Origin: Photobacterium leiognathi
Lineage (GTDB): Bacteria > Pseudomonadota > Gammaproteobacteria > Enterobacterales > Vibrionaceae
Reading direction: 5' to 3'
DNA: 64,000 bases
Assembly (NCBI RefSeq): GCF_030685535.1
Contig: NZ_CP131601.1
Location: 2,232,001-2,296,000, forward strand
This document shows positions 1 to 64,000 of this stretch, one piece after another. The notes under the pieces were generated by a model that saw only the letters and a list, made by a program, of their open reading frames with translations, did not search any database and was not told the origin of the DNA. The translations under genes were made by a program, and so were the position numbers. Every line of letters begins with the position of its first letter. Position 1 is the first letter of the stretch.

Positions 1-318
1 ACCAGTGTGATGCCCGTTTTACTATTACGTGATTTGGGATTAGCGCTGAAGAATTGTAATGCGCAAATTGCCTTTATCACTAACCTTGATAAAGAGCATG
101 GACCTGCAGGTAAAATGTCACTTGAAACCATGTTGCACTGGTGTGAGCGTGCAATGAATGGACGCAAAATTGATACTATTATAACAGATAAACCTCAACC
201 TGAATTAGCGCAGAGGTTTAACCTACAAATCGAAGATCTTGCGTCCAATAATCATGAATGGCGACATGATCGAGATAAATTAAAGCATGCGATTGATAAG
301 CTCATTGCTTCCCGCTAA
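1..318 (+). CDS. yvcK: YvcK/CofD-family protein, C-terminal part
   Basis: The reading frame is open from the first base, so the gene starts upstream of the window and only about the last 105 residues are seen. The fragment contains the stretch NLDKEHGPAGKMSLETML followed by a helical tail, which fits the C-terminal part of the YvcK/CofD-like (gluconeogenesis factor, UDP-GlcNAc-binding) family. Members of this family sit next to luxU-luxO in Vibrionaceae, which supports the call. Its last 39 bases overlap the end of the convergent luxU gene. The call rests on a partial sequence and on synteny. Confidence 0.7.
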   Translation, partial: TSVMPVLLLRDLGLALKNCNAQIAFITNLDKEHGPAGKMSLETMLHWCERAMNGRKIDTIITDKPQPELAQRFNLQIEDLASNNHEWRHDRDKLKHAIDKLIASR

Positions 319-639
319 TTGCTTATACTCAACAACCATACCTTCGACCATTTGTCTAAATTCAGACAAATGGTCAATCATCCAATCATCTTGACCTTGC
401 TTAACACGATACTCACATTCTTGTGCCATTAACGCTAAATCATCAGCACCAAAACTGGCAGCACTACTTTTGATTGCGTGGCTGATCTCACCAATCTGAT
501 CAACAGAAGGATGGTTAGATAACTGTTTTGAGTATTGCTCTAGCTCATCGCTAAACACGTTCAGTAATAAAGATACGGTATCTTCACCGACTTCATCTGC
601 AAGGCGCTTTATCGTTTCAGAATTTATCGTTGTTGCCAT
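280..639 (-). CDS. luxU: LuxU, phosphorelay histidine phosphotransfer protein
   Basis: A 119-residue single HPt domain protein. In quorum sensing it carries phosphate from the hybrid sensor kinases (LuxN/LuxQ type) to LuxO. The phospho-accepting histidine lies in the motif ISHAIKSSAASFGAD, typical of HPt helices, and the length matches the family. The start ATG directly follows the luxO stop (TAAATG), so the two genes are translationally coupled, with a GGGAGATGGA Shine-Dalgarno-like stretch inside the luxO end. The 3' end overlaps the convergent yvcK tail. Identity is well supported by the luxO-luxU pair. Confidence 0.93.
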   Translation of the reverse strand: MATTINSETIKRLADEVGEDTVSLLLNVFSDELEQYSKQLSNHPSVDQIGEISHAIKSSAASFGADDLALMAQECEYRVKQGQDDWMIDHLSEFRQMVEGMVVEYKQLAGSNELINRML

Positions 640-2094
640 TTAATCCATCTCCCTACCACTGGCGTTGTTTTCTTGCCAAGACTGTAATTTGCGATAAATC
701 GTTGACGGGCTAACTTCTAATAAACCCGCAGCTCTTGGAATATTGCCATCACAAGCGTCAATTGCCCACTGTATCGCTCTTTTTTCCACTACCCAGAGCG
801 GCTCTATTTTATTTTTCTGATGATCATGTGAATAGATGGATGCATCAGCAACGCTTTTTTCGCGTTCTTTATCAGGAATTGCTCTAGAATGAGATGCAAG
901 TTCTACGCCGTTAATTGCATTGATTGGCGGAGGTACCATTTCAAGTTTCACTTCATCGCCAGTGTTTAAAACCACAATATTGCGTATTACATTTTGTAGT
1001 TCACGGACATTACCCGGCCAAGAATAAGACTCAAATAGTCGTAGAACAGGCTCAGAGAAACGACTAAAACTTTTCCCCTCTTCTAACGACATTAATCCCA
1101 ATAACGCGTGAGCAATTTCGATAATATCTCCACCACGTTCTCTTAATGGTGGCAGTGAGATAGGAATGACATGAAGACGATAGTATAAATCTTCACGAAA
1201 ACGCCCTTCTTGTACTTCTTCCCAAGGGTTACGATTCGTTGCACAAACAAAACGGACATCAACGTTACTTACTTTTGATGAACCTACTTTTTGATAAGTA
1301 CCTGTTTGGATGAATCGCAGTAGCTTACTTTGCAGATCAAGATCCATTTCACACAGTTCATCGAGCATCAAGGTACCATTGTGTGCCATCTCAACCGCAC
1401 CTTGTCGTTCAGTCGATGCACCGGTAAATGCCCCTTTAACATGACCGAATAACTCACTTTCAATCAGATCTTTAGGTATTGCCGCACAGTTAAGTGCGAT
1501 AAAAGGCTTATCGTGACGAGGGCTCGCAGCATGGATCGCTTCTGCACAGACTTCTTTACCTGTACCACTTTCCCCCGTAATAAAGACTGTCGCCTTACTT
1601 GATGCAGCGGATTCAATAACACGGTAAACCGCCTGCATGGGTAAACTGTTACCAATAAAACCTTGATATTGAGCGCCTTCAGATTGTTTAGACTGGTTAC
1701 TCGCGTGAGATTTATTTTCTGCTTTAAGGACTTTATTTACAGTGATACGCAGCCGATCGGCTTCACAAGGTTTAATTAAGAAATCCTGCGCGCCATATCG
1801 AATCGCTTCCACGGCTATATCGATTGAACCGTGGGCGGTCATGATCACAACAGGAATATTACCGTGATCTTTTCTTACTCGCTCAAGTACCTCCATGCCG
1901 GTCATATCAGGTAAACGCAGATCTAATAAAATTAAATCCGGAATAATATCTTGAATAAAGCTCAGTGCTTCTTTACCTGTACCCACGATGCTTACATTAA
2001 GCCCAAGGGGATTTAAGTAAGATTTGTACAAGGCAGCAACTGACGCTGTATCTTCAACCATTAAGACTTGGCGTTGCTGTGCTCTGCTTTCCAT
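640..2094 (-). CDS. luxO: LuxO, sigma-54-dependent quorum-sensing response regulator
   Basis: 484 residues in three domains: an N-terminal receiver (phospho-accepting Asp about residue 58 in [13 protein letters not shown]), a central AAA+ sigma-54 activator domain (Walker A GESGTGKE, sigma-54 contact loop GAFTGA), and a C-terminal Fis-type HTH ([20 protein letters not shown]). At low cell density phospho-LuxO activates the Qrr small RNAs. I chose the ATG at 2094 because GGGAGGAG lies just upstream; a TTG four codons earlier overlaps that Shine-Dalgarno and is unlikely. Its target, qrr1, lies divergently upstream. Confidence 0.96.
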
Positions 2095-2199
2095 TGCTCC
2101 TCCCAAAATAAGCCCCTTAAACTAATTGTAATCAATAGAAAAAATTATGGGGGATAGATTTCTCTTTTTTCTATAATCGCATATTGAATTGCAAATTGA

Positions 2200-2243
2200 T
2201 TCGCATTTTGCGAAAAATAGTCTTTTATTGTGCAGTAGCGCAA
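2200..2243 (+). promoter_or_regulatory. Candidate LuxO upstream activating sites
   Basis: Two palindromes lie upstream of the qrr1 sigma-54 promoter. TTCGCATTTTGCGAA (2200-2214) is perfect around a TTT centre. TTGTGCAGTAGCGCAA (2228-2243) is nearly perfect. Both resemble the TTGCA-N3-TGCAA form known for LuxO sites, and their distance (about 65-110 bp before the -24 box) is usual for enhancer-bound activators. They also lie between luxO and qrr1, so they could take part in luxO autoregulation. Binding is inferred. Confidence 0.6.
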
Positions 2244-2308
2244 ACAAAAAAATGCTACTCAAATACAGTAAAAATAAGGAATTAGAAAAAAAATGAAAGA
2301 AATTAAAG

Positions 2309-2325
2309 TTGGCACGCTATCTGCT
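2309..2325 (+). promoter_or_regulatory. Sigma-54 (-24/-12) promoter of qrr1
   Basis: TTGGCACGCTATCTGCT matches the sigma-54 pattern TGGCACG-N4-TTGCW, with one change (CTGC for TTGC). The GC of the -12 box is at 2323-2324, which places transcription start near 2336, where the Qrr sequence begins. Sigma-54 promoters with distal LuxO sites are the known control of qrr genes. Confidence 0.85.
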
Positions 2326-2335
2326 TTATATGACA

Positions 2336-2441
2336 TGACTCTAAAATTTAGAGTCAACCTAGCCAACTGACGTTGTTTGTGGATTTTTTCACTAAAACAA
2401 TGACGCCAACCGAAACTCATTTCTCGGTTGGCTTTTTTTTT
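2336..2441 (+). ncRNA. qrr1: Qrr1 quorum regulatory small RNA
   Basis: About 105 nt. The 5' stem-loop is GACTCTAAAATTTAGAGTC. It is followed by the strongly conserved Qrr target-pairing core CTAGCCAACTGACGTTGTT, then a G+U-rich loop region, and ends in a 9-bp GC-rich hairpin with a U run. Qrr RNAs act with Hfq to repress the luxR-type master regulator mRNA at low cell density. The position between luxO and uvrB is that of the qrr1 gene in Aliivibrio, Vibrio and Photobacterium. The start is inferred from the promoter, the end from the terminator. Confidence 0.93.
2405..2441 (+). terminator. Intrinsic terminator of qrr1
   Basis: GCCAACCGA and TCGGTTGGC form a perfect 9-bp stem around a short loop, followed by nine T residues. 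This is the conserved 3' end of Qrr RNAs. Confidence 0.93.
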
Positions 2442-2447
2442 GCCAAA

Positions 2448-2476
2448 ATTCTCACTCTAGGCAGCAAAGTGAGAAT
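2448..2476 (-). terminator. Hairpin downstream of uvrB
   Basis: ATTCTCACT and AGTGAGAAT pair perfectly over 9 bp with an 11-nt loop, just past the uvrB stop and before the qrr1 terminator. Only TTTTGG follows on the uvrB strand, so termination strength is uncertain. Confidence 0.5.
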
Positions 2477-2492
2477 CAACAAAGAAAGGAAG

Positions 2493-4520
2493 TTAGCTAT
2501 TTGCGATAAATTGCTCTCTTAACTTTTGGATCTTATCTCGAGTTTCAGCGGCTTGTTCAAATTCAAGATTCTGTGCAAAATCATACATTTGCTTTTCTAA
2601 CGCTTGAATTTGTGACTCTAACTGCTGAGGTGTCAATGTTGAATAAGTGCCTTTCGTTTCAGCGACTTTATGAAGATCTGCCGCTCTATTGCGTGATTTA
2701 GCGCGAGGGTTAGTACCGCCCAACTCCAGAATATCACCGATTTTCTTGTTCAGTTTTTGAGGTGTAATACCGTGTTTAAGGTTATATTCCGTTTGTTTCT
2801 CACGACGACGCTGAGTTTCATTGATTGCACGCTCCATTGAACCCGTAATGCGATCCCCATAGAGAATTGCTTTACCTTCAATATTTCGAGCGGCACGACC
2901 AATAGTCTGGATCAAAGAGCGTTCAGAACGTAAGAAACCTTCTTTATCAGCATCTAAAATCGCTACTAACGAGACTTCTGGCATATCTAAGCCTTCTCGT
3001 AACAAGTTAATGCCCACTAACACGTCAAACTCACCTAAACGCAAATCACGTATGATCTCAACCCGTTCAACTGTATCGATATCAGAGTGCAGATAACGAA
3101 CTTTCACACCATGTTCTGTAAGATATTCCGTTAAATCCTCAGCCATACGTTTGGTTAAAGTTGTCACTAACACACGTTCATTTTTTGCCTCTCTAATATG
3201 AATTTCAGAGAGCAAATCATCAACCTGGGTTGCTACAGGACGTACTTCAATTTCAGGATCAAGCAAACCTGTAGGACGGACAACCTGCTCTGCAATATCA
3301 TTACTCGATTTCTCAAGCTCATAATTACCAGGCGTTGCTGAAACGTAAATAGTTTGAGGTGCTAAAGACTCAAACTCTTCAAATTTCATAGGTCGGTTAT
3401 CGAGCGCTGATGGCAAACGAAAGCCATATTCCACTAAATTTTCTTTACGTGAACGGTCACCACGGTACATAGCACCGATTTGTGAAACAGTAACGTGGGA
3501 TTCATCAATGATCAGTAAACCATCAGCAGGTAAGTAATCAAATAAAGTTGGTGGCGGCTCACCCTCAGCTCGACCACTGAGATAACGTGAATAGTTTTCG
3601 ATACCAGAACAGAAGCCCAGCTCGTTCATCATCTCAATATCAAACTGAGTTCGCTGGCTAATACGCTGCTCTTCGACCAATTTATTATTAGAAATAAACT
3701 GCTCTTTACGAACAATAAGCTCTTTTTTGATCCCTTCTATTGCCTCTAGAATTTTTTCACGAGGTGTCACGTAGTGGGTTTTAGGATAAATGGTTGTTCT
3801 AGGTAGATCTCGTTGGATCACACTGCCTGTTAACGGATCAAAAGAAGATATACATTCCACCTCATCATCAAAAAGCTCTAAACGAATCGCTTCTTTTTCA
3901 GATTCTGCGGGGAAAATATCAATCACTTCACCACGAACACGGAATGTACCCCGCTCAAACGCCACATCATTACGTGTGTATTGCAACTCAGCCAAGCGAC
4001 GCAGAATATCTCGCTGATCTAAAAAATCACCACGACGAACATGCAGCATCATTTTAAGGTAAGAATCAGGATCACCTAAACCATAGATAGCTGATACTGA
4101 GGCAATAATAATAACGTCACGACGCTCCATTAGTGCTTTAGTCGCAGACAGTCGCATTTGCTCAATATGCGCATTCACCGAAGCATCTTTTTCGATAAAG
4201 GTATCAGTAGTAGGTACGTACGCTTCAGGTTGGTAGTAATCGTAATAAGATACGAAATACTCAACCGCATTATTAGGAAAGAATTCTTTCATCTCACCAT
4301 ACAATTGCGCAGCCAAGGTTTTATTTGGAGCAAGGATTAATGTTGGCCGATTAGCTTGAGCGATAACATTAGCCACAGTGAATGTTTTACCCGAGCCCGT
4401 AACCCCAAGTAATGTTTGATGTGCAAGCCCTGAATCAAGTCCATCTACCAGCTGTTCAATCGCTGTCGGTTGATCACCGGAGGGAGAATATTCAGAAGCG
4501 AGAGAAAAAAGGTCGCTCAT
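2493..4520 (-). CDS. uvrB: UvrB, excinuclease ABC subunit B
   Basis: 675 residues, the usual UvrB length. UvrB is the damage-verifying helicase-like subunit of nucleotide excision repair: it is loaded by UvrA and then recruits UvrC. Visible features are Walker A GVTGSGKT near residue 40, the beta-hairpin [12 protein letters not shown] near residue 93, the DESH box, helicase motif [10 protein letters not shown], and the C-terminal UVR domain ([22 protein letters not shown]) that contacts UvrC. No clear CTGT-N8-ACAG LexA box was found upstream, unlike in E. coli. The qrr1/luxO neighbourhood is normal for Vibrionaceae. Confidence 0.98.
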
Positions 4521-4625
4521 AATTCATATCCAACAATAAATAACTGTTTACATTGTGGATAGACGCTTTGTAATGTCAACAACAGAAGTGATAGTTAAAG
4601 AAGCTAAATGACAGATAAAAAAATA

Positions 4626-4751
4626 GCTTCAATATTAGTTTAACCACATAGCGAGTTTGAACACCAAACATCACTCACTATATAGAGACCACAACTATTA
4701 ACACATTAGGTTAATAGCCCCCTTTGGGTCTTAACTAACTAATATTGAAGC
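4626..4751. repeat. 15-bp perfect inverted repeat spaced by 96 bp
   Basis: GCTTCAATATTAGTT (4626-4640) and its exact reverse complement (4737-4751) flank about 96 bp of non-coding DNA. It could be the stem of a long hairpin RNA or the footprint of a small lost element. No coding region lies between the arms. Confidence 0.75.
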
Positions 4752-5497
4752 GAAAACAATATTACATTGTTACTAGCTAACTTGAACTTTACGCATGACG
4801 TTAAGCTAAATTTGACGTGTAGAGCATTAAGTCCCCTTATCTTAATGAATAAGTTTAAAGACCTGACTCGAATCCAGGAACTTAATGTTGGCTGCATGAT
4901 AATGCGAAGAATTGAGGAGGTAAAAGTCACCACGTGAATATAAATAAGAGATAAATACACCAGAGTTATATATCATTCTGAAATTCAGAATTTCACGAAT
5001 AAAAACACTGTATAAATAACGATAGTACGATGATAAATAAGACAATTAATACTATTACTTCACTATGACTAAATTCACCTATTAGCTAGATGTTAAAAAA
5101 AATCAGACTTTTTTTATCTCTTTTTATGAAATTATTATCCAAAGAACGAAATTCTTATGAAAATCTGCCTGAGATCAATTGACCGATAAAGTTGATCAAC
5201 GTATTATGCATCTCCTCCTTGAAACATATAGATTTCATTTTTTTAACCCAATAAAAACATGCAATCGTAAATATTTACATCCACAGCTTATCCCATTCTC
5301 GCTTAAAAATTAAACACAGCCTCGTTTTGGTAGCATTTTATACCTTTCTATAATCAACAAACTCTATTGATATTATTTAACTCAATAATAGTTGTTGAAA
5401 TTAGTGCACTTTTATTCGGTATTTTATGAATCCATTGAATCTTGATTCATACCCCAATGTCATTAGATAGTGAGTTTATAAGGTAAAATCAACACAC

Positions 5498-5520
5498 TTA
5501 TCCACAGTTTTTGTGGATAA
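5498..5520. promoter_or_regulatory. Two facing DnaA-box consensus sequences
   Basis: TTATCCACA (5498-5506) and TGTGGATAA (5512-5520) are both perfect matches to the DnaA box TTWTNCACA, in opposite orientation, 5 bp apart. A degenerate copy (TGTGGATAG) lies near the uvrB start at about 4554. DnaA-binding clusters outside oriC can titrate or reactivate DnaA. Here only the sequence match is seen. Confidence 0.5.
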
Positions 5521-5642
5521 CTAGCCTAACATCACGTGTTTACTAGGATTGTAAAAATCAAGAATTATTTTATATGAGCGATAGTGCTTATATGAATGAT
5601 TTGTGATTAAACGTAGTTTCGTTTCTAGATCCTCGCTAACAA

Positions 5643-5667
5643 AAAAGCCAGCATGATGCTGACTTTT
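5643..5667 (-). terminator. Terminator of pepE
   Basis: Read on the minus strand, AAAAGTCAGC and GCTGGCTTTT pair around a 5-nt loop with a T run after the stem. It lies about 25 bp past the pepE stop. Confidence 0.8.
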
Positions 5668-5690
5668 CAAAAATAGCGCTAACTTAGTAA

Positions 5691-6431
5691 TTAACAGCTG
5701 ATTTCCATCATAAACTGGATATCTTGCTCTGCTTCAAAATAGACAGGCTCTTCACCATAACGGAATAGTTTTAATGGCTTACCATTCGCTGTGTGGTAGC
5801 TCAATTGCCCATCAAGAAGCTGTAGCCATGTGCCTTCTGGAATTCCCATAACAGGTTCATGCTGGTTTACTTCAAGGAACTCTTGAATACGCTCATCACG
5901 GGTTTCTCCCATATGACCTTCAACCGATGCTTCTAAATAGTGTGGATTAATTTGGAACGGCACAAAGTTCAATGAGGTCAATACCGCACTGGTTACAATC
6001 GGCATGTCATTCGTAGTTCGAATTGTTGGACATGCGATGTTAGTACCAGCACTCCAACCAATATAAGGAACGCCTTTTGCCAATACCGCTTTGCGTAATG
6101 GTCCAACTAAACCTAAATCATGTAATTTCTTATTTAACACCCAAGTGTTACCGCCACTTACAATAATACCTTCAGCTTGTTCAATGGCTTTTACAGGATC
6201 AGCAGCTTGATGGATACCCGTCGCAACACAATCAAGACCTAAACGATCAAACGTTGCTTGTATCATGGCAACACGATCATCATGACTAGAGCGAATGACT
6301 GCATATGGAATAACAAGAAAATGCTTTGCGCCTGTACGCTTTACTTGTTCAACAATTACATCGCCTGCAAATTCCATAACATGAGTGTTACCAGCGATTT
6401 TGCCATTACTCAGCAATAAAATATCCATCAT
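5691..6431 (-). CDS. pepE: PepE, dipeptidase E (alpha-aspartyl dipeptidase)
   Basis: 246 residues, peptidase family S51. The cytoplasmic serine enzyme cleaves dipeptides with N-terminal aspartate. The nucleophile is Ser127 in GWSAGTN and the catalytic His is about residue 164 in INPHYLE; SGGNTW (92-97) forms part of the active-site framework. Two adjacent ATG codons are possible starts (the second at 6428), both close behind AGGATG. It is a single-gene unit with its own terminator. Confidence 0.92.
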   Translation of the reverse strand: MMDILLLSNGKIAGNTHVMEFAGDVIVEQVKRTGAKHFLVIPYAVIRSSHDDRVAMIQATFDRLGLDCVATGIHQAADPVKAIEQAEGIIVSGGNTWVLNKKLHDLGLVGPLRKAVLAKGVPYIGWSAGTNIACPTIRTTNDMPIVTSAVLTSLNFVPFQINPHYLEASVEGHMGETRDERIQEFLEVNQHEPVMGIPEGTWLQLLDGQLSYHTANGKPLKLFRYGEEPVYFEAEQDIQFMMEISC

Positions 6432-6832
6432 CTACATCCTATTTTATTCGGTTAGGCCTACATCAAAATGATGCTCAGCAGTGCCCAGATATAAAACGAG
6501 GTTTAGGCTTCGTTTACAAGCTAATCAATCACATTTTCCGAAATCTTAACTCTACCCATAAACAATCAACTCAATAACTTATAAAAACACACCGTATAAA
6601 AACAACATCAATACAAGATCGAAACACACCAAGATCAAACAGGTAACAGTAAAATGGGTAACATCTGAACAAAAACGTGATATTAAGATAATAAATATAA
6701 TTAAAACTTATATTTCACCTGCGAAGTTTACGAAAAAAGCAATTATCGCTAAAACCCTACACTACAGGAGTTGTTATAACGGCGACAAAATCAGATAATG
6801 TCGGGATCTCTTGCAACAATAATGAAGCCAGT
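6432..6832. other. Promoter region between pepE and rsxA
   Basis: About 400 bp of AT-rich DNA between divergent genes. It must hold the promoters of pepE and of the rsx operon. I could not identify a convincing -35/-10 pair or operator. Confidence 0.4.
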
Positions 6833-7414
6833 ATGACTGAATACCTCCTACTACTCATCGGTACAGTGTTAGTTAACAACTTTGTACTGGTTAAATTTTT
6901 AGGCTTATGTCCTTTTATGGGCGTATCTAAAAAGTTAGAAACTGCTATCGGAATGGGCTTAGCGACAACCTTTGTGTTAACGCTTGCTTCTGTGTGTGCC
7001 TACCTTGTTGAAACTTACATCTTGGATCCGCTTGGGATTCAGTACTTACGCACACTTAGCTTTATTTTAGTTATTGCCGTTGTGGTGCAATTCACTGAAA
7101 TGGTCGTACATAAAACAAGCCCAACGCTTTATCGTTTATTAGGTATTTTCCTACCACTGATCACCACAAACTGTGCGGTGCTTGGTGTTGCCTTACTCAA
7201 TATCAATGAACGCCATAACTTCATCGAATCTGTGATTTACGGCTTTGGTGCAGCAGTGGGTTTCTCGCTTGTGCTTGTTTTATTTGCCTCTATGCGTGAA
7301 CGCATTGCTGCTGCAGACGTGCCAGAACCATTTAAAGGTGCATCAATTGCAATGATCACCGCAGGCTTAATGTCGCTTGCATTTATGGGCTTTACTGGAT
7401 TGGTGAAATTGTAA
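6833..7414 (+). CDS. rsxA: RsxA, membrane subunit of the Rsx/Rnf electron transport complex
   Basis: 193 residues with six hydrophobic segments; an integral inner-membrane protein homologous to RnfA and NqrE. The N-terminal stretch [19 protein letters not shown] and the later [15 protein letters not shown] are hallmarks; their cysteines bind a membrane iron-sulfur centre in this family. The complex couples NADH-ferredoxin electron flow to ion transport and in enterobacteria keeps SoxR reduced. It is the first gene of rsxABCDGE-nth, and its stop overlaps the rsxB start by one base. Confidence 0.97.
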
Positions 7415-7998
7415 TGAGCGGGATCCTTATCGCAGTCATTGCCGTTGCTGTTCTTGCTGCCATCTTCGGTATTATTTTAGGTTTTGCTTCCGTTAAGTTT
7501 AAAGTGGAAGCCGATCCTATCGTTGAGCAAATCGATGCCATCCTGCCACAAACGCAATGTGACCAATGTGGATACCCTGGTTGTCGTCCTTATGCTGAAG
7601 CGATAGCCAATGGTGATGTGATCAACAAGTGCCCTCCGGGTGGTCAAGTTACAATTGAAAAGCTAGCTGACTTAATGGGGGTTGATGTTCCAGATTCTGC
7701 TCCCGATGCAGAGAAAAGCGTAAAGAAAGTCGCCTTCATTCACGAAGACATGTGTATTGGTTGTACTAAATGTATTCAAGCATGTCCTGTCGATGCAATT
7801 GTCGGTGGCACTAAATCCATGCACACCGTTATCAAAGATGAATGTACAGGTTGTGATCTTTGCGTCTCTCCCTGCCCTACTGACTGTATAGAGATGATCC
7901 CAGTAGAAGAGACTCCTGATAACTGGAAATGGCAACTTAACCGCATTCCTGTCGTTAATGTCAGTGCAACACCGAACACAGAAAAGGTAGAGTCGTAG
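7414..7998 (+). CDS. rsxB: RsxB, iron-sulfur subunit of the Rsx/Rnf complex
   Basis: 194 residues. An N-terminal membrane anchor (about 1-27) is followed by a four-cysteine cluster motif (CDQCGYPGC then C about 17 residues on) and two 4Fe-4S ferredoxin motifs, [12 protein letters not shown] and [12 protein letters not shown]. It passes electrons within the complex. The ATG overlaps the rsxA stop (TAATG), which indicates translational coupling. Confidence 0.97.
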
Positions 7999-8000
7999 TC

Positions 8001-10682
8001 ATGCTATCTATCATTGAACAAATTAAACAAGGTAAATTGTGGGATTTCCACGGTGGTATCCACCCAGCCGAAAATAAAGATTTATCCAATAAATCACCTA
8101 TCGTTAATGCTGGCATCCCACAAGAACTTGTTTTACCGCTAAAACAACATATCGGTTCAAAAGGCGACATTATCGTTGCAGTTGGTGACAACGTACAAAA
8201 AGGTCAACCTTTAACACAAGGCGATATTGCCATGTGTGTTCCTGTACACGCACCAACATCAGGCACGATCACTGCGATTGAACAGCGTACTACTGCTCAC
8301 CCATCAGGTTTAAGCGACTTATGTATTGTGATCGCCCCAGATCAACAAGATACATGGTGCGATAAAACCACATACGCAGACTATGAAGATCGCGATCCTG
8401 CCGAATTAATTGATGCAATTCGCTTAAATGGTATTGCAGGCCTTGGTGGTGCAGGCTTTCCTACTGCTCGTAAACTTCAAGGTGGTTTAGGTAACGTCGA
8501 TATTTTAATTATCAACGCCGCTGAGTGTGAGCCTTACATCACTGCCGATGATCGCTTAATGCGCGATTACGCAGAAGAAGTGATTGAAGGTGTGCGTATT
8601 CTTCGCCATATCATTTCACCGAAATTAACTATCATCGGCATTGAAGACAACAAACCGGAAGCGATTCAAGCACTAGAACAACACGTAAAAGAAGACGACA
8701 ACATTCTGATCCGTGTTGTACCAACCAAATACCCATCCGGTAGCTCTAAGCAACTTGTAAAAATCTTAACCGGTCGTGAAGTACCAAGTCAGTCTCGCTC
8801 AACCTCGGTTGGCGTGATCATGCAAAACGTCGGTACTGCATTCGCTATCAAGCGCGCAATCATTGATGGTGAGCCTCTTATTGAGCGTGTAGTAACACTT
8901 ACTGGTGAAGCATTCAAAGAGCGTGGTAACGTTTTTGCCATGCTTGGGACACCAATTGCTTATCTATTGGATAAATTCGGTTACAAAGCCGATAAAAAAC
9001 ATCCTCGTGTGATTATTGGTGGCTCATTAATGGGATTTACCCTGCCCCATTCCAATGTGCCTATCACCAAAATGACCAACTGTATTCTTGCACCGAAACG
9101 CAAAGAATTGCCTCTTCATACCTATGAGATGGCATGTATTCGCTGTTCGGCTTGTGCTGATGTTTGCCCATCATCATTACTACCACAACAACTTCAGTGG
9201 TACGCCAAAGATCAGAACTACGAAAAGTGCGAAGAATACAACCTGCAAGACTGCATTGAATGTGGTGCTTGTGCTTATGTCTGCCCAAGTGAAATTCCAC
9301 TAGTGCAATACTATCGTCAGGCAAAAGCCGAAATTTGGGCTCGTAGCCAAGATGAAATCAATGCCGAACGTGCTCGTCAACGCTTTGAAGCTAAACAAGC
9401 ACGTATGGATCGTGATAAAGCAGAACGTGAAAACCGCTTCAAAAAAGCCGCTGAAACTCGCCGTGAAGAAATGGCGAAAACGGGTGGTGATGATGCCGTT
9501 GCAGCTGCGATTGCACGTGTAAAAGCAAAACAAGCCGCAGCTCAAAGCGAAAAACCTGAAGTGAAACCAGCCGTTGCTGCAGCGATTGCCGCAGCTAAAG
9601 CCAAACAAGCCGCTTCTGCACAAGGTGCAACATCAGAAACTCTGCCAGATAACAGTGAAATGGCGAAATTACGAGAAGAACGTAAACGCCAAGCTCGTGA
9701 GCGCAAGGCTGAGAAAGAAGCCAGTGAATCCACAGCTTCCGCTTCAAGCAATGACAGCAAAAAAGATGCTGTCGCTGCGGCTATTGCCCGAGCTAAAGCG
9801 AAAAAGGCACAACAAGCTAGTGAGCAAAAAGTGCCTGTTGCTGACTCGGTTGTTGAAAATGCAGAGGTTGATCCCAAGAAAGCCGCGATTGCTGCAGCTG
9901 TCGCCCGTGCGAAAGCTAAAAAAGAAGCGCAACAAGCCCAATCAGAGTCAAATTCTGGCACTTCTGTGGAAACTTCAGAAGCAGACCCAAAGAAAGCCGC
10001 TGTCGCTGCTGCTGTAGCTCGTGCTAAAGCAAGAAAAGCAGCACAACAAGCTCAAGCGCAATCAGAAGTAACACCTGAACCTGCTGCTGAAACTGAAGCA
10101 GTCGATCCGAAGAAAGCCGCTGTCGCCGCTGCTGTTGCTCGTGCTAAAGCTAAAAAAGCAGCACAACAAGCTCAAGCGCAATCAGAAACGACATCTGAAC
10201 CTGCCGCTGAAACTGAAGCTATCGATCCGAAAAAAGCCGCTGTCGCTGCTGCCGTTGCACGTGCTAAAGCTAGAAAAGCGGCACAACAGGCCGAAGCACA
10301 ATCAAAATCAACATCTGAGCCTGCCGCTGAAACTGAAGAAGTCGATCCGAAGAAAGCCGCTGTCGCTGCTGCCGTTGCACGTGCTAAAGCAAGAAAAGCG
10401 GCACAACAGGCCGAAGCGCAATCAGAAACGACACCTGAACCAGTTGCTGAAACTGAAGCAGTCGATCCGAAAAAAGCCGCTGTCGCTGCAGCCGTTGCTC
10501 GTGCTAAAGCAAGAAAAGCGGCACAACAAGCTGAAAAACAATCAGTAACACCTGAACCTACCGCTGAAACAGAAGCAGTCGATCCGAAGAAAGCCGCTGT
10601 CGCTGCTGTCGTTGCACGTGCAAAGGCCAGAAAAGCTGCACAACAGGCCGCTAAAGAACAACAAAACATTGAGGAAGATTAA
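8001..10682 (+). CDS. rsxC: RsxC, NADH-binding subunit with long Ala/Lys repeat tail
   Basis: 893 residues. Residues 1 to about 440 form the conserved part: a barrel-sandwich region, a glycine-rich nucleotide-binding loop ([12 protein letters not shown]) and two 4Fe-4S motifs ([24 protein letters not shown]). From about residue 490 the protein is a charged, Ala/Lys-rich repeat tail (units such as [16 protein letters not shown]), predicted helical or coiled-coil. RsxC tails vary in length among gammaproteobacteria, and this one is at the long end. RsxC is the entry point for NADH electrons. It starts two bases after the rsxB stop. Confidence 0.97.
9870..10679 (+). repeat. Tandem ~120-bp repeats encoding the RsxC tail
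   Basis: Seven successive units begin with DPKKAA and are about 40 codons long, preceded by three divergent units from about 9490. Neighbouring copies are nearly identical at the DNA level, for example the shared GATCCGAAGAAAGCCGCTGT. In-frame expansion or contraction by recombination or slippage is expected, as is assembly collapse. Confidence 0.9.
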
Positions 10683-10684
10683 TC

Positions 10685-11731
10685 GTGGCGTTTAACATTG
10701 CCAGTTCACCCCATGACCATAACCGCCGTAGCACCAGCGCTATTATGCGCACCGTTATTTTATGCTCAGTTTTTGGCGTTATTGCTCAATGCTACTTCTT
10801 TGGTTTCGGTACTCTGATCCAGATCTTGCTAGCATCCATTTCAGCAATCATTTTTGAAGCACTTGTTTTAAAGCTGCGTAAACGTCCAATTGCGCCTTAC
10901 TTGCGTGATAACACTGCGCTGCTAACTGGTGTTTTAATTGGTTTGTCTATTCCACCACTAGCCCCTTGGTGGCTAACTGTTATTGGTGTGTTCTTTGCGA
11001 TCGTTATTGCAAAACATCTTTATGGCGGTATCGGTCAAAACCTCTTTAACCCAGCAATGATTGCTTACGTTGTACTGCTGATTTCATTCCCAGTACAAAT
11101 GACAACATGGTTACCACCAGCCTCATTGAGCGCACAACCTGTGCATTTAATGGATAGCATTTCTGCTATTTTTACTGGCTTTACCCAAGATGGTTTTAGT
11201 GTACCTCAACTAAAAATGTCAGTTGATGGTTACACCATGGCGACCCCATTAGACACTTTAAAAACGTCCTTACATACTGGCTTTACCACTGCTGAGACGA
11301 TGGCAAAACCTGTTTATGGTGCGATTGCGGGTATTGGTTGGGAATGGGTAAACATGGGCTTTTTGCTGGGTGGCTTAATTCTATTAAAGCTACGTGTAAT
11401 TCAGTGGCATATCCCAGTTGCAATGCTAACGTCATTGTTTGTGATCAGCAGCCTTGTTTACATTGTGCATCCTGATACAACAGGTTCACCACTGTTCCAC
11501 CTCTTCTCAGGTGCAACTATGTTAGGTGCTTTCTTCATTGCTACCGATCCTGTAACGGCATCGACAACAGTCAAAGGGCGTCTTATTTTTGGTGCCTTTA
11601 TCGGTGTCATGATTTACTTGATCCGTACTTGGGGTGGCTTCCCTGATGGTGTGGCATTTGCCGTTTTACTGGGTAACTTATGCGTACCATTAATTGATTA
11701 CTACACTCGTCCTCGTACCTACGGGCACTAA
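10685..11731 (+). CDS. rsxD: RsxD, flavin-carrying membrane subunit
   Basis: 348 residues, many transmembrane segments, homologous to RnfD/NqrB. The [20 protein letters not shown] stretch holds the threonine to which FMN is covalently bound in this family. The start is GTG: the protein then begins [10 protein letters not shown], like other RsxD proteins, and no ATG is placed better. It lies two bases after the rsxC stop. Confidence 0.96.
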
Positions 11732-11745
11732 TTAAGAGAGCAGCC

Positions 11746-12378
11746 ATGTTTAATGCAATGAAAAAAAACGGTGCTATTCTCGCAATCTTCGCGTGTTTAG
11801 CGACAGCACTAGTAGCCCTAACCAACTACTTAACTGAAGATCGTATTGCAGAGCAGCAACGACTTCAGCTATTAGATACGCTAAATCAAGTGATCCCGGC
11901 GACAAGCCACGATAACTTGCTTTATAAAAGCTGTACTATGGTCAAAGATCATAAGCGTCTAGGTACTACCGATGAGATGCCTGCATATATTGCACGCAAA
12001 GACGGTAAACCTGTTGGTATTGCGATTGAAGGTATCGCACCTGATGGCTATAGCGGTGCAATTAAAATTATCGTTGGTCTTAATATGAAGGGCGTGATCA
12101 CTGGTGTTCGTGTATTACAACAAAACGAAACACCGGGATTAGGTGATAAAATTGAAACCACGGTCAGTAACTGGATTTACAGCTTTAATGGTAAGCATGT
12201 AAACGGCGATAACGATCCTGCCTTTAAAGTGCGTAAAGATGGCGGTGAGTTTGATCAATTTACTGGTGCTACGATTACCCCACGTGCTGTGGTTAAAGCA
12301 GTGAAAAATATTTCGTTATACTGGGATCAAAACCAGAATAAAATCATCAACCAACCACTAAATTGTGCAGGTGAGTGA
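11746..12378 (+). CDS. rsxG: RsxG, covalent-FMN periplasmic-facing subunit
   Basis: 210 residues. One N-terminal membrane segment (about 9-27) and a soluble FMN-binding domain. The flavinylation motif TGATIT places the FMN-bearing threonine at residue 176, close to Thr174 of E. coli RsxG. GLGDKIE is another family signature. It is an electron carrier within the Rsx complex. It is followed at one base by rsxE. Confidence 0.96.
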
Positions 12379-12379
12379 T

Positions 12380-13078
12380 ATGACAACCAATAAAGAATTG
12401 ATGACAAATGGCCTGTGGTCAAACAACCCAGCAGTTGTTCAGCTGCTTGGTCTTTGTCCTTTACTCGCCGTTTCATCAACAGTGACCAATGCCCTCGGTC
12501 TAGGTTTAGCAACCACCTTGGTGCTGATGGGCTCGAACCTCATTGTGTCTTTAATTCGTCATTGGGTACCGTCTGAAATCCGTATTCCGGTATTTGTGAT
12601 GATCATTGCCTCACTCGTAACCTGCGTGCAGTTGTTGATGAATGCGTTTACCTTTGGTCTGTATAAATCATTAGGTATCTTTATCGCTCTGATCGTGACG
12701 AACTGTATCATCATTGGTCGTGCTGAAGCCTTTGCCTCTAAAAATGAACCATTACCAGCAGTACTCGATGGTTTATGGATGGGCTTAGGCATGACATCAG
12801 CGCTATTCATTCTTGGCGCAATGCGTGAATTATTAAGTAAAGGTACATTGTTTGACGGTGCTGACCGCCTATTAGGTAGTTGGGCATCGGTACTACGAAT
12901 TCAGGTGTTCCACTTTGATTCTGGGTTCCTGCTTGCAATGTTACCGCCGGGTGCCTTCATTGGTGTCGGTTTGATGATTGCAGCCAAGAATGTGATTGAT
13001 AAACGCCGCCAACAGAAACAGCCAAAAGAAGAATCAAAACCAACGGTTGAACGTGCTCGCGTCACTTCCGTAGACTAA
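12380..13078 (+). CDS. rsxE: RsxE, membrane subunit of the Rsx complex
   Basis: 232 residues, hydrophobic, homologous to RnfE/NqrD. The N-terminal pattern [23 protein letters not shown] is diagnostic, including the conserved cysteine that mirrors RsxA. I chose the ATG at 12380 behind AGGTGAG because E. coli RsxE starts at the equivalent place; an in-frame GTG five codons earlier lies inside rsxG. A terminator follows directly. Confidence 0.96.
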
Positions 13079-13086
13079 ATAAAAAA

Positions 13087-13120
13087 CCCAATAAGTGTGG
13101 TGCTTATTGGGTTTCTTTTT
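13087..13120 (+). terminator. Terminator after rsxE
   Basis: CCCAATAAG and CTTATTGGG form a perfect 9-bp stem followed by TTTCTTTTT. It separates rsxE from nth, so nth probably also has its own promoter in the 13120-13229 interval. Confidence 0.9.
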
Positions 13121-13229
13121 AATCCATATCGCGACAAAATAATGGAAAAGTAAAACGCTTAATTGCACAACAGGCGCTCACCCTGTTACTCCCTACTAAT
13201 ATTGCAATAAGCCTTATTTGGAATAAAAA

Positions 13230-13883
13230 ATGAATAATCAAAAACGCGTCCAAATTCTTGAACGTTTACGCGCAGAAAACCCGCATCCAGAAACCGAGCT
13301 TAACTGGAGCACCCCTTTTGAATTACTGATTGCGGTATTACTTTCAGCACAAGCGACCGATGTTAGTGTGAACAAAGCGACCGACAAACTCTACCCTGTC
13401 GCTAATACACCTCAAGCAATTTACGACTTAGGTGTTGATGGCGTAAAAGAATACATAAAAACAATTGGCCTATTTAATTCAAAAGCAGAAAACGTGATTA
13501 AAACGTGCCGTATTTTATTAGATAAGCATCACGGCGAAATCCCTGAAAACCGTGAAGCGCTTGAAGCGCTGCCTGGTGTTGGACGTAAAACCGCTAACGT
13601 TGTACTAAATACTGCATTTGGCTGGCCTACAATTGCCGTCGATACCCATATTTTCCGTGTTTGTAACCGTACAAAATTTGCAATGGGTAAGAATGTTGAT
13701 CAGGTAGAAGAAAAGCTACTTAAAGTGGTTCCAAAGGAATTTAAAGTCGATGTTCACCACTGGTTGATCTTACATGGCCGTTATACCTGCATTGCCCGTA
13801 AACCTCGTTGCGGAAGCTGTATCATTGAAGGCCTTTGTGAGTACTCTCCACCAAAAGAAAGTGTAAAGAAAAAGAAGAAATAA
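13230..13883 (+). CDS. nth: Nth, endonuclease III
   Basis: 217 residues. A DNA glycosylase/AP lyase that removes oxidised pyrimidines in base excision repair. The helix-hairpin-helix LPGVGRKTANVV carries the catalytic Lys120, and Asp138 lies in VDTHIFRV, both at the E. coli positions. Four C-terminal cysteines (C-x6-C-x2-C-x5-C) bind the 4Fe-4S cluster. The C-terminus is a short lysine run. It follows rsxE as in E. coli and Vibrio, and it marks the left edge of the island. Confidence 0.98.
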   Translation: MNNQKRVQILERLRAENPHPETELNWSTPFELLIAVLLSAQATDVSVNKATDKLYPVANTPQAIYDLGVDGVKEYIKTIGLFNSKAENVIKTCRILLDKHHGEIPENREALEALPGVGRKTANVVLNTAFGWPTIAVDTHIFRVCNRTKFAMGKNVDQVEEKLLKVVPKEFKVDVHHWLILHGRYTCIARKPRCGSCIIEGLCEYSPPKESVKKKKK

Positions 13884-13900
13884 ATACACTTAAATCCTTG

Positions 13901-13927
13901 ATGGCTCTTTAATGAGCCATTTTTTTA
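13901..13927 (+). terminator. Terminator of nth
   Basis: ATGGCTC and GAGCCAT form a 7-bp stem followed by seven T residues. The island's left end lies immediately after it. Confidence 0.9.
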
Positions 13928-13929
13928 CT

Positions 13930-13990
13930 TTACAAAATCACCAAGTGTAACTATATTAGATTAATATGTAACCAACTTGTGATTTTGTAA
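13930..13990. repeat. Inverted repeat at the left island end (att or operator)
   Basis: TTACAAAATCAC (13930-13941) and GTGATTTTGTAA (13979-13990) are perfect 12-bp inverted repeats. The pairing extends by AAGT/ACTT past a one-base bulge. The right arm ends on the first base of the first recombinase ATG. The arrangement suits a recombinase core site, a self-regulating operator or both. Confidence 0.6.
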
Positions 13991-15315
13991 TGAATGAATT
14001 AAGTGAAAATGTTGCAGTAAAAATTTATAAAGATGCCGATGGGTACAGCTTTCCCCTCATTGTAAGATCTGGTGTTTTTCCCGCTTGCTTGTACCTTAAT
14101 GCTTATCTTAACGGAAACCATAACTCCCCACTTTCGGCAAGAAAGAATAAAGCAAGCGCTCAAACTCCAGCTTTTCATACACTAAAAAAATACGCCTATG
14201 AGCTGAAATTTTTATACTGTTATTTTATCGAGCAAGGTATCGATCTTGTTGAGCGTGTCAGCTCTGGTGAATTTCTTTCAAGGCAAGAGGTCGATGATTT
14301 TGTTAGATCGTGCAAGCTTTACGCTAATGAAGGCACTATTGATGAAAGTAATATCGTAGCAATTTCTGACAAGCGCATAAGAGATGCCATCCATGCGACT
14401 TCACATAGCCAACCACAAGTTTCCGCACACACATTACGTCAGCGCTTAATTCGACTAAGGGCTTATATCGAATACTTGTTCGTTTGCCACCACTATGATC
14501 AAGAGCCAACTAATACTCAAGCCAGAGTGGACGACCAATTCAATAAGTTTAAGTTATACATCAACACGTTTATTGGCGGCACACGTAAAAATAACACCAT
14601 CGTTAAAGATGCATTTGAGTCAGTAATACCTTCAGATAAGTTCTTTTATTTGCTTGAAATCATCAAAGAGAGTTCACCTGAGAACCCATTTAAATCCAGC
14701 AAATTAAGAAACCAACTCATCATGCAAATCCTAATTAACACAGGGGTTCGTGTTGGTGCGGTTTTAAAGCTAAAAGTCAGTGACTTGATTGACGATTGGG
14801 ATAACCCTCGCTTCCTATTGACCAGAACTCCCAATGATCCGACTGATCCAAGGTTAGAACGCCCATCAAATAAAACCAAAGCGCTATCGGTTTCTATTTC
14901 CTCAGAGTTAATGAAGCTTATCAAGCTCTACATACAAACTGTACGAGCAGAAAATACAACCGCCCGTGAACATGACTTTGTGTTTATCTCAGAAAAAGGG
15001 ACAACATCAGGGCAACCGCTCACGTATAAATCCATTCACAAAATCGTAGATAAATTTGGTGAGGCATTAGGTATCAAGCTCCACCCTCACAAGCTTCGTC
15101 ATAAATGGAATGAAGTTTTTGAAGATAAGGCGAGAGAGCATGGGTTAACGCCTGAAAAAATTGAAGATTTACGCAAATATGCAATGGGCTGGGTTGAAGA
15201 CTCGAAAATGGCATCCGTCTATAACGAATATCAACTGGCGGTCACTGTGGCTGATATTTCCGCTAGAACCCAATCTAAAGCTGTTCCGAGGTTAGGAGGT
15301 GGTCATGAGTCATAG
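13990..15315 (+). CDS. Tyrosine recombinase, first of trio (IntA-like)
   Basis: 441 residues. The C-terminal catalytic domain shows the tyrosine-recombinase residues: Arg254 in TGVRVGAVLKL, the HxLRH box HPHKLRHKW (His367, Arg370, His371), Trp401 in MGWVED in the second-histidine position, and a nucleophile candidate Tyr411 or Tyr414. The N-terminal half looks like a core-binding, SAM-like domain. It probably catalyses excision and integration of the island together with the next two genes. Its end overlaps the next ATG by 11 bases, which suggests coupling. I cannot assign it to a named family with certainty. Confidence 0.85.
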   Translation: MNELSENVAVKIYKDADGYSFPLIVRSGVFPACLYLNAYLNGNHNSPLSARKNKASAQTPAFHTLKKYAYELKFLYCYFIEQGIDLVERVSSGEFLSRQEVDDFVRSCKLYANEGTIDESNIVAISDKRIRDAIHATSHSQPQVSAHTLRQRLIRLRAYIEYLFVCHHYDQEPTNTQARVDDQFNKFKLYINTFIGGTRKNNTIVKDAFESVIPSDKFFYLLEIIKESSPENPFKSSKLRNQLIMQILINTGVRVGAVLKLKVSDLIDDWDNPRFLLTRTPNDPTDPRLERPSNKTKALSVSISSELMKLIKLYIQTVRAENTTAREHDFVFISEKGTTSGQPLTYKSIHKIVDKFGEALGIKLHPHKLRHKWNEVFEDKAREHGLTPEKIEDLRKYAMGWVEDSKMASVYNEYQLAVTVADISARTQSKAVPRLGGGHES

Positions 15316-16951
15316 CCATATCACAACATTAAAAAAGGAGTACGATGGGCAGCGCATATTCAATGCAAGAGAAGATGGTTACTCTTTTGATGTGCTTTCA
15401 GATACGTGGGAGCTTGGTTATAAATCCTATTTATATCTAAATTGGATGAATGAACTAAATACTAATACTTATCTGGATTTAAGGTTAGCAATGGCTCATG
15501 CAGCAAAGCATTGCACTTCTAACTCTCTAAAAGGCCACGTTAGCACCCTCAAATCCATTGTAAAATATCTCGACATTTACGATTTTCAGGCGTGGTGGCT
15601 CACACTAGATACTTACAAGAAAAGAGTCAGAGATGGCTTATACGCCCTATGCCACCCAAGAAATGGTTATACTTGTCATACTCTCCAACCGTTATATGAC
15701 ACAGTTAAAGATGAAAATTTAAAGCGCCAAGGTGTAATTAATGGCATTCTTGACCCAAAAACGGGTGCTTACAGTGAAGTTGAGCACGACAATATTCTTG
15801 AAAGCTTAAGAACTGGAACACAGCAAGTATTAGAGGTTGAAATACTATCGCAACAAAAGTTTACCGCACTACGGAATGTCATAGCCAGTCAGTTACTTCT
15901 CGCCCTGATAAGACGGCCAACCCAACTTGTGCAACTTAAATGGTGTGATGTTTTACCTGTAGGGGAAACCTTTTTATCTCATAAAGAACCGAACCTTAAC
16001 TGGAAACCCGTTACTCAACACTTGTTCTCAGATGTGGAGCAATTGCACGTTCGCACCTTTAAAGGAAAGGATGGACAATTTCGAGGTGATGCGGAATCAC
16101 GCTCACACCGCCTAGAGTCAGACTTTTCTCGATTGCTTTTGCGTTACTATCAGGTTTATGAACACTACCTTTTACATTCGCTGTCTATACAACACATTAC
16201 ATTAGGTGAAGATGAAACCAAAGAACTCATGAGTCGCCTACCTGTATTGCCTGACAAAAGCTTATTTAGCTCTAATTTCGAATCTAAAACCGAACTGTTT
16301 ATCTCCAATAGCGATACCTCAAAAGCCTATCATATGGCTTCGGACGCCCTTGGAAATAATATACGTTATTTATTCGGAAACAAACTCAAGCCAAACAGCG
16401 ATAGATGTCCAAACGATTCTTTGCGACTTGGTAACAATCGCTGGCGACACACTATTCTCACCCAAGGTGCAAAATATGGGTTAAGCCCTGCCCACCTTGC
16501 TGCTATAACAGGCGTCACCATTGAAGCGATTACCCCCTATCTTGATTTGAAAACCTCAGAGCGAGTTAAAGTTGATGAGGCGTATGCTGGGAACCATATC
16601 GTCAAGCGATTTGATAGCCTGTCGGTAAAAGAGTTACAAGCGCACGATGATTTCAAAGTAAAAAGCAGGTTTGATGAAGAAATTAGCTATAAACTCAATC
16701 CTGCTAACTGCTCCAGTTGTCAGTCAAAAGGCGGTGCGCCTATGGCCTGTTATCCCTGCGACAACTTTAGACCTCTAGAAACGGCAAACCATCAACAATA
16801 TCTTGATAAAGCGGAAAGAAAACTGGTGATAAATAGTCAATCAGCACACCCTGCGACAGTGAAACGCCTCAAGAAAATCATTCTTTACATCAAGGCGACC
16901 ATAGCCATTTGTGAAGAGAGAAAAACGGCTAAGCTTGGAGATGAAAAATGA
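15305..16951 (+). CDS. Tyrosine recombinase-fold protein, second of trio (Tfp-like)
   Basis: 548 residues from an ATG behind a perfect AGGAGGT. A divergent catalytic domain is visible: IRRPTQLVQLKW (Arg box), NNRWRHTILTQGA (R-x-RH box) and a terminal AITGVTIEAITPYLDL with a tyrosine. Near the C-terminus CSSC and CYPC (16713-16762 region) form a four-cysteine, zinc-ribbon-like motif. It overlaps the genes on both sides (the stop shares ATGA with the third recombinase). Catalytic competence is less certain than for its upstream neighbour. Confidence 0.75.
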   Translation: MSHSHITTLKKEYDGQRIFNAREDGYSFDVLSDTWELGYKSYLYLNWMNELNTNTYLDLRLAMAHAAKHCTSNSLKGHVSTLKSIVKYLDIYDFQAWWLTLDTYKKRVRDGLYALCHPRNGYTCHTLQPLYDTVKDENLKRQGVINGILDPKTGAYSEVEHDNILESLRTGTQQVLEVEILSQQKFTALRNVIASQLLLALIRRPTQLVQLKWCDVLPVGETFLSHKEPNLNWKPVTQHLFSDVEQLHVRTFKGKDGQFRGDAESRSHRLESDFSRLLLRYYQVYEHYLLHSLSIQHITLGEDETKELMSRLPVLPDKSLFSSNFESKTELFISNSDTSKAYHMASDALGNNIRYLFGNKLKPNSDRCPNDSLRLGNNRWRHTILTQGAKYGLSPAHLAAITGVTIEAITPYLDLKTSERVKVDEAYAGNHIVKRFDSLSVKELQAHDDFKVKSRFDEEISYKLNPANCSSCQSKGGAPMACYPCDNFRPLETANHQQYLDKAERKLVINSQSAHPATVKRLKKIILYIKATIAICEERKTAKLGDEK

Positions 16952-19269
16952 AGACACTCAACCGTTACATAACCAATCAACACGCTTATATCGCCGAAAA
17001 GAAAAAACAGCCATTACTTGGTTTTACCGCGCCATCAGGAAAGCAAGCAACGTGGGAGGACATTGCTGTTACCTTTACCAGCAACAAAGGCATCTCTATT
17101 AACCTCCTTTTCAATAACAATAATCAACCCCACGCCAACATTAACTCAACGTTGTCCGATAAAGACAGGCTCGATGAACATACGCACCATCTACTCTTTG
17201 CCTTTGCTCTTGATGTGCTGAAAGAAAATATTTCTAAGAATATGAAGAGAGATAAAGTCACTGCGGCAAAAAAACTTCTTATTGCTCTTAATGAAAATAT
17301 CGCTTCTTCCAGTCTGGATGAGATTCAAAACACCATCAATGAAATGAAGTATATCAAGCATCTTTCTGGATTTTTTGAGTGGCTAAATGCCCATAAGATG
17401 CTTCCTGTCAGTCAATTCCCGAACCTAACGAGAGGGTATAAAGCGACAAGAGCCAAAAGCGGTGATGACGCTATCGAGGCTGAAAACAGTAAACTGCCTG
17501 ATGAAAAGGCGTTATTGGCACTCGGGGCGATCTTTTATGATGCAATCCCGCCTTATCAAGACATCAAGAATAAAGAGAACACTAATTCTTGGGCTGCTCT
17601 CATCCATCCAACAACGAGTCAACTCGATAGTTATGTTTGCACCATGTCAGCACTTGCGATGTCGTCCCCCAATCGAGCGGCAGCAGAGCAAGTGTTACTA
17701 ACCAAGCAACGCGTTAAAGCCCATAATGAAGTAGTCAATAACAACATTAATACTGTCTACTACCTTAATTGGCGTGGGTCAAAAGGATATAAAGACTATC
17801 AGAATCATATCAATGCTGAAATGGCCGAAAGCCTAGACCGAGCATTACACTACACTGCTCTTGTAACTGAGCCTGCGAGAGTATTAGCAAGGTTTTATCA
17901 AAACCCAAACCTAAGTTTAAAAAAGGTGTTAGGTGAGTTTAAGCCAAGTGCCAAAAACCTAGATGCACTCAAACCCAACGACAGTAAACCGACCAACCTG
18001 ATCCAGCTTGGTTTTTTATTGGGCTTTTATGATGACAGCGACGGCTATGTCCGTGTTACGTGCGATACCAAGGGTGCGATTGATACCACAAAAAATAAAG
18101 CCTTCCCTTTATTTATCAAACACATCACCAAGCTGTTGCCATTCGATAAACTAGAAATTAAAGCCCGATGTCCTTATGCATCCTTACTTGTTGGCGCTAC
18201 TGTCATAATAAAAAGCCAATTAAGTAAATATTTCAATGGTCAAACAGAAATGACGGTTGAGGAATTTCAAAACCATTACATTACAACTAATCAACAAGCC
18301 ATGTCAGGGTACAATAACGCTAAGACCAAGCGTGTCGATTATGAGCAAGCTTTATTTACCTATACAGAAAAACAAGTAAACACTCGGCAATCCTCTCACT
18401 TCCTGTTAGTTCCCATCGAATCTTTAGGTGCTTTTTTTGATAAAAACATCAAAAAAGGCAAAAACGGTTACACAACCATCTTTGAGCGGCATGGTTTCTC
18501 AACAGGTTTCGCAATCACCCCTCACCAATTTAGGCATTGGCAAAATAACTACCTAGCAAATAAGGGGGTGCCCCACTTACTCATAACGATGCTGTCTGGC
18601 CGTAAAAACCCTGAGCAAACACTCGACTATATCCACACGACTAATGCCCAAAATGCCTCAGTGATCAGTGATATTCTATATGAAAAAGAAACCGAGGAAG
18701 AAGTACAAGATAAGGTTGGCAAACGCCTACAGAGTAAAGCTCAATACGATGATGCCACCGATAACTTAAGCCCAACTTTTGTCAGTGAGGTCGGCTTTTG
18801 CACCCAAGATTTAACGTTAACCCCTTGCACTTACATGACGGAATTTGAAACACAATGCACACTCTGTTCATCCTCATGCCATATTGCGCATGATAAAGAT
18901 GCGATTGAACTGCTAAATAAGGATTTAACAATCCAGAAACACAACCTAAAGCAAGTTCAGGAGGCCATTAACTTTGCAACCAGTGAAGGAATGCAGCAAT
19001 GGTATGAAACCCACTACCAAAATACTTGTATGCTCAAGAGTCTTATTGAAGTGCTATCAGATGACTCCATCAAAGAAGGGGCTATTGTTCGTTTTTTGAC
19101 TCGTTCAAATGTCATGCGAATTACAGATTTAGAAACCAAGACAGTAACAGAACATAAGCTATCGCTACCTGATGCGAAAGAAGCTCTTCAAGCGGCTCTT
19201 GCTGCAACAACCCAAACAAATAACGACTCAGCTAAAGATAACTTTTTAGGCTTTTTGGGATCAGTATAG
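16948..19269 (+). CDS. Large tyrosine recombinase, third of trio (IntB-like)
   Basis: 773 residues. Recognisable elements are SSPNRAAAEQVLL (a likely Arg box), ITPHQFRHWQNNYLA (HxFRH box), and LSGRKNPEQTLDYIH with the probable nucleophilic tyrosine. A cysteine/histidine cluster follows (CTYMTEFETQCTLCSSSCH), like the zinc-binding tail of the preceding protein. Its long N-terminus is unrecognised. It shares ATGA with the upstream gene and is followed 10 bases later by a small coiled-coil gene. It resembles the large third recombinase of trio elements and the VPA1269/GmtZ type of Vibrio proteins; this is from memory, not a search. Confidence 0.75.
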   Translation: MKTLNRYITNQHAYIAEKKKQPLLGFTAPSGKQATWEDIAVTFTSNKGISINLLFNNNNQPHANINSTLSDKDRLDEHTHHLLFAFALDVLKENISKNMKRDKVTAAKKLLIALNENIASSSLDEIQNTINEMKYIKHLSGFFEWLNAHKMLPVSQFPNLTRGYKATRAKSGDDAIEAENSKLPDEKALLALGAIFYDAIPPYQDIKNKENTNSWAALIHPTTSQLDSYVCTMSALAMSSPNRAAAEQVLLTKQRVKAHNEVVNNNINTVYYLNWRGSKGYKDYQNHINAEMAESLDRALHYTALVTEPARVLARFYQNPNLSLKKVLGEFKPSAKNLDALKPNDSKPTNLIQLGFLLGFYDDSDGYVRVTCDTKGAIDTTKNKAFPLFIKHITKLLPFDKLEIKARCPYASLLVGATVIIKSQLSKYFNGQTEMTVEEFQNHYITTNQQAMSGYNNAKTKRVDYEQALFTYTEKQVNTRQSSHFLLVPIESLGAFFDKNIKKGKNGYTTIFERHGFSTGFAITPHQFRHWQNNYLANKGVPHLLITMLSGRKNPEQTLDYIHTTNAQNASVISDILYEKETEEEVQDKVGKRLQSKAQYDDATDNLSPTFVSEVGFCTQDLTLTPCTYMTEFETQCTLCSSSCHIAHDKDAIELLNKDLTIQKHNLKQVQEAINFATSEGMQQWYETHYQNTCMLKSLIEVLSDDSIKEGAIVRFLTRSNVMRITDLETKTVTEHKLSLPDAKEALQAALAATTQTNNDSAKDNFLGFLGSV

Positions 19270-19279
19270 GGAAATACAC

Positions 19280-19699
19280 ATGGCAACTAAATCATTAGAC
19301 ACTGATCAACAAATCTCCATTCAAGCGTTAATTAGAAGTTGGGAAGGAAAGCTGACTTGGGATTTATTAGTCACGAAAATTGAGTCTAGCCTTGCGATCA
19401 CTACGACGCGGCAAACACTTGATAAATATCTCAATATAAAAAATGAATACAAAGATAGAAAACGCTCACTCAAGGGGCAACCTGTTTCCGCTGACAATAC
19501 TGATCTACTTATCTATCTACAAAAAGATATTGATTTAGCAGAAAAAATCATTCAGCTAGAAGCGGAATTAAAAGTAGCAAAAGATGAAATCGGTTATCTA
19601 CAAGCGTTTGTTCAAAAAATCGCCAACATCGGTCAAAGCGATCCAAATGTAATGGCTATTTTTCAAAGGGCGATGCGGAGTATAGAAGAAAGTAAATAA
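19280..19699 (+). CDS. Small coiled-coil protein of the recombinase operon
   Basis: 139 residues. The N-terminal half looks like a small DNA-binding fold (LTWDLLVTKIESSLAITTTRQTLDKYL). The C-terminal half (about 75-110) is a heptad-like coiled coil (DIDLAEKIIQLEAELKVAKDEIGYLQAF). Small coiled-coil proteins of this size follow the recombinases in Tn554 (TnpC) and in trio elements (Srap or GmtX type), where they assist recombination. It lies 10 bases after the third recombinase. The role is inferred from position. Confidence 0.6.
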   Translation: MATKSLDTDQQISIQALIRSWEGKLTWDLLVTKIESSLAITTTRQTLDKYLNIKNEYKDRKRSLKGQPVSADNTDLLIYLQKDIDLAEKIIQLEAELKVAKDEIGYLQAFVQKIANIGQSDPNVMAIFQRAMRSIEESK

Positions 19700-19748
19700 A
19701 GACCCAAATGCAACTCTTTGTATTTTCTAATCTAATTGAGGGCTTAAA

Positions 19749-20186
19749 ATGGCAAGTGGTCAGCAGAAAGCGCAGCACAATCTTGAGGCGTTTAAGGTTT
19801 GGGTAGCAACACAAAGCGATGATGATTTTAAACAAATTATCTACCGAGGCCAGCTCAATCGCATCGAAGTCGCAAAAGGGATCGGCTGTGGTAAATCTGC
19901 CCTTAACCAAAACCCTGCTCTCAAAGACGCACTCAAAGCATTAGAAGATGAGCTGCGTGATAGAAGCATTCTGCCACCTTTGACCAACTCAGCTAAGAAA
20001 AACGAAGGTAAACCAAAAGCCTATGACAATACCGCCAACCGCAAGCTGCTCGACTCAAAACGAGTATCCTCATTAGAGGCTGAAAACATTGAATTAAAAG
20101 CCAAGGTAAAAGAGCTGGAAAAACGACTTGAGCGCTTTGGGGAGCTATCAGAGACCCTATCTGAAATGGGGTTGATGCCACGATGA
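19749..20186 (+). CDS. VPA1267-like small coiled-coil protein
   Basis: 145 residues, from an ATG behind GAGGG. Residues about 20-60 resemble an HTH-like segment (LNRIEVAKGIGCGKSALNQNPALKDALKALE); a clear coiled coil follows at about 113-140 (SLEAENIELKAKVKELEKRL). It resembles small proteins annotated VPA1267-family in Vibrio islands; that link is recalled, not searched. The stop overlaps the helicase start (ATGA), so it is made together with the helicase. It may be a DNA-binding partner of the recombination machinery. Confidence 0.6.
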   Translation: MASGQQKAQHNLEAFKVWVATQSDDDFKQIIYRGQLNRIEVAKGIGCGKSALNQNPALKDALKALEDELRDRSILPPLTNSAKKNEGKPKAYDNTANRKLLDSKRVSSLEAENIELKAKVKELEKRLERFGELSETLSEMGLMPR

Positions 20187-22348
20187 ATACTATCCTACAT
20201 GAAGATCAGATGCGCATAACCAGCATTCCTTATCGCTCGACCAAGATGGTGATATTCAGTGGCGTGCCACTGGCAAAAGACTCATACAAAACCAATAGTG
20301 GTAAGTATTACGTCACCATTATAGCCGATCCTAATCGTATCCCTGTGCAACCCACGTTAGGTCAGCATTGGTCAGTCAAAGGTTCTCGCCAAGTTAAAGC
20401 TGTTGAAACTGGCGATTATGTCATGCAGCAACACACTTATGAGTTACCAGAGCATATTGAATGCTCCCTGCCCAAAACAGGTGAGCAACTGATACACTTT
20501 ATTGCTAAAGAAAGTGACTTCAAGGGTATTGGTGAAAGTAAAGCTAGGGCGCTCTGGCAGCTCTTGGGGAAAGATTTCCATATCACCCTGAGAAATGATA
20601 CCCCAGAGTCCAGAAAGCTTCTGACATCGATTCTGAGCGAAGATTCAGTAGAGGCACTCTTTAAAGGGTACGCCAAATATAAAAATCTGGCACATTGCAA
20701 CTGGATGAGTGAGCACAACATCCCCGCCAGTGTGCAGCAACGGCTGCTCAAGCATCACGGTGAAGCCTCCATAGAGGTAATTAAGGATAATCCTTATGCT
20801 TTGATGGGTTTTGGTCTTTCGTTCAGTGCCATTGAAGATATTATCAAGGCAACGGATTTTAAGAGCGATGTTGCGAAGAATGACCCAAGAAGGCTCAGCG
20901 CTGCTCTGGAAATGGCGATTCGCAAGGAGATTGAAAAAGGTCACACCTATACCACTCATGCCAATGTGCGCCCTTACCTCAACAGGCTACTGAAAGACAA
21001 AACACTGGTCACTCAGGCGTTCCAATCAGGTCATGATAAAGCTCAGTACATTTTAAATCCTGATACGGGGGCTTATCACCCAACCGCGCAACTTCTGATG
21101 GAAAATGTCGTTGCTAAACGGCTAAATACACTGATTAAGCGAAATGACTTGTATGATGAAAACGCCAATACTGCGTATTGCTCTGCGGTTGCGGAGCTTC
21201 CCTACGACCTAACCAGTAAACAAATCGAAGCCGTAACAACGTGCCTCGATAATTCGGTAAGCTGTATTACAGGCGGTGCAGGAACAGGCAAAACAACGGT
21301 ACTTAGAACGGCTCTCAGAGCTTACCATCAACTCGGATTTGAAATACACGCTGTTGCGCTCAGTGGTCGCGCTGCAATGAGACTTCATGAATCAATCGGT
21401 TTTGTTACCTCAACCATTGCCAAATTGCTGCGTGAAGACCCCATAGAACCTAGTGTCGAGAAAACAAATCACCTACTGGTGATTGATGAGGCAAGCATGA
21501 TTGACTTGCCAACCATGTATCGTCTTGTGAATCACATTCACCCCTCTGTACGATTGATATTCACTGGCGATCCCGACCAACTTCCACCCATCGGCTGCGG
21601 CAAGGTGTTGGCAGACATCGTTGAAGCAAAAACGGTGGCTAATACGAAGTTAGATATCGTCAAGAGGCAGGAAGGTTCAACGGGTATCCCCGAATACTCA
21701 AAGCTCATCAATCAAGGAGTGGTGCCTGATCGATTAAATACGGGTGCAATACACTTTCACGAAACCAGTAAAACAGACATTGCCAAAGTCTGCTGTGAGC
21801 TTTACCAACAGTGTCCTGAAAACAGTCGCGTCATGGCTCCAACCAAGGCACTCGTATCAGAAATCAATAAACTCACCCAACAAGCCGTTAACCCAGATAG
21901 CACTAGCCTTGAGTTCGAAATCAATGGTGATAAGTTCTTTTTGCCACTTCGCATGAATGATGCCGTGTTATTCACGCAGAACCATTATGACAAAGGCATT
22001 CAGAACGGCTCACTTGGCACACTAACCAACGTCAAACCTTCTGGTGATAGTTACGGTGAAGTGACACTAGATACAGGTGAAAAGGTCGAGATTACACAAT
22101 CTGTTCTCGATTGCATGGAGTTGGGTTACGCAATCACCCTACATAAAGCTCAAGGGTCACAGTTTCCACGTATCATCATCGCTCTGCAAAAAGGCAGAAT
22201 AGTCGATAGAGCATGGCTCTATACGGCAATTACAAGAGCAGAAAGCGAAATTCATATCGTTGGAAGTAGTGATGACATGAGGCAGATCACCGAGGCACCT
22301 AGTCACTCTCATAAGCGGAATAGCTACCTGAAAGAACTGTTGAGTTAG
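20183..22348 (+). CDS. RecD2-like superfamily 1 DNA helicase
   Basis: 721 residues. The N-terminal part has a helix-hairpin-helix (DFKGIGESKARALWQLLG, about 113-130) and a second one (LLKHHGEASIEVIKDNPYAL), as in RecD2. The helicase core shows Walker A GGAGTGKTTVL (about 364-374), Walker B LLVIDEASMID, motif III TGDPDQLPPIG, and the C-terminal UvrD-like motifs TLHKAQGSQFPR and YTAITRAESEIHIVG. It is a predicted 5'-3' helicase. Coupling by ATGA to the small gene upstream ties it to the recombination operon, perhaps for processing or replicating an excised form. Confidence 0.85.
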   Translation: MNTILHEDQMRITSIPYRSTKMVIFSGVPLAKDSYKTNSGKYYVTIIADPNRIPVQPTLGQHWSVKGSRQVKAVETGDYVMQQHTYELPEHIECSLPKTGEQLIHFIAKESDFKGIGESKARALWQLLGKDFHITLRNDTPESRKLLTSILSEDSVEALFKGYAKYKNLAHCNWMSEHNIPASVQQRLLKHHGEASIEVIKDNPYALMGFGLSFSAIEDIIKATDFKSDVAKNDPRRLSAALEMAIRKEIEKGHTYTTHANVRPYLNRLLKDKTLVTQAFQSGHDKAQYILNPDTGAYHPTAQLLMENVVAKRLNTLIKRNDLYDENANTAYCSAVAELPYDLTSKQIEAVTTCLDNSVSCITGGAGTGKTTVLRTALRAYHQLGFEIHAVALSGRAAMRLHESIGFVTSTIAKLLREDPIEPSVEKTNHLLVIDEASMIDLPTMYRLVNHIHPSVRLIFTGDPDQLPPIGCGKVLADIVEAKTVANTKLDIVKRQEGSTGIPEYSKLINQGVVPDRLNTGAIHFHETSKTDIAKVCCELYQQCPENSRVMAPTKALVSEINKLTQQAVNPDSTSLEFEINGDKFFLPLRMNDAVLFTQNHYDKGIQNGSLGTLTNVKPSGDSYGEVTLDTGEKVEITQSVLDCMELGYAITLHKAQGSQFPRIIIALQKGRIVDRAWLYTAITRAESEIHIVGSSDDMRQITEAPSHSHKRNSYLKELLS

Positions 22349-22363
22349 CACTGTTGAGTTAGC
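22336..22363 (+). repeat. Tandem 14-bp duplication across the helicase stop
   Basis: ACTGTTGAGTTAGC occurs twice in a row. The first copy contains the helicase stop TAG, the second lies just downstream, so the duplication does not change the protein. Confidence 0.9.
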
Positions 22364-22597
22364 AATTTCAAACTCGTTAATGCCCCACTGTTTGTTAGAT
22401 CAAATACTCATTCATATTGTGTTAACCTGATTTCGGATTAGTTTTATTAGGTTAATCAATCTAATTTTATCTGTTTAGTTAAACGTCATTGTCATCTAAA
22501 AGAAAAGGATTAAAACGCTATTAAGATCAAGGTATTTATGAATTGAAACGAATAGAGTTCTGTCAGTTTATAACTGTATTTTAAATTTGGAGTAAGG

Positions 22598-23464
22598 ATG
22601 AAATTAAAATCTGATTTTTTTGGTGACTGGGTTGGTCTTCAAAAAGATATTTTGACTAACCACTGGGGCTACGATGTTTCTTTAATACCTGATGATGAAA
22701 TACCGTTTTTATACTTTAATGCTGAACAGCGGCGTCCTGAAGCCAAGGTTAGACAATTGGTTTTAGCTGATACTTTTTCCTGCCCTCAAAATTTGGTGAC
22801 TGGATGGGAGCGTTTAAAGCACTTAATCGAATCAGGTCAGGATTTAACGTCTAACTTAAGTAAATTAATCAATAATTTGAATAATAAAGACTCTATGCTC
22901 AATGATTGGGGGGTTCATCACTTTCATTTGGGTGAAACTATGGAAGGCGATTTTATTAAAAGAACAGGGCCACTGTTATTTGCATTACTTATTGATAATA
23001 AATTTTACGCAATAGGTATTTTTGAGCACGGCTCATGGGCAGACCAAGATATCGTTGAAATTATTCACCGTAATTGGTCTAGCGTAATTGAGAAATATCA
23101 AATTAAAGGTGTTGTTTCATCTACGCCATTAACAGAACAAGAGCGTTTAAATCTTCGTAAAGTAAATGGCAATAGCCTTGTAACCGTTCAAGATGGAACT
23201 ACCTATGCACCGATTGGAGGTGGAGTTGTATCTGCTGGCTTAAATGTACAAGCTGTAATGTCAAAAGATCGCCAAAGAGTTTTTCTAAGATACTTAGAAG
23301 AGTACTTAGAAAGTCAGCTAGAAAACTTACGTACCACTTTTGAAAAACAAGGTTACAACGGTGAACCAGAACTTGAAGCACGATTAGACATTACTGAAAG
23401 TGAATATACAGCAGTCTTCCCTAAGTATGGAATATCAGCACTTTTGTTTAGTGCGAATAAATAG
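22598..23464 (+). CDS. Unrecognised island cargo protein with HxHLG motif
   Basis: 288 residues, no signal peptide or membrane segment, starting behind GGAGTAAGG. Not identified. A central conserved-looking block reads WGVHHFHLG (about 106-114), RTGPLLFALLIDNKFYAIGIF and HGSWADQDIVEIIHRNW. This H-x-H and charged/aromatic pattern looks like an enzyme active site and recalls small nuclease or toxin-like domains, but I cannot name the family. The C-terminal third is helical and glutamate-rich. A hairpin follows the gene. Position among island cargo makes a defence or toxin role possible, not shown. Confidence 0.6.
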   Translation: MKLKSDFFGDWVGLQKDILTNHWGYDVSLIPDDEIPFLYFNAEQRRPEAKVRQLVLADTFSCPQNLVTGWERLKHLIESGQDLTSNLSKLINNLNNKDSMLNDWGVHHFHLGETMEGDFIKRTGPLLFALLIDNKFYAIGIFEHGSWADQDIVEIIHRNWSSVIEKYQIKGVVSSTPLTEQERLNLRKVNGNSLVTVQDGTTYAPIGGGVVSAGLNVQAVMSKDRQRVFLRYLEEYLESQLENLRTTFEKQGYNGEPELEARLDITESEYTAVFPKYGISALLFSANK

Positions 23465-23475
23465 AACAGGTGTTT

Positions 23476-23500
23476 AAAGACCTTTCATTGTGGCGGTCTT
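23476..23500 (+). terminator. Hairpin after the HxHLG gene (copy 1)
   Basis: AAAGACC and GGTCTT pair around a short loop, followed by GTAGTACC. The block GTGGCGGTCTT and its flanks recur at 24745-24780 after the next gene. Confidence 0.55.
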
Positions 23501-23670
23501 GTAGTACCTGGACGTTACCATGCATTAGAGAGATTTAGATGCAATATATTAAATGAATACGTTTTTATACAAACAATCTGATAAATATTTGCTTAGAATA
23601 TTTCGATGTAATAGTACACTTTTGATATTAAATAGGTAATGCCCTATTTGTTTTTATATTGAGGTTAGAA

Positions 23671-24444
23671 ATGGATGATTTCAAATTAAGTATTGATGTT
23701 GAGGCAATGTATAAAAGTGATAATGAAGACGGCTTACTTATAGATGTTAATGGAAATAAAATAAAAAAAACAGAAGCCATTATCAATGTTGGAAAAGTGG
23801 TTTATGAGCACCTTGAAAGTTTACAAAGAGAAGAACATAAAGAACATATTGGAATAAATGAGTATATTGATTCTAATATTAATAATATCTCCAATTCTTA
23901 TAAATCATTATTAGTTTTTTTATCAGAAAATACAAAATTCATACTTCATCTGCCTGATGGAAAAGAGCTTTCTGGCGGGGATTTGAAGGAATATGTAAAC
24001 TCATTATCTTTCGAAGATATTATGCATACAGGGCAATGTGTTCGAAAATTCTTTCTTGAGGAAATGGATATTTCTTTGGTTTTCTGGCACAAGTCTGGCT
24101 TTCACGCAGTAATGTTTTTTTTAGAGGTTAACCGTTGTTTTGATGAATATTTTCAATATCTTGATTCATCATCAAAGCTAGAAATTCTCAATGATTGCTG
24201 GCACCACCGCGAAAAAATGAGTAATGAATTATTTGCTGAAAACGACAAAAAAGAAAGAGCAAAAAAAGCAGCTAAAAGTAGACATTCAGAAACGAACTCT
24301 ATGAAAGAAGAGGTTCTTAAAATATATGCTGAGGACAAAGATCAGTATAAGTCTGTAGCTGATGCATCGAGGAAGCTTTCTCGGATAGTCCCAGTAACTG
24401 ATAGAACTATCGATAAATGGATACGGCAAGCTAAGGTATCTTAG
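23671..24444 (+). CDS. Unrecognised cargo protein with C-terminal HTH-like domain
   Basis: 257 residues from the ATG at 23671, preceded by GAGG; a TTG four codons earlier is a weaker start. AT-rich codon use compared with flanking chromosomal genes. The N-terminal two thirds are acidic and unrecognised. Residues about 205-220 are basic (KKERAKKAAKSRH). The last 45 residues (KIYAEDKDQYKSVADASRKLSRIVPVTDRTIDKWIRQAK) look like a helix-turn-helix, common at the C-terminus of island and phage proteins. It may bind DNA; the function is unknown. Confidence 0.6.
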   Translation: MDDFKLSIDVEAMYKSDNEDGLLIDVNGNKIKKTEAIINVGKVVYEHLESLQREEHKEHIGINEYIDSNINNISNSYKSLLVFLSENTKFILHLPDGKELSGGDLKEYVNSLSFEDIMHTGQCVRKFFLEEMDISLVFWHKSGFHAVMFFLEVNRCFDEYFQYLDSSSKLEILNDCWHHREKMSNELFAENDKKERAKKAAKSRHSETNSMKEEVLKIYAEDKDQYKSVADASRKLSRIVPVTDRTIDKWIRQAKVS

Positions 24445-25167
24445 TTTGTCTATACCGTAAGCGCGCAAAAAGCACTCTCTACGTGCTGAAGATACACTTT
24501 ACCTGTTAGCGGTATTCATCAAATTTAGACCGATGATTAGAATAAATTTACTGAAAGTAAAAAAGGAAAGTGTTGTGTTAATTTTTAAATATAAAGGCTT
24601 AAAATCGTCATTCTATATCAAGATGAATATAACTCACGTAATTAATATACTAGTACTAGTAAGCTCTTTTAAATGGTTTTAAGAAGTCGCTTTGGCGACT
24701 TTTCCTAGATCTTAACTTGAATGCGCATAAATAGAATTACTGTTAAAAGACCGTCCACAGTGGCGGTCTTTTTGTACCCTAAAGGTACTTTGTGAAGAAG
24801 TTACCAATACTTTTCCTAATACCTACCAACCTAAGTAGGGCAAACTTTCTAAAACATTCATGTCCAACAATGAGCTAGCTATTTTGGCTAGCTCAGAAAT
24901 GCCCTAATGTTTGTTACGACTCACATCTAGACATGGGAATTTAAAGGGAAATATCTTAGCTTTTCTAATCCCAGATACGACAAGAGCCACTAGAAGTGGC
25001 TCTATATGGTGCTGAGGCTCTAATAAGGACTTAATTGATTGGTTCTGTTTCTATGAACTCAAACTCATTCATATTCCCATCAGCTAAGCACTGGAGTTTT
25101 TGTATCAGGTACTCTTCTCCCCTATCAGGATTATCCCCATTGTAGTGGTCAACTAAAATTACCTTTG
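24445..25167. other. Hairpin-rich non-coding stretch in the island
   Basis: About 720 bp without a supported gene. It contains AAGTCGC/GCGACTT (24684-24701), the second copy of the GTGGCGGTCTT hairpin (24745-24773), a perfect 9-bp stem TGAGCTAGC/GCTAGCTCA (24871-24895) and another, AGAGCCACT/AGTGGCTCT (24983-25003). Immediately downstream of the minus-strand HEPN gene, 46 codons (about 25029-25166) remain open in the -1 frame but have no good start. Confidence 0.5.
24745..24773 (+). terminator. Intrinsic terminator (copy 2 of the hairpin)
   Basis: AAAAGACCG and CGGTCTTTTT form an 8-9 bp stem with a T run. It is a diverged duplicate of the hairpin at 23476-23500 and closes the island's plus-strand cargo. 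Confidence 0.75.
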
Positions 25168-26424
25168 CTACTTAACTCTAGTAAGTGGACTTTGGGCTGC
25201 ATACCACCTAATACACTGCTGAGCTAGGACTCTAAGAAGTTCTGAAAGCTCGTTATATTGGTCTTCAGGAATTTCTTTACCTGAGGGTCTATAGTTCGCT
25301 TTAGCATGTGCTATGCTGTTCCTAGTGGCTGTAATTGAGTCTGCTATTGAGCCAAGTGCTTCCAGTACACCTTTCTTCCTTTCTGTATCTACTTTGCGCT
25401 TAATATGACTAGGAATTTTATCTTCCAAGTCACTCATATAACCACATGTCTGGACAGTTAATTTAATGGAATCAGCATCTTTCTGATAAGAATGGTCTTT
25501 AAATAGGTTCTGTAGCTCTTTAATGAAGTTAGCATCAGGATTCATAGCCCTATTACTTGAAAGAGCCTTTCTAGCCTCATCTGTTATCTTCGATCTCACA
25601 ACTGTCTCAGATACAAACTCCAGAACCTTTGAATAGAACAATATTGATACTTCATCATCATCACAGCACATTGCTTTGTTATACAACTGTATGACCTTAT
25701 CAGTATCATCACATAGGATTAGCCTTCGTTTGAAAGTAGTAAGTTGGTCTTTATCAGGCTCTTCCAAGAAAAAGTCATCAATATCAAAAGGCTCGTTAGG
25801 TGTTGATTCAATGGTAATATCAGAAACAGTATTCGCTTCAAACACAAAAGACTTATAAACTTTTCTACACTGATCTAAAGTCAGATTCTCGCCTCTAATG
25901 ACTACAAATGCATCGTGACTAACTGGCTCTTTATGCCCATTTTTATATAGAAGATAGCTAAACTGGAATGAAATTTCTGGAGAGAAATAGACTTTTAAGT
26001 CATCCGCTACGGCTTCTAGTGTCATCAGATTAAAGTAACTTAAAGACTCATCACAGGTGGTAGACACTCTATGTAAGTAAAGGTTTGAGCTAAAGTACTC
26101 AACATAATCAATTAGCTGAGCGGTTTCCAGCTCTGTATCCAAGTTAATAAGGTCTTTTTGAAGTACTGACAAACACTCTCCATATTCATTGAATGCTTCA
26201 CAATAGACTTCGATTTCCTCATCAGGAGCAATAACAAAAGCAACTACATCAGCATCAACAGGATTATCTTCTGGATCAATGACGCTTTCCTTCAAGTCGC
26301 TAGTTTCAAACTCAGTATCAAACCCATCAATTTTCTTAGAAAGATTATCTATAGAATCGATAAGCTGATTTTTAAATTCTTCATCATAGTGAACTATCAA
26401 CTTGTCTTCAGGAATTTCATTCAT
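25168..26424 (-). CDS. HEPN-motif protein, candidate RNase-type defence protein
   Basis: 418 residues from the ATG behind AGGTGG (two GTG codons three codons upstream overlap that site). Acidic, no membrane segment. The C-terminal region carries RNSIAHAK (Arg368-x4-His373), the Rx4-6H catalytic motif of HEPN RNases, between two long helices (ADSITATRNSIAH; QYNELSELLRVLAQQCIRWY). This is the arrangement in HEPN domains of abortive-infection and toxin systems such as the ApeA type. The N-terminal about 230 residues are unrecognised and could be a sensor. It is oriented opposite to the other island genes, so it is transcribed on its own. The HEPN call is from the motif only. Confidence 0.6.
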   Translation of the reverse strand: MNEIPEDKLIVHYDEEFKNQLIDSIDNLSKKIDGFDTEFETSDLKESVIDPEDNPVDADVVAFVIAPDEEIEVYCEAFNEYGECLSVLQKDLINLDTELETAQLIDYVEYFSSNLYLHRVSTTCDESLSYFNLMTLEAVADDLKVYFSPEISFQFSYLLYKNGHKEPVSHDAFVVIRGENLTLDQCRKVYKSFVFEANTVSDITIESTPNEPFDIDDFFLEEPDKDQLTTFKRRLILCDDTDKVIQLYNKAMCCDDDEVSILFYSKVLEFVSETVVRSKITDEARKALSSNRAMNPDANFIKELQNLFKDHSYQKDADSIKLTVQTCGYMSDLEDKIPSHIKRKVDTERKKGVLEALGSIADSITATRNSIAHAKANYRPSGKEIPEDQYNELSELLRVLAQQCIRWYAAQSPLTRVK

Positions 26425-26855
26425 ACGCACCACCTATCTAATTGATAAGTATATGATATCACTGAATTACAGATAAATGAAAACCCAGATGGTCATATGG
26501 GTTCTTTTAGAGCTTGCAGGAAGATTGGGATTAATGTATCAGTAGCTTACGCTCCTAATTAATAAGTTAATATAATGTACGTAATAGTATGTTATTGCTC
26601 ACTAGAGTGAACGCACTAACTCATTTCTGTCCAAAAACGAGTTACGAAAGCTCTTTTGTGAGTGATACCGATGGTCAAGAAAAATCATAAACGCCTAGCG
26701 ACTAGCGAGCCGTGCGAGCGTCAGGAGTGGCTTTATTATTTTACTTTACCATCATTCCCCTAGATACCCTTTTAGCAGGGTGATGGTTCACGCAGTGAGG
26801 CCATCGCCTTGCCAAGACTTTGGGTAAAGTCAGCTACAATTTATTTGTTACTATT

Positions 26856-26919
26856 TTTGTAAAGGATATTGCGTATGATTTTGTCGAGTTTAGTCTTATA
26901 AAATCATCACCTTTACAAA
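26856..26919. repeat. Nested inverted repeats at the right island end
   Basis: TTTGTAAAGG (26856-26865) pairs exactly with CCTTTACAAA (26910-26919). Inside, ATGATTTT (26875-26882) pairs exactly with AAAATCAT (26900-26907). CTTTACAAA at the outer edge repeats the left-end sequence 13928-13936. This looks like a recombinase core/arm site. The assignment as attR is inferred. Confidence 0.5.
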
Positions 26920-27081
26920 TTGAAGGGTATTTGTAATGTATTTTTACCGTTGATGGTACCTACACCCCTTACAATAACTAGATAGTCACTCACTCACCCA
27001 CCGAGTAAAGATGATTTTTAGTTCATATAACACAAATATAAAGATAAGGTAGACATCTGATTATTAAAGATTTAACCCAAT

Positions 27082-27108
27082 AAAAAAGGAGCATAACGCT
27101 CCTTTTTT
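27082..27108 (-). terminator. Terminator of the anchored-protein gene
   Basis: AAAAAAGGAGC and GCTCCTTTTTT form an 11-bp perfect stem around ATAAC, with T runs on both strands. It lies 20 bp past the stop of the minus-strand gene and can work in both directions. Confidence 0.9.
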
Positions 27109-27127
27109 CATGTCTAACCATTAACGA

Positions 27128-27577
27128 TTAAAGCGGTTCACAATTGACTTTAAAGCCGTATGCTTTACGTTTTTCAGCCATTTGTTTTGCACCTTCAGCT
27201 AATTTATCGAACATCTCATTACGCTCTTCCGCTGATGGTTTATCAGTACTTGCATCAATCGCTTGATGTAATTGAACACGTGCAGCATCTTGATCGCCCA
27301 TCAAGTAACTATTTTGTGCTAACGCAATATAAGCCAAGCTACGGCCTAATGGTGTTGCTGTATGGCCTAGCGCTTCAAGTTCTGCTGTTGCACCAGATTC
27401 ACAGGCTTCTAACTTACCAATTGCTTTTGATACTGGCGCTAAATCAGCACTCACTACTTCTTTTAATACTTTCTTAGTTGTTTCATTCGCCGCTTTTTCA
27501 GTAAATTTACTCACACTAAATACGCCAATACCCGCTGCAAGTAATACTACTACTACGATAGCTACAATTTTATTCAT
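27128..27577 (-). CDS. Small membrane-anchored or exported helical protein
   Basis: 149 residues. The first about 20 are a hydrophobic segment (IVAIVVVVLLAAGIGVFSVS) acting as signal anchor or uncleaved signal. The rest is helical and alanine-rich with two cysteines (about 59 and 147), suggesting a periplasmic domain with a disulfide. The segment LGRSLAYIALAQNSYLMGDQDAARVQLHQAID resembles a TPR-like hairpin. I do not recognise the family. It is divergent from the DUF2753-like gene, with a Fur-box-like sequence in the shared promoter region. Confidence 0.7.
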   Translation of the reverse strand: MNKIVAIVVVVLLAAGIGVFSVSKFTEKAANETTKKVLKEVVSADLAPVSKAIGKLEACESGATAELEALGHTATPLGRSLAYIALAQNSYLMGDQDAARVQLHQAIDASTDKPSAEERNEMFDKLAEGAKQMAEKRKAYGFKVNCEPL

Positions 27578-27686
27578 AACGAAAATCCTTATCTAAACAC
27601 CAATAAATCATAACCTTTACAAATATATACCATGTCAATTAATCATCAAATTCATTCTATATTCAGTTATTCACTCTTTTTTACTT

Positions 27687-27705
27687 GATATTGATAATTA
27701 TTATC
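27687..27705. promoter_or_regulatory. Candidate Fur box in a divergent promoter region
   Basis: GATATTGATAATTATTATC matches 17 of 19 positions of the Fur consensus GATAATGATAATCATTATC. It lies between the start of the minus-strand anchored protein and the plus-strand DUF2753-like gene, so either or both could be iron-regulated. Confidence 0.55.
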
Positions 27706-27787
27706 AACTAATATACGAACGGTTTAATATCATACAAATAATGTAAAAGTACTGAATTCGCGCATTAATGCTGAACAGGGGGAAGAT

Positions 27788-28231
27788 ATGGATACCAGAT
27801 CATGGGAGCAACACACTTTACTTGCCGATCAAGCACACACTAACAATAACCCTGTGATGTCGATCGTTCATTATCAACTGGCACTTTCTATCGCCGATGA
27901 AATGACGCTTGATATGCCGAATGAAGAACAACTAAACGAACTGCTTACTATCAAGGTGATCTCTTGTCATAACCTGGCTAACTTTTGGCGTCAGCATGGT
28001 GATAGCGACTACGAATTAAAGTATCTACAGCTCGCATCTGAACAAGTTCTCTCTTTGATCCCACAATGCAAACAAACACATTGTCATAGTTATATTGAAT
28101 CACTAGGTTGCTGTAAGTCAGCACTGATCGCCTTCTTAAAAAGGCACCCTAACCCTCAAATTGCCAAACAAATTAAGGCAATACCGCACTATTCTAATTG
28201 CGAACGCATTGCAACTTTCAAATTAAACTAA
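27788..28231 (+). CDS. DUF2753-like TPR-type protein
   Basis: 147 residues, cytoplasmic, helical. The blocks HYQLALSIADEM and LLTIKVISCHNLANFWRQHGDSDYELKYLQLASEQVL look like tetratricopeptide pairs. C-terminal CCKSALIAFLKRHPNPQIA with paired cysteines is typical of the Vibrionaceae DUF2753 family as I recall it. GGGGGAAG precedes the ATG. The function is unknown. A candidate Fur site lies about 80 bp upstream. Confidence 0.65.
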   Translation: MDTRSWEQHTLLADQAHTNNNPVMSIVHYQLALSIADEMTLDMPNEEQLNELLTIKVISCHNLANFWRQHGDSDYELKYLQLASEQVLSLIPQCKQTHCHSYIESLGCCKSALIAFLKRHPNPQIAKQIKAIPHYSNCERIATFKLN

Positions 28232-28237
28232 CGAAAA

Positions 28238-28269
28238 AGCTCGAACCCTCATAAATAAGAGTTCGAGCT
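28238..28269. terminator. Hairpin between convergent genes
   Basis: AGCTCGAAC and GTTCGAGCT form a perfect 9-bp stem around a 14-nt loop, between the DUF2753-like gene and motY. No strong T run follows, so it is a hairpin with possible bidirectional terminator function. Confidence 0.55.
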
Positions 28270-28293
28270 CTGATTGTGTATTCGCAATACAGG

Positions 28294-29187
28294 TTAATAC
28301 ATTGGTGTTTGGCCTAATGAAATCACAACACGCCTATTTAAGCTGCGTCCAATAGGCGTTGAGTTATCAGCAATAGGACGACGCTTACCATAAGCTTCTA
28401 TTTGTACCCGATCTTCAGGCAACCCCAATGATTTAAAGTACTTACGTAAGTTCTCTGCACGATGCTCTGACATATCTTGGCTTTCTGTTGTCCCAGCCAA
28501 TGAGTCATTAAAAGAAGCCACCAGCACCAAATCAACATCATCAGAATAACGGACAAAATCTGCGATTTTCGCCAGTCGTTGTTGTGAGATTTTATTCAAT
28601 GTATCGCTATTCTCGTCATAGTGCAGAACCGAAAATGCAATGTCTTCAAAGCCGTATGGCAATAGCTTATTTAAACATTGGCTAAAATCTTGATAGCCTT
28701 TTTGAAAAGATACCGCTGATAGCCCAACTTCCAAAGTTCGATTCTGTCGCTGCCAATCTTGATAACTAAAAGTTGGGTTACGTCCATCTTCCAGCTCTGC
28801 CAGCATATTCCAAACTGTTTTCCCTTGAATAAAACCATCAAACTGTTTAAAGAATTTTAATCGTGTAATGTTATTTGCAGCTTCACCCGGCATCCAACGT
28901 GCTGGCATAGAGGTAAGACGAACATTGCGTGTTTCACCCATCGGGCGATACATCTTCAACTCAAATGCTACCGACTGTTTTTTACTGGCACGAGCGACAA
29001 ATTCACCATCACCATAACCGGGAATGTTATGAGATAAACGGCATTCTAATGGCGTATCAACGATCACGTTCCAGTGGGATTGATTAGGCGTTGCTATATA
29101 TTGCTTTACCGCCCAACTTGGCAGCGAAAACAACAAAACACACAGATACAATGGCCTAGACCATGATTTAAACGAAATAAAAGTCAT
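28294..29187 (-). CDS. motY: MotY, sodium-driven flagellar motor T-ring protein
   Basis: 297 residues. An N-terminal signal peptide (hydrophobic about 11-24, ending LPSWA) is followed by the MotY N-terminal domain and, from about residue 175, an OmpA-like peptidoglycan-binding domain ([36 protein letters not shown], then [21 protein letters not shown]). MotY forms the T ring that holds the PomAB stator around polar sodium-driven motors of Vibrio. It is divergent from rnt, as in V. cholerae. Confidence 0.93.
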
Positions 29188-29426
29188 TATGATAACGCTT
29201 TATCCAAAATTCAGTAGCTATAAGGCAAGTGTTCTACGAAGAGCACTTTAAAACATCAATTATTGTTACATTATATCGACCATACCACCCATTGCTTTAG
29301 CGATTCTGTACCCGTTTCACATTAAGCAACAACGCTTCACGGTTTTGTTTTTAAACATCAGATCGAATTGGTATCAAGGGGCGAATCTGACATAATAGCC
29401 CATTCATTTATTTTGACAGCAGTGTT

Positions 29427-30050
29427 ATGAGCCAAGATAACGAATTCAATACCTTAAAAAGTCGCTTTCGCGGCTACTTTCCCGTCGTCATCGATGTCGA
29501 AACGGCTGGATTTAACGCTAAAACTGACGCATTACTAGAGATCTGTGCCGTCACATTGCAAATGGATGAAGACGGTTGGTTAAAGCCAGCGACGACTATC
29601 CACTTCCATGTAGCACCTTTTGAAGGGGCGATCTTAAATAAAGAAGCGCTGGAATTTAATGGTATTCGTGACCCGTTCAGCCCACTACGTGGCGCAGTAT
29701 CGGAAGAGCACGCATTAAAAGAGATCTATAAACAAATCCGTAAAGAGCAGAAAGCCTCGGATTGCTCACGCGCGATCATGGTAGCTCATAATGCCACCTT
29801 TGATCATAGCTTTGTAATGGCAGCTTCTGAACGCGCCAAACTAAAACGTAACCCATTCCATCCTTTTGCTACTTTTGATACTGCAGCACTAAGTGGTCTT
29901 GCTTTTGGACAAACCGTTTTAGCGAAAGCTTGCCAAACTGCAAATATCCCATTTGATAATCGTGAAGCACACTCAGCCCTTTACGATACCGAGCGTACCG
30001 CCGAGCTATTTTGTGAAATAGTTAACAAATGGAAGAAGTTAGGTGGTTGA
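29427..30050 (+). CDS. rnt: Ribonuclease T
   Basis: 207 residues, DEDDh exonuclease. RNase T trims the 3' ends of tRNAs and other stable RNAs. Exo I is [20 protein letters not shown] (Asp-x-Glu), Exo II is [12 protein letters not shown], and Exo III carries [13 protein letters not shown] with the catalytic His and Asp. Basic RNA-binding patches are present (KSRFRGYF near the N-terminus, [11 protein letters not shown]). Single gene with its own terminator. Confidence 0.97.
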
Positions 30051-30127
30051 CTACTAATGGCACCTCAAACAGATGAAACATAAAATCTGTAGTTTCATTT
30101 AAGAAAATTTCTGTATCAAACAATCAT

Positions 30128-30157
30128 AAGCTCATATTTTTTATGAGCTTTTTTTTA
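30128..30157 (+). terminator. Terminator of rnt
   Basis: AAGCTCATA and TATGAGCTT pair perfectly over 9 bp, followed by a run of T residues. Confidence 0.9.
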
Positions 30158-30367
30158 CTTGAATTTTATTAAGTCATTTTTCAATTAAACGTTTTAAACA
30201 GTCATTACAAAATCATGTTAAATACATGATTGTTACATTAATTTTTAGGTTACATTTTATTAACATTTAACGTATCCAGTCTTATACTCACTCTTGTACT
30301 TAATATTTTGTTTTTCCTTTCAGGGATGAATAAGAAGCTAAATAACAAAGCATAGAGAGGCAGTATA
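30158..30367 (+). promoter_or_regulatory. Upstream region of the FadL-type porin
   Basis: Very AT-rich interval, the end of a roughly 320-bp gap after rnt. AAATCATGTTAAATACATGATT (about 30210-30231) is palindromic in its arms and could be a regulator site such as FadR- or TetR-type, but I cannot assign it. Confidence 0.35.
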
Positions 30368-31660
30368 ATGTCCATAAAGAAACGTTATCTCACCGTTGCC
30401 ATTGCGGCATCAATATCATCATTTAATATTCAAGCCGCTGGTTTCCAGCTGAACTCGCAATCTGCAACAGGTTTAGGTCGTGCATTTTCAGGAGATGCCG
30501 TTATTGCTGATAATGCATCAGTAATGGCAAAAAACGCCGCAGCAATGTCACTATTTGACTCCCCTACACTGTCACTTGGCGTCATAGCGATTGACTCTGA
30601 AATTGATGTGAAAAATACCAGTGTTACAACTTTAACTCCTGCTGGCCCTGCTAGTTTCCCTGTTGATGATGCTGCTATTGGTGGTATGAGTTACATACCT
30701 AACATTTATTATATCCACCCAATCAATGACCAATTAGCTATAGGTGCTGCGTTATATTCGAATTTCGGTACGCTAACTGAGTTCCCTAATGGTTATAGTG
30801 GTAATTTACCTGGTCCCTTAAGTGGCAGCGCTGACGTTTATGGCGGCACAACAGAAGTAAAAAGTATCAACCTTGGACTAAGCGCATCTTATCGTCTTAA
30901 TAAGCAATTAAGTCTTGGGGCAGGTATTGATGTTATTTACGGCAGCGGTAAGTTCACACGAGGCAGGGGACTTTCACCACTTCCAAGTTCAGTAACAGGC
31001 ACAAGCGATTTAGTAGATATTGATGCCGATGGTTTTGCATTAGGCTTTAATTTGGGAAGTGTATTTGAAGTAGATGATAATAATCGCTTTGGTTTAACTT
31101 ATCGTTTTAGTCCAACGTTAGAAGCTGAAGGTGACATGGCTTACATCCCTAATGCAAGCGTTGGAAAGCCTTATGATTTAAGCGGAGAAAAATTAAAAAT
31201 GCCATTACCTGATATGGCAGAATTTTCCGGTTTTCATAAGCTCAATGACAAATTTGCAGTTCATTATAGTGTGCAATGGATTGGCTGGAGTAGCTTCGAC
31301 AAGTTAGAAACCACAGGTGGCACTATTATTAAAGAGTATGAATGGCAAGATGGTTGGCATTACGCCATTGGTGGTACATATTATCTAAATAACAAATGGA
31401 CGCTTCGTGCTGGTTATATGTACGACACTAGCGCTCAAGATCAATTGACCTCAATTTCAGTGCCTGATTCAGATAGAAACTGGATCTCTGGCGGCTTTAC
31501 TTACCACTTAGATAGTAAATCTAATATCGACTTCGGTCTTACTTATCTGATGGGTAAAGACGTCAATGTTAATGAATCAACAACAGGCGCACCAACTCTG
31601 ACAGCAACAACCAAAGCGAATGCATGGCTTTACGGTATTCAATATAGCCAAAGCTTCTAA
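30368..31660 (+). CDS. fadL: FadL-family outer-membrane hydrophobic substrate channel
   Basis: 430 residues. A signal peptide (cleavage after FNIQA, about residue 23) is followed by AGFQLNSQSATGLGRAFSGDA and NPAAM-like NAAAM, the N-terminal hatch signature of FadL long-chain fatty acid transporters. The rest alternates beta strands and ends with aromatic phenylalanine (YSQSF), as in outer-membrane barrels. GAGAGGCAG precedes the ATG. Vibrionaceae have several FadL paralogues, so the exact substrate is open. Confidence 0.85.
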   Translation: MSIKKRYLTVAIAASISSFNIQAAGFQLNSQSATGLGRAFSGDAVIADNASVMAKNAAAMSLFDSPTLSLGVIAIDSEIDVKNTSVTTLTPAGPASFPVDDAAIGGMSYIPNIYYIHPINDQLAIGAALYSNFGTLTEFPNGYSGNLPGPLSGSADVYGGTTEVKSINLGLSASYRLNKQLSLGAGIDVIYGSGKFTRGRGLSPLPSSVTGTSDLVDIDADGFALGFNLGSVFEVDDNNRFGLTYRFSPTLEAEGDMAYIPNASVGKPYDLSGEKLKMPLPDMAEFSGFHKLNDKFAVHYSVQWIGWSSFDKLETTGGTIIKEYEWQDGWHYAIGGTYYLNNKWTLRAGYMYDTSAQDQLTSISVPDSDRNWISGGFTYHLDSKSNIDFGLTYLMGKDVNVNESTTGAPTLTATTKANAWLYGIQYSQSF

Positions 31661-31683
31661 TTAACTCTGTGTAACCTCCATTT

Positions 31684-31718
31684 AAAGGCTCAGAACATTA
31701 AGTTGGCTGAGCCTTTTT
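31684..31718 (+). terminator. Terminator of the FadL gene
   Basis: GGCTCAG (31687-31693) and CTGAGCC (31707-31713) form the stem, followed by five T residues. Confidence 0.88.
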
Positions 31719-31948
31719 CATTGCCAAATCATTCCCTCAATCTCCTATTTTTACTGGTTTAAAATTATACAACCTCAATAAAATGTGGTTCAAAACACAT
31801 TTTGTCCTCGACATGTGCAAAAAATTAAGCAAACTGGTAAAAACGGTGTTATTTCACCCCAATGATTCTGTGATTACTCACACACTTTGAAATACGCAAA
31901 ATAATGTAGTTCACAATTTCCTAATTAAAACGGACGGATCGAAGCTTT

Positions 31949-33271
31949 ATGAACCCTGTAGTTATAGCGGTATGTATCATGCTGATACTCGCGTTGATGC
32001 GAGTAAATGTCGTGGTCGCGCTAACCTTTAGTGCCATTGTTGGCGGCCTTATTGGTGGGATGTCTCTCACCGATGCGGTATCGGCCTTCGAAGGCGGTCT
32101 TGGTGGCGGAGCTACCACAGCACTTAGTTATGCCATGTTAGGTACGTTTGCAGTTGCAATCTCACGCTCTGGTATTACTGATGTCTTAGCACAAAAAGTG
32201 ATTAAGAAAATCAGTGGTCATGATAATGCAGCAGCAGCGACTGGCGTTAAATACAGCGTTCTGATCATTTTAGTTTTATTAGCAATCTCTTCTCAGAACG
32301 CCATCCCAGTTCATATTGCTTTTATCCCTATCGTTATTCCGCCACTACTTCATGTATTTGCGAAACTGAAGTTAGACCGTCGTCTTATTGCTTGCGTACT
32401 GACATTTGGTCTAGTTACGCCATACATGGTGCTACCTATTGGCTTTGGTGGTATTTTCTTAAATAACATCTTATTGAAAAACTTACACGATAACGGTTTA
32501 GATGTCGTTGCAAGTCAAGTACCTGTAGCAATGATCCTACCTGCATGTGGCATGCTATTTGGCTTACTTCTTGCGACCTTCGTCAGCTACCGTAAACCAC
32601 GCGAATATTCCGTTGAGAAGATCCTTGCAAGCGAACCTGAGAAAAAAGAAATCGATATGCGCCATGTCTATGTGGCTATCGTGGCAATATTTGCCGCGCT
32701 TGGTGCACAGCTATACAGTGGCTCAATGATCATCGGTGGCTTAATGGGCTTTATGGTCTTTACCTTCACTGGCGTGATTAAATGGAAAGAAACCCATGAT
32801 GTGTTCACAAAAGGTGTGCATATGATGGCGATGATCGGCTTTATTATGATTGCAGCGGCAGGTTTTGCTGCGGTAATGAAAGCAACAGGTGGCGTTGAAA
32901 CACTGGTTAACTCACTAGAGGCAGCAATTGGTAATAACAAACCATTAGCGTCACTACTAATGCTAGTTGTTGGTCTACTGGTAACAATGGGTATTGGTTC
33001 ATCGTTCTCAACCATTCCAATTCTTGCCACTATTTACGTGCCACTTTGTCTGTCTTTTGGTTTCTCACCAATGGCAACCATTGCAATCGTTGGTACAGCG
33101 GCAGCGCTGGGTGATGCTGGCTCACCAGCGTCAGATTCGACGTTAGGTCCAACATCGGGTTTGAATGCGGATGGTCAACACGATCACATTTGGGATTCGG
33201 TTGTACCGACCTTTATTCACTACAACCTACCGTTAATTGGTTTTGGTTGGCTAGCATCTATGGTGCTGTAA
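31949..33271 (+). CDS. Na+/H+ antiporter family protein
   Basis: 440 residues, about 10-12 membrane segments. The N-terminal pattern [21 protein letters not shown] and the later [13 protein letters not shown] and [19 protein letters not shown] match the NhaC-related antiporter families (Na_H_antiport_2/Na_H_antiporter). Predicted to exchange sodium for protons or an organic acid, consistent with a sodium-cycling marine bacterium. Single gene bounded by terminators. A specific symbol is not justified. Confidence 0.8.
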
Positions 33272-33287
33272 GCCTTTTCTTAGATAT

Positions 33288-33316
33288 AAAAAAACCGCCA
33301 AGTTTGGCGGTTTTTT
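33288..33316. terminator. Bidirectional terminator
   Basis: AAAACCGCCA and TTGGCGGTTTT form a strong stem with A and T runs on either side, between the antiporter gene and the convergent grxD. Confidence 0.9.
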
Positions 33317-33378
33317 ATTGCTTAAAAGTGAAAGACTTAAAAATCATATCACCTTAAACAAATGGCGTTACAGAAGAA

Positions 33379-33717
33379 TTACTCTGCTGAAGCTGCGTCG
33401 CGACGTGCTGCTGCTTCTTTAATTAGTGGCTGAAGCTCACCTTTTTGGAACATCTCAAGAATGATGTCACAACCACCGATCAGCTCACCTTCAATCCATA
33501 ATTGTGGGAATGTTGGTTACTGTGCGTAAATTGGAAGTTCAGCACGGATATCTGGGTTTTGCAGAATATCAACGAAAGCAAACTTTTCGCCACAGCCCAT
33601 TAGCGCTTGAGACGCTTGAGATGAGAAACCACAGCTTGGTAGCTTAGGTGAACCTTTCATGTAAAGTAGGATTGGGTTTTCAGCGATCTGCTGCTTGATC
33701 TTGTCGATAGTTTCCAT
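33379..33717 (-). pseudogene. grxD: GrxD, monothiol glutaredoxin, with in-frame TAA
   Basis: A full-length Grx4-type gene (about 112 codons) behind GAGGA, interrupted by TAA at 33517-33519. Before the stop it reads KGSPKLPSCGFS, the CGFS active site that holds a shared 2Fe-2S cluster, and PDIRAELPIYAQ. After the stop the same frame continues [17 protein letters not shown] and to a normal end. The interrupted position is the invariant Trp of WPTFPQ (E. coli reads NWPTFPQLW). Both halves are otherwise perfect, so the stop is either very recent or a sequence error; changing TAA to TGG would create TGGCCA. In the cell the protein delivers Fe-S clusters and senses iron. Confidence 0.9.
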
Positions 33718-34045
33718 AGCTTCCTCGTACAACTTTAATAGTAATAACTTAAACCCTACCATTCTACTTGGTTATCGTCACCAATAAAAATACTTTCCCG
33801 CTCCTAACCGACGGCTTTTAATTCAATCCTTAAGCATAGCACTATTTAACCTTGCTAATTAAAAGGTTATTGACGATTACCAGAACGAGGTATAGGGTAT
33901 TTTTTTATAGCCAAGTCTTTTAATAAAGAAAAAACTTGCTAAAATAAAACGGTCAGATTCAAAAATAAATTAAGTAAGCCTCGATGCTTACTGGAAGCAA
34001 TAATGTCGTGGCAAACGCCACCAAACCAATATGGAGAATTGAGCA

Positions 34046-34630
34046 ATGGCATTTGAATTACCAGCTCTACCTTTCGCAATGAACGCTCTTGAGCCACACA
34101 TTTCTCAAGAAACTCTAGAGTACCACTACGGTAAGCACCACAACACTTACGTTGTTAAGCTTAACGGTCTTGTTGAAGGTACTGAGCTTGCTGAAAAGTC
34201 ACTTGAAGAAATCATTAAAACTTCAACTGGCGGCGTATTTAACAATGCAGCTCAAGTTTGGAACCACACTTTCTACTGGAACTGTCTAGCGCCTAACGCT
34301 GGCGGCGAACCAACAGGTGAAGTAGCAGCAGCAATCGAAAAAGCATTCGGTTCTTTCGCTGAGTTCAAAGCTAAATTCACAGATTCAGCAATCAACAACT
34401 TCGGTTCTTCTTGGACTTGGTTAGTGAAGAACGCTGACGGCTCTCTAGCGATCGTTAACACTTCTAACGCTGGTTGCCCAATCACAGAAGAAGGCGTAAC
34501 TCCGCTACTAACTGTTGACCTTTGGGAACACGCTTACTACATCGACTACCGTAACCTACGTCCAAGCTACATGGATGGTTTCTGGGCACTAGTTAACTGG
34601 GATTTCGTTGCTAAAAACCTAGCAGCTTAA
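34046..34630 (+). CDS. sodB: SodB, iron superoxide dismutase
   Basis: 194 residues. Cytoplasmic enzyme dismutating superoxide. Metal ligands are His27, His74, Asp158 and His162 (DLWEHAYYIDYRN). Gln70 in AAQVWNH is the outer-sphere glutamine placed as in iron-type enzymes. The gene is divergent from grxD, as in E. coli, which makes this a small iron/oxidative-stress locus. Highly biased codon use suggests strong expression. A terminator follows. Confidence 0.97.
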   Translation: MAFELPALPFAMNALEPHISQETLEYHYGKHHNTYVVKLNGLVEGTELAEKSLEEIIKTSTGGVFNNAAQVWNHTFYWNCLAPNAGGEPTGEVAAAIEKAFGSFAEFKAKFTDSAINNFGSSWTWLVKNADGSLAIVNTSNAGCPITEEGVTPLLTVDLWEHAYYIDYRNLRPSYMDGFWALVNWDFVAKNLAA

Positions 34631-34662
34631 TAACCCATTAAAGCGTAAAGCCTAATAATAAG

Positions 34663-34696
34663 CCGTGAATATTTATGAAATGTTCACGGTTTTTTT
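34663..34696 (+). terminator. Terminator of sodB
   Basis: CCGTGAA and TTCACGG form the stem, followed by seven T residues. Confidence 0.9.
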
Positions 34697-34857
34697 GTAT
34701 CTAGGCGATCTGGGGAGAAGATAACAAAATAAGAAAAACAAACATAAATCTAACAATACCAATAACAACCTAACCATTCACTGACATTATAGATCGACTT
34801 TTTCTATATCTTTCTCACACATCGACACCCTTATCACCCCAATAAGAGTTAAACGAC

Positions 34858-36015
34858 GTGCACTATAAAAAACTATCCCCACTCCTGTTTACCATCATGG
34901 CGTTCACAGCAACAAGCTATGTTCAAGCCAGTGATGATGAGCAACCTCAAGCTGTTCCTGTTACCGTGGAACCGATTTCCACTAAAGAGTTCGTTGCCAC
35001 ATTAAATGAAGTCGGAAAAATCAATGCGATTGATTTTGCAGAGCTCACATTTAGTACCCCTGGCAAGCTAGTTTCGATTAATTTCAAAGATGGCGACGTG
35101 GTGAAAAAAGGCCAAACTATTGCCAAGCTCGACAGTAGCAAGGCAAAAGCCGATCTCGATAAAGCGGCAAGTTCACTCACCACAGCAAGAAACAAAGTGA
35201 AACGAGTGATTGAGCTCAATAAAAAGCAACCTGGTGCGCTATCAAAACAAGATTTTGAAGAACTGCAAGATGCCGCTAACCTTGCTGCAGCTGATTACCG
35301 CCAGCAACAAGCAATTTTAAAAGACTACATTATTACTGCTCCTTTCGATGGTGAACTCACTAATTTCACCAAATCAAAAGGCAGCATGATTGATGCTATA
35401 ACGCCATTAGTGAGCATTTATAACCTTGATCCGGTTGAAGTGTCATACACCATTAGTCAAAACGATCTCGGCAAAGCGGTAAAAGGTCAGCCCATCACGG
35501 TAACGGTTGAAGCCTATAAAGATATGACCTTTAACGGTGTCGTTGATTACGTTGCGCCAGCGGTGAACAAAAACACAGGGCGCGTGGCAATTCATGCACG
35601 TATTGAAAACCCGAACCACATTTTAGCTCCGGGTATGTTTGCCCAAGTAAGCCAAATGGTGAACGGTCGCACTGAACATATTGTAGCACCTCAAAATGCC
35701 ATTCTTGCCCATAATGAAGATCGTTATGTATGGGTCGTAGATAAAAACAACATTGCTACCAAACGATATCTAACATTAGGCGACAACCTCAACAATGGTT
35801 ATGTGATTGTTGAAAAAGGCTTAAAAGTGGATGATAAGGTTGTTGTTACTGGGCATCAGAAAATTGATGATGAAACACTGGTTAATATCATCAAAACCCA
35901 AACACCAACATCAGATGCGCCAGCACAAGCGCCAAAAAAGAAAACAACCGATCCTGCTAATGCGGGGAAAACAGAGAAAAAGACTGTAACGGAGCCAAAT
36001 CATGAAGCTACCTGA
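34858..36015 (+). CDS. RND efflux periplasmic adaptor (membrane fusion protein)
   Basis: 385 residues. The start is GTG: an in-frame stop lies 15 bases upstream and the next ATG would remove the signal peptide (MHYKKLSPLLFTIMAFTATSYVQA). HlyD/AcrA-type layout: lipoyl half (VVKKGQTIAKLDSSKAKADLDKA), a short alpha hairpin, the second lipoyl half (YIITAPFDGELTNF) and beta-barrel/membrane-proximal parts, ending in a Lys/Pro/Thr-rich tail. It links the inner-membrane pump to an outer-membrane channel. It overlaps the pump gene by 14 bases. No outer-membrane factor is encoded beside it. Confidence 0.92.
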   Translation: MHYKKLSPLLFTIMAFTATSYVQASDDEQPQAVPVTVEPISTKEFVATLNEVGKINAIDFAELTFSTPGKLVSINFKDGDVVKKGQTIAKLDSSKAKADLDKAASSLTTARNKVKRVIELNKKQPGALSKQDFEELQDAANLAAADYRQQQAILKDYIITAPFDGELTNFTKSKGSMIDAITPLVSIYNLDPVEVSYTISQNDLGKAVKGQPITVTVEAYKDMTFNGVVDYVAPAVNKNTGRVAIHARIENPNHILAPGMFAQVSQMVNGRTEHIVAPQNAILAHNEDRYVWVVDKNNIATKRYLTLGDNLNNGYVIVEKGLKVDDKVVVTGHQKIDDETLVNIIKTQTPTSDAPAQAPKKKTTDPANAGKTEKKTVTEPNHEAT

Positions 36016-39000
36016 AGTCTGTATTAAACATCCTGTTTTCGCTTCAGTGCTAAGTATTGCGATTATTCTTATTGGTCTATTTTCATTCCAAAAGCTGGCG
36101 ATTCAGTATTTCCCTGAGCACAACACACCTAAAGCAACAGTCACAGCCAGTATTGACGGTGCTAGTGCAGACTTCATGTCACGCAATGTTGCGACACATT
36201 TAATTAATGCCGCAACAGGGTTAGAAAGCGTCGATATTATGACGACTGACTGTACTCAAGGTAAATGTACATTAAATGTGAAATTTGACGATGGTATTTC
36301 CGATGTCGAATACGCAAATTTAATGAACAAACTACGTAGTAGTATTGAAGCTATTGCCGATTTTCCACCGAGTATGGTTGATAAACCTACCGTCACTGAC
36401 GATTCAGCAGATAAAAGCTCAGCCAGTAACATCATCACCTTTGTTAATAAAGGAACGATGAGTTCGCAAGAAATGTATGACTATATTGGTCAACAAATCA
36501 AACCACAGTTTCGACATATTTCTGGTGTTGGTGCCGTTTATGGCCCTTATGGTGGTGCAGCTAAAGCCGTACGTGTATGGCTAAACCCAAACCGCATGAT
36601 GGCATTAAATGTTAAAGCAGCAGATGTAGTTACAACACTGAGCGCATACAGTTCATCATTTACTGTCGGTCAAATTGTCGGTGAAGCGCGTAACTTCCAA
36701 ATTAACCCAGTTACCCAAGTCACGAGTGTTAAAGATATTCAGAATCTTGTGATCCGCGTGGATGATGGCAACATTATTCGCATCAAAGACATTGCTGATG
36801 TCAAAATGGGAGAAAACAGCCTAACGCCAAGCAAACTTAAAGTGAATGGTGAAACGGCTATGTCGCTTCAGGTATTACCACTAAAGAGTGAAAACCCTGT
36901 TGATGTTGCAGCACGTGTAAAAGCCGAAATCGAAAAGATGCAACAGCATTTACCTGATGGTCTTGAAATGAAGATGGTATATAACCAAGCCGACTTTATT
37001 CAGGAATCCATTGATCAAGGCTTTCATACCCTGTTAGAGGCGGTGGTTTTAGTTTCCGTTATCGTCGTGCTTTTCCTTGGCTCACTGCGTATTGCATCGA
37101 TCCCAATTATTACCATTCCAGTATGTATTATTGGTGTGTTTGCAGTGATGTCATTTCTCGGTTTCAGTATTAACGTACTGACTATATTAGCCATTATTCT
37201 AGCGATTGGTCTGGTGGTTGATGACGCCATTGTGGTTGTCGAAAACTGTTATCGTTATATTGAAGAAGGTGAAACCCCACTCAACGCAGCGATCAAAGGC
37301 AGTAACGAAATCATTTTCCCTGTCATTGCCATGACTATGACCCTTGCAGCGGTTTACTTGCCTATTGGTTTAATGTCAGGCATGACAGCTGATCTATTCC
37401 GTCAGTTTGCCTTTACCCTTGCAGCATCAGTGATCATCTCAGGTCTCGTGGCACTAACCCTCTCACCAATGATGAGTGCTTATTTAATTAAGCCTGTATC
37501 ACAGCAGCCTAAATGGTTTGCAGCCATTGATAAACAGTTACATAAGCTATCTGATAGCTATAGCAAACAACTCTCAAAATGGTTTGATCGTAAGGCACTG
37601 ATGGGTGGCATGGCGCTTGCGCTAATCGCACTATCAGGAGTGGCTGTGTGGTCGATGCCACAAGTGTTGTTACCAACCGAAGATACAGGCTTTATTGATG
37701 GCAGTGCTGAAGCGCCAACAGGGGTAGGTCGTCGTTATCACATCAAGCATAACTCTGAATTAAACAGTGTTATGGAAGATAATAAAGACATCGCAGCCAA
37801 TTTATCCTACATCGAAGGAACACCATCGAACCATATTTTGCTTGAACCTTGGGGCAAGCGCACTAAACCTGCAGATGAAATAGTGGCAGAGCTTACCGAT
37901 AAAGCAGCGAAGACCTTGTCTGCCTACAGCATGTCATTTAGTGTACGTTCGGCTGATGGTCTTAATGCTGCGACCAATTTGAAGCTACAACTAAAAACAG
38001 TTAATCGAGATAATACAAAGCTCAACGATACAGCGAACCGTGTCGTTAAAAAGCTGAGTGAATATGAAGGGTTAACGCGTGTTAAAAGCTCATTACTGCG
38101 TGATCAGCTCCGATATGACCTACGCATTGATCGCAATGCAATTATCTTATCAGGTGTAGCTTATACCGATGTAACTAATGCCTTATCTACTTTCCTTGGT
38201 TCATTGAAGGCGGCAAATTTACAGGCCGATGATGGTTATACCTACCCTATTCGCGTTCAAGTTAACCGTAAAGATCTCGGCAACTTCGATATTATCGATA
38301 AGCTTTATGTAGCGTCAGAATCAGGGCAAAACATTCCTTTGTCTGAATTCGTCTCGATTAAAGCGGTAACCTCAGAGTCTAACTTTAAGACTTACATGGG
38401 GCAAAACAGTGCAGAAATTACAGCAACCTTAATGCCGGGCTATACCGCAGGTGATGTGCGTAATTATATTGATAAGAACATACCAGAGCTGCTTGATAAC
38501 TCACAAAGCTACGCCTATGACGGTGTCGTGAAAGAGTTAATGGACTCACAAGATGGTACCCAAACACTGTTTTTGATGGCGCTTATTTTCATCTATTTGA
38601 TCTTAGCCGCGCAGTTTGAAAGCTTTGTTGATCCGTTGATCATTTTGCTTACCGTTCCTCTGTGTATTGTAGGCGCAGTACTGACCCTGTGGGTATTTGG
38701 GCAAAGCCTCAATATTTACTCACAAATTGGTCTATTGACCTTAGTCGGACTAGTCACTAAACACGGTATTTTACTGGTCGAGTTTGCCAACGAGCAACGT
38801 AAGCATGGCAAAACAGCCATTGAAGCGGCAATTCACAGTGCTCGTTCACGTTTACGTCCAATTTTAATGACATCACTGACCATGATTTTAGGTGCTTTAC
38901 CGTTAGCATTTGCATCAGGGCCGGGCTCATTAGGTCGTGTAAATATTGGCTTAGTCTTAGTGGGAGGATTAACCGCAGGGACATTCTTCTCACTATTTCT

Positions 39001-39100
39001 AGTGCCAGTTGCTTATGTCGGGATGAGTAAGTTAAGAGAAAAAGATGCGCTAAAAACCTTATTAAGTGGTCGTGGTTTCCGCCAGCGAAATCAACACTAA
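36002..39100 (+). CDS. RND-family efflux pump, inner-membrane permease
   Basis: 1032 residues, AcrB/MexB-like: a first membrane helix, a large periplasmic domain, a block of helices (about 335-500) with IGLVVDDAIVVVENCYR containing the proton-relay Asp pair, a second periplasmic domain, and a final helix block with GLVTKHGILLVEFANEQR carrying the relay lysine. It exports drugs or other amphiphiles using the proton gradient. The first 60 residues (FPEHNTPKATVTASIDGA) fit the RND class common in Vibrio. Substrate unknown. Translationally coupled to the adaptor. Confidence 0.93.
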   Translation: MKLPEVCIKHPVFASVLSIAIILIGLFSFQKLAIQYFPEHNTPKATVTASIDGASADFMSRNVATHLINAATGLESVDIMTTDCTQGKCTLNVKFDDGISDVEYANLMNKLRSSIEAIADFPPSMVDKPTVTDDSADKSSASNIITFVNKGTMSSQEMYDYIGQQIKPQFRHISGVGAVYGPYGGAAKAVRVWLNPNRMMALNVKAADVVTTLSAYSSSFTVGQIVGEARNFQINPVTQVTSVKDIQNLVIRVDDGNIIRIKDIADVKMGENSLTPSKLKVNGETAMSLQVLPLKSENPVDVAARVKAEIEKMQQHLPDGLEMKMVYNQADFIQESIDQGFHTLLEAVVLVSVIVVLFLGSLRIASIPIITIPVCIIGVFAVMSFLGFSINVLTILAIILAIGLVVDDAIVVVENCYRYIEEGETPLNAAIKGSNEIIFPVIAMTMTLAAVYLPIGLMSGMTADLFRQFAFTLAASVIISGLVALTLSPMMSAYLIKPVSQQPKWFAAIDKQLHKLSDSYSKQLSKWFDRKALMGGMALALIALSGVAVWSMPQVLLPTEDTGFIDGSAEAPTGVGRRYHIKHNSELNSVMEDNKDIAANLSYIEGTPSNHILLEPWGKRTKPADEIVAELTDKAAKTLSAYSMSFSVRSADGLNAATNLKLQLKTVNRDNTKLNDTANRVVKKLSEYEGLTRVKSSLLRDQLRYDLRIDRNAIILSGVAYTDVTNALSTFLGSLKAANLQADDGYTYPIRVQVNRKDLGNFDIIDKLYVASESGQNIPLSEFVSIKAVTSESNFKTYMGQNSAEITATLMPGYTAGDVRNYIDKNIPELLDNSQSYAYDGVVKELMDSQDGTQTLFLMALIFIYLILAAQFESFVDPLIILLTVPLCIVGAVLTLWVFGQSLNIYSQIGLLTLVGLVTKHGILLVEFANEQRKHGKTAIEAAIHSARSRLRPILMTSLTMILGALPLAFASGPGSLGRVNIGLVLVGGLTAGTFFSLFLVPVAYVGMSKLREKDALKTLLSGRGFRQRNQH

Positions 39101-39120
39101 ATAAGATTTACAAAAACAAA

Positions 39121-39148
39121 AACGCCTACATCACTGTAGGCGTTTTTT
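39121..39148. terminator. Terminator between the RND pump and asd
   Basis: AACGCCTACA and TGTAGGCGTT pair perfectly over 10 bp, with A runs before and T runs after; it serves both convergent genes. Confidence 0.92.
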
Positions 39149-39166
39149 ATTATCGTGTGATTATGA

Positions 39167-40285
39167 TTAAGCTTTCTCTGAAAGAATAATACGCAGCGTT
39201 CGACGAAGAGGTTCTGCTGCCCCCCATAACAACTGATCACCTACAGTAAAGGCATTAAGGAAATCATCACCCATTGCCAGTTTACGAAGACGACCGACAG
39301 GCACTGATAGCGTACCTGTTACTTTTGCAGGACTTAGCTCTTGTACCGTTACATCACGATCATTCGGGATCACTTTCACCCAGTCATTATGTGATGCGAT
39401 AATTTCTTCAATTTCGTCAAGTGGTACATTCTTCTTCAGCTTTAACGTTAATGCTTGGCTGTGACAGCGCATCGCACCAATACGTACACATGTACCATCA
39501 ATAGGGATAGGCGAATCTTCTAGACCAAGGATCTTGTTCGTTTCAACCGACGCTTTCCACTCTTCTTTACTTTGACCATTTTCGCGCTTCACATCAATCC
39601 AAGGGATCAATGAACCCGCTAATGGCGCACCAAATTCTTGAGCAGGGAAATCACTAGAGCGCAGTGTATCTGCAACCTTACGGTCAATATCTAAAATAGA
39701 GGTCGCTGGGTTTGCCAGCTCGCTGGTTACTGTGTCATTAATCACGCCCATTTGGCTGATCAATTCACGCATGTTTTTCGCACCAGCACCGGACGCCGCT
39801 TGATACGTTTGTGACGTCATCCACTCAACAAGCCCTGCTTTATATAGACCACCAACAGCCATCAGCATTAAGCTTACAGTACAGTTACCACCTACGTAGG
39901 TATTTGTACCCTTGTGGATACCTTGTTGGATTTGATCGAAGTTAACTGGATCCAGTGTGATGATTGAATCAGGCTTCATACGCAGTGTAGACGCTGCATC
40001 AATCCAGTAACCTTTCCAACCTGCTTGGCGCAATGCTGGATAAACTTTTTCAGTGTAACTACCACCTTGACAGGTAATGATTGCATCAAGCTGTTTTAAA
40101 CTCTCTAAATCGAAAGCATCTTGCAGCATTCCTGCATCTTTACCAAAGTTTGGCGCTGGAATGCCTACTTGAGAAGTTGAATAGAAGACAGGATCAATCA
40201 GCTTAAAATCACCTTCTTCAATCATACGTTGCATCAGTACAGAGCCGACCATGCCACGCCAACCAACTAAACCTACTTTCATCAT
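39167..40285 (-). CDS. asd: Asd, aspartate-semialdehyde dehydrogenase
   Basis: About 372 residues. Reduces aspartyl phosphate to aspartate semialdehyde for lysine, methionine, threonine and diaminopimelate. N-terminal NADP-binding [17 protein letters not shown], catalytic cysteine in GGNCTVSLM, and the acid/base His in [13 protein letters not shown] (here [11 protein letters not shown]). Two adjacent ATG codons (MMKVG) are possible starts; a GTG three codons upstream is less likely. Closely follows the E. coli Asd sequence along its length. No lysine riboswitch was recognised upstream. Confidence 0.96.
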
Positions 40286-40994
40286 TTCTACCACACTCCC
40301 TGTTGTAATTTAATTCTTGTTCCATCTATAGAGATTTAACACCCTAAAAACAAGCATAATTTTCACATTCAGTTAAAAATACTATCGCAAAACAGAGTAA
40401 CAATCTTTGTAATTTTAAAGATATCTGAATTTCTTATCAGTGATATTAGTTTTTTTTATAAGCTCAAAAACGCAACAAAAAAGAATAAAAAAACCGCAAA
40501 AAAGCCATTTTAAAGTTACTAAACATCCACTTTTAACCGTAATTATGAAATTGAACAACAAAACATAAATAATTCAACTTAACGCATAACTTTGAAAAAC
40601 AGCCCCCATCCTGATAATCTCTCTTACCGCTTTTTAGTGGATATATCACTTGTTATTTACATGTATTGTAGTTTTTTAAACTAATTAACTAGCAAGTTTT
40701 ATGCTTTGAAACAAAAGAGCGAAATAAGACAAATAATATACAACCACAACAAAAAAACTAATTTTTAACAAATAAAGCACATCAAAAGCAGTATTTTTAC
40801 TTCTTTTAAAAAGCAAAAGACTCAGGTCACATAAAGACACATTATTTATCGCGGTTTTAAAGCCACCTGCTACAGTAGCCAAAGTTTGTTACAAGCTGTG
40901 ATACACGTGATCGATTAACCAGTATAGAAAGATTAATTACTGACTTTTGGGGCTAATTCCCCATTTTACAGGTACGATAAACAAGGTTAGAAGT
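40286..40994. promoter_or_regulatory. Non-coding region between asd and nhaC
   Basis: About 700 bp of AT-rich DNA between divergent genes. Because lysine riboswitches precede nhaC or lysC-type genes in some gammaproteobacteria, I looked for the conserved L-box blocks and did not find them. CTGTGATACACGTGATC (about 40894-40910) is a weak CRP-like half-site. Nothing else could be identified. Confidence 0.35.
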
Positions 40995-42446
40995 ATGGAA
41001 AAACAGACTGTTGTGAAACTACCCTCGTTGATGCAAGTTCTTGTTGCTCTCGGTATTTTCCTTGCACTAGCATTCTCATTTACCGCTAAATTGCATTTAC
41101 CTATTCAGCTAGCACTTTACATTGGCTGGTTCATTATCATGGGTTTAGGTATTAAGTTAGGCCATGATTACAAATCGTTAGAAAAAGCAGCAACCAAAGG
41201 TATTGCAAACGGCCTCGGTGCTGTACTGATCCTATTAGCCGTTGGTGCTCTTGTTGGTACTTGGATCGCTGGCGGTATTGTTCCAACGATTATTTACTAC
41301 GGTCTGAAAGCTATTCACCCTTCCATTTTCTTGCTTGCGACAATGATCATCTGTTCATTAACAGCATTAGCAACAGGTACTTCTTGGGGTGCAGCAGGTA
41401 CGGCAGGTATCGCGATGATGGGTATCGGTCAAGGCTTAGGTATTCCAGCACCAATGACAGCAGGTGCGGTACTTTCTGGTTGTTACTTCGGTGATAAAAT
41501 GTCACCACTATCAGATTCTGTGATCCTTGCTTCTTCAATGTCTAACGTTGAAATCATGGAACACATCAAAGGTATGCTACCTATCGCACTGATCAGTTAC
41601 GTGATCACTGCCATTCTATTTACTGTTGTGGGTTACCACTACTCAGGCAATGTAGACATGACTCAAGTTGATTCAGTTATCAAAGCAATGGATCAGCAAT
41701 TTGTTATCTCACCACTGTCTTTCATTCCTGTTGTTATCGTTCTTGTACTACTGGCACTGCGTTTACCATCATTCCCAGTGATCACGCTAGGTTCACTACT
41801 GGGTATTATATGGGCTGTAATGATCCAAGGTATGGATCCACTGGTTGCATTTAACACTGCGTGGGCACCATTCTCTATTAGCTCTGGTGTTGAGTTTATC
41901 GATGCGATCCTAAACCGTGGCGGTATGTCTTCAATGCTTGGCTCTGTAGCCGTGATTATCTTTGGTCTTGGTTTTGGTGGTTTACTAGATAAAGTGGGTG
42001 TGCTTCAGACTATTGCTCGTCTATTTGAAAAGCGTGTAAATTCTGCTGGTAGCCTATCAATATCAACGATTGCGACCGCTTTCCTAGGTAACGTATTTGG
42101 CTCTGCGATGTATGTTTCGCTGATCCTTACACCTAAAATCTGTGCGAAAAACTACGACCGTTTAGGTTACCAACGTAAGAACCTATCTCGTAACGCAGAG
42201 TTTGGCGGTACTTTAACATCAGGTATGGTGCCGTGGAGTGATAACGGTATTTACATGGCGAGTATCTTAGGTGTTGCTACGCTGTCTTACGCGCCATTTA
42301 TGTGGTTAAGCTTCGTCTGTATCATCGTGACAATTGTATGTTCATTCATGGGTTGGTTCGTCGATCGTTGTCCACCAGCATCAGCAGAACAATTAGCACA
42401 AGATGAAGAAGAAGAAGCATTAGCGGTTAAACAACTAACCTCGTAA
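40995..42446 (+). CDS. nhaC: NhaC-family Na+/H+ antiporter
   Basis: 483 residues from the ATG behind AAGG; an upstream in-frame ATG (40947) would add an unlikely 16-residue leader. About 11-12 membrane helices. Family signatures are ATGTSWGAAGTAGIA, SGCYFGDKMSPLSDSVILASS and FLGNVFGSAMY. NhaC proteins exchange Na+ for H+, and some relatives swap carboxylates such as malate and lactate. It stands beside a peptide uptake/hydrolysis region, and an antiport of an organic acid is possible. Terminator follows. Confidence 0.88.
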   Translation: MEKQTVVKLPSLMQVLVALGIFLALAFSFTAKLHLPIQLALYIGWFIIMGLGIKLGHDYKSLEKAATKGIANGLGAVLILLAVGALVGTWIAGGIVPTIIYYGLKAIHPSIFLLATMIICSLTALATGTSWGAAGTAGIAMMGIGQGLGIPAPMTAGAVLSGCYFGDKMSPLSDSVILASSMSNVEIMEHIKGMLPIALISYVITAILFTVVGYHYSGNVDMTQVDSVIKAMDQQFVISPLSFIPVVIVLVLLALRLPSFPVITLGSLLGIIWAVMIQGMDPLVAFNTAWAPFSISSGVEFIDAILNRGGMSSMLGSVAVIIFGLGFGGLLDKVGVLQTIARLFEKRVNSAGSLSISTIATAFLGNVFGSAMYVSLILTPKICAKNYDRLGYQRKNLSRNAEFGGTLTSGMVPWSDNGIYMASILGVATLSYAPFMWLSFVCIIVTIVCSFMGWFVDRCPPASAEQLAQDEEEEALAVKQLTS

Positions 42447-42467
42447 TCACTGATTGTCATCTAAAAG

Positions 42468-42505
42468 AAAAGCCCCATTATTTAGCCAAATAATGGGGCT
42501 TTTTG
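42468..42505 (+). terminator. Terminator of nhaC
   Basis: A 16-bp perfect inverted repeat, AAAAGCCCCATTATTT and its complement, with a T run after it. Confidence 0.93.
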
Positions 42506-42749
42506 CGTATATGCATCTTTTGTTGAACCATCACGTTATTTAACTTTCCGTTTTTATTCTCATCCCTTATCCAATACTCACCACTATCATGTTCTTAATT
42601 CTTAAATGATTAAGTCAGGACTTAGTGCTAACCACCACCTATATTAGTACATTAATATTCTGTCATTATTTAAAATACCTCATTAATGATGCGCAAGATC
42701 ACAAATACAAACATACACATTTAGCAATCTTAGCTTTCAAATATTGAAG

Positions 42750-42763
42750 TTGATCTCAATCAA
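42750..42763 (+). promoter_or_regulatory. Perfect FNR-type site upstream of yjiH
   Basis: TTGATCTCAATCAA equals the FNR consensus TTGAT-N4-ATCAA exactly. It lies about 145 bp before the yjiH ATG, in the promoter region of the yjiH-yjiG-peptidase unit, which implies oxygen control of that operon. Confidence 0.65.
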
Positions 42764-42907
42764 CGTCTGTCAGTGATTTTTAATGAAAATACAGCTCACG
42801 CAATATTTAACGCCAGATGTACGACGGATACATGTTCATTGCGGAATGATTATCGAACTTCTATCGATATCAAACTTTTTTCTTCTCCATATAAAGGATT
42901 TATAGCT

Positions 42908-43648
42908 ATGAGCAATAATGCTACTGAAGGCCGTAAAGTTACGGTTGGCAGCTACCTTGCCCTCGCCTTTGCGGTTGTTTTCTTCTCAGGCTTACTTCAA
43001 TCGAACCAATGGTACGGTGTATTCGACTTCACCACGCTAAATGGCTCTTTTGGTAGCGTTGTGTATTCTGTTGATCAAACGGCGGAAGGCATTGAAACTG
43101 CGTCAACTTCTCTACGTGGTAAAGGCGGTAGCGGCGCGCGTGATGGCTTCTTATTCGCCCTAACCCTGATCCCAACAGTCATGTTCGCACTAGGTATGAT
43201 CAACGTACTTGAACACTACGGTGCTTTAGATGCGGCTCGTAAGCTATTAACTCCATTACTTCGTCCTTTAATGGGGATCCCAGGCAACTCAGGTCTAGCA
43301 CTTATAGCATCACTGCAAAGTACCGATGCGGGTGCTGCAATGACACGCCAATTAAAAGATGAAGGTCACTTAACTAAACGAGAAACTGACGTCTTTACCA
43401 TGTTCCAATTCTCCGCTGGTGCCACCATCGTTAACTTCTTCTCATCAGGTGCTGTGCTATTTACTTTAACCTATGCATCAGGTGAGTTAGCTGTTACTTC
43501 ATCGCTTGGTTTAGCTGTCGCTATCATGTTCATCTTCAAATTTGTTGGTGCCAATATTTTCCGTATTTACCTCAACATCACTGAAGGCAAAGAAAATAAA
43601 GACGATAAAGACAACCAGAAAAATGTGATCAGTCAGGAGAACGCATAA
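42908..43648 (+). CDS. yjiH: YjiH-family membrane protein (Gate domain)
   Basis: 246 residues from the ATG behind AAAGGA; the frame is open further upstream, but that part looks non-coding. Hydrophobic, with the nucleoside-recognition/Gate domain type sequence MGIPGNSGLALIASLQSTDAGAAMTRQLKDEG. In E. coli yjiG and yjiH flank iadA, the isoaspartyl dipeptidase gene, and they are proposed transport components. Here they precede an M20 peptidase, which supports a link to dipeptide use. The stop overlaps the yjiG start by one base. Confidence 0.85.
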   Translation: MSNNATEGRKVTVGSYLALAFAVVFFSGLLQSNQWYGVFDFTTLNGSFGSVVYSVDQTAEGIETASTSLRGKGGSGARDGFLFALTLIPTVMFALGMINVLEHYGALDAARKLLTPLLRPLMGIPGNSGLALIASLQSTDAGAAMTRQLKDEGHLTKRETDVFTMFQFSAGATIVNFFSSGAVLFTLTYASGELAVTSSLGLAVAIMFIFKFVGANIFRIYLNITEGKENKDDKDNQKNVISQENA

Positions 43649-44109
43649 TGACTACAGCAAAGAAACCAATGGTGACGGACATTTTCGTTGAAGGCGCTAA
43701 AAAAGGCTGGGTGATTGCAACCACTTCAACGGTTCCTAACGTCCTGATGGCATTTGTGATCATCAAAGCGCTACAAATCACTGGCGCACTTGATGCGATG
43801 GGCACACTGTTCTCACCAATCATGGCTATCTTCGGCCTACCGGGTGAAGCAGCAGCAGTACTAATTGGCGCATGGATGTCAATGGGCGGCGCTGTCGGTG
43901 TGGTGATCACCCTGTTTGACCAAGGCATTTTAACGGGCGAACACATCGCAATTTTAGCGCCTGCTATCTACCTAATGGGGTCACAAGTTCAGTACATGGG
44001 CCGCATCATGGGTCCTATTGGTACTGAAGGTCGCTACATTCCTGTAATGATTGCGATTTCTGTACTGAATGCTTTTGCTGCCATGTTCGTGATGAACATC
44101 TTAGTATAA
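43648..44109 (+). CDS. yjiG: YjiG-family membrane protein (Gate domain)
   Basis: 153 residues, about four membrane segments, with IMAIFGLPGEAAAVLIGAWMSMGGAVGV typical of the partner Gate-domain protein. It begins inside the yjiH stop (TAATG), so both subunits are made together and probably form one transporter or gate. The M20 peptidase follows 121 bases later. Confidence 0.85.
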   Translation: MTTAKKPMVTDIFVEGAKKGWVIATTSTVPNVLMAFVIIKALQITGALDAMGTLFSPIMAIFGLPGEAAAVLIGAWMSMGGAVGVVITLFDQGILTGEHIAILAPAIYLMGSQVQYMGRIMGPIGTEGRYIPVMIAISVLNAFAAMFVMNILV

Positions 44110-44230
44110 GCCCTTTCTCATTGCCGTGAGTACTTGCTCACGGCAAATGCTTTTCATCATAAGCGAACACCACTTCTTTTGATTTCTGCATTGATGCTGT
44201 TTTCTGCATCGACGCAACTAGGAGCTGATT

Positions 44231-45352
44231 ATGTCTTTTTGTCTTGATTCTTACCTAGAAGAGCTACGCCCTTTAATTAACGTTGATTGTGGCACTTTAA
44301 CTTTTGAAGGCATTAACTTTATTGCTGATACCATGGCGCAAAAATACCAAGAGCTTGGTTGGCACATTAAGCGTGTTGATTGCGGTATTGCGGGCACTGG
44401 TTTAGAGATTCGTAACAAACCAGAAGCTAAGCATATTGATGCGATGCTAATTGGTCACATGGATACCGTTTTCCCAGTCGGCACTGTAGCCGCTCGCCCT
44501 ATGACCACTGATGAAACCAAAGCCTATGGCCCAGGTGTTTCAGATATGAAATCTGGCCTATTGAATATCCTTTATGCGCTACGTGGTTTAGAGCAAGCAA
44601 CATTAGATAAGCTATCTATTTGTGTGTGTATGAACCCAGATGAAGAAATTGGCTCATTACATTCTGAAGCATGGCTTAAAAGCGTTGCCGTTAATGCAAA
44701 GCATGTGTTTGTTGCAGAAGCCGCACGTGCTGATGGCTCATTAGTTAAAGCCCGTAAGGGTATGGCACGTTACCGTTTAGGTTTTCACGGTAAAGCCGCA
44801 CATGCGGGTAACGAGCCTGAAAATGGTCGTAGTGCAATCAGTGAAATGGCACATTGGATCATTGCGATTAATGAACTCACTAACTTCACATCTGGCACTA
44901 CCTTCAACGTGGGTGTGGTAAAAGGCGGTGCTGGCGCAAACATCGTGCCTGACTTTGCTGAAGCCATTGTTGATGTTCGTTTTTGGGATAACGATGAATA
45001 TGCAGTAGCTGACGAGAAAATTCGAGCGCTATGTGAAACACCGTTTACTGCTGACGTAAAAGTCGTGGTTGAGCGTGAGGCACATAAACCATCAATGGTA
45101 CCAAGCCCACAGACCGAGCTATTAATGGCACAAGTTGAAGCAATCGGTAAAGATTTGGGTATTGATATTACATGGCAAGCAGTCGGTGGTGGATCTGACG
45201 CTAACCTAACAGCAGTGTTAGGTGTTCCAACATTAGATGGTCTCGGTCCTATTGGTGCAGGTTTCCACAGTGCAGACGAGTGGCTAGATCTGACTTCAAT
45301 TGAGCCTCGTATTCGTTTACTGCAACGTATCTTAGAAAAACTCGCTGCGTAA
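44231..45352 (+). CDS. M20-family metallopeptidase (glutamate carboxypeptidase-like)
   Basis: 373 residues, no signal peptide. Two-zinc M20 signatures: IGHMDTVFPVG (His, Asp), GPGVSDMKSG (bridging Asp), NPDEEIGS (catalytic Glu pair), EAARADGSLVKARKG, and the dimerisation insert beginning FHGKAAHAGNEPENGRS. A terminal GAGFHSADEWLD gives the last zinc His. CPG2-type enzymes remove C-terminal glutamate or hydrolyse small amide-linked substrates. It is probably part of the yjiHG unit and could replace IadA of E. coli in beta-aspartyl or similar dipeptide breakdown. Paralogous to the M20 gene at 50.6 kb. Confidence 0.88.
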   Translation: MSFCLDSYLEELRPLINVDCGTLTFEGINFIADTMAQKYQELGWHIKRVDCGIAGTGLEIRNKPEAKHIDAMLIGHMDTVFPVGTVAARPMTTDETKAYGPGVSDMKSGLLNILYALRGLEQATLDKLSICVCMNPDEEIGSLHSEAWLKSVAVNAKHVFVAEAARADGSLVKARKGMARYRLGFHGKAAHAGNEPENGRSAISEMAHWIIAINELTNFTSGTTFNVGVVKGGAGANIVPDFAEAIVDVRFWDNDEYAVADEKIRALCETPFTADVKVVVEREAHKPSMVPSPQTELLMAQVEAIGKDLGIDITWQAVGGGSDANLTAVLGVPTLDGLGPIGAGFHSADEWLDLTSIEPRIRLLQRILEKLAA

Positions 45353-45383
45353 ACAATGATTAAAACTGGCATGTAAAACAACG

Positions 45384-45406
45384 AAAGACTGCATGATGCA
45401 GTCTTT
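45384..45406. terminator. Bidirectional terminator
   Basis: AAAGACTGCA and TGCAGTCTTT form a perfect 10-bp stem between the convergent M20 and M14 peptidase genes. Confidence 0.85.
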
Positions 45407-45413
45407 CTTCGTC

Positions 45414-48074
45414 TTATTCACCGTCTCTATATAACTGTTCCGCTTCATCTTGCGGCTCCAACTCATCAAATATCACAGGTGAAATGCTATCACTGCTAAA
45501 CTGCAATGTTACTGGTTCAGAATAATTCGGAACATTGTCATAGCTAAACACCGAGTAAAATTTCGGTATATTCGCATTCCCAAATCGGTCAAATGTATAT
45601 TCATCCTTGCCAGCATAAAGCTTTACACCGTCTAGTGGTGTTCGAGGAGGATGAAAGCAATTTCTTACCACATACACACCTACAAAATCTGGATCGTCAG
45701 GCTTCTTCCAGGTCAATTTCGTTGCACCATCAACTAGTGTGGCATTTAAGTCTGTTGGTGCTGCCACTGGTTGTTTTCTACGTTCTATGTACTCAATAAC
45801 CAACTGCGGACATTTTTCACTATCACAATTGAACCAAGTCACCATGGCATTTTTGTGCCTTGACGCCGAAGTGGCACGGATGATCAAATTAAGAGGCTGC
45901 CCACTGCTAATAACATCTTCTAAATGTTTTCTTGCAGAGCTATCAAACATAAAGCTTTTTCTAGGCGATTTAGATAAACCGATACTACTTGCCTCGTAGC
46001 CTAGGTATTCGATTTTTTCACGATTTTTTACGCTATCAAAATCAAGGTTATCAATTTCAGCAATATCAACAGTGAAGCGCATTGGTTGTGCAATCTCTCT
46101 CGATTGCTCATGCTCTATCTCAAAATAGGCTTGAGTGATAACAATCTCTTTTTCCTGATTGAGGCAGTCTAATGAAAACATGACTTGCCCAAAGACTGTA
46201 TTTTCATCACTGTCAAAGCCACATTGGATAACATTCTTTTGTGGTGGTTCTTGTAGGGTAAAAGTATGACAATCACTTGCCGATATCGCGACCTTAGATG
46301 TTTTTTTGGTGTAGATAACTTCCAAACTTGGGCGGTAATGAATACCACCACCAAAACGGCCATAACCGATATCAAATTGCATAATTTGGGAATCATTACC
46401 AATAGGAAGCGAAGTCGGCCCCTGAATTTTTAGAAGTAAACGTCCTTGATTTAATTGTTGTTGCAGTAATTGTTTCTCTATCGCACTGAAACACCAAGAC
46501 TTCCAAATACCTTGCGTAATTTGATCGGAGCAAATGGCATCACCTAGAGTTTGTTGCGGTACAGCTTGATGAATTTGATCAAAACTTCGAATATTAGTAA
46601 TTTCTTCTGGATCAAGAATAGAAACTGACCATTCGCCATAATTTTCTATTTTGGCGCCTACACGGTTCATTGGATATAGCGAAAAACAGGCATCTTTAAT
46701 AATCGCATCTTCGGGCAATCTATCAATATCAAAGGCAATGACACCATAACAGATACCTTTAGTTTTATTGACACCAATAAACAAAGAATTATACCCAAAA
46801 TGGTCCGCATTAAACTCTTTTGTTAATTCCCCTACATAGCCAATTTGTTCAGCAGCAGGGAATAAGGTGTAAGAAAACTCATCTTTTGCCAAATTTGTTT
46901 TTATCTTCAGTTCTGGAGCGAAAGGTGATTTTATTCGTGTCACCCGATTCACTTTTCTCAAATTATAAAAGTATCGATGACCAGATTGTAATTGGCTATC
47001 AGTGAAACTATTTTCGGAAGTATTGGCGATTAAGGTTTCAGGAGTACAATGGTATTTGGGCGTATCACTTCGATAAATTTGATAATAGCAATTACTATCG
47101 TCCTCACCACTATTCCAAACTAATTCAACTTGGGTATCATCAACCTGCTTAATCGTGAAGTTTTCAGGTCGAGATGGCGCAAGTTCAGAATAATCAATCG
47201 CACTATTTAACGCATAAAGCAAAGCAGGAATATTCTCATTCACACTTTGCGTCATGTTAACTAAATAGTCCGGTATATTCCGACTACCTACCTCGACAAC
47301 ACTGGAGAGAATCCCGCGATCATAGTAGTATTCACGACCACTTCCATGGATCAAATTAGCAGGTGGCTTACCTCTATGTATGCCATATTGTCTGTTTGTT
47401 ACTTTATGAATTTTATGCGCCATATTGGCGCATAAAATATTTAAGTCGGTCCCTTCAATTTCAGCTTCATGGTTAAACTTATGCGCAGGGAAAAACACGT
47501 TCCCCTGCGAGTGATAATCTAACGCAATACTGATATTTTTATGTTCTTCAACAAACCTTTTTATCGCTTGTGTTTCTGGCTCTGAAAATGCTTCAGGTCC
47601 ACTATAAATATTCGACTGAGTATCAAAACTACGCTTAAAATTCACGCCAAAGTTTCGATTCAAATCAACACCAAAGGTACCGTCTTTATTATCTCGTCTA
47701 TTTTTGCGCCAAAATGAAAAGTGCTGTCTTGAATATTCAAAACCGTCAGGGTTCAAACAAGGCACCATATAGAGTGTGTTCCGCGTTAATGCCTCAACAA
47801 CATCGGGATTTGAAGGGTAATTATCAAGAATATACTGAATAAAATTTACAGCTAACTCGATACCAATCCATTCTCTTGCGTGAATCGTTCCCGTATAAAG
47901 TAATGCGGGCTTCAAATCTGCATAAGCCACATCTTGTGACAAAGTCACCATCATGATTGGGCGATCTTCATGAGTCTGACCAATATTCTGCAACCGGATC
48001 AAGTGAGGATACATCTCCATTGCCTCGGTGAGAAAATCAATCGTATCTTGATAAGAGAGATATTGTTTTTTCAT
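45414..48074 (-). CDS. M14-family zinc carboxypeptidase with FN3 and DNRLRE-like domains
   Basis: 886 residues. Peptidase_M14 at about 1-295: zinc ligands His65 and Glu68 (HAREW) and His188 (DYHSQG), substrate Arg140 (DLNRNFG) and catalytic Glu261 (VVEVGSRN). A fibronectin type III domain follows (about 300-395), then two beta-rich regions resembling DNRLRE domains (about 405-600 and 620-780) and a final FN3-like segment. No signal peptide is present, unusual for this multidomain class. The ATG overlaps the preceding ATP-grasp gene's distal stop (TAATG), so it belongs to that operon and probably trims or releases a peptide the ligases make. Confidence 0.85.
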   Translation of the reverse strand: MKKQYLSYQDTIDFLTEAMEMYPHLIRLQNIGQTHEDRPIMMVTLSQDVAYADLKPALLYTGTIHAREWIGIELAVNFIQYILDNYPSNPDVVEALTRNTLYMVPCLNPDGFEYSRQHFSFWRKNRRDNKDGTFGVDLNRNFGVNFKRSFDTQSNIYSGPEAFSEPETQAIKRFVEEHKNISIALDYHSQGNVFFPAHKFNHEAEIEGTDLNILCANMAHKIHKVTNRQYGIHRGKPPANLIHGSGREYYYDRGILSSVVEVGSRNIPDYLVNMTQSVNENIPALLYALNSAIDYSELAPSRPENFTIKQVDDTQVELVWNSGEDDSNCYYQIYRSDTPKYHCTPETLIANTSENSFTDSQLQSGHRYFYNLRKVNRVTRIKSPFAPELKIKTNLAKDEFSYTLFPAAEQIGYVGELTKEFNADHFGYNSLFIGVNKTKGICYGVIAFDIDRLPEDAIIKDACFSLYPMNRVGAKIENYGEWSVSILDPEEITNIRSFDQIHQAVPQQTLGDAICSDQITQGIWKSWCFSAIEKQLLQQQLNQGRLLLKIQGPTSLPIGNDSQIMQFDIGYGRFGGGIHYRPSLEVIYTKKTSKVAISASDCHTFTLQEPPQKNVIQCGFDSDENTVFGQVMFSLDCLNQEKEIVITQAYFEIEHEQSREIAQPMRFTVDIAEIDNLDFDSVKNREKIEYLGYEASSIGLSKSPRKSFMFDSSARKHLEDVISSGQPLNLIIRATSASRHKNAMVTWFNCDSEKCPQLVIEYIERRKQPVAAPTDLNATLVDGATKLTWKKPDDPDFVGVYVVRNCFHPPRTPLDGVKLYAGKDEYTFDRFGNANIPKFYSVFSYDNVPNYSEPVTLQFSSDSISPVIFDELEPQDEAEQLYRDGE

Positions 48075-49504
48075 TACTCAACCTCACTCGGCTGAGTATT
48101 CCAAGCTGCAATAATTGCATTGAGTTTTTTCTGCTTTAAATTACTAACTTCAAGTAATCGTGAAGGGTGATTATTCAATACATCCAAAGTTCCAGCTACA
48201 CCAAAACACTCAACAACATTGTTAGCAAGATTTACTCCGATGCCTTTAACTGAGGTAAAAAACTCGATTATCTGTTGTTGATTAAGCGCATCCTCTGTCT
48301 TATCTGAATCAATAGCTGCTGTTGGGTATTGCGCTTGCTCGACACCTAAATCTAGTGTCTTTTCTAATTCCGCTTGCGCTTTCGGTTCTAAAAACTTCGC
48401 TAAAAACTGATTCAGTCCGTTATCACCACTATGTATACCTTGTAAGTTCCAGACTTCACTTTACCACTCTTCATTAAGATCATCTTGGATGTTTTCTAGC
48501 GCATATAACTTATCTTGAGGATTTAATTCACCCGTATCCGTTGAAAACGACGCTTGTCCAAATGAGATATTACGCATCGTTCTCAATAGCGAGGAATCAA
48601 TTTTTCCCAACTCCTCCCAGTTTTTATGAGGGAAGTAAGGCTTTTTAAACATCTCAGGCGCCAGTTGCCACATTAGATATTGCCCAATCCAATCACGAAT
48701 ATAAGGGAAAGCAGCAAACGCCGTTGCACATTCTAAAATACTGTATTCATCGTTATGACTCACTGCAATATCACATGCCCAATATTCAGCTTTCGCAGCT
48801 TTAGATGCTTTAATTGCGACTTCCAGCACTTTCTCTGGAATGGCTTGATAATCCATACTGCCACCTTGGCTAGTATTGGTTAGCCACTCTCCTTCTGGCG
48901 GCCTACGCCAAAAAGCACACACAGGTTTATGCCCAATCAACATCACACGAATATCCGCTTTCATTGGAACAAAATCTTGAATATAAGCAGGAAAATAACG
49001 ACGTTCAGAAAATAGCTTTACTGCCTCATCAGCACTATCTACTTTGTGGACAAAATACCCACCGTAGTTTGATGGTCCATATGAACGCTTAATAATTTTC
49101 GGATAACTGGTCTCATTGATATAGTCAAGTGCCTCTTCCACATTATAAAATATCTTTGTTTTAGGTATAGGAAGTTGATACTTATGACAAAAGTGAGTGA
49201 CATTTTCTTTAGATTTATTACAAAACTGCGAATCCAAAGACGGAATAAACTTCACATTCGGAAGTGCTCTTGAGATATCGCGAAATGTTTCGTAAGCAGT
49301 AGCTGGAATGTTTCCGATCAGTACATCAATTTTTTTTCTCTTCACTTCATTGATAAAGCGTTGCTTATCATTAGCCCAATGATAAGTCACTTGCTCAATC
49401 TTATCCGGCCAACCTTTGAAATTCGAACGATCAAAGAAACGTAAGACATGATCTAAATAAAGTAAGCCTAGTTTTGGTCGAGAAGTTGTATTAACGCTTT
49501 GCAT
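48074..49504 (-). pseudogene. ATP-grasp ligase with C-terminal HhH domain, split by in-frame TAA
   Basis: Starts behind AAGGAGG. The first 347 residues are an ATP-grasp protein: KIIKRSYGPSNYGGYFVHK (nucleotide-binding lysine), DFVPMKADIRVMLIG, and a metal site SILECAT (Glu258) that lacks the usual Asn. A TAA follows directly after TGG at 48461-48463. The same frame then runs 128 more codons, ending exactly at the TAATG overlap with the M14 gene. The extension contains VKGIGVNLANNVVECFG...TLDVLNNHPSRLLEVSNLKQKKLNAI, a RecD2-like helix-hairpin-helix. Restoring Pro for the stop (TGG CCA) gives a 476-residue fusion. So it is probably intact in the organism. Confidence 0.75.
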
Positions 49505-49518
49505 ATTTCCTCCTTAAA

Positions 49519-50493
49519 TTATGCGAAATCAGTGAAAACAGTATCAGTAGGAACGTTTGAATTAGTGGATACAATGTTTGAACGATGGCTCTGCTTTCTT
49601 GTTTTTCTATCAATAAGATCAACAATGCATTGAACTTTCTTAGCGTTAAAATTGATTCCCATTTTTTCTTGCTCTGGTGTTGCAAAGGCGGGAATACCGT
49701 TAACTTCGAGAACAACATATTTTTGATGCTCTATATCATAAATAATATCAACGCCCGCAATTTCTAAACCCGTAATACGTGCCGCTTTAAGGGCTAGTTC
49801 AATAACCTCTGGCGGAGCTTCTCGTTGTATGACATTACCACCACTTGTGACGTTTGTTTTCCAACTTCCCTCTGCTGCCTTTCTTCCATAACAGGCAATA
49901 AACTGATCATCAACAATATCGACACGGTAATCAGTGAAGTCATTCTCAATGATACGCTCTAGATATAGCTGAGGTGATGCTTGATTAACGATATAAGGAT
50001 AGATTAAGTCAAGATCACGTTCACTTTCGAGTTTGATGATCCCGTTACCTCCCCAGCCATTGATTGGTTTACAAATGGCTTGTCCTTGCCAAAAATGAAA
50101 ATGTTTTTTTAAGTTATCTATATTTTTTTTATTGCAAACAACATAGTCTGGCGTGTTAATACCATGCCTTTTTAATAATTGAGCGGTTTTGAATTTATCT
50201 TCTGTTAATTCAAATGCTTCATAATTATTAATAGTCGGAATAATAGTACTAAGAGTTTGATACAGATACGTTTGATAAGGTGTTTGTTGACCTGCATTAT
50301 ATGAAAAAAACAGATCTAACGAGCCCATATCCTGATCATTACAGAAAATACTGCCGTCATGAGCTACCGCATTACCAAGATCAAGGTTGGTAACAACACT
50401 GATGTCTCGTTCATTAAGCTTAGAGACTAATTGCTCCTGTATCTGCTCACCGCCACCGTTTTGATACATCCATAATCCAATACGACGTTCCAT
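49519..50493 (-). CDS. RimK-like ATP-grasp ligase
   Basis: 324 residues, cytoplasmic. ATP-grasp features: AICKPINGWGGNGI (lysine about 142 and glycine-rich loop), YLERIIENDFTDYRV, YGRKAAEGSWKTNVTSGGNV, GVDI (Asp249) and LEVNGIPAF (Glu263, Asn265), so the metal site is complete. Such enzymes join a carboxylate to an amine through acyl phosphate (RimK glutamylates S6; others build small peptides). It lies 14 bp before the second ligase and is the first gene of the operon. Substrate unknown. A basic/Ser-Thr-rich C-terminus is not typical of RimK. Confidence 0.82.
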   Translation of the reverse strand: MERRIGLWMYQNGGGEQIQEQLVSKLNERDISVVTNLDLGNAVAHDGSIFCNDQDMGSLDLFFSYNAGQQTPYQTYLYQTLSTIIPTINNYEAFELTEDKFKTAQLLKRHGINTPDYVVCNKKNIDNLKKHFHFWQGQAICKPINGWGGNGIIKLESERDLDLIYPYIVNQASPQLYLERIIENDFTDYRVDIVDDQFIACYGRKAAEGSWKTNVTSGGNVIQREAPPEVIELALKAARITGLEIAGVDIIYDIEHQKYVVLEVNGIPAFATPEQEKMGINFNAKKVQCIVDLIDRKTRKQSHRSNIVSTNSNVPTDTVFTDFA

Positions 50494-50632
50494 TTTAACC
50501 CTCTACTTTAAATGCGTAATAAGCATATAATTCACCACTTAATGTAAACATGGTTTCATATAAACTTGTCAAAATGCAATAATTATTATCAAATTAGTAT
50601 CATATTAAAATTGCATTCATGTGGAGTTAACT
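50494..50632. promoter_or_regulatory. Divergent promoter region of the ligase/peptidase locus
   Basis: 139 bp of AT-rich DNA between the ATP-grasp operon and the M20 gene. ATGCAAT (50574-50580) and ATTGCAT (50610-50616) form an inverted repeat with 29 bp between, positioned as an operator for both units. Regulator unknown. Confidence 0.45.
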
Positions 50633-51730
50633 ATGAAACACGATGATTATTTAGTTCTTAAGACAATGATGGAAAAAAATTCTTGGACCAAAAACAAAAA
50701 AGGAGTCGATGAATATGGTCAATTGATGACAGGTTGGCTAAAAGAGCTGGGTATGGATCTACAGTGTTTTCAGCGTTCCGAAGTAGGTAATCACCTGCTC
50801 TTTACCTCTTCACATAAAGCTCAATCACCAACCCTTCTTCTCCTTGGTCACCTTGATACGGTATTTCCACCAGATACATTTGAAGAAGTCAGTGAGGATG
50901 AAGAGTGGCTATACGGACCAGGTGCGTGTGATATGAAAGGTGGGAATTTTGTGGCATTAATGGCACTACGCAATATCTACGAATCACTTGGGCAAGTTCA
51001 AAATATAGATGTCTTACTCGTCAGTGATGAAGAAACTGGCAGTGATGATAGTAAGTCTCTACTTCGAACTATTGCGCCGAATTACAGTGCTTGTATTGAT
51101 TTCGAAGCGGCAGGAAAAAACCATGAAGTAGTAACAGCACGAAAAGGTATTGCTACCTACACTATTAATATTGAGGGTAAAGCAGCGCATGCTGGTAACC
51201 ATTTTTGCGATGGTGCAGATGCCAATTTAGTCGCAGCAAAACTTCTTATTCAGTTAGCCGAACAAACCTATCTTGAAAGTGGAACCACAATCAATGTCGG
51301 AAAAATAAATGGTGGTATTGGTGCCAATACAATATCACCACACGCAACTCTCACCGTAGAAGCTCGCTTTACTAGTCTTAATGAGCAAAAACGAATTATT
51401 GATGTTATACCTAAACTCGTTAATAACTATAACAAAGATGGTATTACCCTATTTATTGATGGCGGGTTACAGAGAGATGTTATGGTACCGACATCAGATC
51501 AAGCTGCATTAATTGATAGGCTATCGAGCATTATTGATACCCCATTAAAAACTGAAAAACGAGGAGGTGTCAGCGACGCTAATATTATTGCGGGAATGGG
51601 TGTACCTACCCTTGATGGCTTTGGTCCTTATGGCGATGGCGATCATACAAAGCATGAGCGAGTATCAAAAAAAAGCATAGAGAGAAGGATCTCAGAGGTG
51701 ACTAAGATATTAGAATATTATGCTTCGTAA
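50633..51730 (+). CDS. M20-family metallopeptidase of the ligase locus
   Basis: 365 residues from the ATG behind GGAG (a GTG four codons earlier carries the Shine-Dalgarno). M20 signatures: LLGHLDTVFPPDT, GPGACDMKGGN, SDEETGS, IDFEAAGKNHEVVTARKG and GKAAHAGNHF, with the terminal GDHTKHERV region. Glutamate carboxypeptidase/ArgE-DapE type, two zinc ions. Divergent from the two ligases and M14 gene; it may hydrolyse the same amide bond or a precursor. Related to the M20 gene at 44.2 kb, so the two may have arisen by duplication. Confidence 0.85.
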   Translation: MKHDDYLVLKTMMEKNSWTKNKKGVDEYGQLMTGWLKELGMDLQCFQRSEVGNHLLFTSSHKAQSPTLLLLGHLDTVFPPDTFEEVSEDEEWLYGPGACDMKGGNFVALMALRNIYESLGQVQNIDVLLVSDEETGSDDSKSLLRTIAPNYSACIDFEAAGKNHEVVTARKGIATYTINIEGKAAHAGNHFCDGADANLVAAKLLIQLAEQTYLESGTTINVGKINGGIGANTISPHATLTVEARFTSLNEQKRIIDVIPKLVNNYNKDGITLFIDGGLQRDVMVPTSDQAALIDRLSSIIDTPLKTEKRGGVSDANIIAGMGVPTLDGFGPYGDGDHTKHERVSKKSIERRISEVTKILEYYAS

Positions 51731-51913
51731 GTTAAAGAGACAATCTGACTTTAATTTACAGTGATAATATTGGTAAGACGGTGGATTATTCTTAGTTCAT
51801 ACCATTTTATACTAAGAGAACTCTATAATTGTATGGCTAGTTTAGAGCTCTACATAATCCACTGGTTAAATCAAAATACATCTGTTCATACTTTATGCTA
51901 AACCGATCCTGGA

Positions 51914-52282
51914 TTAGCCCGTTTTCGTAAAGATCTCCGCTTTTCCTGCTGACATCTGGGCACTGTGTAAATTGTCTAATTTAAATTGTAACGCCCGGAT
52001 AGGATGACGCCATAAGTAACGTGGAAACGTCCAACGCAATACATGGATCATCTGTAAACGCTTAGCCGATTGATAGCAATGCCCAATACAATGCGAACAG
52101 CTAGGTTTATCCTCACCTAACCGACAACCGCTAACACGTTCTTCAACATACTCGATAAGACTTTCACATTCAGGACAAATAATTGCCCCACGGTGCAACG
52201 TTTTACAATATAGGCGAATCATCGCTTTCACTGCGTTCAGTTCACGTTGCGAACGAACTGAATGATTGTTTTGAACTATCAT
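51914..52282 (-). CDS. ygbA: YgbA-like, nitrous oxide-stimulated promoter family
   Basis: 122 residues from the ATG at 52282; a TTG ten codons upstream is possible but weaker. Four cysteine pairs suggest a metal or Fe-S site: CPECESLIEY, GCRLGEDKPSCSHCIGHCYQ. RWTFPRYLWRHPIRALQFKLD is typical of the family. E. coli YgbA is tied to recovery from nitrosative stress and nitrogen use. Not in an operon. The family call rests on the cysteine pattern and the C-terminal block. Confidence 0.75.
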   Translation of the reverse strand: MIVQNNHSVRSQRELNAVKAMIRLYCKTLHRGAIICPECESLIEYVEERVSGCRLGEDKPSCSHCIGHCYQSAKRLQMIHVLRWTFPRYLWRHPIRALQFKLDNLHSAQMSAGKAEIFTKTG

Positions 52283-52594
52283 AGTGGGGTTATTATCCAC
52301 CGGACGTTGCAATATCCAATGACAAAGATCAATTTTTAAAAATAATCCTATCTATATGAGCAAATAACGAAACAAGCCCATAAAGATTGATTAAAACGCG
52401 ATCTTTAATACATTGTTCAATATTTAATAACACAGCGTACCAAATAAAAAACATTTCATTAGCAGCATTTTCCAGCTTTATAACAGATAAAAAATAGCCC
52501 TGAATGCCTCACTTTCATCAAATAGTGAAAGCACACAATCAGGGCCATGAGTATTTAGCCGTTGTTACTAATTACGGACAAGCCATTTGGATGA
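52283..52594. other. Non-coding gap between ygbA and yejK
   Basis: About 310 bp, AT-rich. AGCCCTGA (about 52496) and TCAGGGCC (about 52536) enclose a second stem CTTTCA/TGAAAG. This nested hairpin lies about 50 bp past the yejK stop and may be its terminator. Nothing else was seen. Confidence 0.45.
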
Positions 52595-53608
52595 TTAGTT
52601 ATCCGAATTTAAACGACGTAATAACTGATCTTTTAAGTTCGGTGGCGTACCTTTAATCGTTAAAGTATCGGTTTCCGCATCATAGAAAATGCGCTCACCT
52701 AACAACATGCTATCAAAGTTCAGCGTCATACCACCGCCAGAACCCACAAATTTGGTCAGTTTACGCATTGCAGTACGATCGGCAGGGAAACTTTCTTCTA
52801 ACTCGTAACCTTGTTTAGAAGTAAATTCATAGAAGTTAGTCCCATCATCAGAAGTAGGCAGTTCACTTGCAAGCTCTTTAACCGTAACTTCATCACCTGC
52901 TTGTAGCTGACTATTACAGTAATCGTAAACTTGCTTACGGTATTGCTGCTTTTCTTCTTTATCTAAACGAGAATCCGCGCAGAAATCTTCAACCGCCTGC
53001 ATCAGAACTTGGTTCTGCTCTTTCACGTCCAAGCCAACATCTGCTTGCATAAAATCTAAGAAGAAATCGGCAATCTTACGACCTACTCGACCTTTAATAA
53101 AAGTAAGGTAACGTTTCGAGTCAGGATCGGTTTCCCATGATGACAAGTCGATACGTGCCACGATATCCATTTTCGCGATATCAAGGTAATCGGTCACGCT
53201 TATACTTAGCTGCTCAGTCACCTTCATGCTGTGGCAAGTAGGCAACATACCGATAAACAGGTAATCAGTTGCTAGTGACTGATACTCAGCCATGACAATT
53301 GTGCCCGCTTCCGCGAATGGATATTTCGCTAATTCGGTTTGTAAACGCTTCGCTGACATATTAGAAAAAGTCAGAAAATCTAACTCACCTTGACGAAATT
53401 GCTTTAACCAATGGGAAAATTCACTGTCTTGAGCAAAAAGTGCAAAACCTTTCGCACCTTTACTACTGTAAATGCGGTTAAGTTCAGCCACGAGATCTTC
53501 TGTCGATGCATCGTTCTCTAGTGTCTGATTTCTAAGATGTATTTCTAGTTCATCTTGGTCGTTTTTTGTCAATTGATGAAGAATGACATTAGAAAGTGTA
53601 AGGCTCAT
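52595..53608 (-). CDS. yejK: YejK (NdpA), nucleoid-associated protein
   Basis: 337 residues. The 37-kDa nucleoid-associated protein family; binds DNA and contacts topoisomerase IV in E. coli. C-terminal VGSGGGMTLNFDSMLLGERIFYD and the middle LTFIKGRVGRKIADFFLDFM are diagnostic. It is divergent from yejL-yejM, exactly as in E. coli. Confidence 0.95.
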   Translation of the reverse strand: MSLTLSNVILHQLTKNDQDELEIHLRNQTLENDASTEDLVAELNRIYSSKGAKGFALFAQDSEFSHWLKQFRQGELDFLTFSNMSAKRLQTELAKYPFAEAGTIVMAEYQSLATDYLFIGMLPTCHSMKVTEQLSISVTDYLDIAKMDIVARIDLSSWETDPDSKRYLTFIKGRVGRKIADFFLDFMQADVGLDVKEQNQVLMQAVEDFCADSRLDKEEKQQYRKQVYDYCNSQLQAGDEVTVKELASELPTSDDGTNFYEFTSKQGYELEESFPADRTAMRKLTKFVGSGGGMTLNFDSMLLGERIFYDAETDTLTIKGTPPNLKDQLLRRLNSDN

Positions 53609-53683
53609 AATGAAAAGGTTTTCAAGAAAACTGAACTCTAGGTTATCATAAGTCGCTTACGTAAACATTAAACAAGATTTCTT

Positions 53684-53902
53684 ATGCCAATTACTTCAAA
53701 ATACACAAATAAACAAGTTGAACAAATTATTGATGACGTGTTCGATGTACTTGAAAAGCATCAAACTTCGCCAGAACTAGCACTAATGGTTGTTGGTGAT
53801 ATTGCGACTAATATCATTAACGCAAACGTGCCAGCTGCTCAACGTGCAGTGATTGCAGAAAAATTTGCTAAAGCTCTGCAGACCTCAATTAAAAAAGACT
53901 AA
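53684..53902 (+). CDS. yejL: YejL-family small protein (DUF1414)
   Basis: 72 residues, soluble, helical ([42 protein letters not shown]). The fixed position between yejK and yejM and the length identify it. Function unknown. It probably shares a transcript with yejM, 51 bases downstream. Confidence 0.93.
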
Positions 53903-53953
53903 GTTTAGTCATCTGATTAAACTTGCATTGAAGACTGAGAAGAATTGACATTT

Positions 53954-55834
53954 ATGGTCGCCAGCGGAAATACCTACAAAGAGAAAGTCTCACAGCTGAT
54001 TAGCTGGGGACATTGGTTCAGTTTCTTTAATATCATCGCAGCCATGCTATTGGGTACGCGATATATTACTCATTCAGACTGGCCTGCAACCTTGATCGGA
54101 CAACTTTACCTTTTGTTAAGTTGGGTTGGTCACTTTGGATTTCTTGTTTTTGGTATTTATATTCTCATTATATTTCCAGCAAGCTTCCTGATCCCATCAC
54201 AACGCTTAATGCGTTTATTTGGTGTACTCGTTGCCACTGTTGGTCTAACCGCCCTATTGCTTGATACCTATGCGTACCAAAGCGTTGATCTCCATTTAAG
54301 CCCACTGGTCTGGGACTTATTGTTGAGTGGCGATAAAACAGAATTAAATGCTCGCTGGCAGTACCTATTTGTTGTTGTTCCAGTCATCTTCCTCTTAGAG
54401 CTTATGTGCTCTGAGTGGGTATGGCGCAAACTTAGAAAGCTAACACGTAAACATGTTGGCGGTCCTATCGCTTTTGTTTTCGGCGTTTGCTTTCTAGGTA
54501 GCCACCTTATTTATATCTGGGCGGATGCAAACTTATACCGTCCCGTTACGATGCAACGATCTAATTTCCCATTCTCTTATCCGATGACGGCAAAAACCTT
54601 CATGGAAAAGCATGGTTTATTAGATCGACAAGAATATGCTAAACGTCGTGCTGAGCAAGGCGTACAAAACAGCGAGCTCGTTCGCTACCCTATTCAAAAG
54701 CTAAGCTTTAATGATCAAGGTACAGGTCAAAACCTGATGATCATTATGGTTGATAGCCTGCGCAGTGACATGGTCACGCAGACAGTGATGCCAAATCTTT
54801 CTACCTTTGCAGATCAAAACCTCGACTTCACCGATAATTACAGTTCAAGTAACAGCGATTCAACCGGTGTCTTTGGCCTACTTTATGGTCTACCTAGTGG
54901 TTATGCAAATAGTATTCGTGCTGAGAAAAAATCACCTATTTTACTGAATACCTTACAAAACCGTGGCTACCACTTTGGTTTATTCAGTGGTGAAAATTTT
55001 GAGCTGCCAATTTACCGTGAAGCTATTTTTGCCAATACTAAGCTAGCCACAACTGACTCTGAGCATCCAGATCAGGTACCAAGCGATGCCCATGCGCTTA
55101 AAGATTGGCAACACTGGCTCGCTCAACAAAAAATTGGTCAACCTTGGTTTAGTTTCCTTGAATTGACTTCCGTACAGCAATTTAAAGAAGGTGAGCATTA
55201 TAAGCCACGCTTTACTCCGTCTTTAGGCAGTAATGCCATTAATGAGAAAGGGGTTGATTCAACGTTACTTCTGAAAAACAGCTACCGTAATGCCGCTTTC
55301 CACATTGATGAAATGCTTGGTCGTATTTTCGCTGATCTTGAAGCTAAAGGCGTATTAGACAATACCATTGTTGTGATTGCTTCTAACCATGGCACTGAGT
55401 TTAATGAAACGGGTAACAATACTTGGGGCTCTGGCAGTAACTACAGCAAGTACCAAATTAAAGTGCCGTTAATCATTCACTGGTAAGATCATGCAGCACA
55501 AGATGTCACACGCCTAACCAGTAACTTGGATGTAGTACCAACATTAATGGAGTCGCTATTAAATGTTGCGACTGCACCATCTAATTACAGCTCAGGTGTC
55601 AGCTTATTTAATCAAAATGATAATCGTCGCTGGATATTATCTGGCAATGACGATGACATTGTTGTGGTGCAGAAAAAACAAACCACAGTTGTTGATAAGT
55701 ATGGTAATTACAACGTCTACGATAATAATTATCAGCTAAAAGATGAAGGTAAACCAAAGCTTTCAACACTGATGCAAGTAATGAATGAATTAAAACGTTT
55801 CTACGCGCCAAAACCGTACGAAAACAATAACTAG
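53954..55834 (+). pseudogene. yejM: YejM-like DUF3413/sulfatase-fold protein, with in-frame TAA
   Basis: The ATG at 53954 opens a protein with five N-terminal membrane helices (to about residue 190) and a periplasmic alkaline phosphatase-like domain (LMIIMVDSLRSDMV, NSDSTGVFGLLYG, VVIASNHGTEFNETG). In enterobacteria YejM/LapC controls LpxC stability and so lipopolysaccharide synthesis. At 55484-55486 TAA follows TGG (LIIHW-stop-DHAAQ) where relatives have HWP; the same frame continues for 116 codons (LDVVPTLMESLL) to a normal end. Restoring CCA gives TGGCCA and a full-length, roughly 625-residue protein. An error or a very recent mutation is likely. Confidence 0.88.
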
Positions 55835-55855
55835 ATATTCATTGGTTATTTAAAT

Positions 55856-55882
55856 AAAAAGCAGCATTTATTGCTGCTTTTT
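55856..55882. terminator. Bidirectional terminator
   Basis: AAAAAGCAGCA and TGCTGCTTTTT pair perfectly over 11 bp between yejM and the convergent lipoprotein gene. Confidence 0.92.
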
Positions 55883-55886
55883 ATTT

Positions 55887-56162
55887 TTAATGATAGTCAT
55901 CTCTATCATCGTTGTAACAATGTTCAAAGCCATCATTCCAACCGTTGGCATATTTTCCTTTCATTGCCATCCGCTCAGGATCACGCCGAAACCCTTTTGC
56001 ATACGTCATCTTATCTAACGTTCGACTATGACAGCCATCCTGATAACCATCGAGATAATGTCGAGTAAAGCCCAGCTCTGATAATTGCTCATGACGGCTA
56101 GTCGTGCATCCCAACATCAAAAAGAATGAAAATAAATAGCAGCAAATAACACCATTTTTCAT
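55887..56162 (-). CDS. Small predicted lipoprotein
   Basis: 91 residues. Signal peptide with lipobox LMLGC (Cys19) for lipid attachment. The mature part is tyrosine-, glycine- and charge-rich (HYLDGYQDGCHSR, KYANGWNDGFEHCYND) with repeated Y/W-x-x-G-(Y/W)-x-D/N-G turns and two further cysteines. I do not recognise the family. It lies about 30 bases past the yejM end, convergent. Confidence 0.75.
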   Translation of the reverse strand: MKNGVICCYLFSFFLMLGCTTSRHEQLSELGFTRHYLDGYQDGCHSRTLDKMTYAKGFRRDPERMAMKGKYANGWNDGFEHCYNDDRDDYH

Positions 56163-56442
56163 TATTAGCTCTCCACTTCTATTTTATTCTTATTTCACAT
56201 TCATGCAGTGGCGGAATATATATTTTCTCATTAAATAATAGAACGATGCCTAATTTTTCATTCTTAAAAACAAGACATTGAATATTAATCTGGATCCCAT
56301 TTCTGATGGTTAATTTTAATAACAATACATTTTTGTGGGTTATATCGCGCCTATTTATTAGTGAGTAGTTAAAATATAAGGTGTTATAAATATTTAAAAA
56401 AATTGAAACATAGAGTTAGGCTAAATTGGAATTAACCTTGGA
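56163..56442. other. Non-coding upstream region of the diguanylate cyclase gene
   Basis: 280 bp, very AT-rich, between divergent genes. No operator or RNA recognised. Confidence 0.4.
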
Positions 56443-58056
56443 ATGAAAAAGCACGTTGATCTTTTTTATAAAAACATAACGGAGCAATGGGGAAATGCCC
56501 ATAGTTTGCGTACTCTCTGTGAGTTGACTTGCCGCAATCTCATGGAGTTTTTTGATGTCCAGCATTGTCAGATCATCGTAGCTTATAAGGGACAGTGGCA
56601 CTCTTTACTTCAATTAAATGAGACAGGTATTCAGTACAGTTTTCCCCCGGTCATCATTACTGAGAATAATCACGCAGATATTTACGACACCATTACAACA
56701 CAAGACAATAAACAACCTTTTATTTCCTCTAGTAAAGATTTTCATCGTGCTTGGCTACCACTGTTTCGCCGTGAACAGCGCATAGGTTGGCTAATTATTG
56801 ATTTTCCACACGCAGCCAACGTTGATCTTCAAGCATTAGGACAACTACGAACATTATTAGCGTCTGAAATTGATGCCGATCTGCTGTCGCAAACCATCAA
56901 AAGTGAAAATAGTAGCCGTCGTCATGTTGAGCAGGAATTAAGAAACAGCCAACACGAACAAGTATTACTGCTTGAACAACTCCAAGCAATGCACAGTATT
57001 TCGTTTATGCTATGGCGTACAAAATCCATCAAAGAGATGCTGTTTATCGCAGTTGATGAAGGTAAAAGGCAACTCGAAATTGACCGTATGGCAGTATTTT
57101 TATTTGATGAAAAACATCATATGCACGGTACCTATGGGACGGATATTGCAGGAAATACGACCGATGAATATTATTTTGAATCGGTTATCCCGAATCAATG
57201 GTATGCCGCCCGTACCCTAAAAGAAAAAGAATACCTTGCTGTTCAAGAAAATACGCCTTTATTCCACGATTTAAAGCAGGTCGGCTTTGGTTGGAGTGCC
57301 TATATTGCCTTATGGGATGAAGATACCCCTATTGGTTGGATTGCCTGTGATAACTTATTAACGGGGCGTCCATTTAGAAGCTATCACCACCAGCTATTAA
57401 AGCAGTATGGCTTTATTATTTCTCAGCATCTTGTTCGTCATCAGGCTGAAGATCGCTTAAAGCGTCTAAATAAAGATCTTGAAAAGCGAGTACTTACACG
57501 CACGCAAGAGCTTAATGACGTCAATAAAATGCTAGAAAAAATGTCACGGCTTGACCCACTCACCAATATTGCTAACCGTCGTGTTTTTGATGAAGCCATT
57601 GTCGATGAATGGCGACGTGCAGAGCGTCACCAATTACCTATTTCATTATTGATCATGGATATTGACCACTTTAAGCAATATAACGATCACCTAGGCCATG
57701 ATGCAGGTGATCTCTGTTTAAAGAAAATTGCCAATGGACTGGCTAATATAGAACGCAGAGCAGGCTCTTTATTTGCGCGTTTTGGTGGGGAGGAATTTGT
57801 TCTATTACTCCCAGGGCAAGACAGTAAAGCTGCGGTGTTCGCTGCAAAGAAAATCTTAAAAGCCATGCATGATATGGCGTTGCCATTTCCTCATAATGAT
57901 AATGAGGGTACTGAGCCTATCGTAACACTCAGTATTGGAGCCAGTACCACTATACCAACACAAGGCAGCGACTATAAAACGTTATTTAATACCGCAGATA
58001 AAGCCTTATATCGCGCAAAAGGAGAAGGCAGAAACTGTTACCGTCTACTGTTATAA
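56443..58056 (+). CDS. GAF-GGDEF diguanylate cyclase
   Basis: 537 residues, no membrane segment. Residues about 15-165 and 195-340 look like two GAF-type sensor domains, joined to the catalytic domain by a coiled coil (about 342-372, RLKRLNKDLEKRVLTRTQELNDV). The GGDEF domain (about 373-537) has the GGEEF form of the active site (FARFGGEEFVLLL) and SIGAST, so it should make cyclic di-GMP. No RxxD inhibitory site was found immediately before GGEEF. Single gene. Confidence 0.92.
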   Translation: MKKHVDLFYKNITEQWGNAHSLRTLCELTCRNLMEFFDVQHCQIIVAYKGQWHSLLQLNETGIQYSFPPVIITENNHADIYDTITTQDNKQPFISSSKDFHRAWLPLFRREQRIGWLIIDFPHAANVDLQALGQLRTLLASEIDADLLSQTIKSENSSRRHVEQELRNSQHEQVLLLEQLQAMHSISFMLWRTKSIKEMLFIAVDEGKRQLEIDRMAVFLFDEKHHMHGTYGTDIAGNTTDEYYFESVIPNQWYAARTLKEKEYLAVQENTPLFHDLKQVGFGWSAYIALWDEDTPIGWIACDNLLTGRPFRSYHHQLLKQYGFIISQHLVRHQAEDRLKRLNKDLEKRVLTRTQELNDVNKMLEKMSRLDPLTNIANRRVFDEAIVDEWRRAERHQLPISLLIMDIDHFKQYNDHLGHDAGDLCLKKIANGLANIERRAGSLFARFGGEEFVLLLPGQDSKAAVFAAKKILKAMHDMALPFPHNDNEGTEPIVTLSIGASTTIPTQGSDYKTLFNTADKALYRAKGEGRNCYRLLL

Positions 58057-58067
58057 CCAAATAAATG

Positions 58068-58109
58068 AGTGACTACTTACTATTATCATCACTAATGTAA
58101 GTAGTCACT
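58068..58109. terminator. Hairpin between the cyclase gene and topB
   Basis: AGTGACTACTTAC and GTAAGTAGTCACT are a perfect 13-bp inverted repeat with a 16-nt loop between convergent genes. Short T runs only. Confidence 0.65.
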
Positions 58110-58122
58110 TTGCTATTAATAT

Positions 58123-60108
58123 TTATTCAGATTTAGGCTTACGCTTTCGTGTTATTTTACCAGTAGATGCGCCACTTGATTTCGCACTACTTCCCTTTTT
58201 ACTATATCGACGTTTTGACGTTGTTTTTGTCCATTCCGGCGATTTTAAATCACGTAAACTTTGTGGTACCTCAGAGACTTTCACCTTATCCATTAGCGCT
58301 GTAACTTGCAGCTGTAAGGCACCCATAAACGGCTGATAAGCATATTTCTTATCCGCCATATCTTGCAGTTGGTGCTCCCAATGTGCCGTCATATCAGGAT
58401 AGGTTGCTTCGTTGGGCAAAGCGTAAATCAAGCCTCTTCCCGCCTCTGTTGCATGAATAGTTTTACCTTGACGTTGTAATAACTGACGTTTAAATAAAAT
58501 TTCCAAAATCCCAGCACGTGTCGCTTCAGTGCCTAAACCATCGGTATCACGTAGAATTTTCTTCAATGATTGATCGGAAACAAACCGCGCAATACCAGTC
58601 ATGGCTTGTAATAACGTCGCTTCAGTAAATGCTTTTGGTGGCTCGGTCATCTTGTCTTTGATTTCACCATCACGACAAGTAAGCACTGTGCCTTTGGTTA
58701 ATGGCGGTACTTTATCAGCAAGATCATTATCGTCACCTTTATCATCACGCCCCAGTAACACCCGCCAGCCCGCATCCATTAATTGGCGGCCTTTTGCGAC
58801 AAACTGTCCATTGGCGATAGTAAAGACTAACTTAGCTTCAGCATAAACAGCAGCCGGATAAAACTGCATCAGATATTGCCTCGCCACTAATTGATAAATC
58901 TTCGCCTCACTTGGGCTCAAACTTTGCGGATTAACAGACTTTGGCGTTGGAATAATTGCATGGTGAGCATCGACCTTTTTATCATTCCAGGCTTTTGATT
59001 TTAGTGAGGTATTCGCACCAGAAACAGCATTAGACAAACTGTTATCAGTATTTGCTATCGCACGGCATACATCCCCAGCTTGTTTAAAATGATCTAGAGG
59101 TAGATAGCGACAATCAGAACGAGGGTAAGTGATCACTTTATGTTTTTCATAAAGCGACTGACAAGTGCTAAGCACATCAGCAGCACTCATGTTAAAGCGT
59201 CGTGCCGCATCGATTTGTAATGCTGATAATGAATAAGGCAATGGTGCCGCTTGCTTGGTTTCTTTACGTTCAGATTCCGTCACTTCTACCGCTTGTCCAC
59301 GAATTCGACTAACGACGTTTTCACAAAGCTGACGACTGAGTACTCGCCCATCTTCATCTTGATAGGGCTCACAAGCTTTACTTGGGAGCCAACGAGCGCG
59401 TATTTCCTGCTCTTGATATGGAATTAATGCAAACACTTCATAAAACGGCTTAGGCACAAAATTAGCAATTTCATCATCACGTCGTACTACGAGTCCAAGG
59501 ATCGGCGTTTGCACCCGCCCTACCGATAACACGCCACGATAACCGCCTTTTTGTCCAAGCAAAGTATAGGCACGTGTCATGTTCATACCATAAAGCCAAT
59601 CAGCACGAGAGCGAGCTAATGCCGATACTGACAATGGCACAAAATCATGATTGCTACGCATCGATGACAAGGCTTTTTTCACAGCGGCTGGGTTGAGATC
59701 GGAAATCAATAAACGCAAAGCTGCATTTTTTTTCGCAGCAGGAAGTTTGGCATAATCAATCACTTCATCCACCAGCAACTGCCCCTCACGATCGGGATCG
59801 CCTGCATGTACGATCTCTGTTGCCGATTTCGCCAACTTTTTGATCACGGCTAATTGTTGTTTTGCCGCTTTGCGTGGGATCAATTGCCACTTTTGGGGAA
59901 TAATAGGCAGATCATCAAGATTCCATTTCTTATAACGAGCATCGTATGCGTCAGGCTCAACTTGCTCTAATAAATGTCCAATACACCAAGTAACAATATC
60001 GCCGTTCCCTACTTCTATATAGCCATTATTATTTTTATGTGGGCGTGGCAATACAGCAGCAATAGCTCTACCTAAACTGGGTTTTTCAGCGATATATAAA
60101 CGGCTCAT
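58123..60108 (-). CDS. topB: TopB, DNA topoisomerase III
   Basis: 661 residues from the ATG at 60108 (MSRLYIAEKPSLGRAIA); a TTG one codon earlier is not needed. Toprim domain with HAGDPDREGQLLVDE (metal-binding DxD), SVGRVQTPILGLVV, and the active-site tyrosine near residue 330 in VITYPRSDCRYLP. A type IA enzyme that decatenates and relaxes negatively supercoiled DNA. The C-terminus is a basic Lys/Ser tail rather than zinc fingers, as in E. coli. TopB lies near selD as in enterobacteria. Confidence 0.96.
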   Translation of the reverse strand: MSRLYIAEKPSLGRAIAAVLPRPHKNNNGYIEVGNGDIVTWCIGHLLEQVEPDAYDARYKKWNLDDLPIIPQKWQLIPRKAAKQQLAVIKKLAKSATEIVHAGDPDREGQLLVDEVIDYAKLPAAKKNAALRLLISDLNPAAVKKALSSMRSNHDFVPLSVSALARSRADWLYGMNMTRAYTLLGQKGGYRGVLSVGRVQTPILGLVVRRDDEIANFVPKPFYEVFALIPYQEQEIRARWLPSKACEPYQDEDGRVLSRQLCENVVSRIRGQAVEVTESERKETKQAAPLPYSLSALQIDAARRFNMSAADVLSTCQSLYEKHKVITYPRSDCRYLPLDHFKQAGDVCRAIANTDNSLSNAVSGANTSLKSKAWNDKKVDAHHAIIPTPKSVNPQSLSPSEAKIYQLVARQYLMQFYPAAVYAEAKLVFTIANGQFVAKGRQLMDAGWRVLLGRDDKGDDNDLADKVPPLTKGTVLTCRDGEIKDKMTEPPKAFTEATLLQAMTGIARFVSDQSLKKILRDTDGLGTEATRAGILEILFKRQLLQRQGKTIHATEAGRGLIYALPNEATYPDMTAHWEHQLQDMADKKYAYQPFMGALQLQVTALMDKVKVSEVPQSLRDLKSPEWTKTTSKRRYSKKGSSAKSSGASTGKITRKRKPKSE

Positions 60109-60275
60109 CAAGATCTTATCTAACTGTGAAGTAATGACAAAACTCTACCTAAAACCCAGCATAGCAGCAAGAAATACTGGATATAAAAACAGTTTAAGAA
60201 GCATTATTTTGTTTATTTTATGTGATAATATCCACGCAAAATAAATGTAACGCTAGCCATACATAAGAGATTTGA

Positions 60276-61055
60276 ATGACTAAGCTAAAACCTTTCATCA
60301 TTTTGCTAACAGTGTTAATACTTTTCGGTTTTCTATGGGTAGGAAAACAGCTACTCGATAACGGTATGAATACTGACAGTCAATTTCATCCCCCTAAAAG
60401 ACCGCAGTTTGGTAGTATCATTAATATTAATGATAAGAAAAAAGCGTTTTTTGACTATCTCACGCCTTTTGTTGAAGAGGCTAATAAGCAGATCTTATTA
60501 GATCGTCAAGTATTAGAAGAGTTAAGCCAAGATCCAAGTAAGATCGATCCAGATAGTCACTTTATAGAAAACTTAAGTGAAGAGTATGATTTAGCCATTC
60601 CAAAAGACGGGATCACATCCGAGTGGCTTAATGAGTTACTAAGACGGGTTAATATTATTCCAACCCAACTTGTACTCGCGCAGTCAGCAATGGAATCGTC
60701 ATGGGGCACGTCACGATTTGCACTGAAAGGAAATGGCTTTTTTGGTCAATGGTGTTTTACCAAAGGCTGCGGCATTCCACCCCATGATCTCGATCCAGAG
60801 CATTATCACGAAGTACAAAGCTTCCCTACTGTTTATGCCGCAGTAAAAGCCTATTTTGATAATATCAATACCAATGATGCTTACGCTGAACTTCGTACCA
60901 TTCGTGCAAAGTTACAGGCAAACCATGAGAAAATAACCGCTGACGCTCTTGCTCATGGGCTACTGAATTACTCGCAAATCGGCCATCAGTATATTCAGCA
61001 GGTGTTAGAGCTGATCAAAACCAATCAGCAATTTATGCCTGAAACAACAACATAA
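60276..61055 (+). CDS. bax: Bax-family glucosaminidase-domain protein
   Basis: 259 residues. An N-terminal signal anchor (about 6-26) precedes a glucosaminidase domain: LAQSAMESSWGTSRFALKGNGFFGQWCF carries the catalytic Glu, followed by CGIPP, FPTVYAAVKAYFDNIN and LLNYSQIG. Probably a periplasmic peptidoglycan or glycan hydrolase. The name follows E. coli Bax; the physiological role is poorly known. Divergent from topB. Confidence 0.9.
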   Translation: MTKLKPFIILLTVLILFGFLWVGKQLLDNGMNTDSQFHPPKRPQFGSIININDKKKAFFDYLTPFVEEANKQILLDRQVLEELSQDPSKIDPDSHFIENLSEEYDLAIPKDGITSEWLNELLRRVNIIPTQLVLAQSAMESSWGTSRFALKGNGFFGQWCFTKGCGIPPHDLDPEHYHEVQSFPTVYAAVKAYFDNINTNDAYAELRTIRAKLQANHEKITADALAHGLLNYSQIGHQYIQQVLELIKTNQQFMPETTT

Positions 61056-61069
61056 ACTGACTGACAACA

Positions 61070-61112
61070 AAAAAGCTGACTATTGATTTATCATCAATAC
61101 GTCAGCTTTTTT
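61070..61112. terminator. Bidirectional terminator
   Basis: AAAAAGCTGAC pairs with GTCAGCTTTTTT, with an inner stem ATTGAT/ATCAAT. It separates bax from the convergent mnmH. Confidence 0.9.
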
Positions 61113-61137
61113 ATTAGCACATATTTTTAGGCAACGA

Positions 61138-62226
61138 TCATTGCGCTTCAAACCACGCTTTTACGGTTTGATAATCCCCTCTAAACACAATCCTATCGGC
61201 TTTTTTACTTAACTGATAGGTGTACATAGGATCGTAATATTGCTCAAGTAATGGCGCTAACCATGCCTCATGCTCTGCAACCGAACCTGTCGATTGCATC
61301 ACTTTCACGGCATGTTGCTGAGCGTCTAATATTTCTTGGTAACGCTCTAAACCTAAACGCTTGCGAATATTAAACATGCCTTTTTCTAAGTACTCAGCAA
61401 ATAACTGCCAGCCTTGCTCTTCACCATATTGTGCAACGTAATCGCGCTGCATGGTGATCACGTAATCATCTAATAGGCGTGCTAAACGCACATCCATTGG
61501 ATCATCAATAACAGCAATCGGGGCTTCTTTCATAGCAGCTTGCAATGATAACGGCACCATAACTCGACCGATACTTTTGCCTTCATCTTCATAGATAAAC
61601 TGCGTAACACCACGATCTTGTTTTTTTAGCATTTGTACCGCTAAATCGTTTTCAAATGCAATTTGCGTACGTTGTGGTGTAACGAAACGACCAAAAGAAG
61701 AACCACGATGATGTGCAGCCCCTTCTAAATCAATACCACAGGTTAACTCGTTAACCATGATGGTTTTACCGCTACCAGTATTACCCGCTACCACCATTGA
61801 CGGCTGCTTAGCAACGTCTTCAATCGTCTCAATTAAGAAGCGACGCAGTGCTTTATAGCCACCATTGATATAAGGAAAATCAATGCCTGCTTCTTTTAGC
61901 CATTGCTGAGTAATTTGTGAACGTAATCCACCACGGAAACAATAGAGATAACCATTAGGATTAGCTTCAAAAAAGGCCTTCCACTGGGCAACACGTGCTG
62001 CTTTTACATCACCATTGACTAATTGGTGACCCAGTTTAATTGCCTCTTGCTGGCCTTTATTTTTATAACAAGTCCCGACAGCAGCACGCTCATCATTCGT
62101 CATTAATGGACGACTTACCGACGTTGGGAATGCACCTTGTTCAAATTCAACAGGCGCACGCATATCCATTAACGGTGTGTCGTTAACAAACAAGCTGCGA
62201 AAATCATCGCAATTAGGACGTGGCAT
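61138..62226 (-). CDS. mnmH: MnmH (SelU), tRNA 2-selenouridine synthase
   Basis: 362 residues. The N-terminal rhodanese domain with catalytic Cys96 (YCFRGGLRSQ, as Cys97 in E. coli) is followed by a P-loop domain (AGNTGSGKT). It geranylates 2-thiouridine and replaces sulfur by selenium at tRNA wobble position 34, using selenophosphate from SelD. I take the ATG that overlaps the selD stop (TAATG); a TTG two codons upstream is unlikely. Coupled to selD. Confidence 0.96.
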   Translation of the reverse strand: MPRPNCDDFRSLFVNDTPLMDMRAPVEFEQGAFPTSVSRPLMTNDERAAVGTCYKNKGQQEAIKLGHQLVNGDVKAARVAQWKAFFEANPNGYLYCFRGGLRSQITQQWLKEAGIDFPYINGGYKALRRFLIETIEDVAKQPSMVVAGNTGSGKTIMVNELTCGIDLEGAAHHRGSSFGRFVTPQRTQIAFENDLAVQMLKKQDRGVTQFIYEDEGKSIGRVMVPLSLQAAMKEAPIAVIDDPMDVRLARLLDDYVITMQRDYVAQYGEEQGWQLFAEYLEKGMFNIRKRLGLERYQEILDAQQHAVKVMQSTGSVAEHEAWLAPLLEQYYDPMYTYQLSKKADRIVFRGDYQTVKAWFEAQ

Positions 62227-63260
62227 TAGCAAACCTCAATAAAGGTATCGCCATCCATTGGCTCTAGTTCACCAATCGCTTCAAGCAAAATATCGTATTT
62301 CTCAGCAATCGCCTTAAGCGCTTCTTCACAGTCTGGTGTTGCTGCGAGTAATAAGCCGCCAGAGGTTTGTGGATCGCACAATACCGCTTTTTGCTGCTCT
62401 GTCATTGCACCCAGTTTATGACCATAACTCATAAAGTTACGCTCAGTACCACCCGGTACACAACCTTGTTCAATGTAGTTATATACGCCAGGTAACGTCG
62501 GTACTTTATCAAACCACACTTTTGCTTTTAGGTTGCTACCTTCACAAATTTCAGCAAGGTGACCCATTAAGCCAAAGCCTGTTACGTCTGTTAGGGCTTT
62601 TACACCTTCAACCTCGGCAAAGTCGGCACCCGGCTTATTTAATTTGCACATCCAATCACGTGCCAATCCTTGGTGCTCATCAGCCAACTTAGCTTTCTTC
62701 TCAGCTGTTGTTAATACGCCAATGCCAAGCGGTTTAGTGATGTAAAGCTTACAACCTGCCTCTGCACTGTTATTACGTTTAACACGATCGGTATCCACAA
62801 TGCCGGTCACAGCAAGACCGAAAATTGGCTCAGGAGCATCAATAGAGTGACCACCAGCAAGAGAAATACCCGCTTCGCGGCAAACAGAGCGACCGCCTTC
62901 AATCACTTGTTGTGCGATTTCAGGGGCAAGGATATTCACAGGCCAACCTAAAATTGCGATAGCCATGATCGGCTTACCGCCCATCGCATAGATATCACTG
63001 ATCGCATTAGTGGCAGCAATACGGCCAAAATCAAATGGGTCATCAACGATAGGCATAAAGAAATCAGTGGTACTAATAATAGAAGTACCATTACCTAAAT
63101 CATACACTGCCGCATCGTCTTTACTTTCATTGCCTACCAATAGGTTAGGATCTGAAAATGGGGCTAACTGGGTGCGTAAAATGGTGTCGAGAACTTGGGG
63201 AGAAATTTTACAACCACATCCGGCACCGTGACTGTATTGGGTTAGGCGAACATTTTCCAT
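62226..63260 (-). CDS. selD: SelD, selenophosphate synthetase
   Basis: 344 residues. Makes selenophosphate from selenide and ATP. The active site is Cys15 and Lys18 in [10 protein letters not shown], so this is a cysteine rather than a selenocysteine enzyme. DDAAVY and [30 protein letters not shown] bind ATP/Mg. The ATG is preceded by GGAG at good spacing; longer in-frame upstream starts do not fit the family. Directly coupled to mnmH, pointing to tRNA selenation as the main use. Confidence 0.97.
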
Positions 63261-63474
63261 GACACGCTCCAAAAAAGGGAAAGAGTCAGGGATTCTACTC
63301 CTGCCCCTGACACCTGTCATCTTTGAAGCAAACATCGTTCGGTTTTTCCGTTGATATAAATCAAAAATCGCGCTAAAAACGACCAAACTAAGAAAAAAAA
63401 GGTGATCCTTTTCACGGTATTATTCACCGGATAGGTATCACCTCTTTAAAACTTATCGCTAAAATGTTTGCTGT

Positions 63475-64000
63475 TTATAGGTATTCAACAAACTTTGTTA
63501 GATCACGCTCATGTAATTTCGCTTCGCGACAATCGACTGATCCTAGGTATAGAAAGCCGACGATCATGTCTTCACCTTGCACACCTAACGCTTCACGTAC
63601 CACAGGATGATAAGCCCATGATCCTGTACGCCAAAAACCAGAGAAACCTTGTGCAACCGCTGCCATTTGCATTGCTTGTACCGCACAGTCGGCTGATAAA
63701 TGCTGCTCAATCACAGGGACTTTATGACCTTCAGTGACTTTACTGACAACCGTGATAACCATCGGTGCTCTAAATGGTGCTTTGGACGCTTTTTCAATCA
63801 CAAAATCTTCCAGCTCATCAGCTTTCGCAGCGGAGATTAAAATATCTGCTAAGCGCTGTAATCCCTCACCTTCAGAGACAATAAAACGCCATGGCATTAA
63901 ACCACCATGATCTGGTGCGCGAAGGCCTGCTTTAAAAATATTCTCTAATGCTTCGCCACTCGGTGCTGGTGCTGCCAGCTTAGGAATAGAGCGACGAGTC
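63475..64000 (-). CDS. ydjA: YdjA-like nitroreductase, N-terminus outside window
   Basis: The frame is open to the right window edge, so the first residues are missing; about 175 remain (starting TRRSIPKLAAPAP). FMN-dependent nitroreductase family: RAPDHGGLMPWRF (FMN/N-terminal signature), KAPFRAPMVITVV, ADCAVQAMQMAAVAQGFSGFWRTG and the terminal IVGFLYLG. It follows E. coli YdjA closely, and the ydjA-selD neighbourhood is also the enterobacterial one. Reduces nitroaromatics or related electrophiles; natural substrate unknown. Confidence 0.9.
   Translation of the reverse strand, partial: TRRSIPKLAAPAPSGEALENIFKAGLRAPDHGGLMPWRFIVSEGEGLQRLADILISAAKADELEDFVIEKASKAPFRAPMVITVVSKVTEGHKVPVIEQHLSADCAVQAMQMAAVAQGFSGFWRTGSWAYHPVVREALGVQGEDMIVGFLYLGSVDCREAKLHERDLTKFVEYL

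What the first reader, a model, noticed from the sequence alone, without database searches (positions are those of the whole stretch)
1..64000. TGGCCA is missing from the window, and all three premature stops sit where TGGCCA is expected
Reading the 64 kb by eye I found no TGGCCA. The sister hexamers are common: AGGCCA about 9, TGGCCT about 11, CGGCCA about 6, TGGCCG about 4. From base composition several copies of TGGCCA are expected. Three otherwise well-preserved genes are broken by in-frame TAA: grxD at 33517 (CAG TAA CCA), the second ATP-grasp gene at 48461 (TGG TAA AGT) and yejM at 55484 (TGG TAA GAT). Restoring Trp or Pro in each gives TGG CCA. Intact Trp-Pro pairs here use only TGGCCT or TGGCCG. 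The likely cause is systematic miscalling at a methylated TGGCCA motif, for example in a nanopore-only assembly, implying an MscI/BalI-specificity methyltransferase in this strain. The alternative is real selection against the site, but that would not explain the stops.
Basis: partly seen in the sequence, partly recalled or inferred. Interest (0 to 1): 0.75.

Follow-up and report, generated by a model that had tools for sequence, protein, structure and literature searches.

The report
Nanopore misreads at methylated TGGCCA sites
The missing TGGCCA sites and broken genes in this marine light-organ bacterium are almost certainly sequencing errors made where its own DNA-protecting enzymes put methyl groups, so a published reference genome carries false stop codons and false RNA changes.

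Summary
TGGCCA: 0 in the window (5.6 expected), 84 in the 4.75 Mb genome against 434 in the near relative P. lucens. The window has four such stops, not three (also RNase T, 30048). In 624 kb, 11 clean interior stops: 9 at TGGCCA-type sites, 1 at ACCGGT, 1 unexplained; reverse control 0 and 3. Strongest tests are repeated genes inside this genome: the 23S rRNA TGGCCA, intact in 8 of 8 copies of relative G010, is altered in 12 of 12 here, five ways; five tandem tRNA-Tyr genes, identical in G010, differ here only at TGGCCA (3 of 5 altered) and GCCGGC (5 of 5). By exact size the assembly is the P. leiognathi type strain ATCC 25521T, published as MinION R9.4.1 sequence without short reads. An otherwise identical intact YejM exists in another, unnamed assembly. 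Two cytosine-5 restriction-modification loci, not found in P. lucens, fit the two motifs: a HaeIII-like methyltransferase with a neighbouring restriction enzyme (candidate for TGGCCA) and one beside a Cfr10I/Bse634I-type enzyme (RCCGGY). Known kind of error, new case; enzyme specificities are inferred, not assayed.

The parts
30048..30053 (+). TGACTA in place of TGGCCA of P. lucens, P. malacitanum and P. kishitanii; false stop in the RNase T gene (fourth case, not in the finding)
29427..30050 (+). RNase T (rnt), called 207 aa; relatives 222 codons
   Evidence: TIGR01298 330.7 bits
33514..33519 (-). TAACCA (plus strand TGGTTA) where all eight aligned relatives have TGGCCA; false stop in grxD
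33517..33762 (-). grxD (Grx4 family monothiol glutaredoxin), called 81 aa; 128 codons in P. lucens, Ph5, P. angustum and SKA34
   Evidence: NF008086, below its cut-off over 65 of 115 positions
48461..48466 (-). TGGTAA where G010 and P. angustum have TGGCCA (SKA34: plus-strand CGGCCA); false stop in ATP-grasp gene
48461..49504 (-). second RimK-like ATP-grasp gene, called 347 aa; relatives 477 codons
   Evidence: PF08443
55481..55486 (+). TGGTAA where G010 and P. malacitanum have TGGCCA; false stop in yejM
53945..55486 (+). yejM/lapC/pbgA, called 513 aa
   Evidence: NF038282 576.8 bits over 475 of 584 positions
55487..55834 (+). in-frame remainder of yejM after the stop, 115 residues, all 115 identical to the intact protein P0241

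Best explanation
The missing TGGCCA sites and the stops at them are consensus base-calling errors, not DNA. The assembly is the nanopore-only (R9.4.1) genome of Photobacterium leiognathi ATCC 25521T. The strain carries a HaeIII-like cytosine-5 methyltransferase that probably methylates the fourth base of TGGCCA (inferred). Methylated sites gave an ionic current that base-caller and polisher read mostly as T or A, often with a second wrong base beside it; polishing with the same reads kept the error. A second system with a Cfr10I/Bse634I-type restriction enzyme does the same at RCCGGY. Shown: depletion, altered sites, altered rRNA and tRNA copies, presence of both loci, match to the published assembly. 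Inferred: methylation itself, which enzyme makes it, which cytosine.
For: (1) 23S rRNA: TGGCCA intact in 8 of 8 copies of G010, altered in 12 of 12 own copies, in five forms (6, 3, 1, 1, 1); ACCGGT intact in 8 of 8, altered in 9 of 12 own copies. (2) Five tandem tRNA-Tyr genes: in G010 all five are identical, with TGGCCA and GCCGGC; in own genome TGGCCA is altered in 3 of 5 and GCCGGC in 5 of 5, and nothing else in the 85 bases differs (compared by eye). (3) Genome counts against six relatives: GCCGGC 14 against 139-200, while CGGCCG is normal, 108 against 102-128, and so is GGGCCC, 58 against 37-77; ACCGGT 217 against 504-606 in the five nearest relatives. (4) Aligned to P. lucens, the inner GGCC of TGGCCA survives at 3 of 18 sites, of other GGCC hexamers at 108 of 157; inner CCGG of RCCGGY at 10 of 46, of others at 72 of 103 (P = 3e-5 and 5e-8). 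(5) 11 distinct clean interior stops, 5 found from 107 P. lucens genes and 8 from 223 G010 genes: 9 TGGCCA-type, 1 ACCGGT, 1 unexplained; reverse control 0 in 107 and 3 in 225 own genes. (6) Assembly match and method. (7) P0241, 626 aa, identical at 509 of 509 and 115 of 115 compared residues, with Pro at the stop. (8) Two cytosine-5 methyltransferase loci in own genome, no match in P. lucens, Ph5, P. angustum or SKA34.
Against: No raw or short reads could be mapped. 84 TGGCCA remain, 2 of 5 in the tRNA-Tyr genes, and why these were read correctly is not known. Some lost sites are ordinary evolution: at 2271573 seven other relatives share the own bases and at 2427133 G010 does, and at least 13 of the 35 G010 sites that own lacks differ only at the outer bases. 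One clean stop (2124735) fits neither motif. P0241 has no source or name; the tool shows '-' for proteins that the window encodes, yet the window's frame gives only 513 aa, so another assembly of the same or a near-identical strain is inferred. Two other relatives also carry PF00145 genes (GB-56, G010) without TGGCCA loss; GB-56's best one is 31% identical to the own enzyme over its length and G010's 28% over 229 residues. PADLOC's best models for the TGGCCA candidate are Druantia DruM ones. Single C-to-T changes alone could also be real deamination.
Confidence: 0.97

Rival explanations
1. Real avoidance: selection against the strain's own restriction sites removed TGGCCA and RCCGGY from the genome.
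For: Both depleted motifs fit the two restriction-modification loci present. Some sites differ only at outer bases, as ordinary evolution would do.
Against: It does not make stop codons in rnt, grxD and yejM, nor several different alterations of one 23S or tRNA site in one genome. Non-synonymous and stop changes make up 8 of 20 changed TGGCCA-core codons against 949 of 6493 elsewhere (P. lucens genes). A genome with a 66% identical methyltransferase has 3696 TGGCCA in 4.4 Mb, though that enzyme's specificity is untested.
Confidence: 0.02
2. Real mutation: deamination of methylated cytosine, with poor repair, turned TGGCCA into TGGTCA/TGACCA in the living strain.
For: TGGTCA or TGACCA make up 7 of 17 changed sites against P. 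lucens.
Against: Double changes (TGGTAA, TGGTTA, TGACTA, TAGTCA), transversions (TGTCCA) and RCAGGY/RCCTGY changes are not single deaminations; repeated rRNA and tRNA genes should stay alike.
Confidence: 0.01

Closest known systems
Modification-mediated nanopore errors (Listeria, PMC10687267; Neisseria, PMC12506013; passages read)
   Same: Recurrent mismatches at motifs or sites of strain-specific modification that survive polishing; in Neisseria mostly G/C read as A/T at 5mC sites.
   Different: Here two Type II palindromes with their candidate loci, found from a finished assembly alone, with false stops and altered rRNA and tRNA copies.
TGGCCA cytosine methyltransferase of Methylomonas sp. 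DH-1, AYM39_01025 (PMC7720504; passages read)
   Same: Cytosine methyltransferase, predicted as GGCC-type, shown there to methylate the fourth base of TGGCCA and to block MscI.
   Different: Its sequence was not at hand, so no direct comparison; no assay of the Photobacterium enzyme.
M.HaeIII (1dct, GGCC by recall)
   Same: Matches over nearly the whole length, residues 5-337, E = 6e-56.
   Different: Other GGCC palindromes tested genome-wide are not depleted here: CGGCCG 108 against 102-128, GGGCCC 58 against 37-77.
Cfr10I/Bse634I restriction systems (RCCGGY; table in PMC4652773, passage read)
   Same: Neighbouring restriction enzyme matches PF07832, E = 5e-58; RCCGGY is the second affected motif.
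   Different: Cleavage and methylation not assayed.

Membership tests
Modification-mediated nanopore error | native-DNA nanopore assembly without short-read polishing | tested here: met
   Total 4,750,881 bp, 3 contigs, largest 3,269,131 equal the ATCC 25521T row of PMC10763503; R9.4.1, Guppy, Medaka, Homopolish, rapid barcoding; short reads named only for two other strains
Modification-mediated nanopore error | mismatches concentrated at methylation motifs | tested here: met
   that the motifs are methylated is inferred
Modification-mediated nanopore error | errors vanish in short reads or amplified DNA | tested here: inconclusive
   One of the four window sites only: intact protein P0241 of unnamed source
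TGGCCA (BalI/MscI-type) restriction-modification system | cytosine-5 DNA methyltransferase | tested here: met
   PF00145 250.6 bits, open frame 376 aa
TGGCCA (BalI/MscI-type) restriction-modification system | neighbouring Type II restriction enzyme gene | tested here: met
   PADLOC PDLC03417 REase_II E = 2e-36 on the facing gene; no Pfam or NCBIfam match, best PDB match E = 0.25
TGGCCA (BalI/MscI-type) restriction-modification system | methylates and cleaves TGGCCA only | tested here: inconclusive
   Indirect: TGGCCA depleted, CGGCCG and GGGCCC not; no assay
Druantia type II (DruM) | DruM-like methyltransferase with the other Druantia genes | tested here: inconclusive
   DruM models score best; the ORFs of 150 aa or more in C3:2800001-2822000 are at most 481 aa, so no very large gene lies close by; a model search of neighbours failed
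Cfr10I/Bse634I-type system | Cfr10I/Bse634I restriction enzyme beside a methyltransferase | tested here: met
Restriction-site avoidance | loss by tolerated substitutions, genes intact | tested here: not met
   Stops and altered rRNA and tRNA copies

The most novel reading that the evidence does not exclude
A finished nanopore-only assembly records its own methylome: motif depletion plus discord among rRNA and tandem tRNA copies identifies active methyltransferases and their sites without raw reads. Here it would assign TGGCCA to the HaeIII-like methyltransferase and its partner restriction enzyme, whose named relatives among the 120 listed are called hypothetical or uncharacterised proteins.
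Probability: 0.6. Interest if true: 0.45.

Novelty: not a real feature. Interest (0 to 1): 0.35.

Why it matters
This assembly is the genome held for its species in the collection searched, and it is the type strain's. By comparison with the counts in P. lucens, hundreds of sites are probably wrong (an estimate), among them a site in every 23S rRNA copy, with false pseudogenes of conserved genes. Pangenome, pseudogene and rRNA studies would inherit them. The same test could be run on other nanopore-only assemblies.

Tried and rejected
Plasmid search with the 3 kb gene 36002-39100 gave nothing. The first rRNA alignment mixed strands and was redone. A loose stop scan and crude frameshift count were too noisy and were replaced; one search found 4 genes split between two frames and 333 intact, so frameshifts are not the main problem. 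A low GGGCCC count in the 464 kb stretch (1 against 8.0 expected) proved local: genome-wide it is normal. A scan of 4-, 5- and 6-mers lost in own against P. lucens ranked TACGTA (17 lost, 2 gained, 30 shared) level with TGGCCA (17 lost, 2 gained, 1 shared); TACGTA is not depleted in the window (8 found, 10.2 expected) and stays unexplained. Flanks of 24 retained TGGCCA sites were read by eye without a firm rule. One search gave 25 distinct stop positions; the filter (more than 12 codons from either end, no gap within two codons), run forward, left 11. Dropped: 2067748, 2067774, 2105438, 2209580, 2229071, 2262081, 2283728, 2288667, 2363589, 2363601, 2372890, 2378011, 2445400, 2446026.

Papers: PMC5754488 whole text (another P. 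leiognathi strain, JS01, also nanopore-only); PMC10763503 sections 8 and 14 and passages; passages only of PMC7720504, PMC10687267, PMC12506013, PMC5489566, PMC4652773, PMC6092372, PMC12016153; others only in search listings. No report of this artefact in this genome was seen in searches (listings); the main text of PMC10763503 holds no word beginning 'methyl', 'pseudogene' or 'premature'. In PMC6092372 TGGCCA is reported with m6A, so the motif alone does not fix the kind of mark.
Full report
What was checked. TGGCCA is absent from the window while 5.6 copies are expected, and the sister counts of the finding are exact. In the whole genome (three contigs, 4,750,881 bases) it occurs 84 times, against 434 in P. 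lucens and 506-724 in Ph5, P. angustum, GB-56 and SKA34. Among the 23 other genomes of the same genus the lowest count is 397, in an incomplete 2.7 Mb genome; the lowest of all 39 relatives there is 127, in 2.2 Mb. A 464 kb stretch around the window has 9 where 45.9 are expected. So the depletion is genome-wide and peculiar to this assembly.

A second motif. In the same stretch GCCGGC is 1 against 8.5 expected, while P. lucens has 10 against 10.8. Genome-wide GCCGGC is 14 against 139-200 in six relatives, and CGGCCG is normal, 108 against 102-128, as is GGGCCC, 58 against 37-77. ACCGGT, the reversed control of TGGCCA, is 217 against 504 in P. lucens. RCCGGY is thus affected as well, and the first motif is TGGCCA rather than YGGCCR or GGCC at large.

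Two fitting loci. A search for cytosine-5 DNA methyltransferases (PF00145) found two in this genome and no match in P. lucens, Ph5, P. angustum or SKA34; G010 had one match and GB-56 five matched stretches. GB-56's best is 31% identical to the own enzyme of locus one, and G010's 28% over 229 residues. Locus one, C3:2808717: a 376 aa enzyme that matches M.HaeIII over residues 5-337, facing a gene that a PADLOC model calls a Type II restriction enzyme. PADLOC's best models for the methyltransferase itself are Druantia DruM ones, but no gene over 481 aa was seen in the 22 kb around it. Relatives of the two genes share 24 longest-contig lengths in the two hit lists (read by eye), which suggests that they travel together. 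Locus two, C3:2096568: a methyltransferase beside a Cfr10I/Bse634I-type restriction enzyme, E = 5e-58, a family whose two named members cut RCCGGY (PMC4652773). In Methylomonas sp. DH-1 a cytosine methyltransferase was shown to methylate the fourth base of TGGCCA (PMC7720504).

Site by site. Against P. lucens (143 kb aligned, 93.6% identical) own keeps TGGCCA at 1 of 18 sites. Inner positions 3 or 4 are changed at 14 of the 17 lost sites. The inner GGCC stays at 3 of 18, against 108 of 157 for other GGCC hexamers; the inner CCGG of RCCGGY stays at 10 of 46, against 72 of 103. Not all losses are errors: at 2271573 and 2427133 other relatives share the own bases.

Stops. Reading 107 P. lucens and 223 G010 genes into own DNA, with ends and gap-adjacent codons left out, gave 5 and 8 interior stops, 11 distinct. 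At 7 a relative has TGGCCA; at 2 the relative has Trp-Pro as TGGCCT or TGGCCG and own has TGACCA or TAGTCA; 1 is ACCGGT in P. lucens; 1 (2124735) is unexplained. The reverse control, own genes read in the relatives with the same filter, gave 0 stops in 107 genes and 3 in 225. Four of the 11 are in the window: RNase T, grxD, an ATP-grasp gene and yejM.

The strongest tests. The 12 copies of 23S rRNA in this genome carry TGAGTA (6), TGACTA (3), TGTCCA, TTACCA and TGACCA (1 each) at a site that is TGGCCA in all 8 copies of G010. An ACCGGT site, 8 of 8 in G010, is intact in 3 of 12 own copies. Five tandem tRNA-Tyr genes tell the same: G010's five are identical and carry TGGCCA and GCCGGC; own copies carry TGACTA, TGGCCA, TGGCCA, TGGTCA, TGACTA, and GCTAGC, GCTGAC, GCGAGC, GCCAGC, GCCAGC, with the rest of the 85 bases unchanged (compared by eye). 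Repeated RNA genes of one genome do not come to differ only inside two restriction motifs by evolution; this is what a base-caller does at an unreadable site. Some one-base deletions in runs of one base occur in 2 to 7 own 23S copies, at columns where all 8 G010 copies agree.

Where the sequence comes from. PMC10763503 lists ATCC 25521T with 4,750,881 bp, 3 contigs and a largest contig of 3,269,131, the sizes of this genome. It was sequenced with the rapid barcoding kit on R9.4.1, called with Guppy 6.1.7, assembled with Flye and polished with Medaka and Homopolish; short reads are named only for two other strains. An intact YejM of 626 aa, identical at every compared residue on both sides of the stop (509 of 509, 115 of 115) with Pro at the stop, was found in an assembly whose longest contig is 237,947 bases; its source is not named. 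Of 60 proteins of 626 aa among the 120 listed, 59 have Trp-Pro at that place counted from the end.

Against avoidance. The one other genome with a close relative of the methyltransferase (66% identical; 1 of 393 others sampled from the order) has 3696 TGGCCA in 4.4 Mb; its specificity is unknown, so this is weak. Coding damage and discord among RNA gene copies are the stronger arguments.

Verdict. An artefact of a known kind, in a type-strain genome. What is real is the pair of restriction-modification loci that the artefact points to; their specificities await an assay.

Noticed in passing
G000:C3:2224145 (outside the window): In-frame TAG in a 307-codon gene where P. lucens has ACCGGT: the RCCGGY counterpart of the TGGCCA stops.
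   Followed up: partly
G000:C3:2124735 (outside the window): Clean in-frame TAA (relative: CAT, codon 39 of 452) at neither motif; true pseudogene, another modification, or another error.
   Followed up: partly
own against P. lucens alignments: TACGTA lost 17 times, gained 2, shared 30; not depleted in the window. Unexplained.
   Followed up: no
G000 23S rRNA copies (L173-L191): One-base deletions in G or C runs in 2 of 12 copies each, and a T-run deletion in 7 of 12, at columns where G010's 8 copies agree.
   Followed up: partly
G000:C3:2474034-2474729: Five tandem tRNA-Tyr genes, of which two keep TGGCCA and none keeps GCCGGC; why 84 sites in the genome were read correctly is open.
   Followed up: partly
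P. leiognathi JS01 (PMC5754488): An older nanopore-only genome of the species whose authors report 1,682 predicted pseudogenes, ascribed by them to indel errors; not examined here.
   Followed up: no
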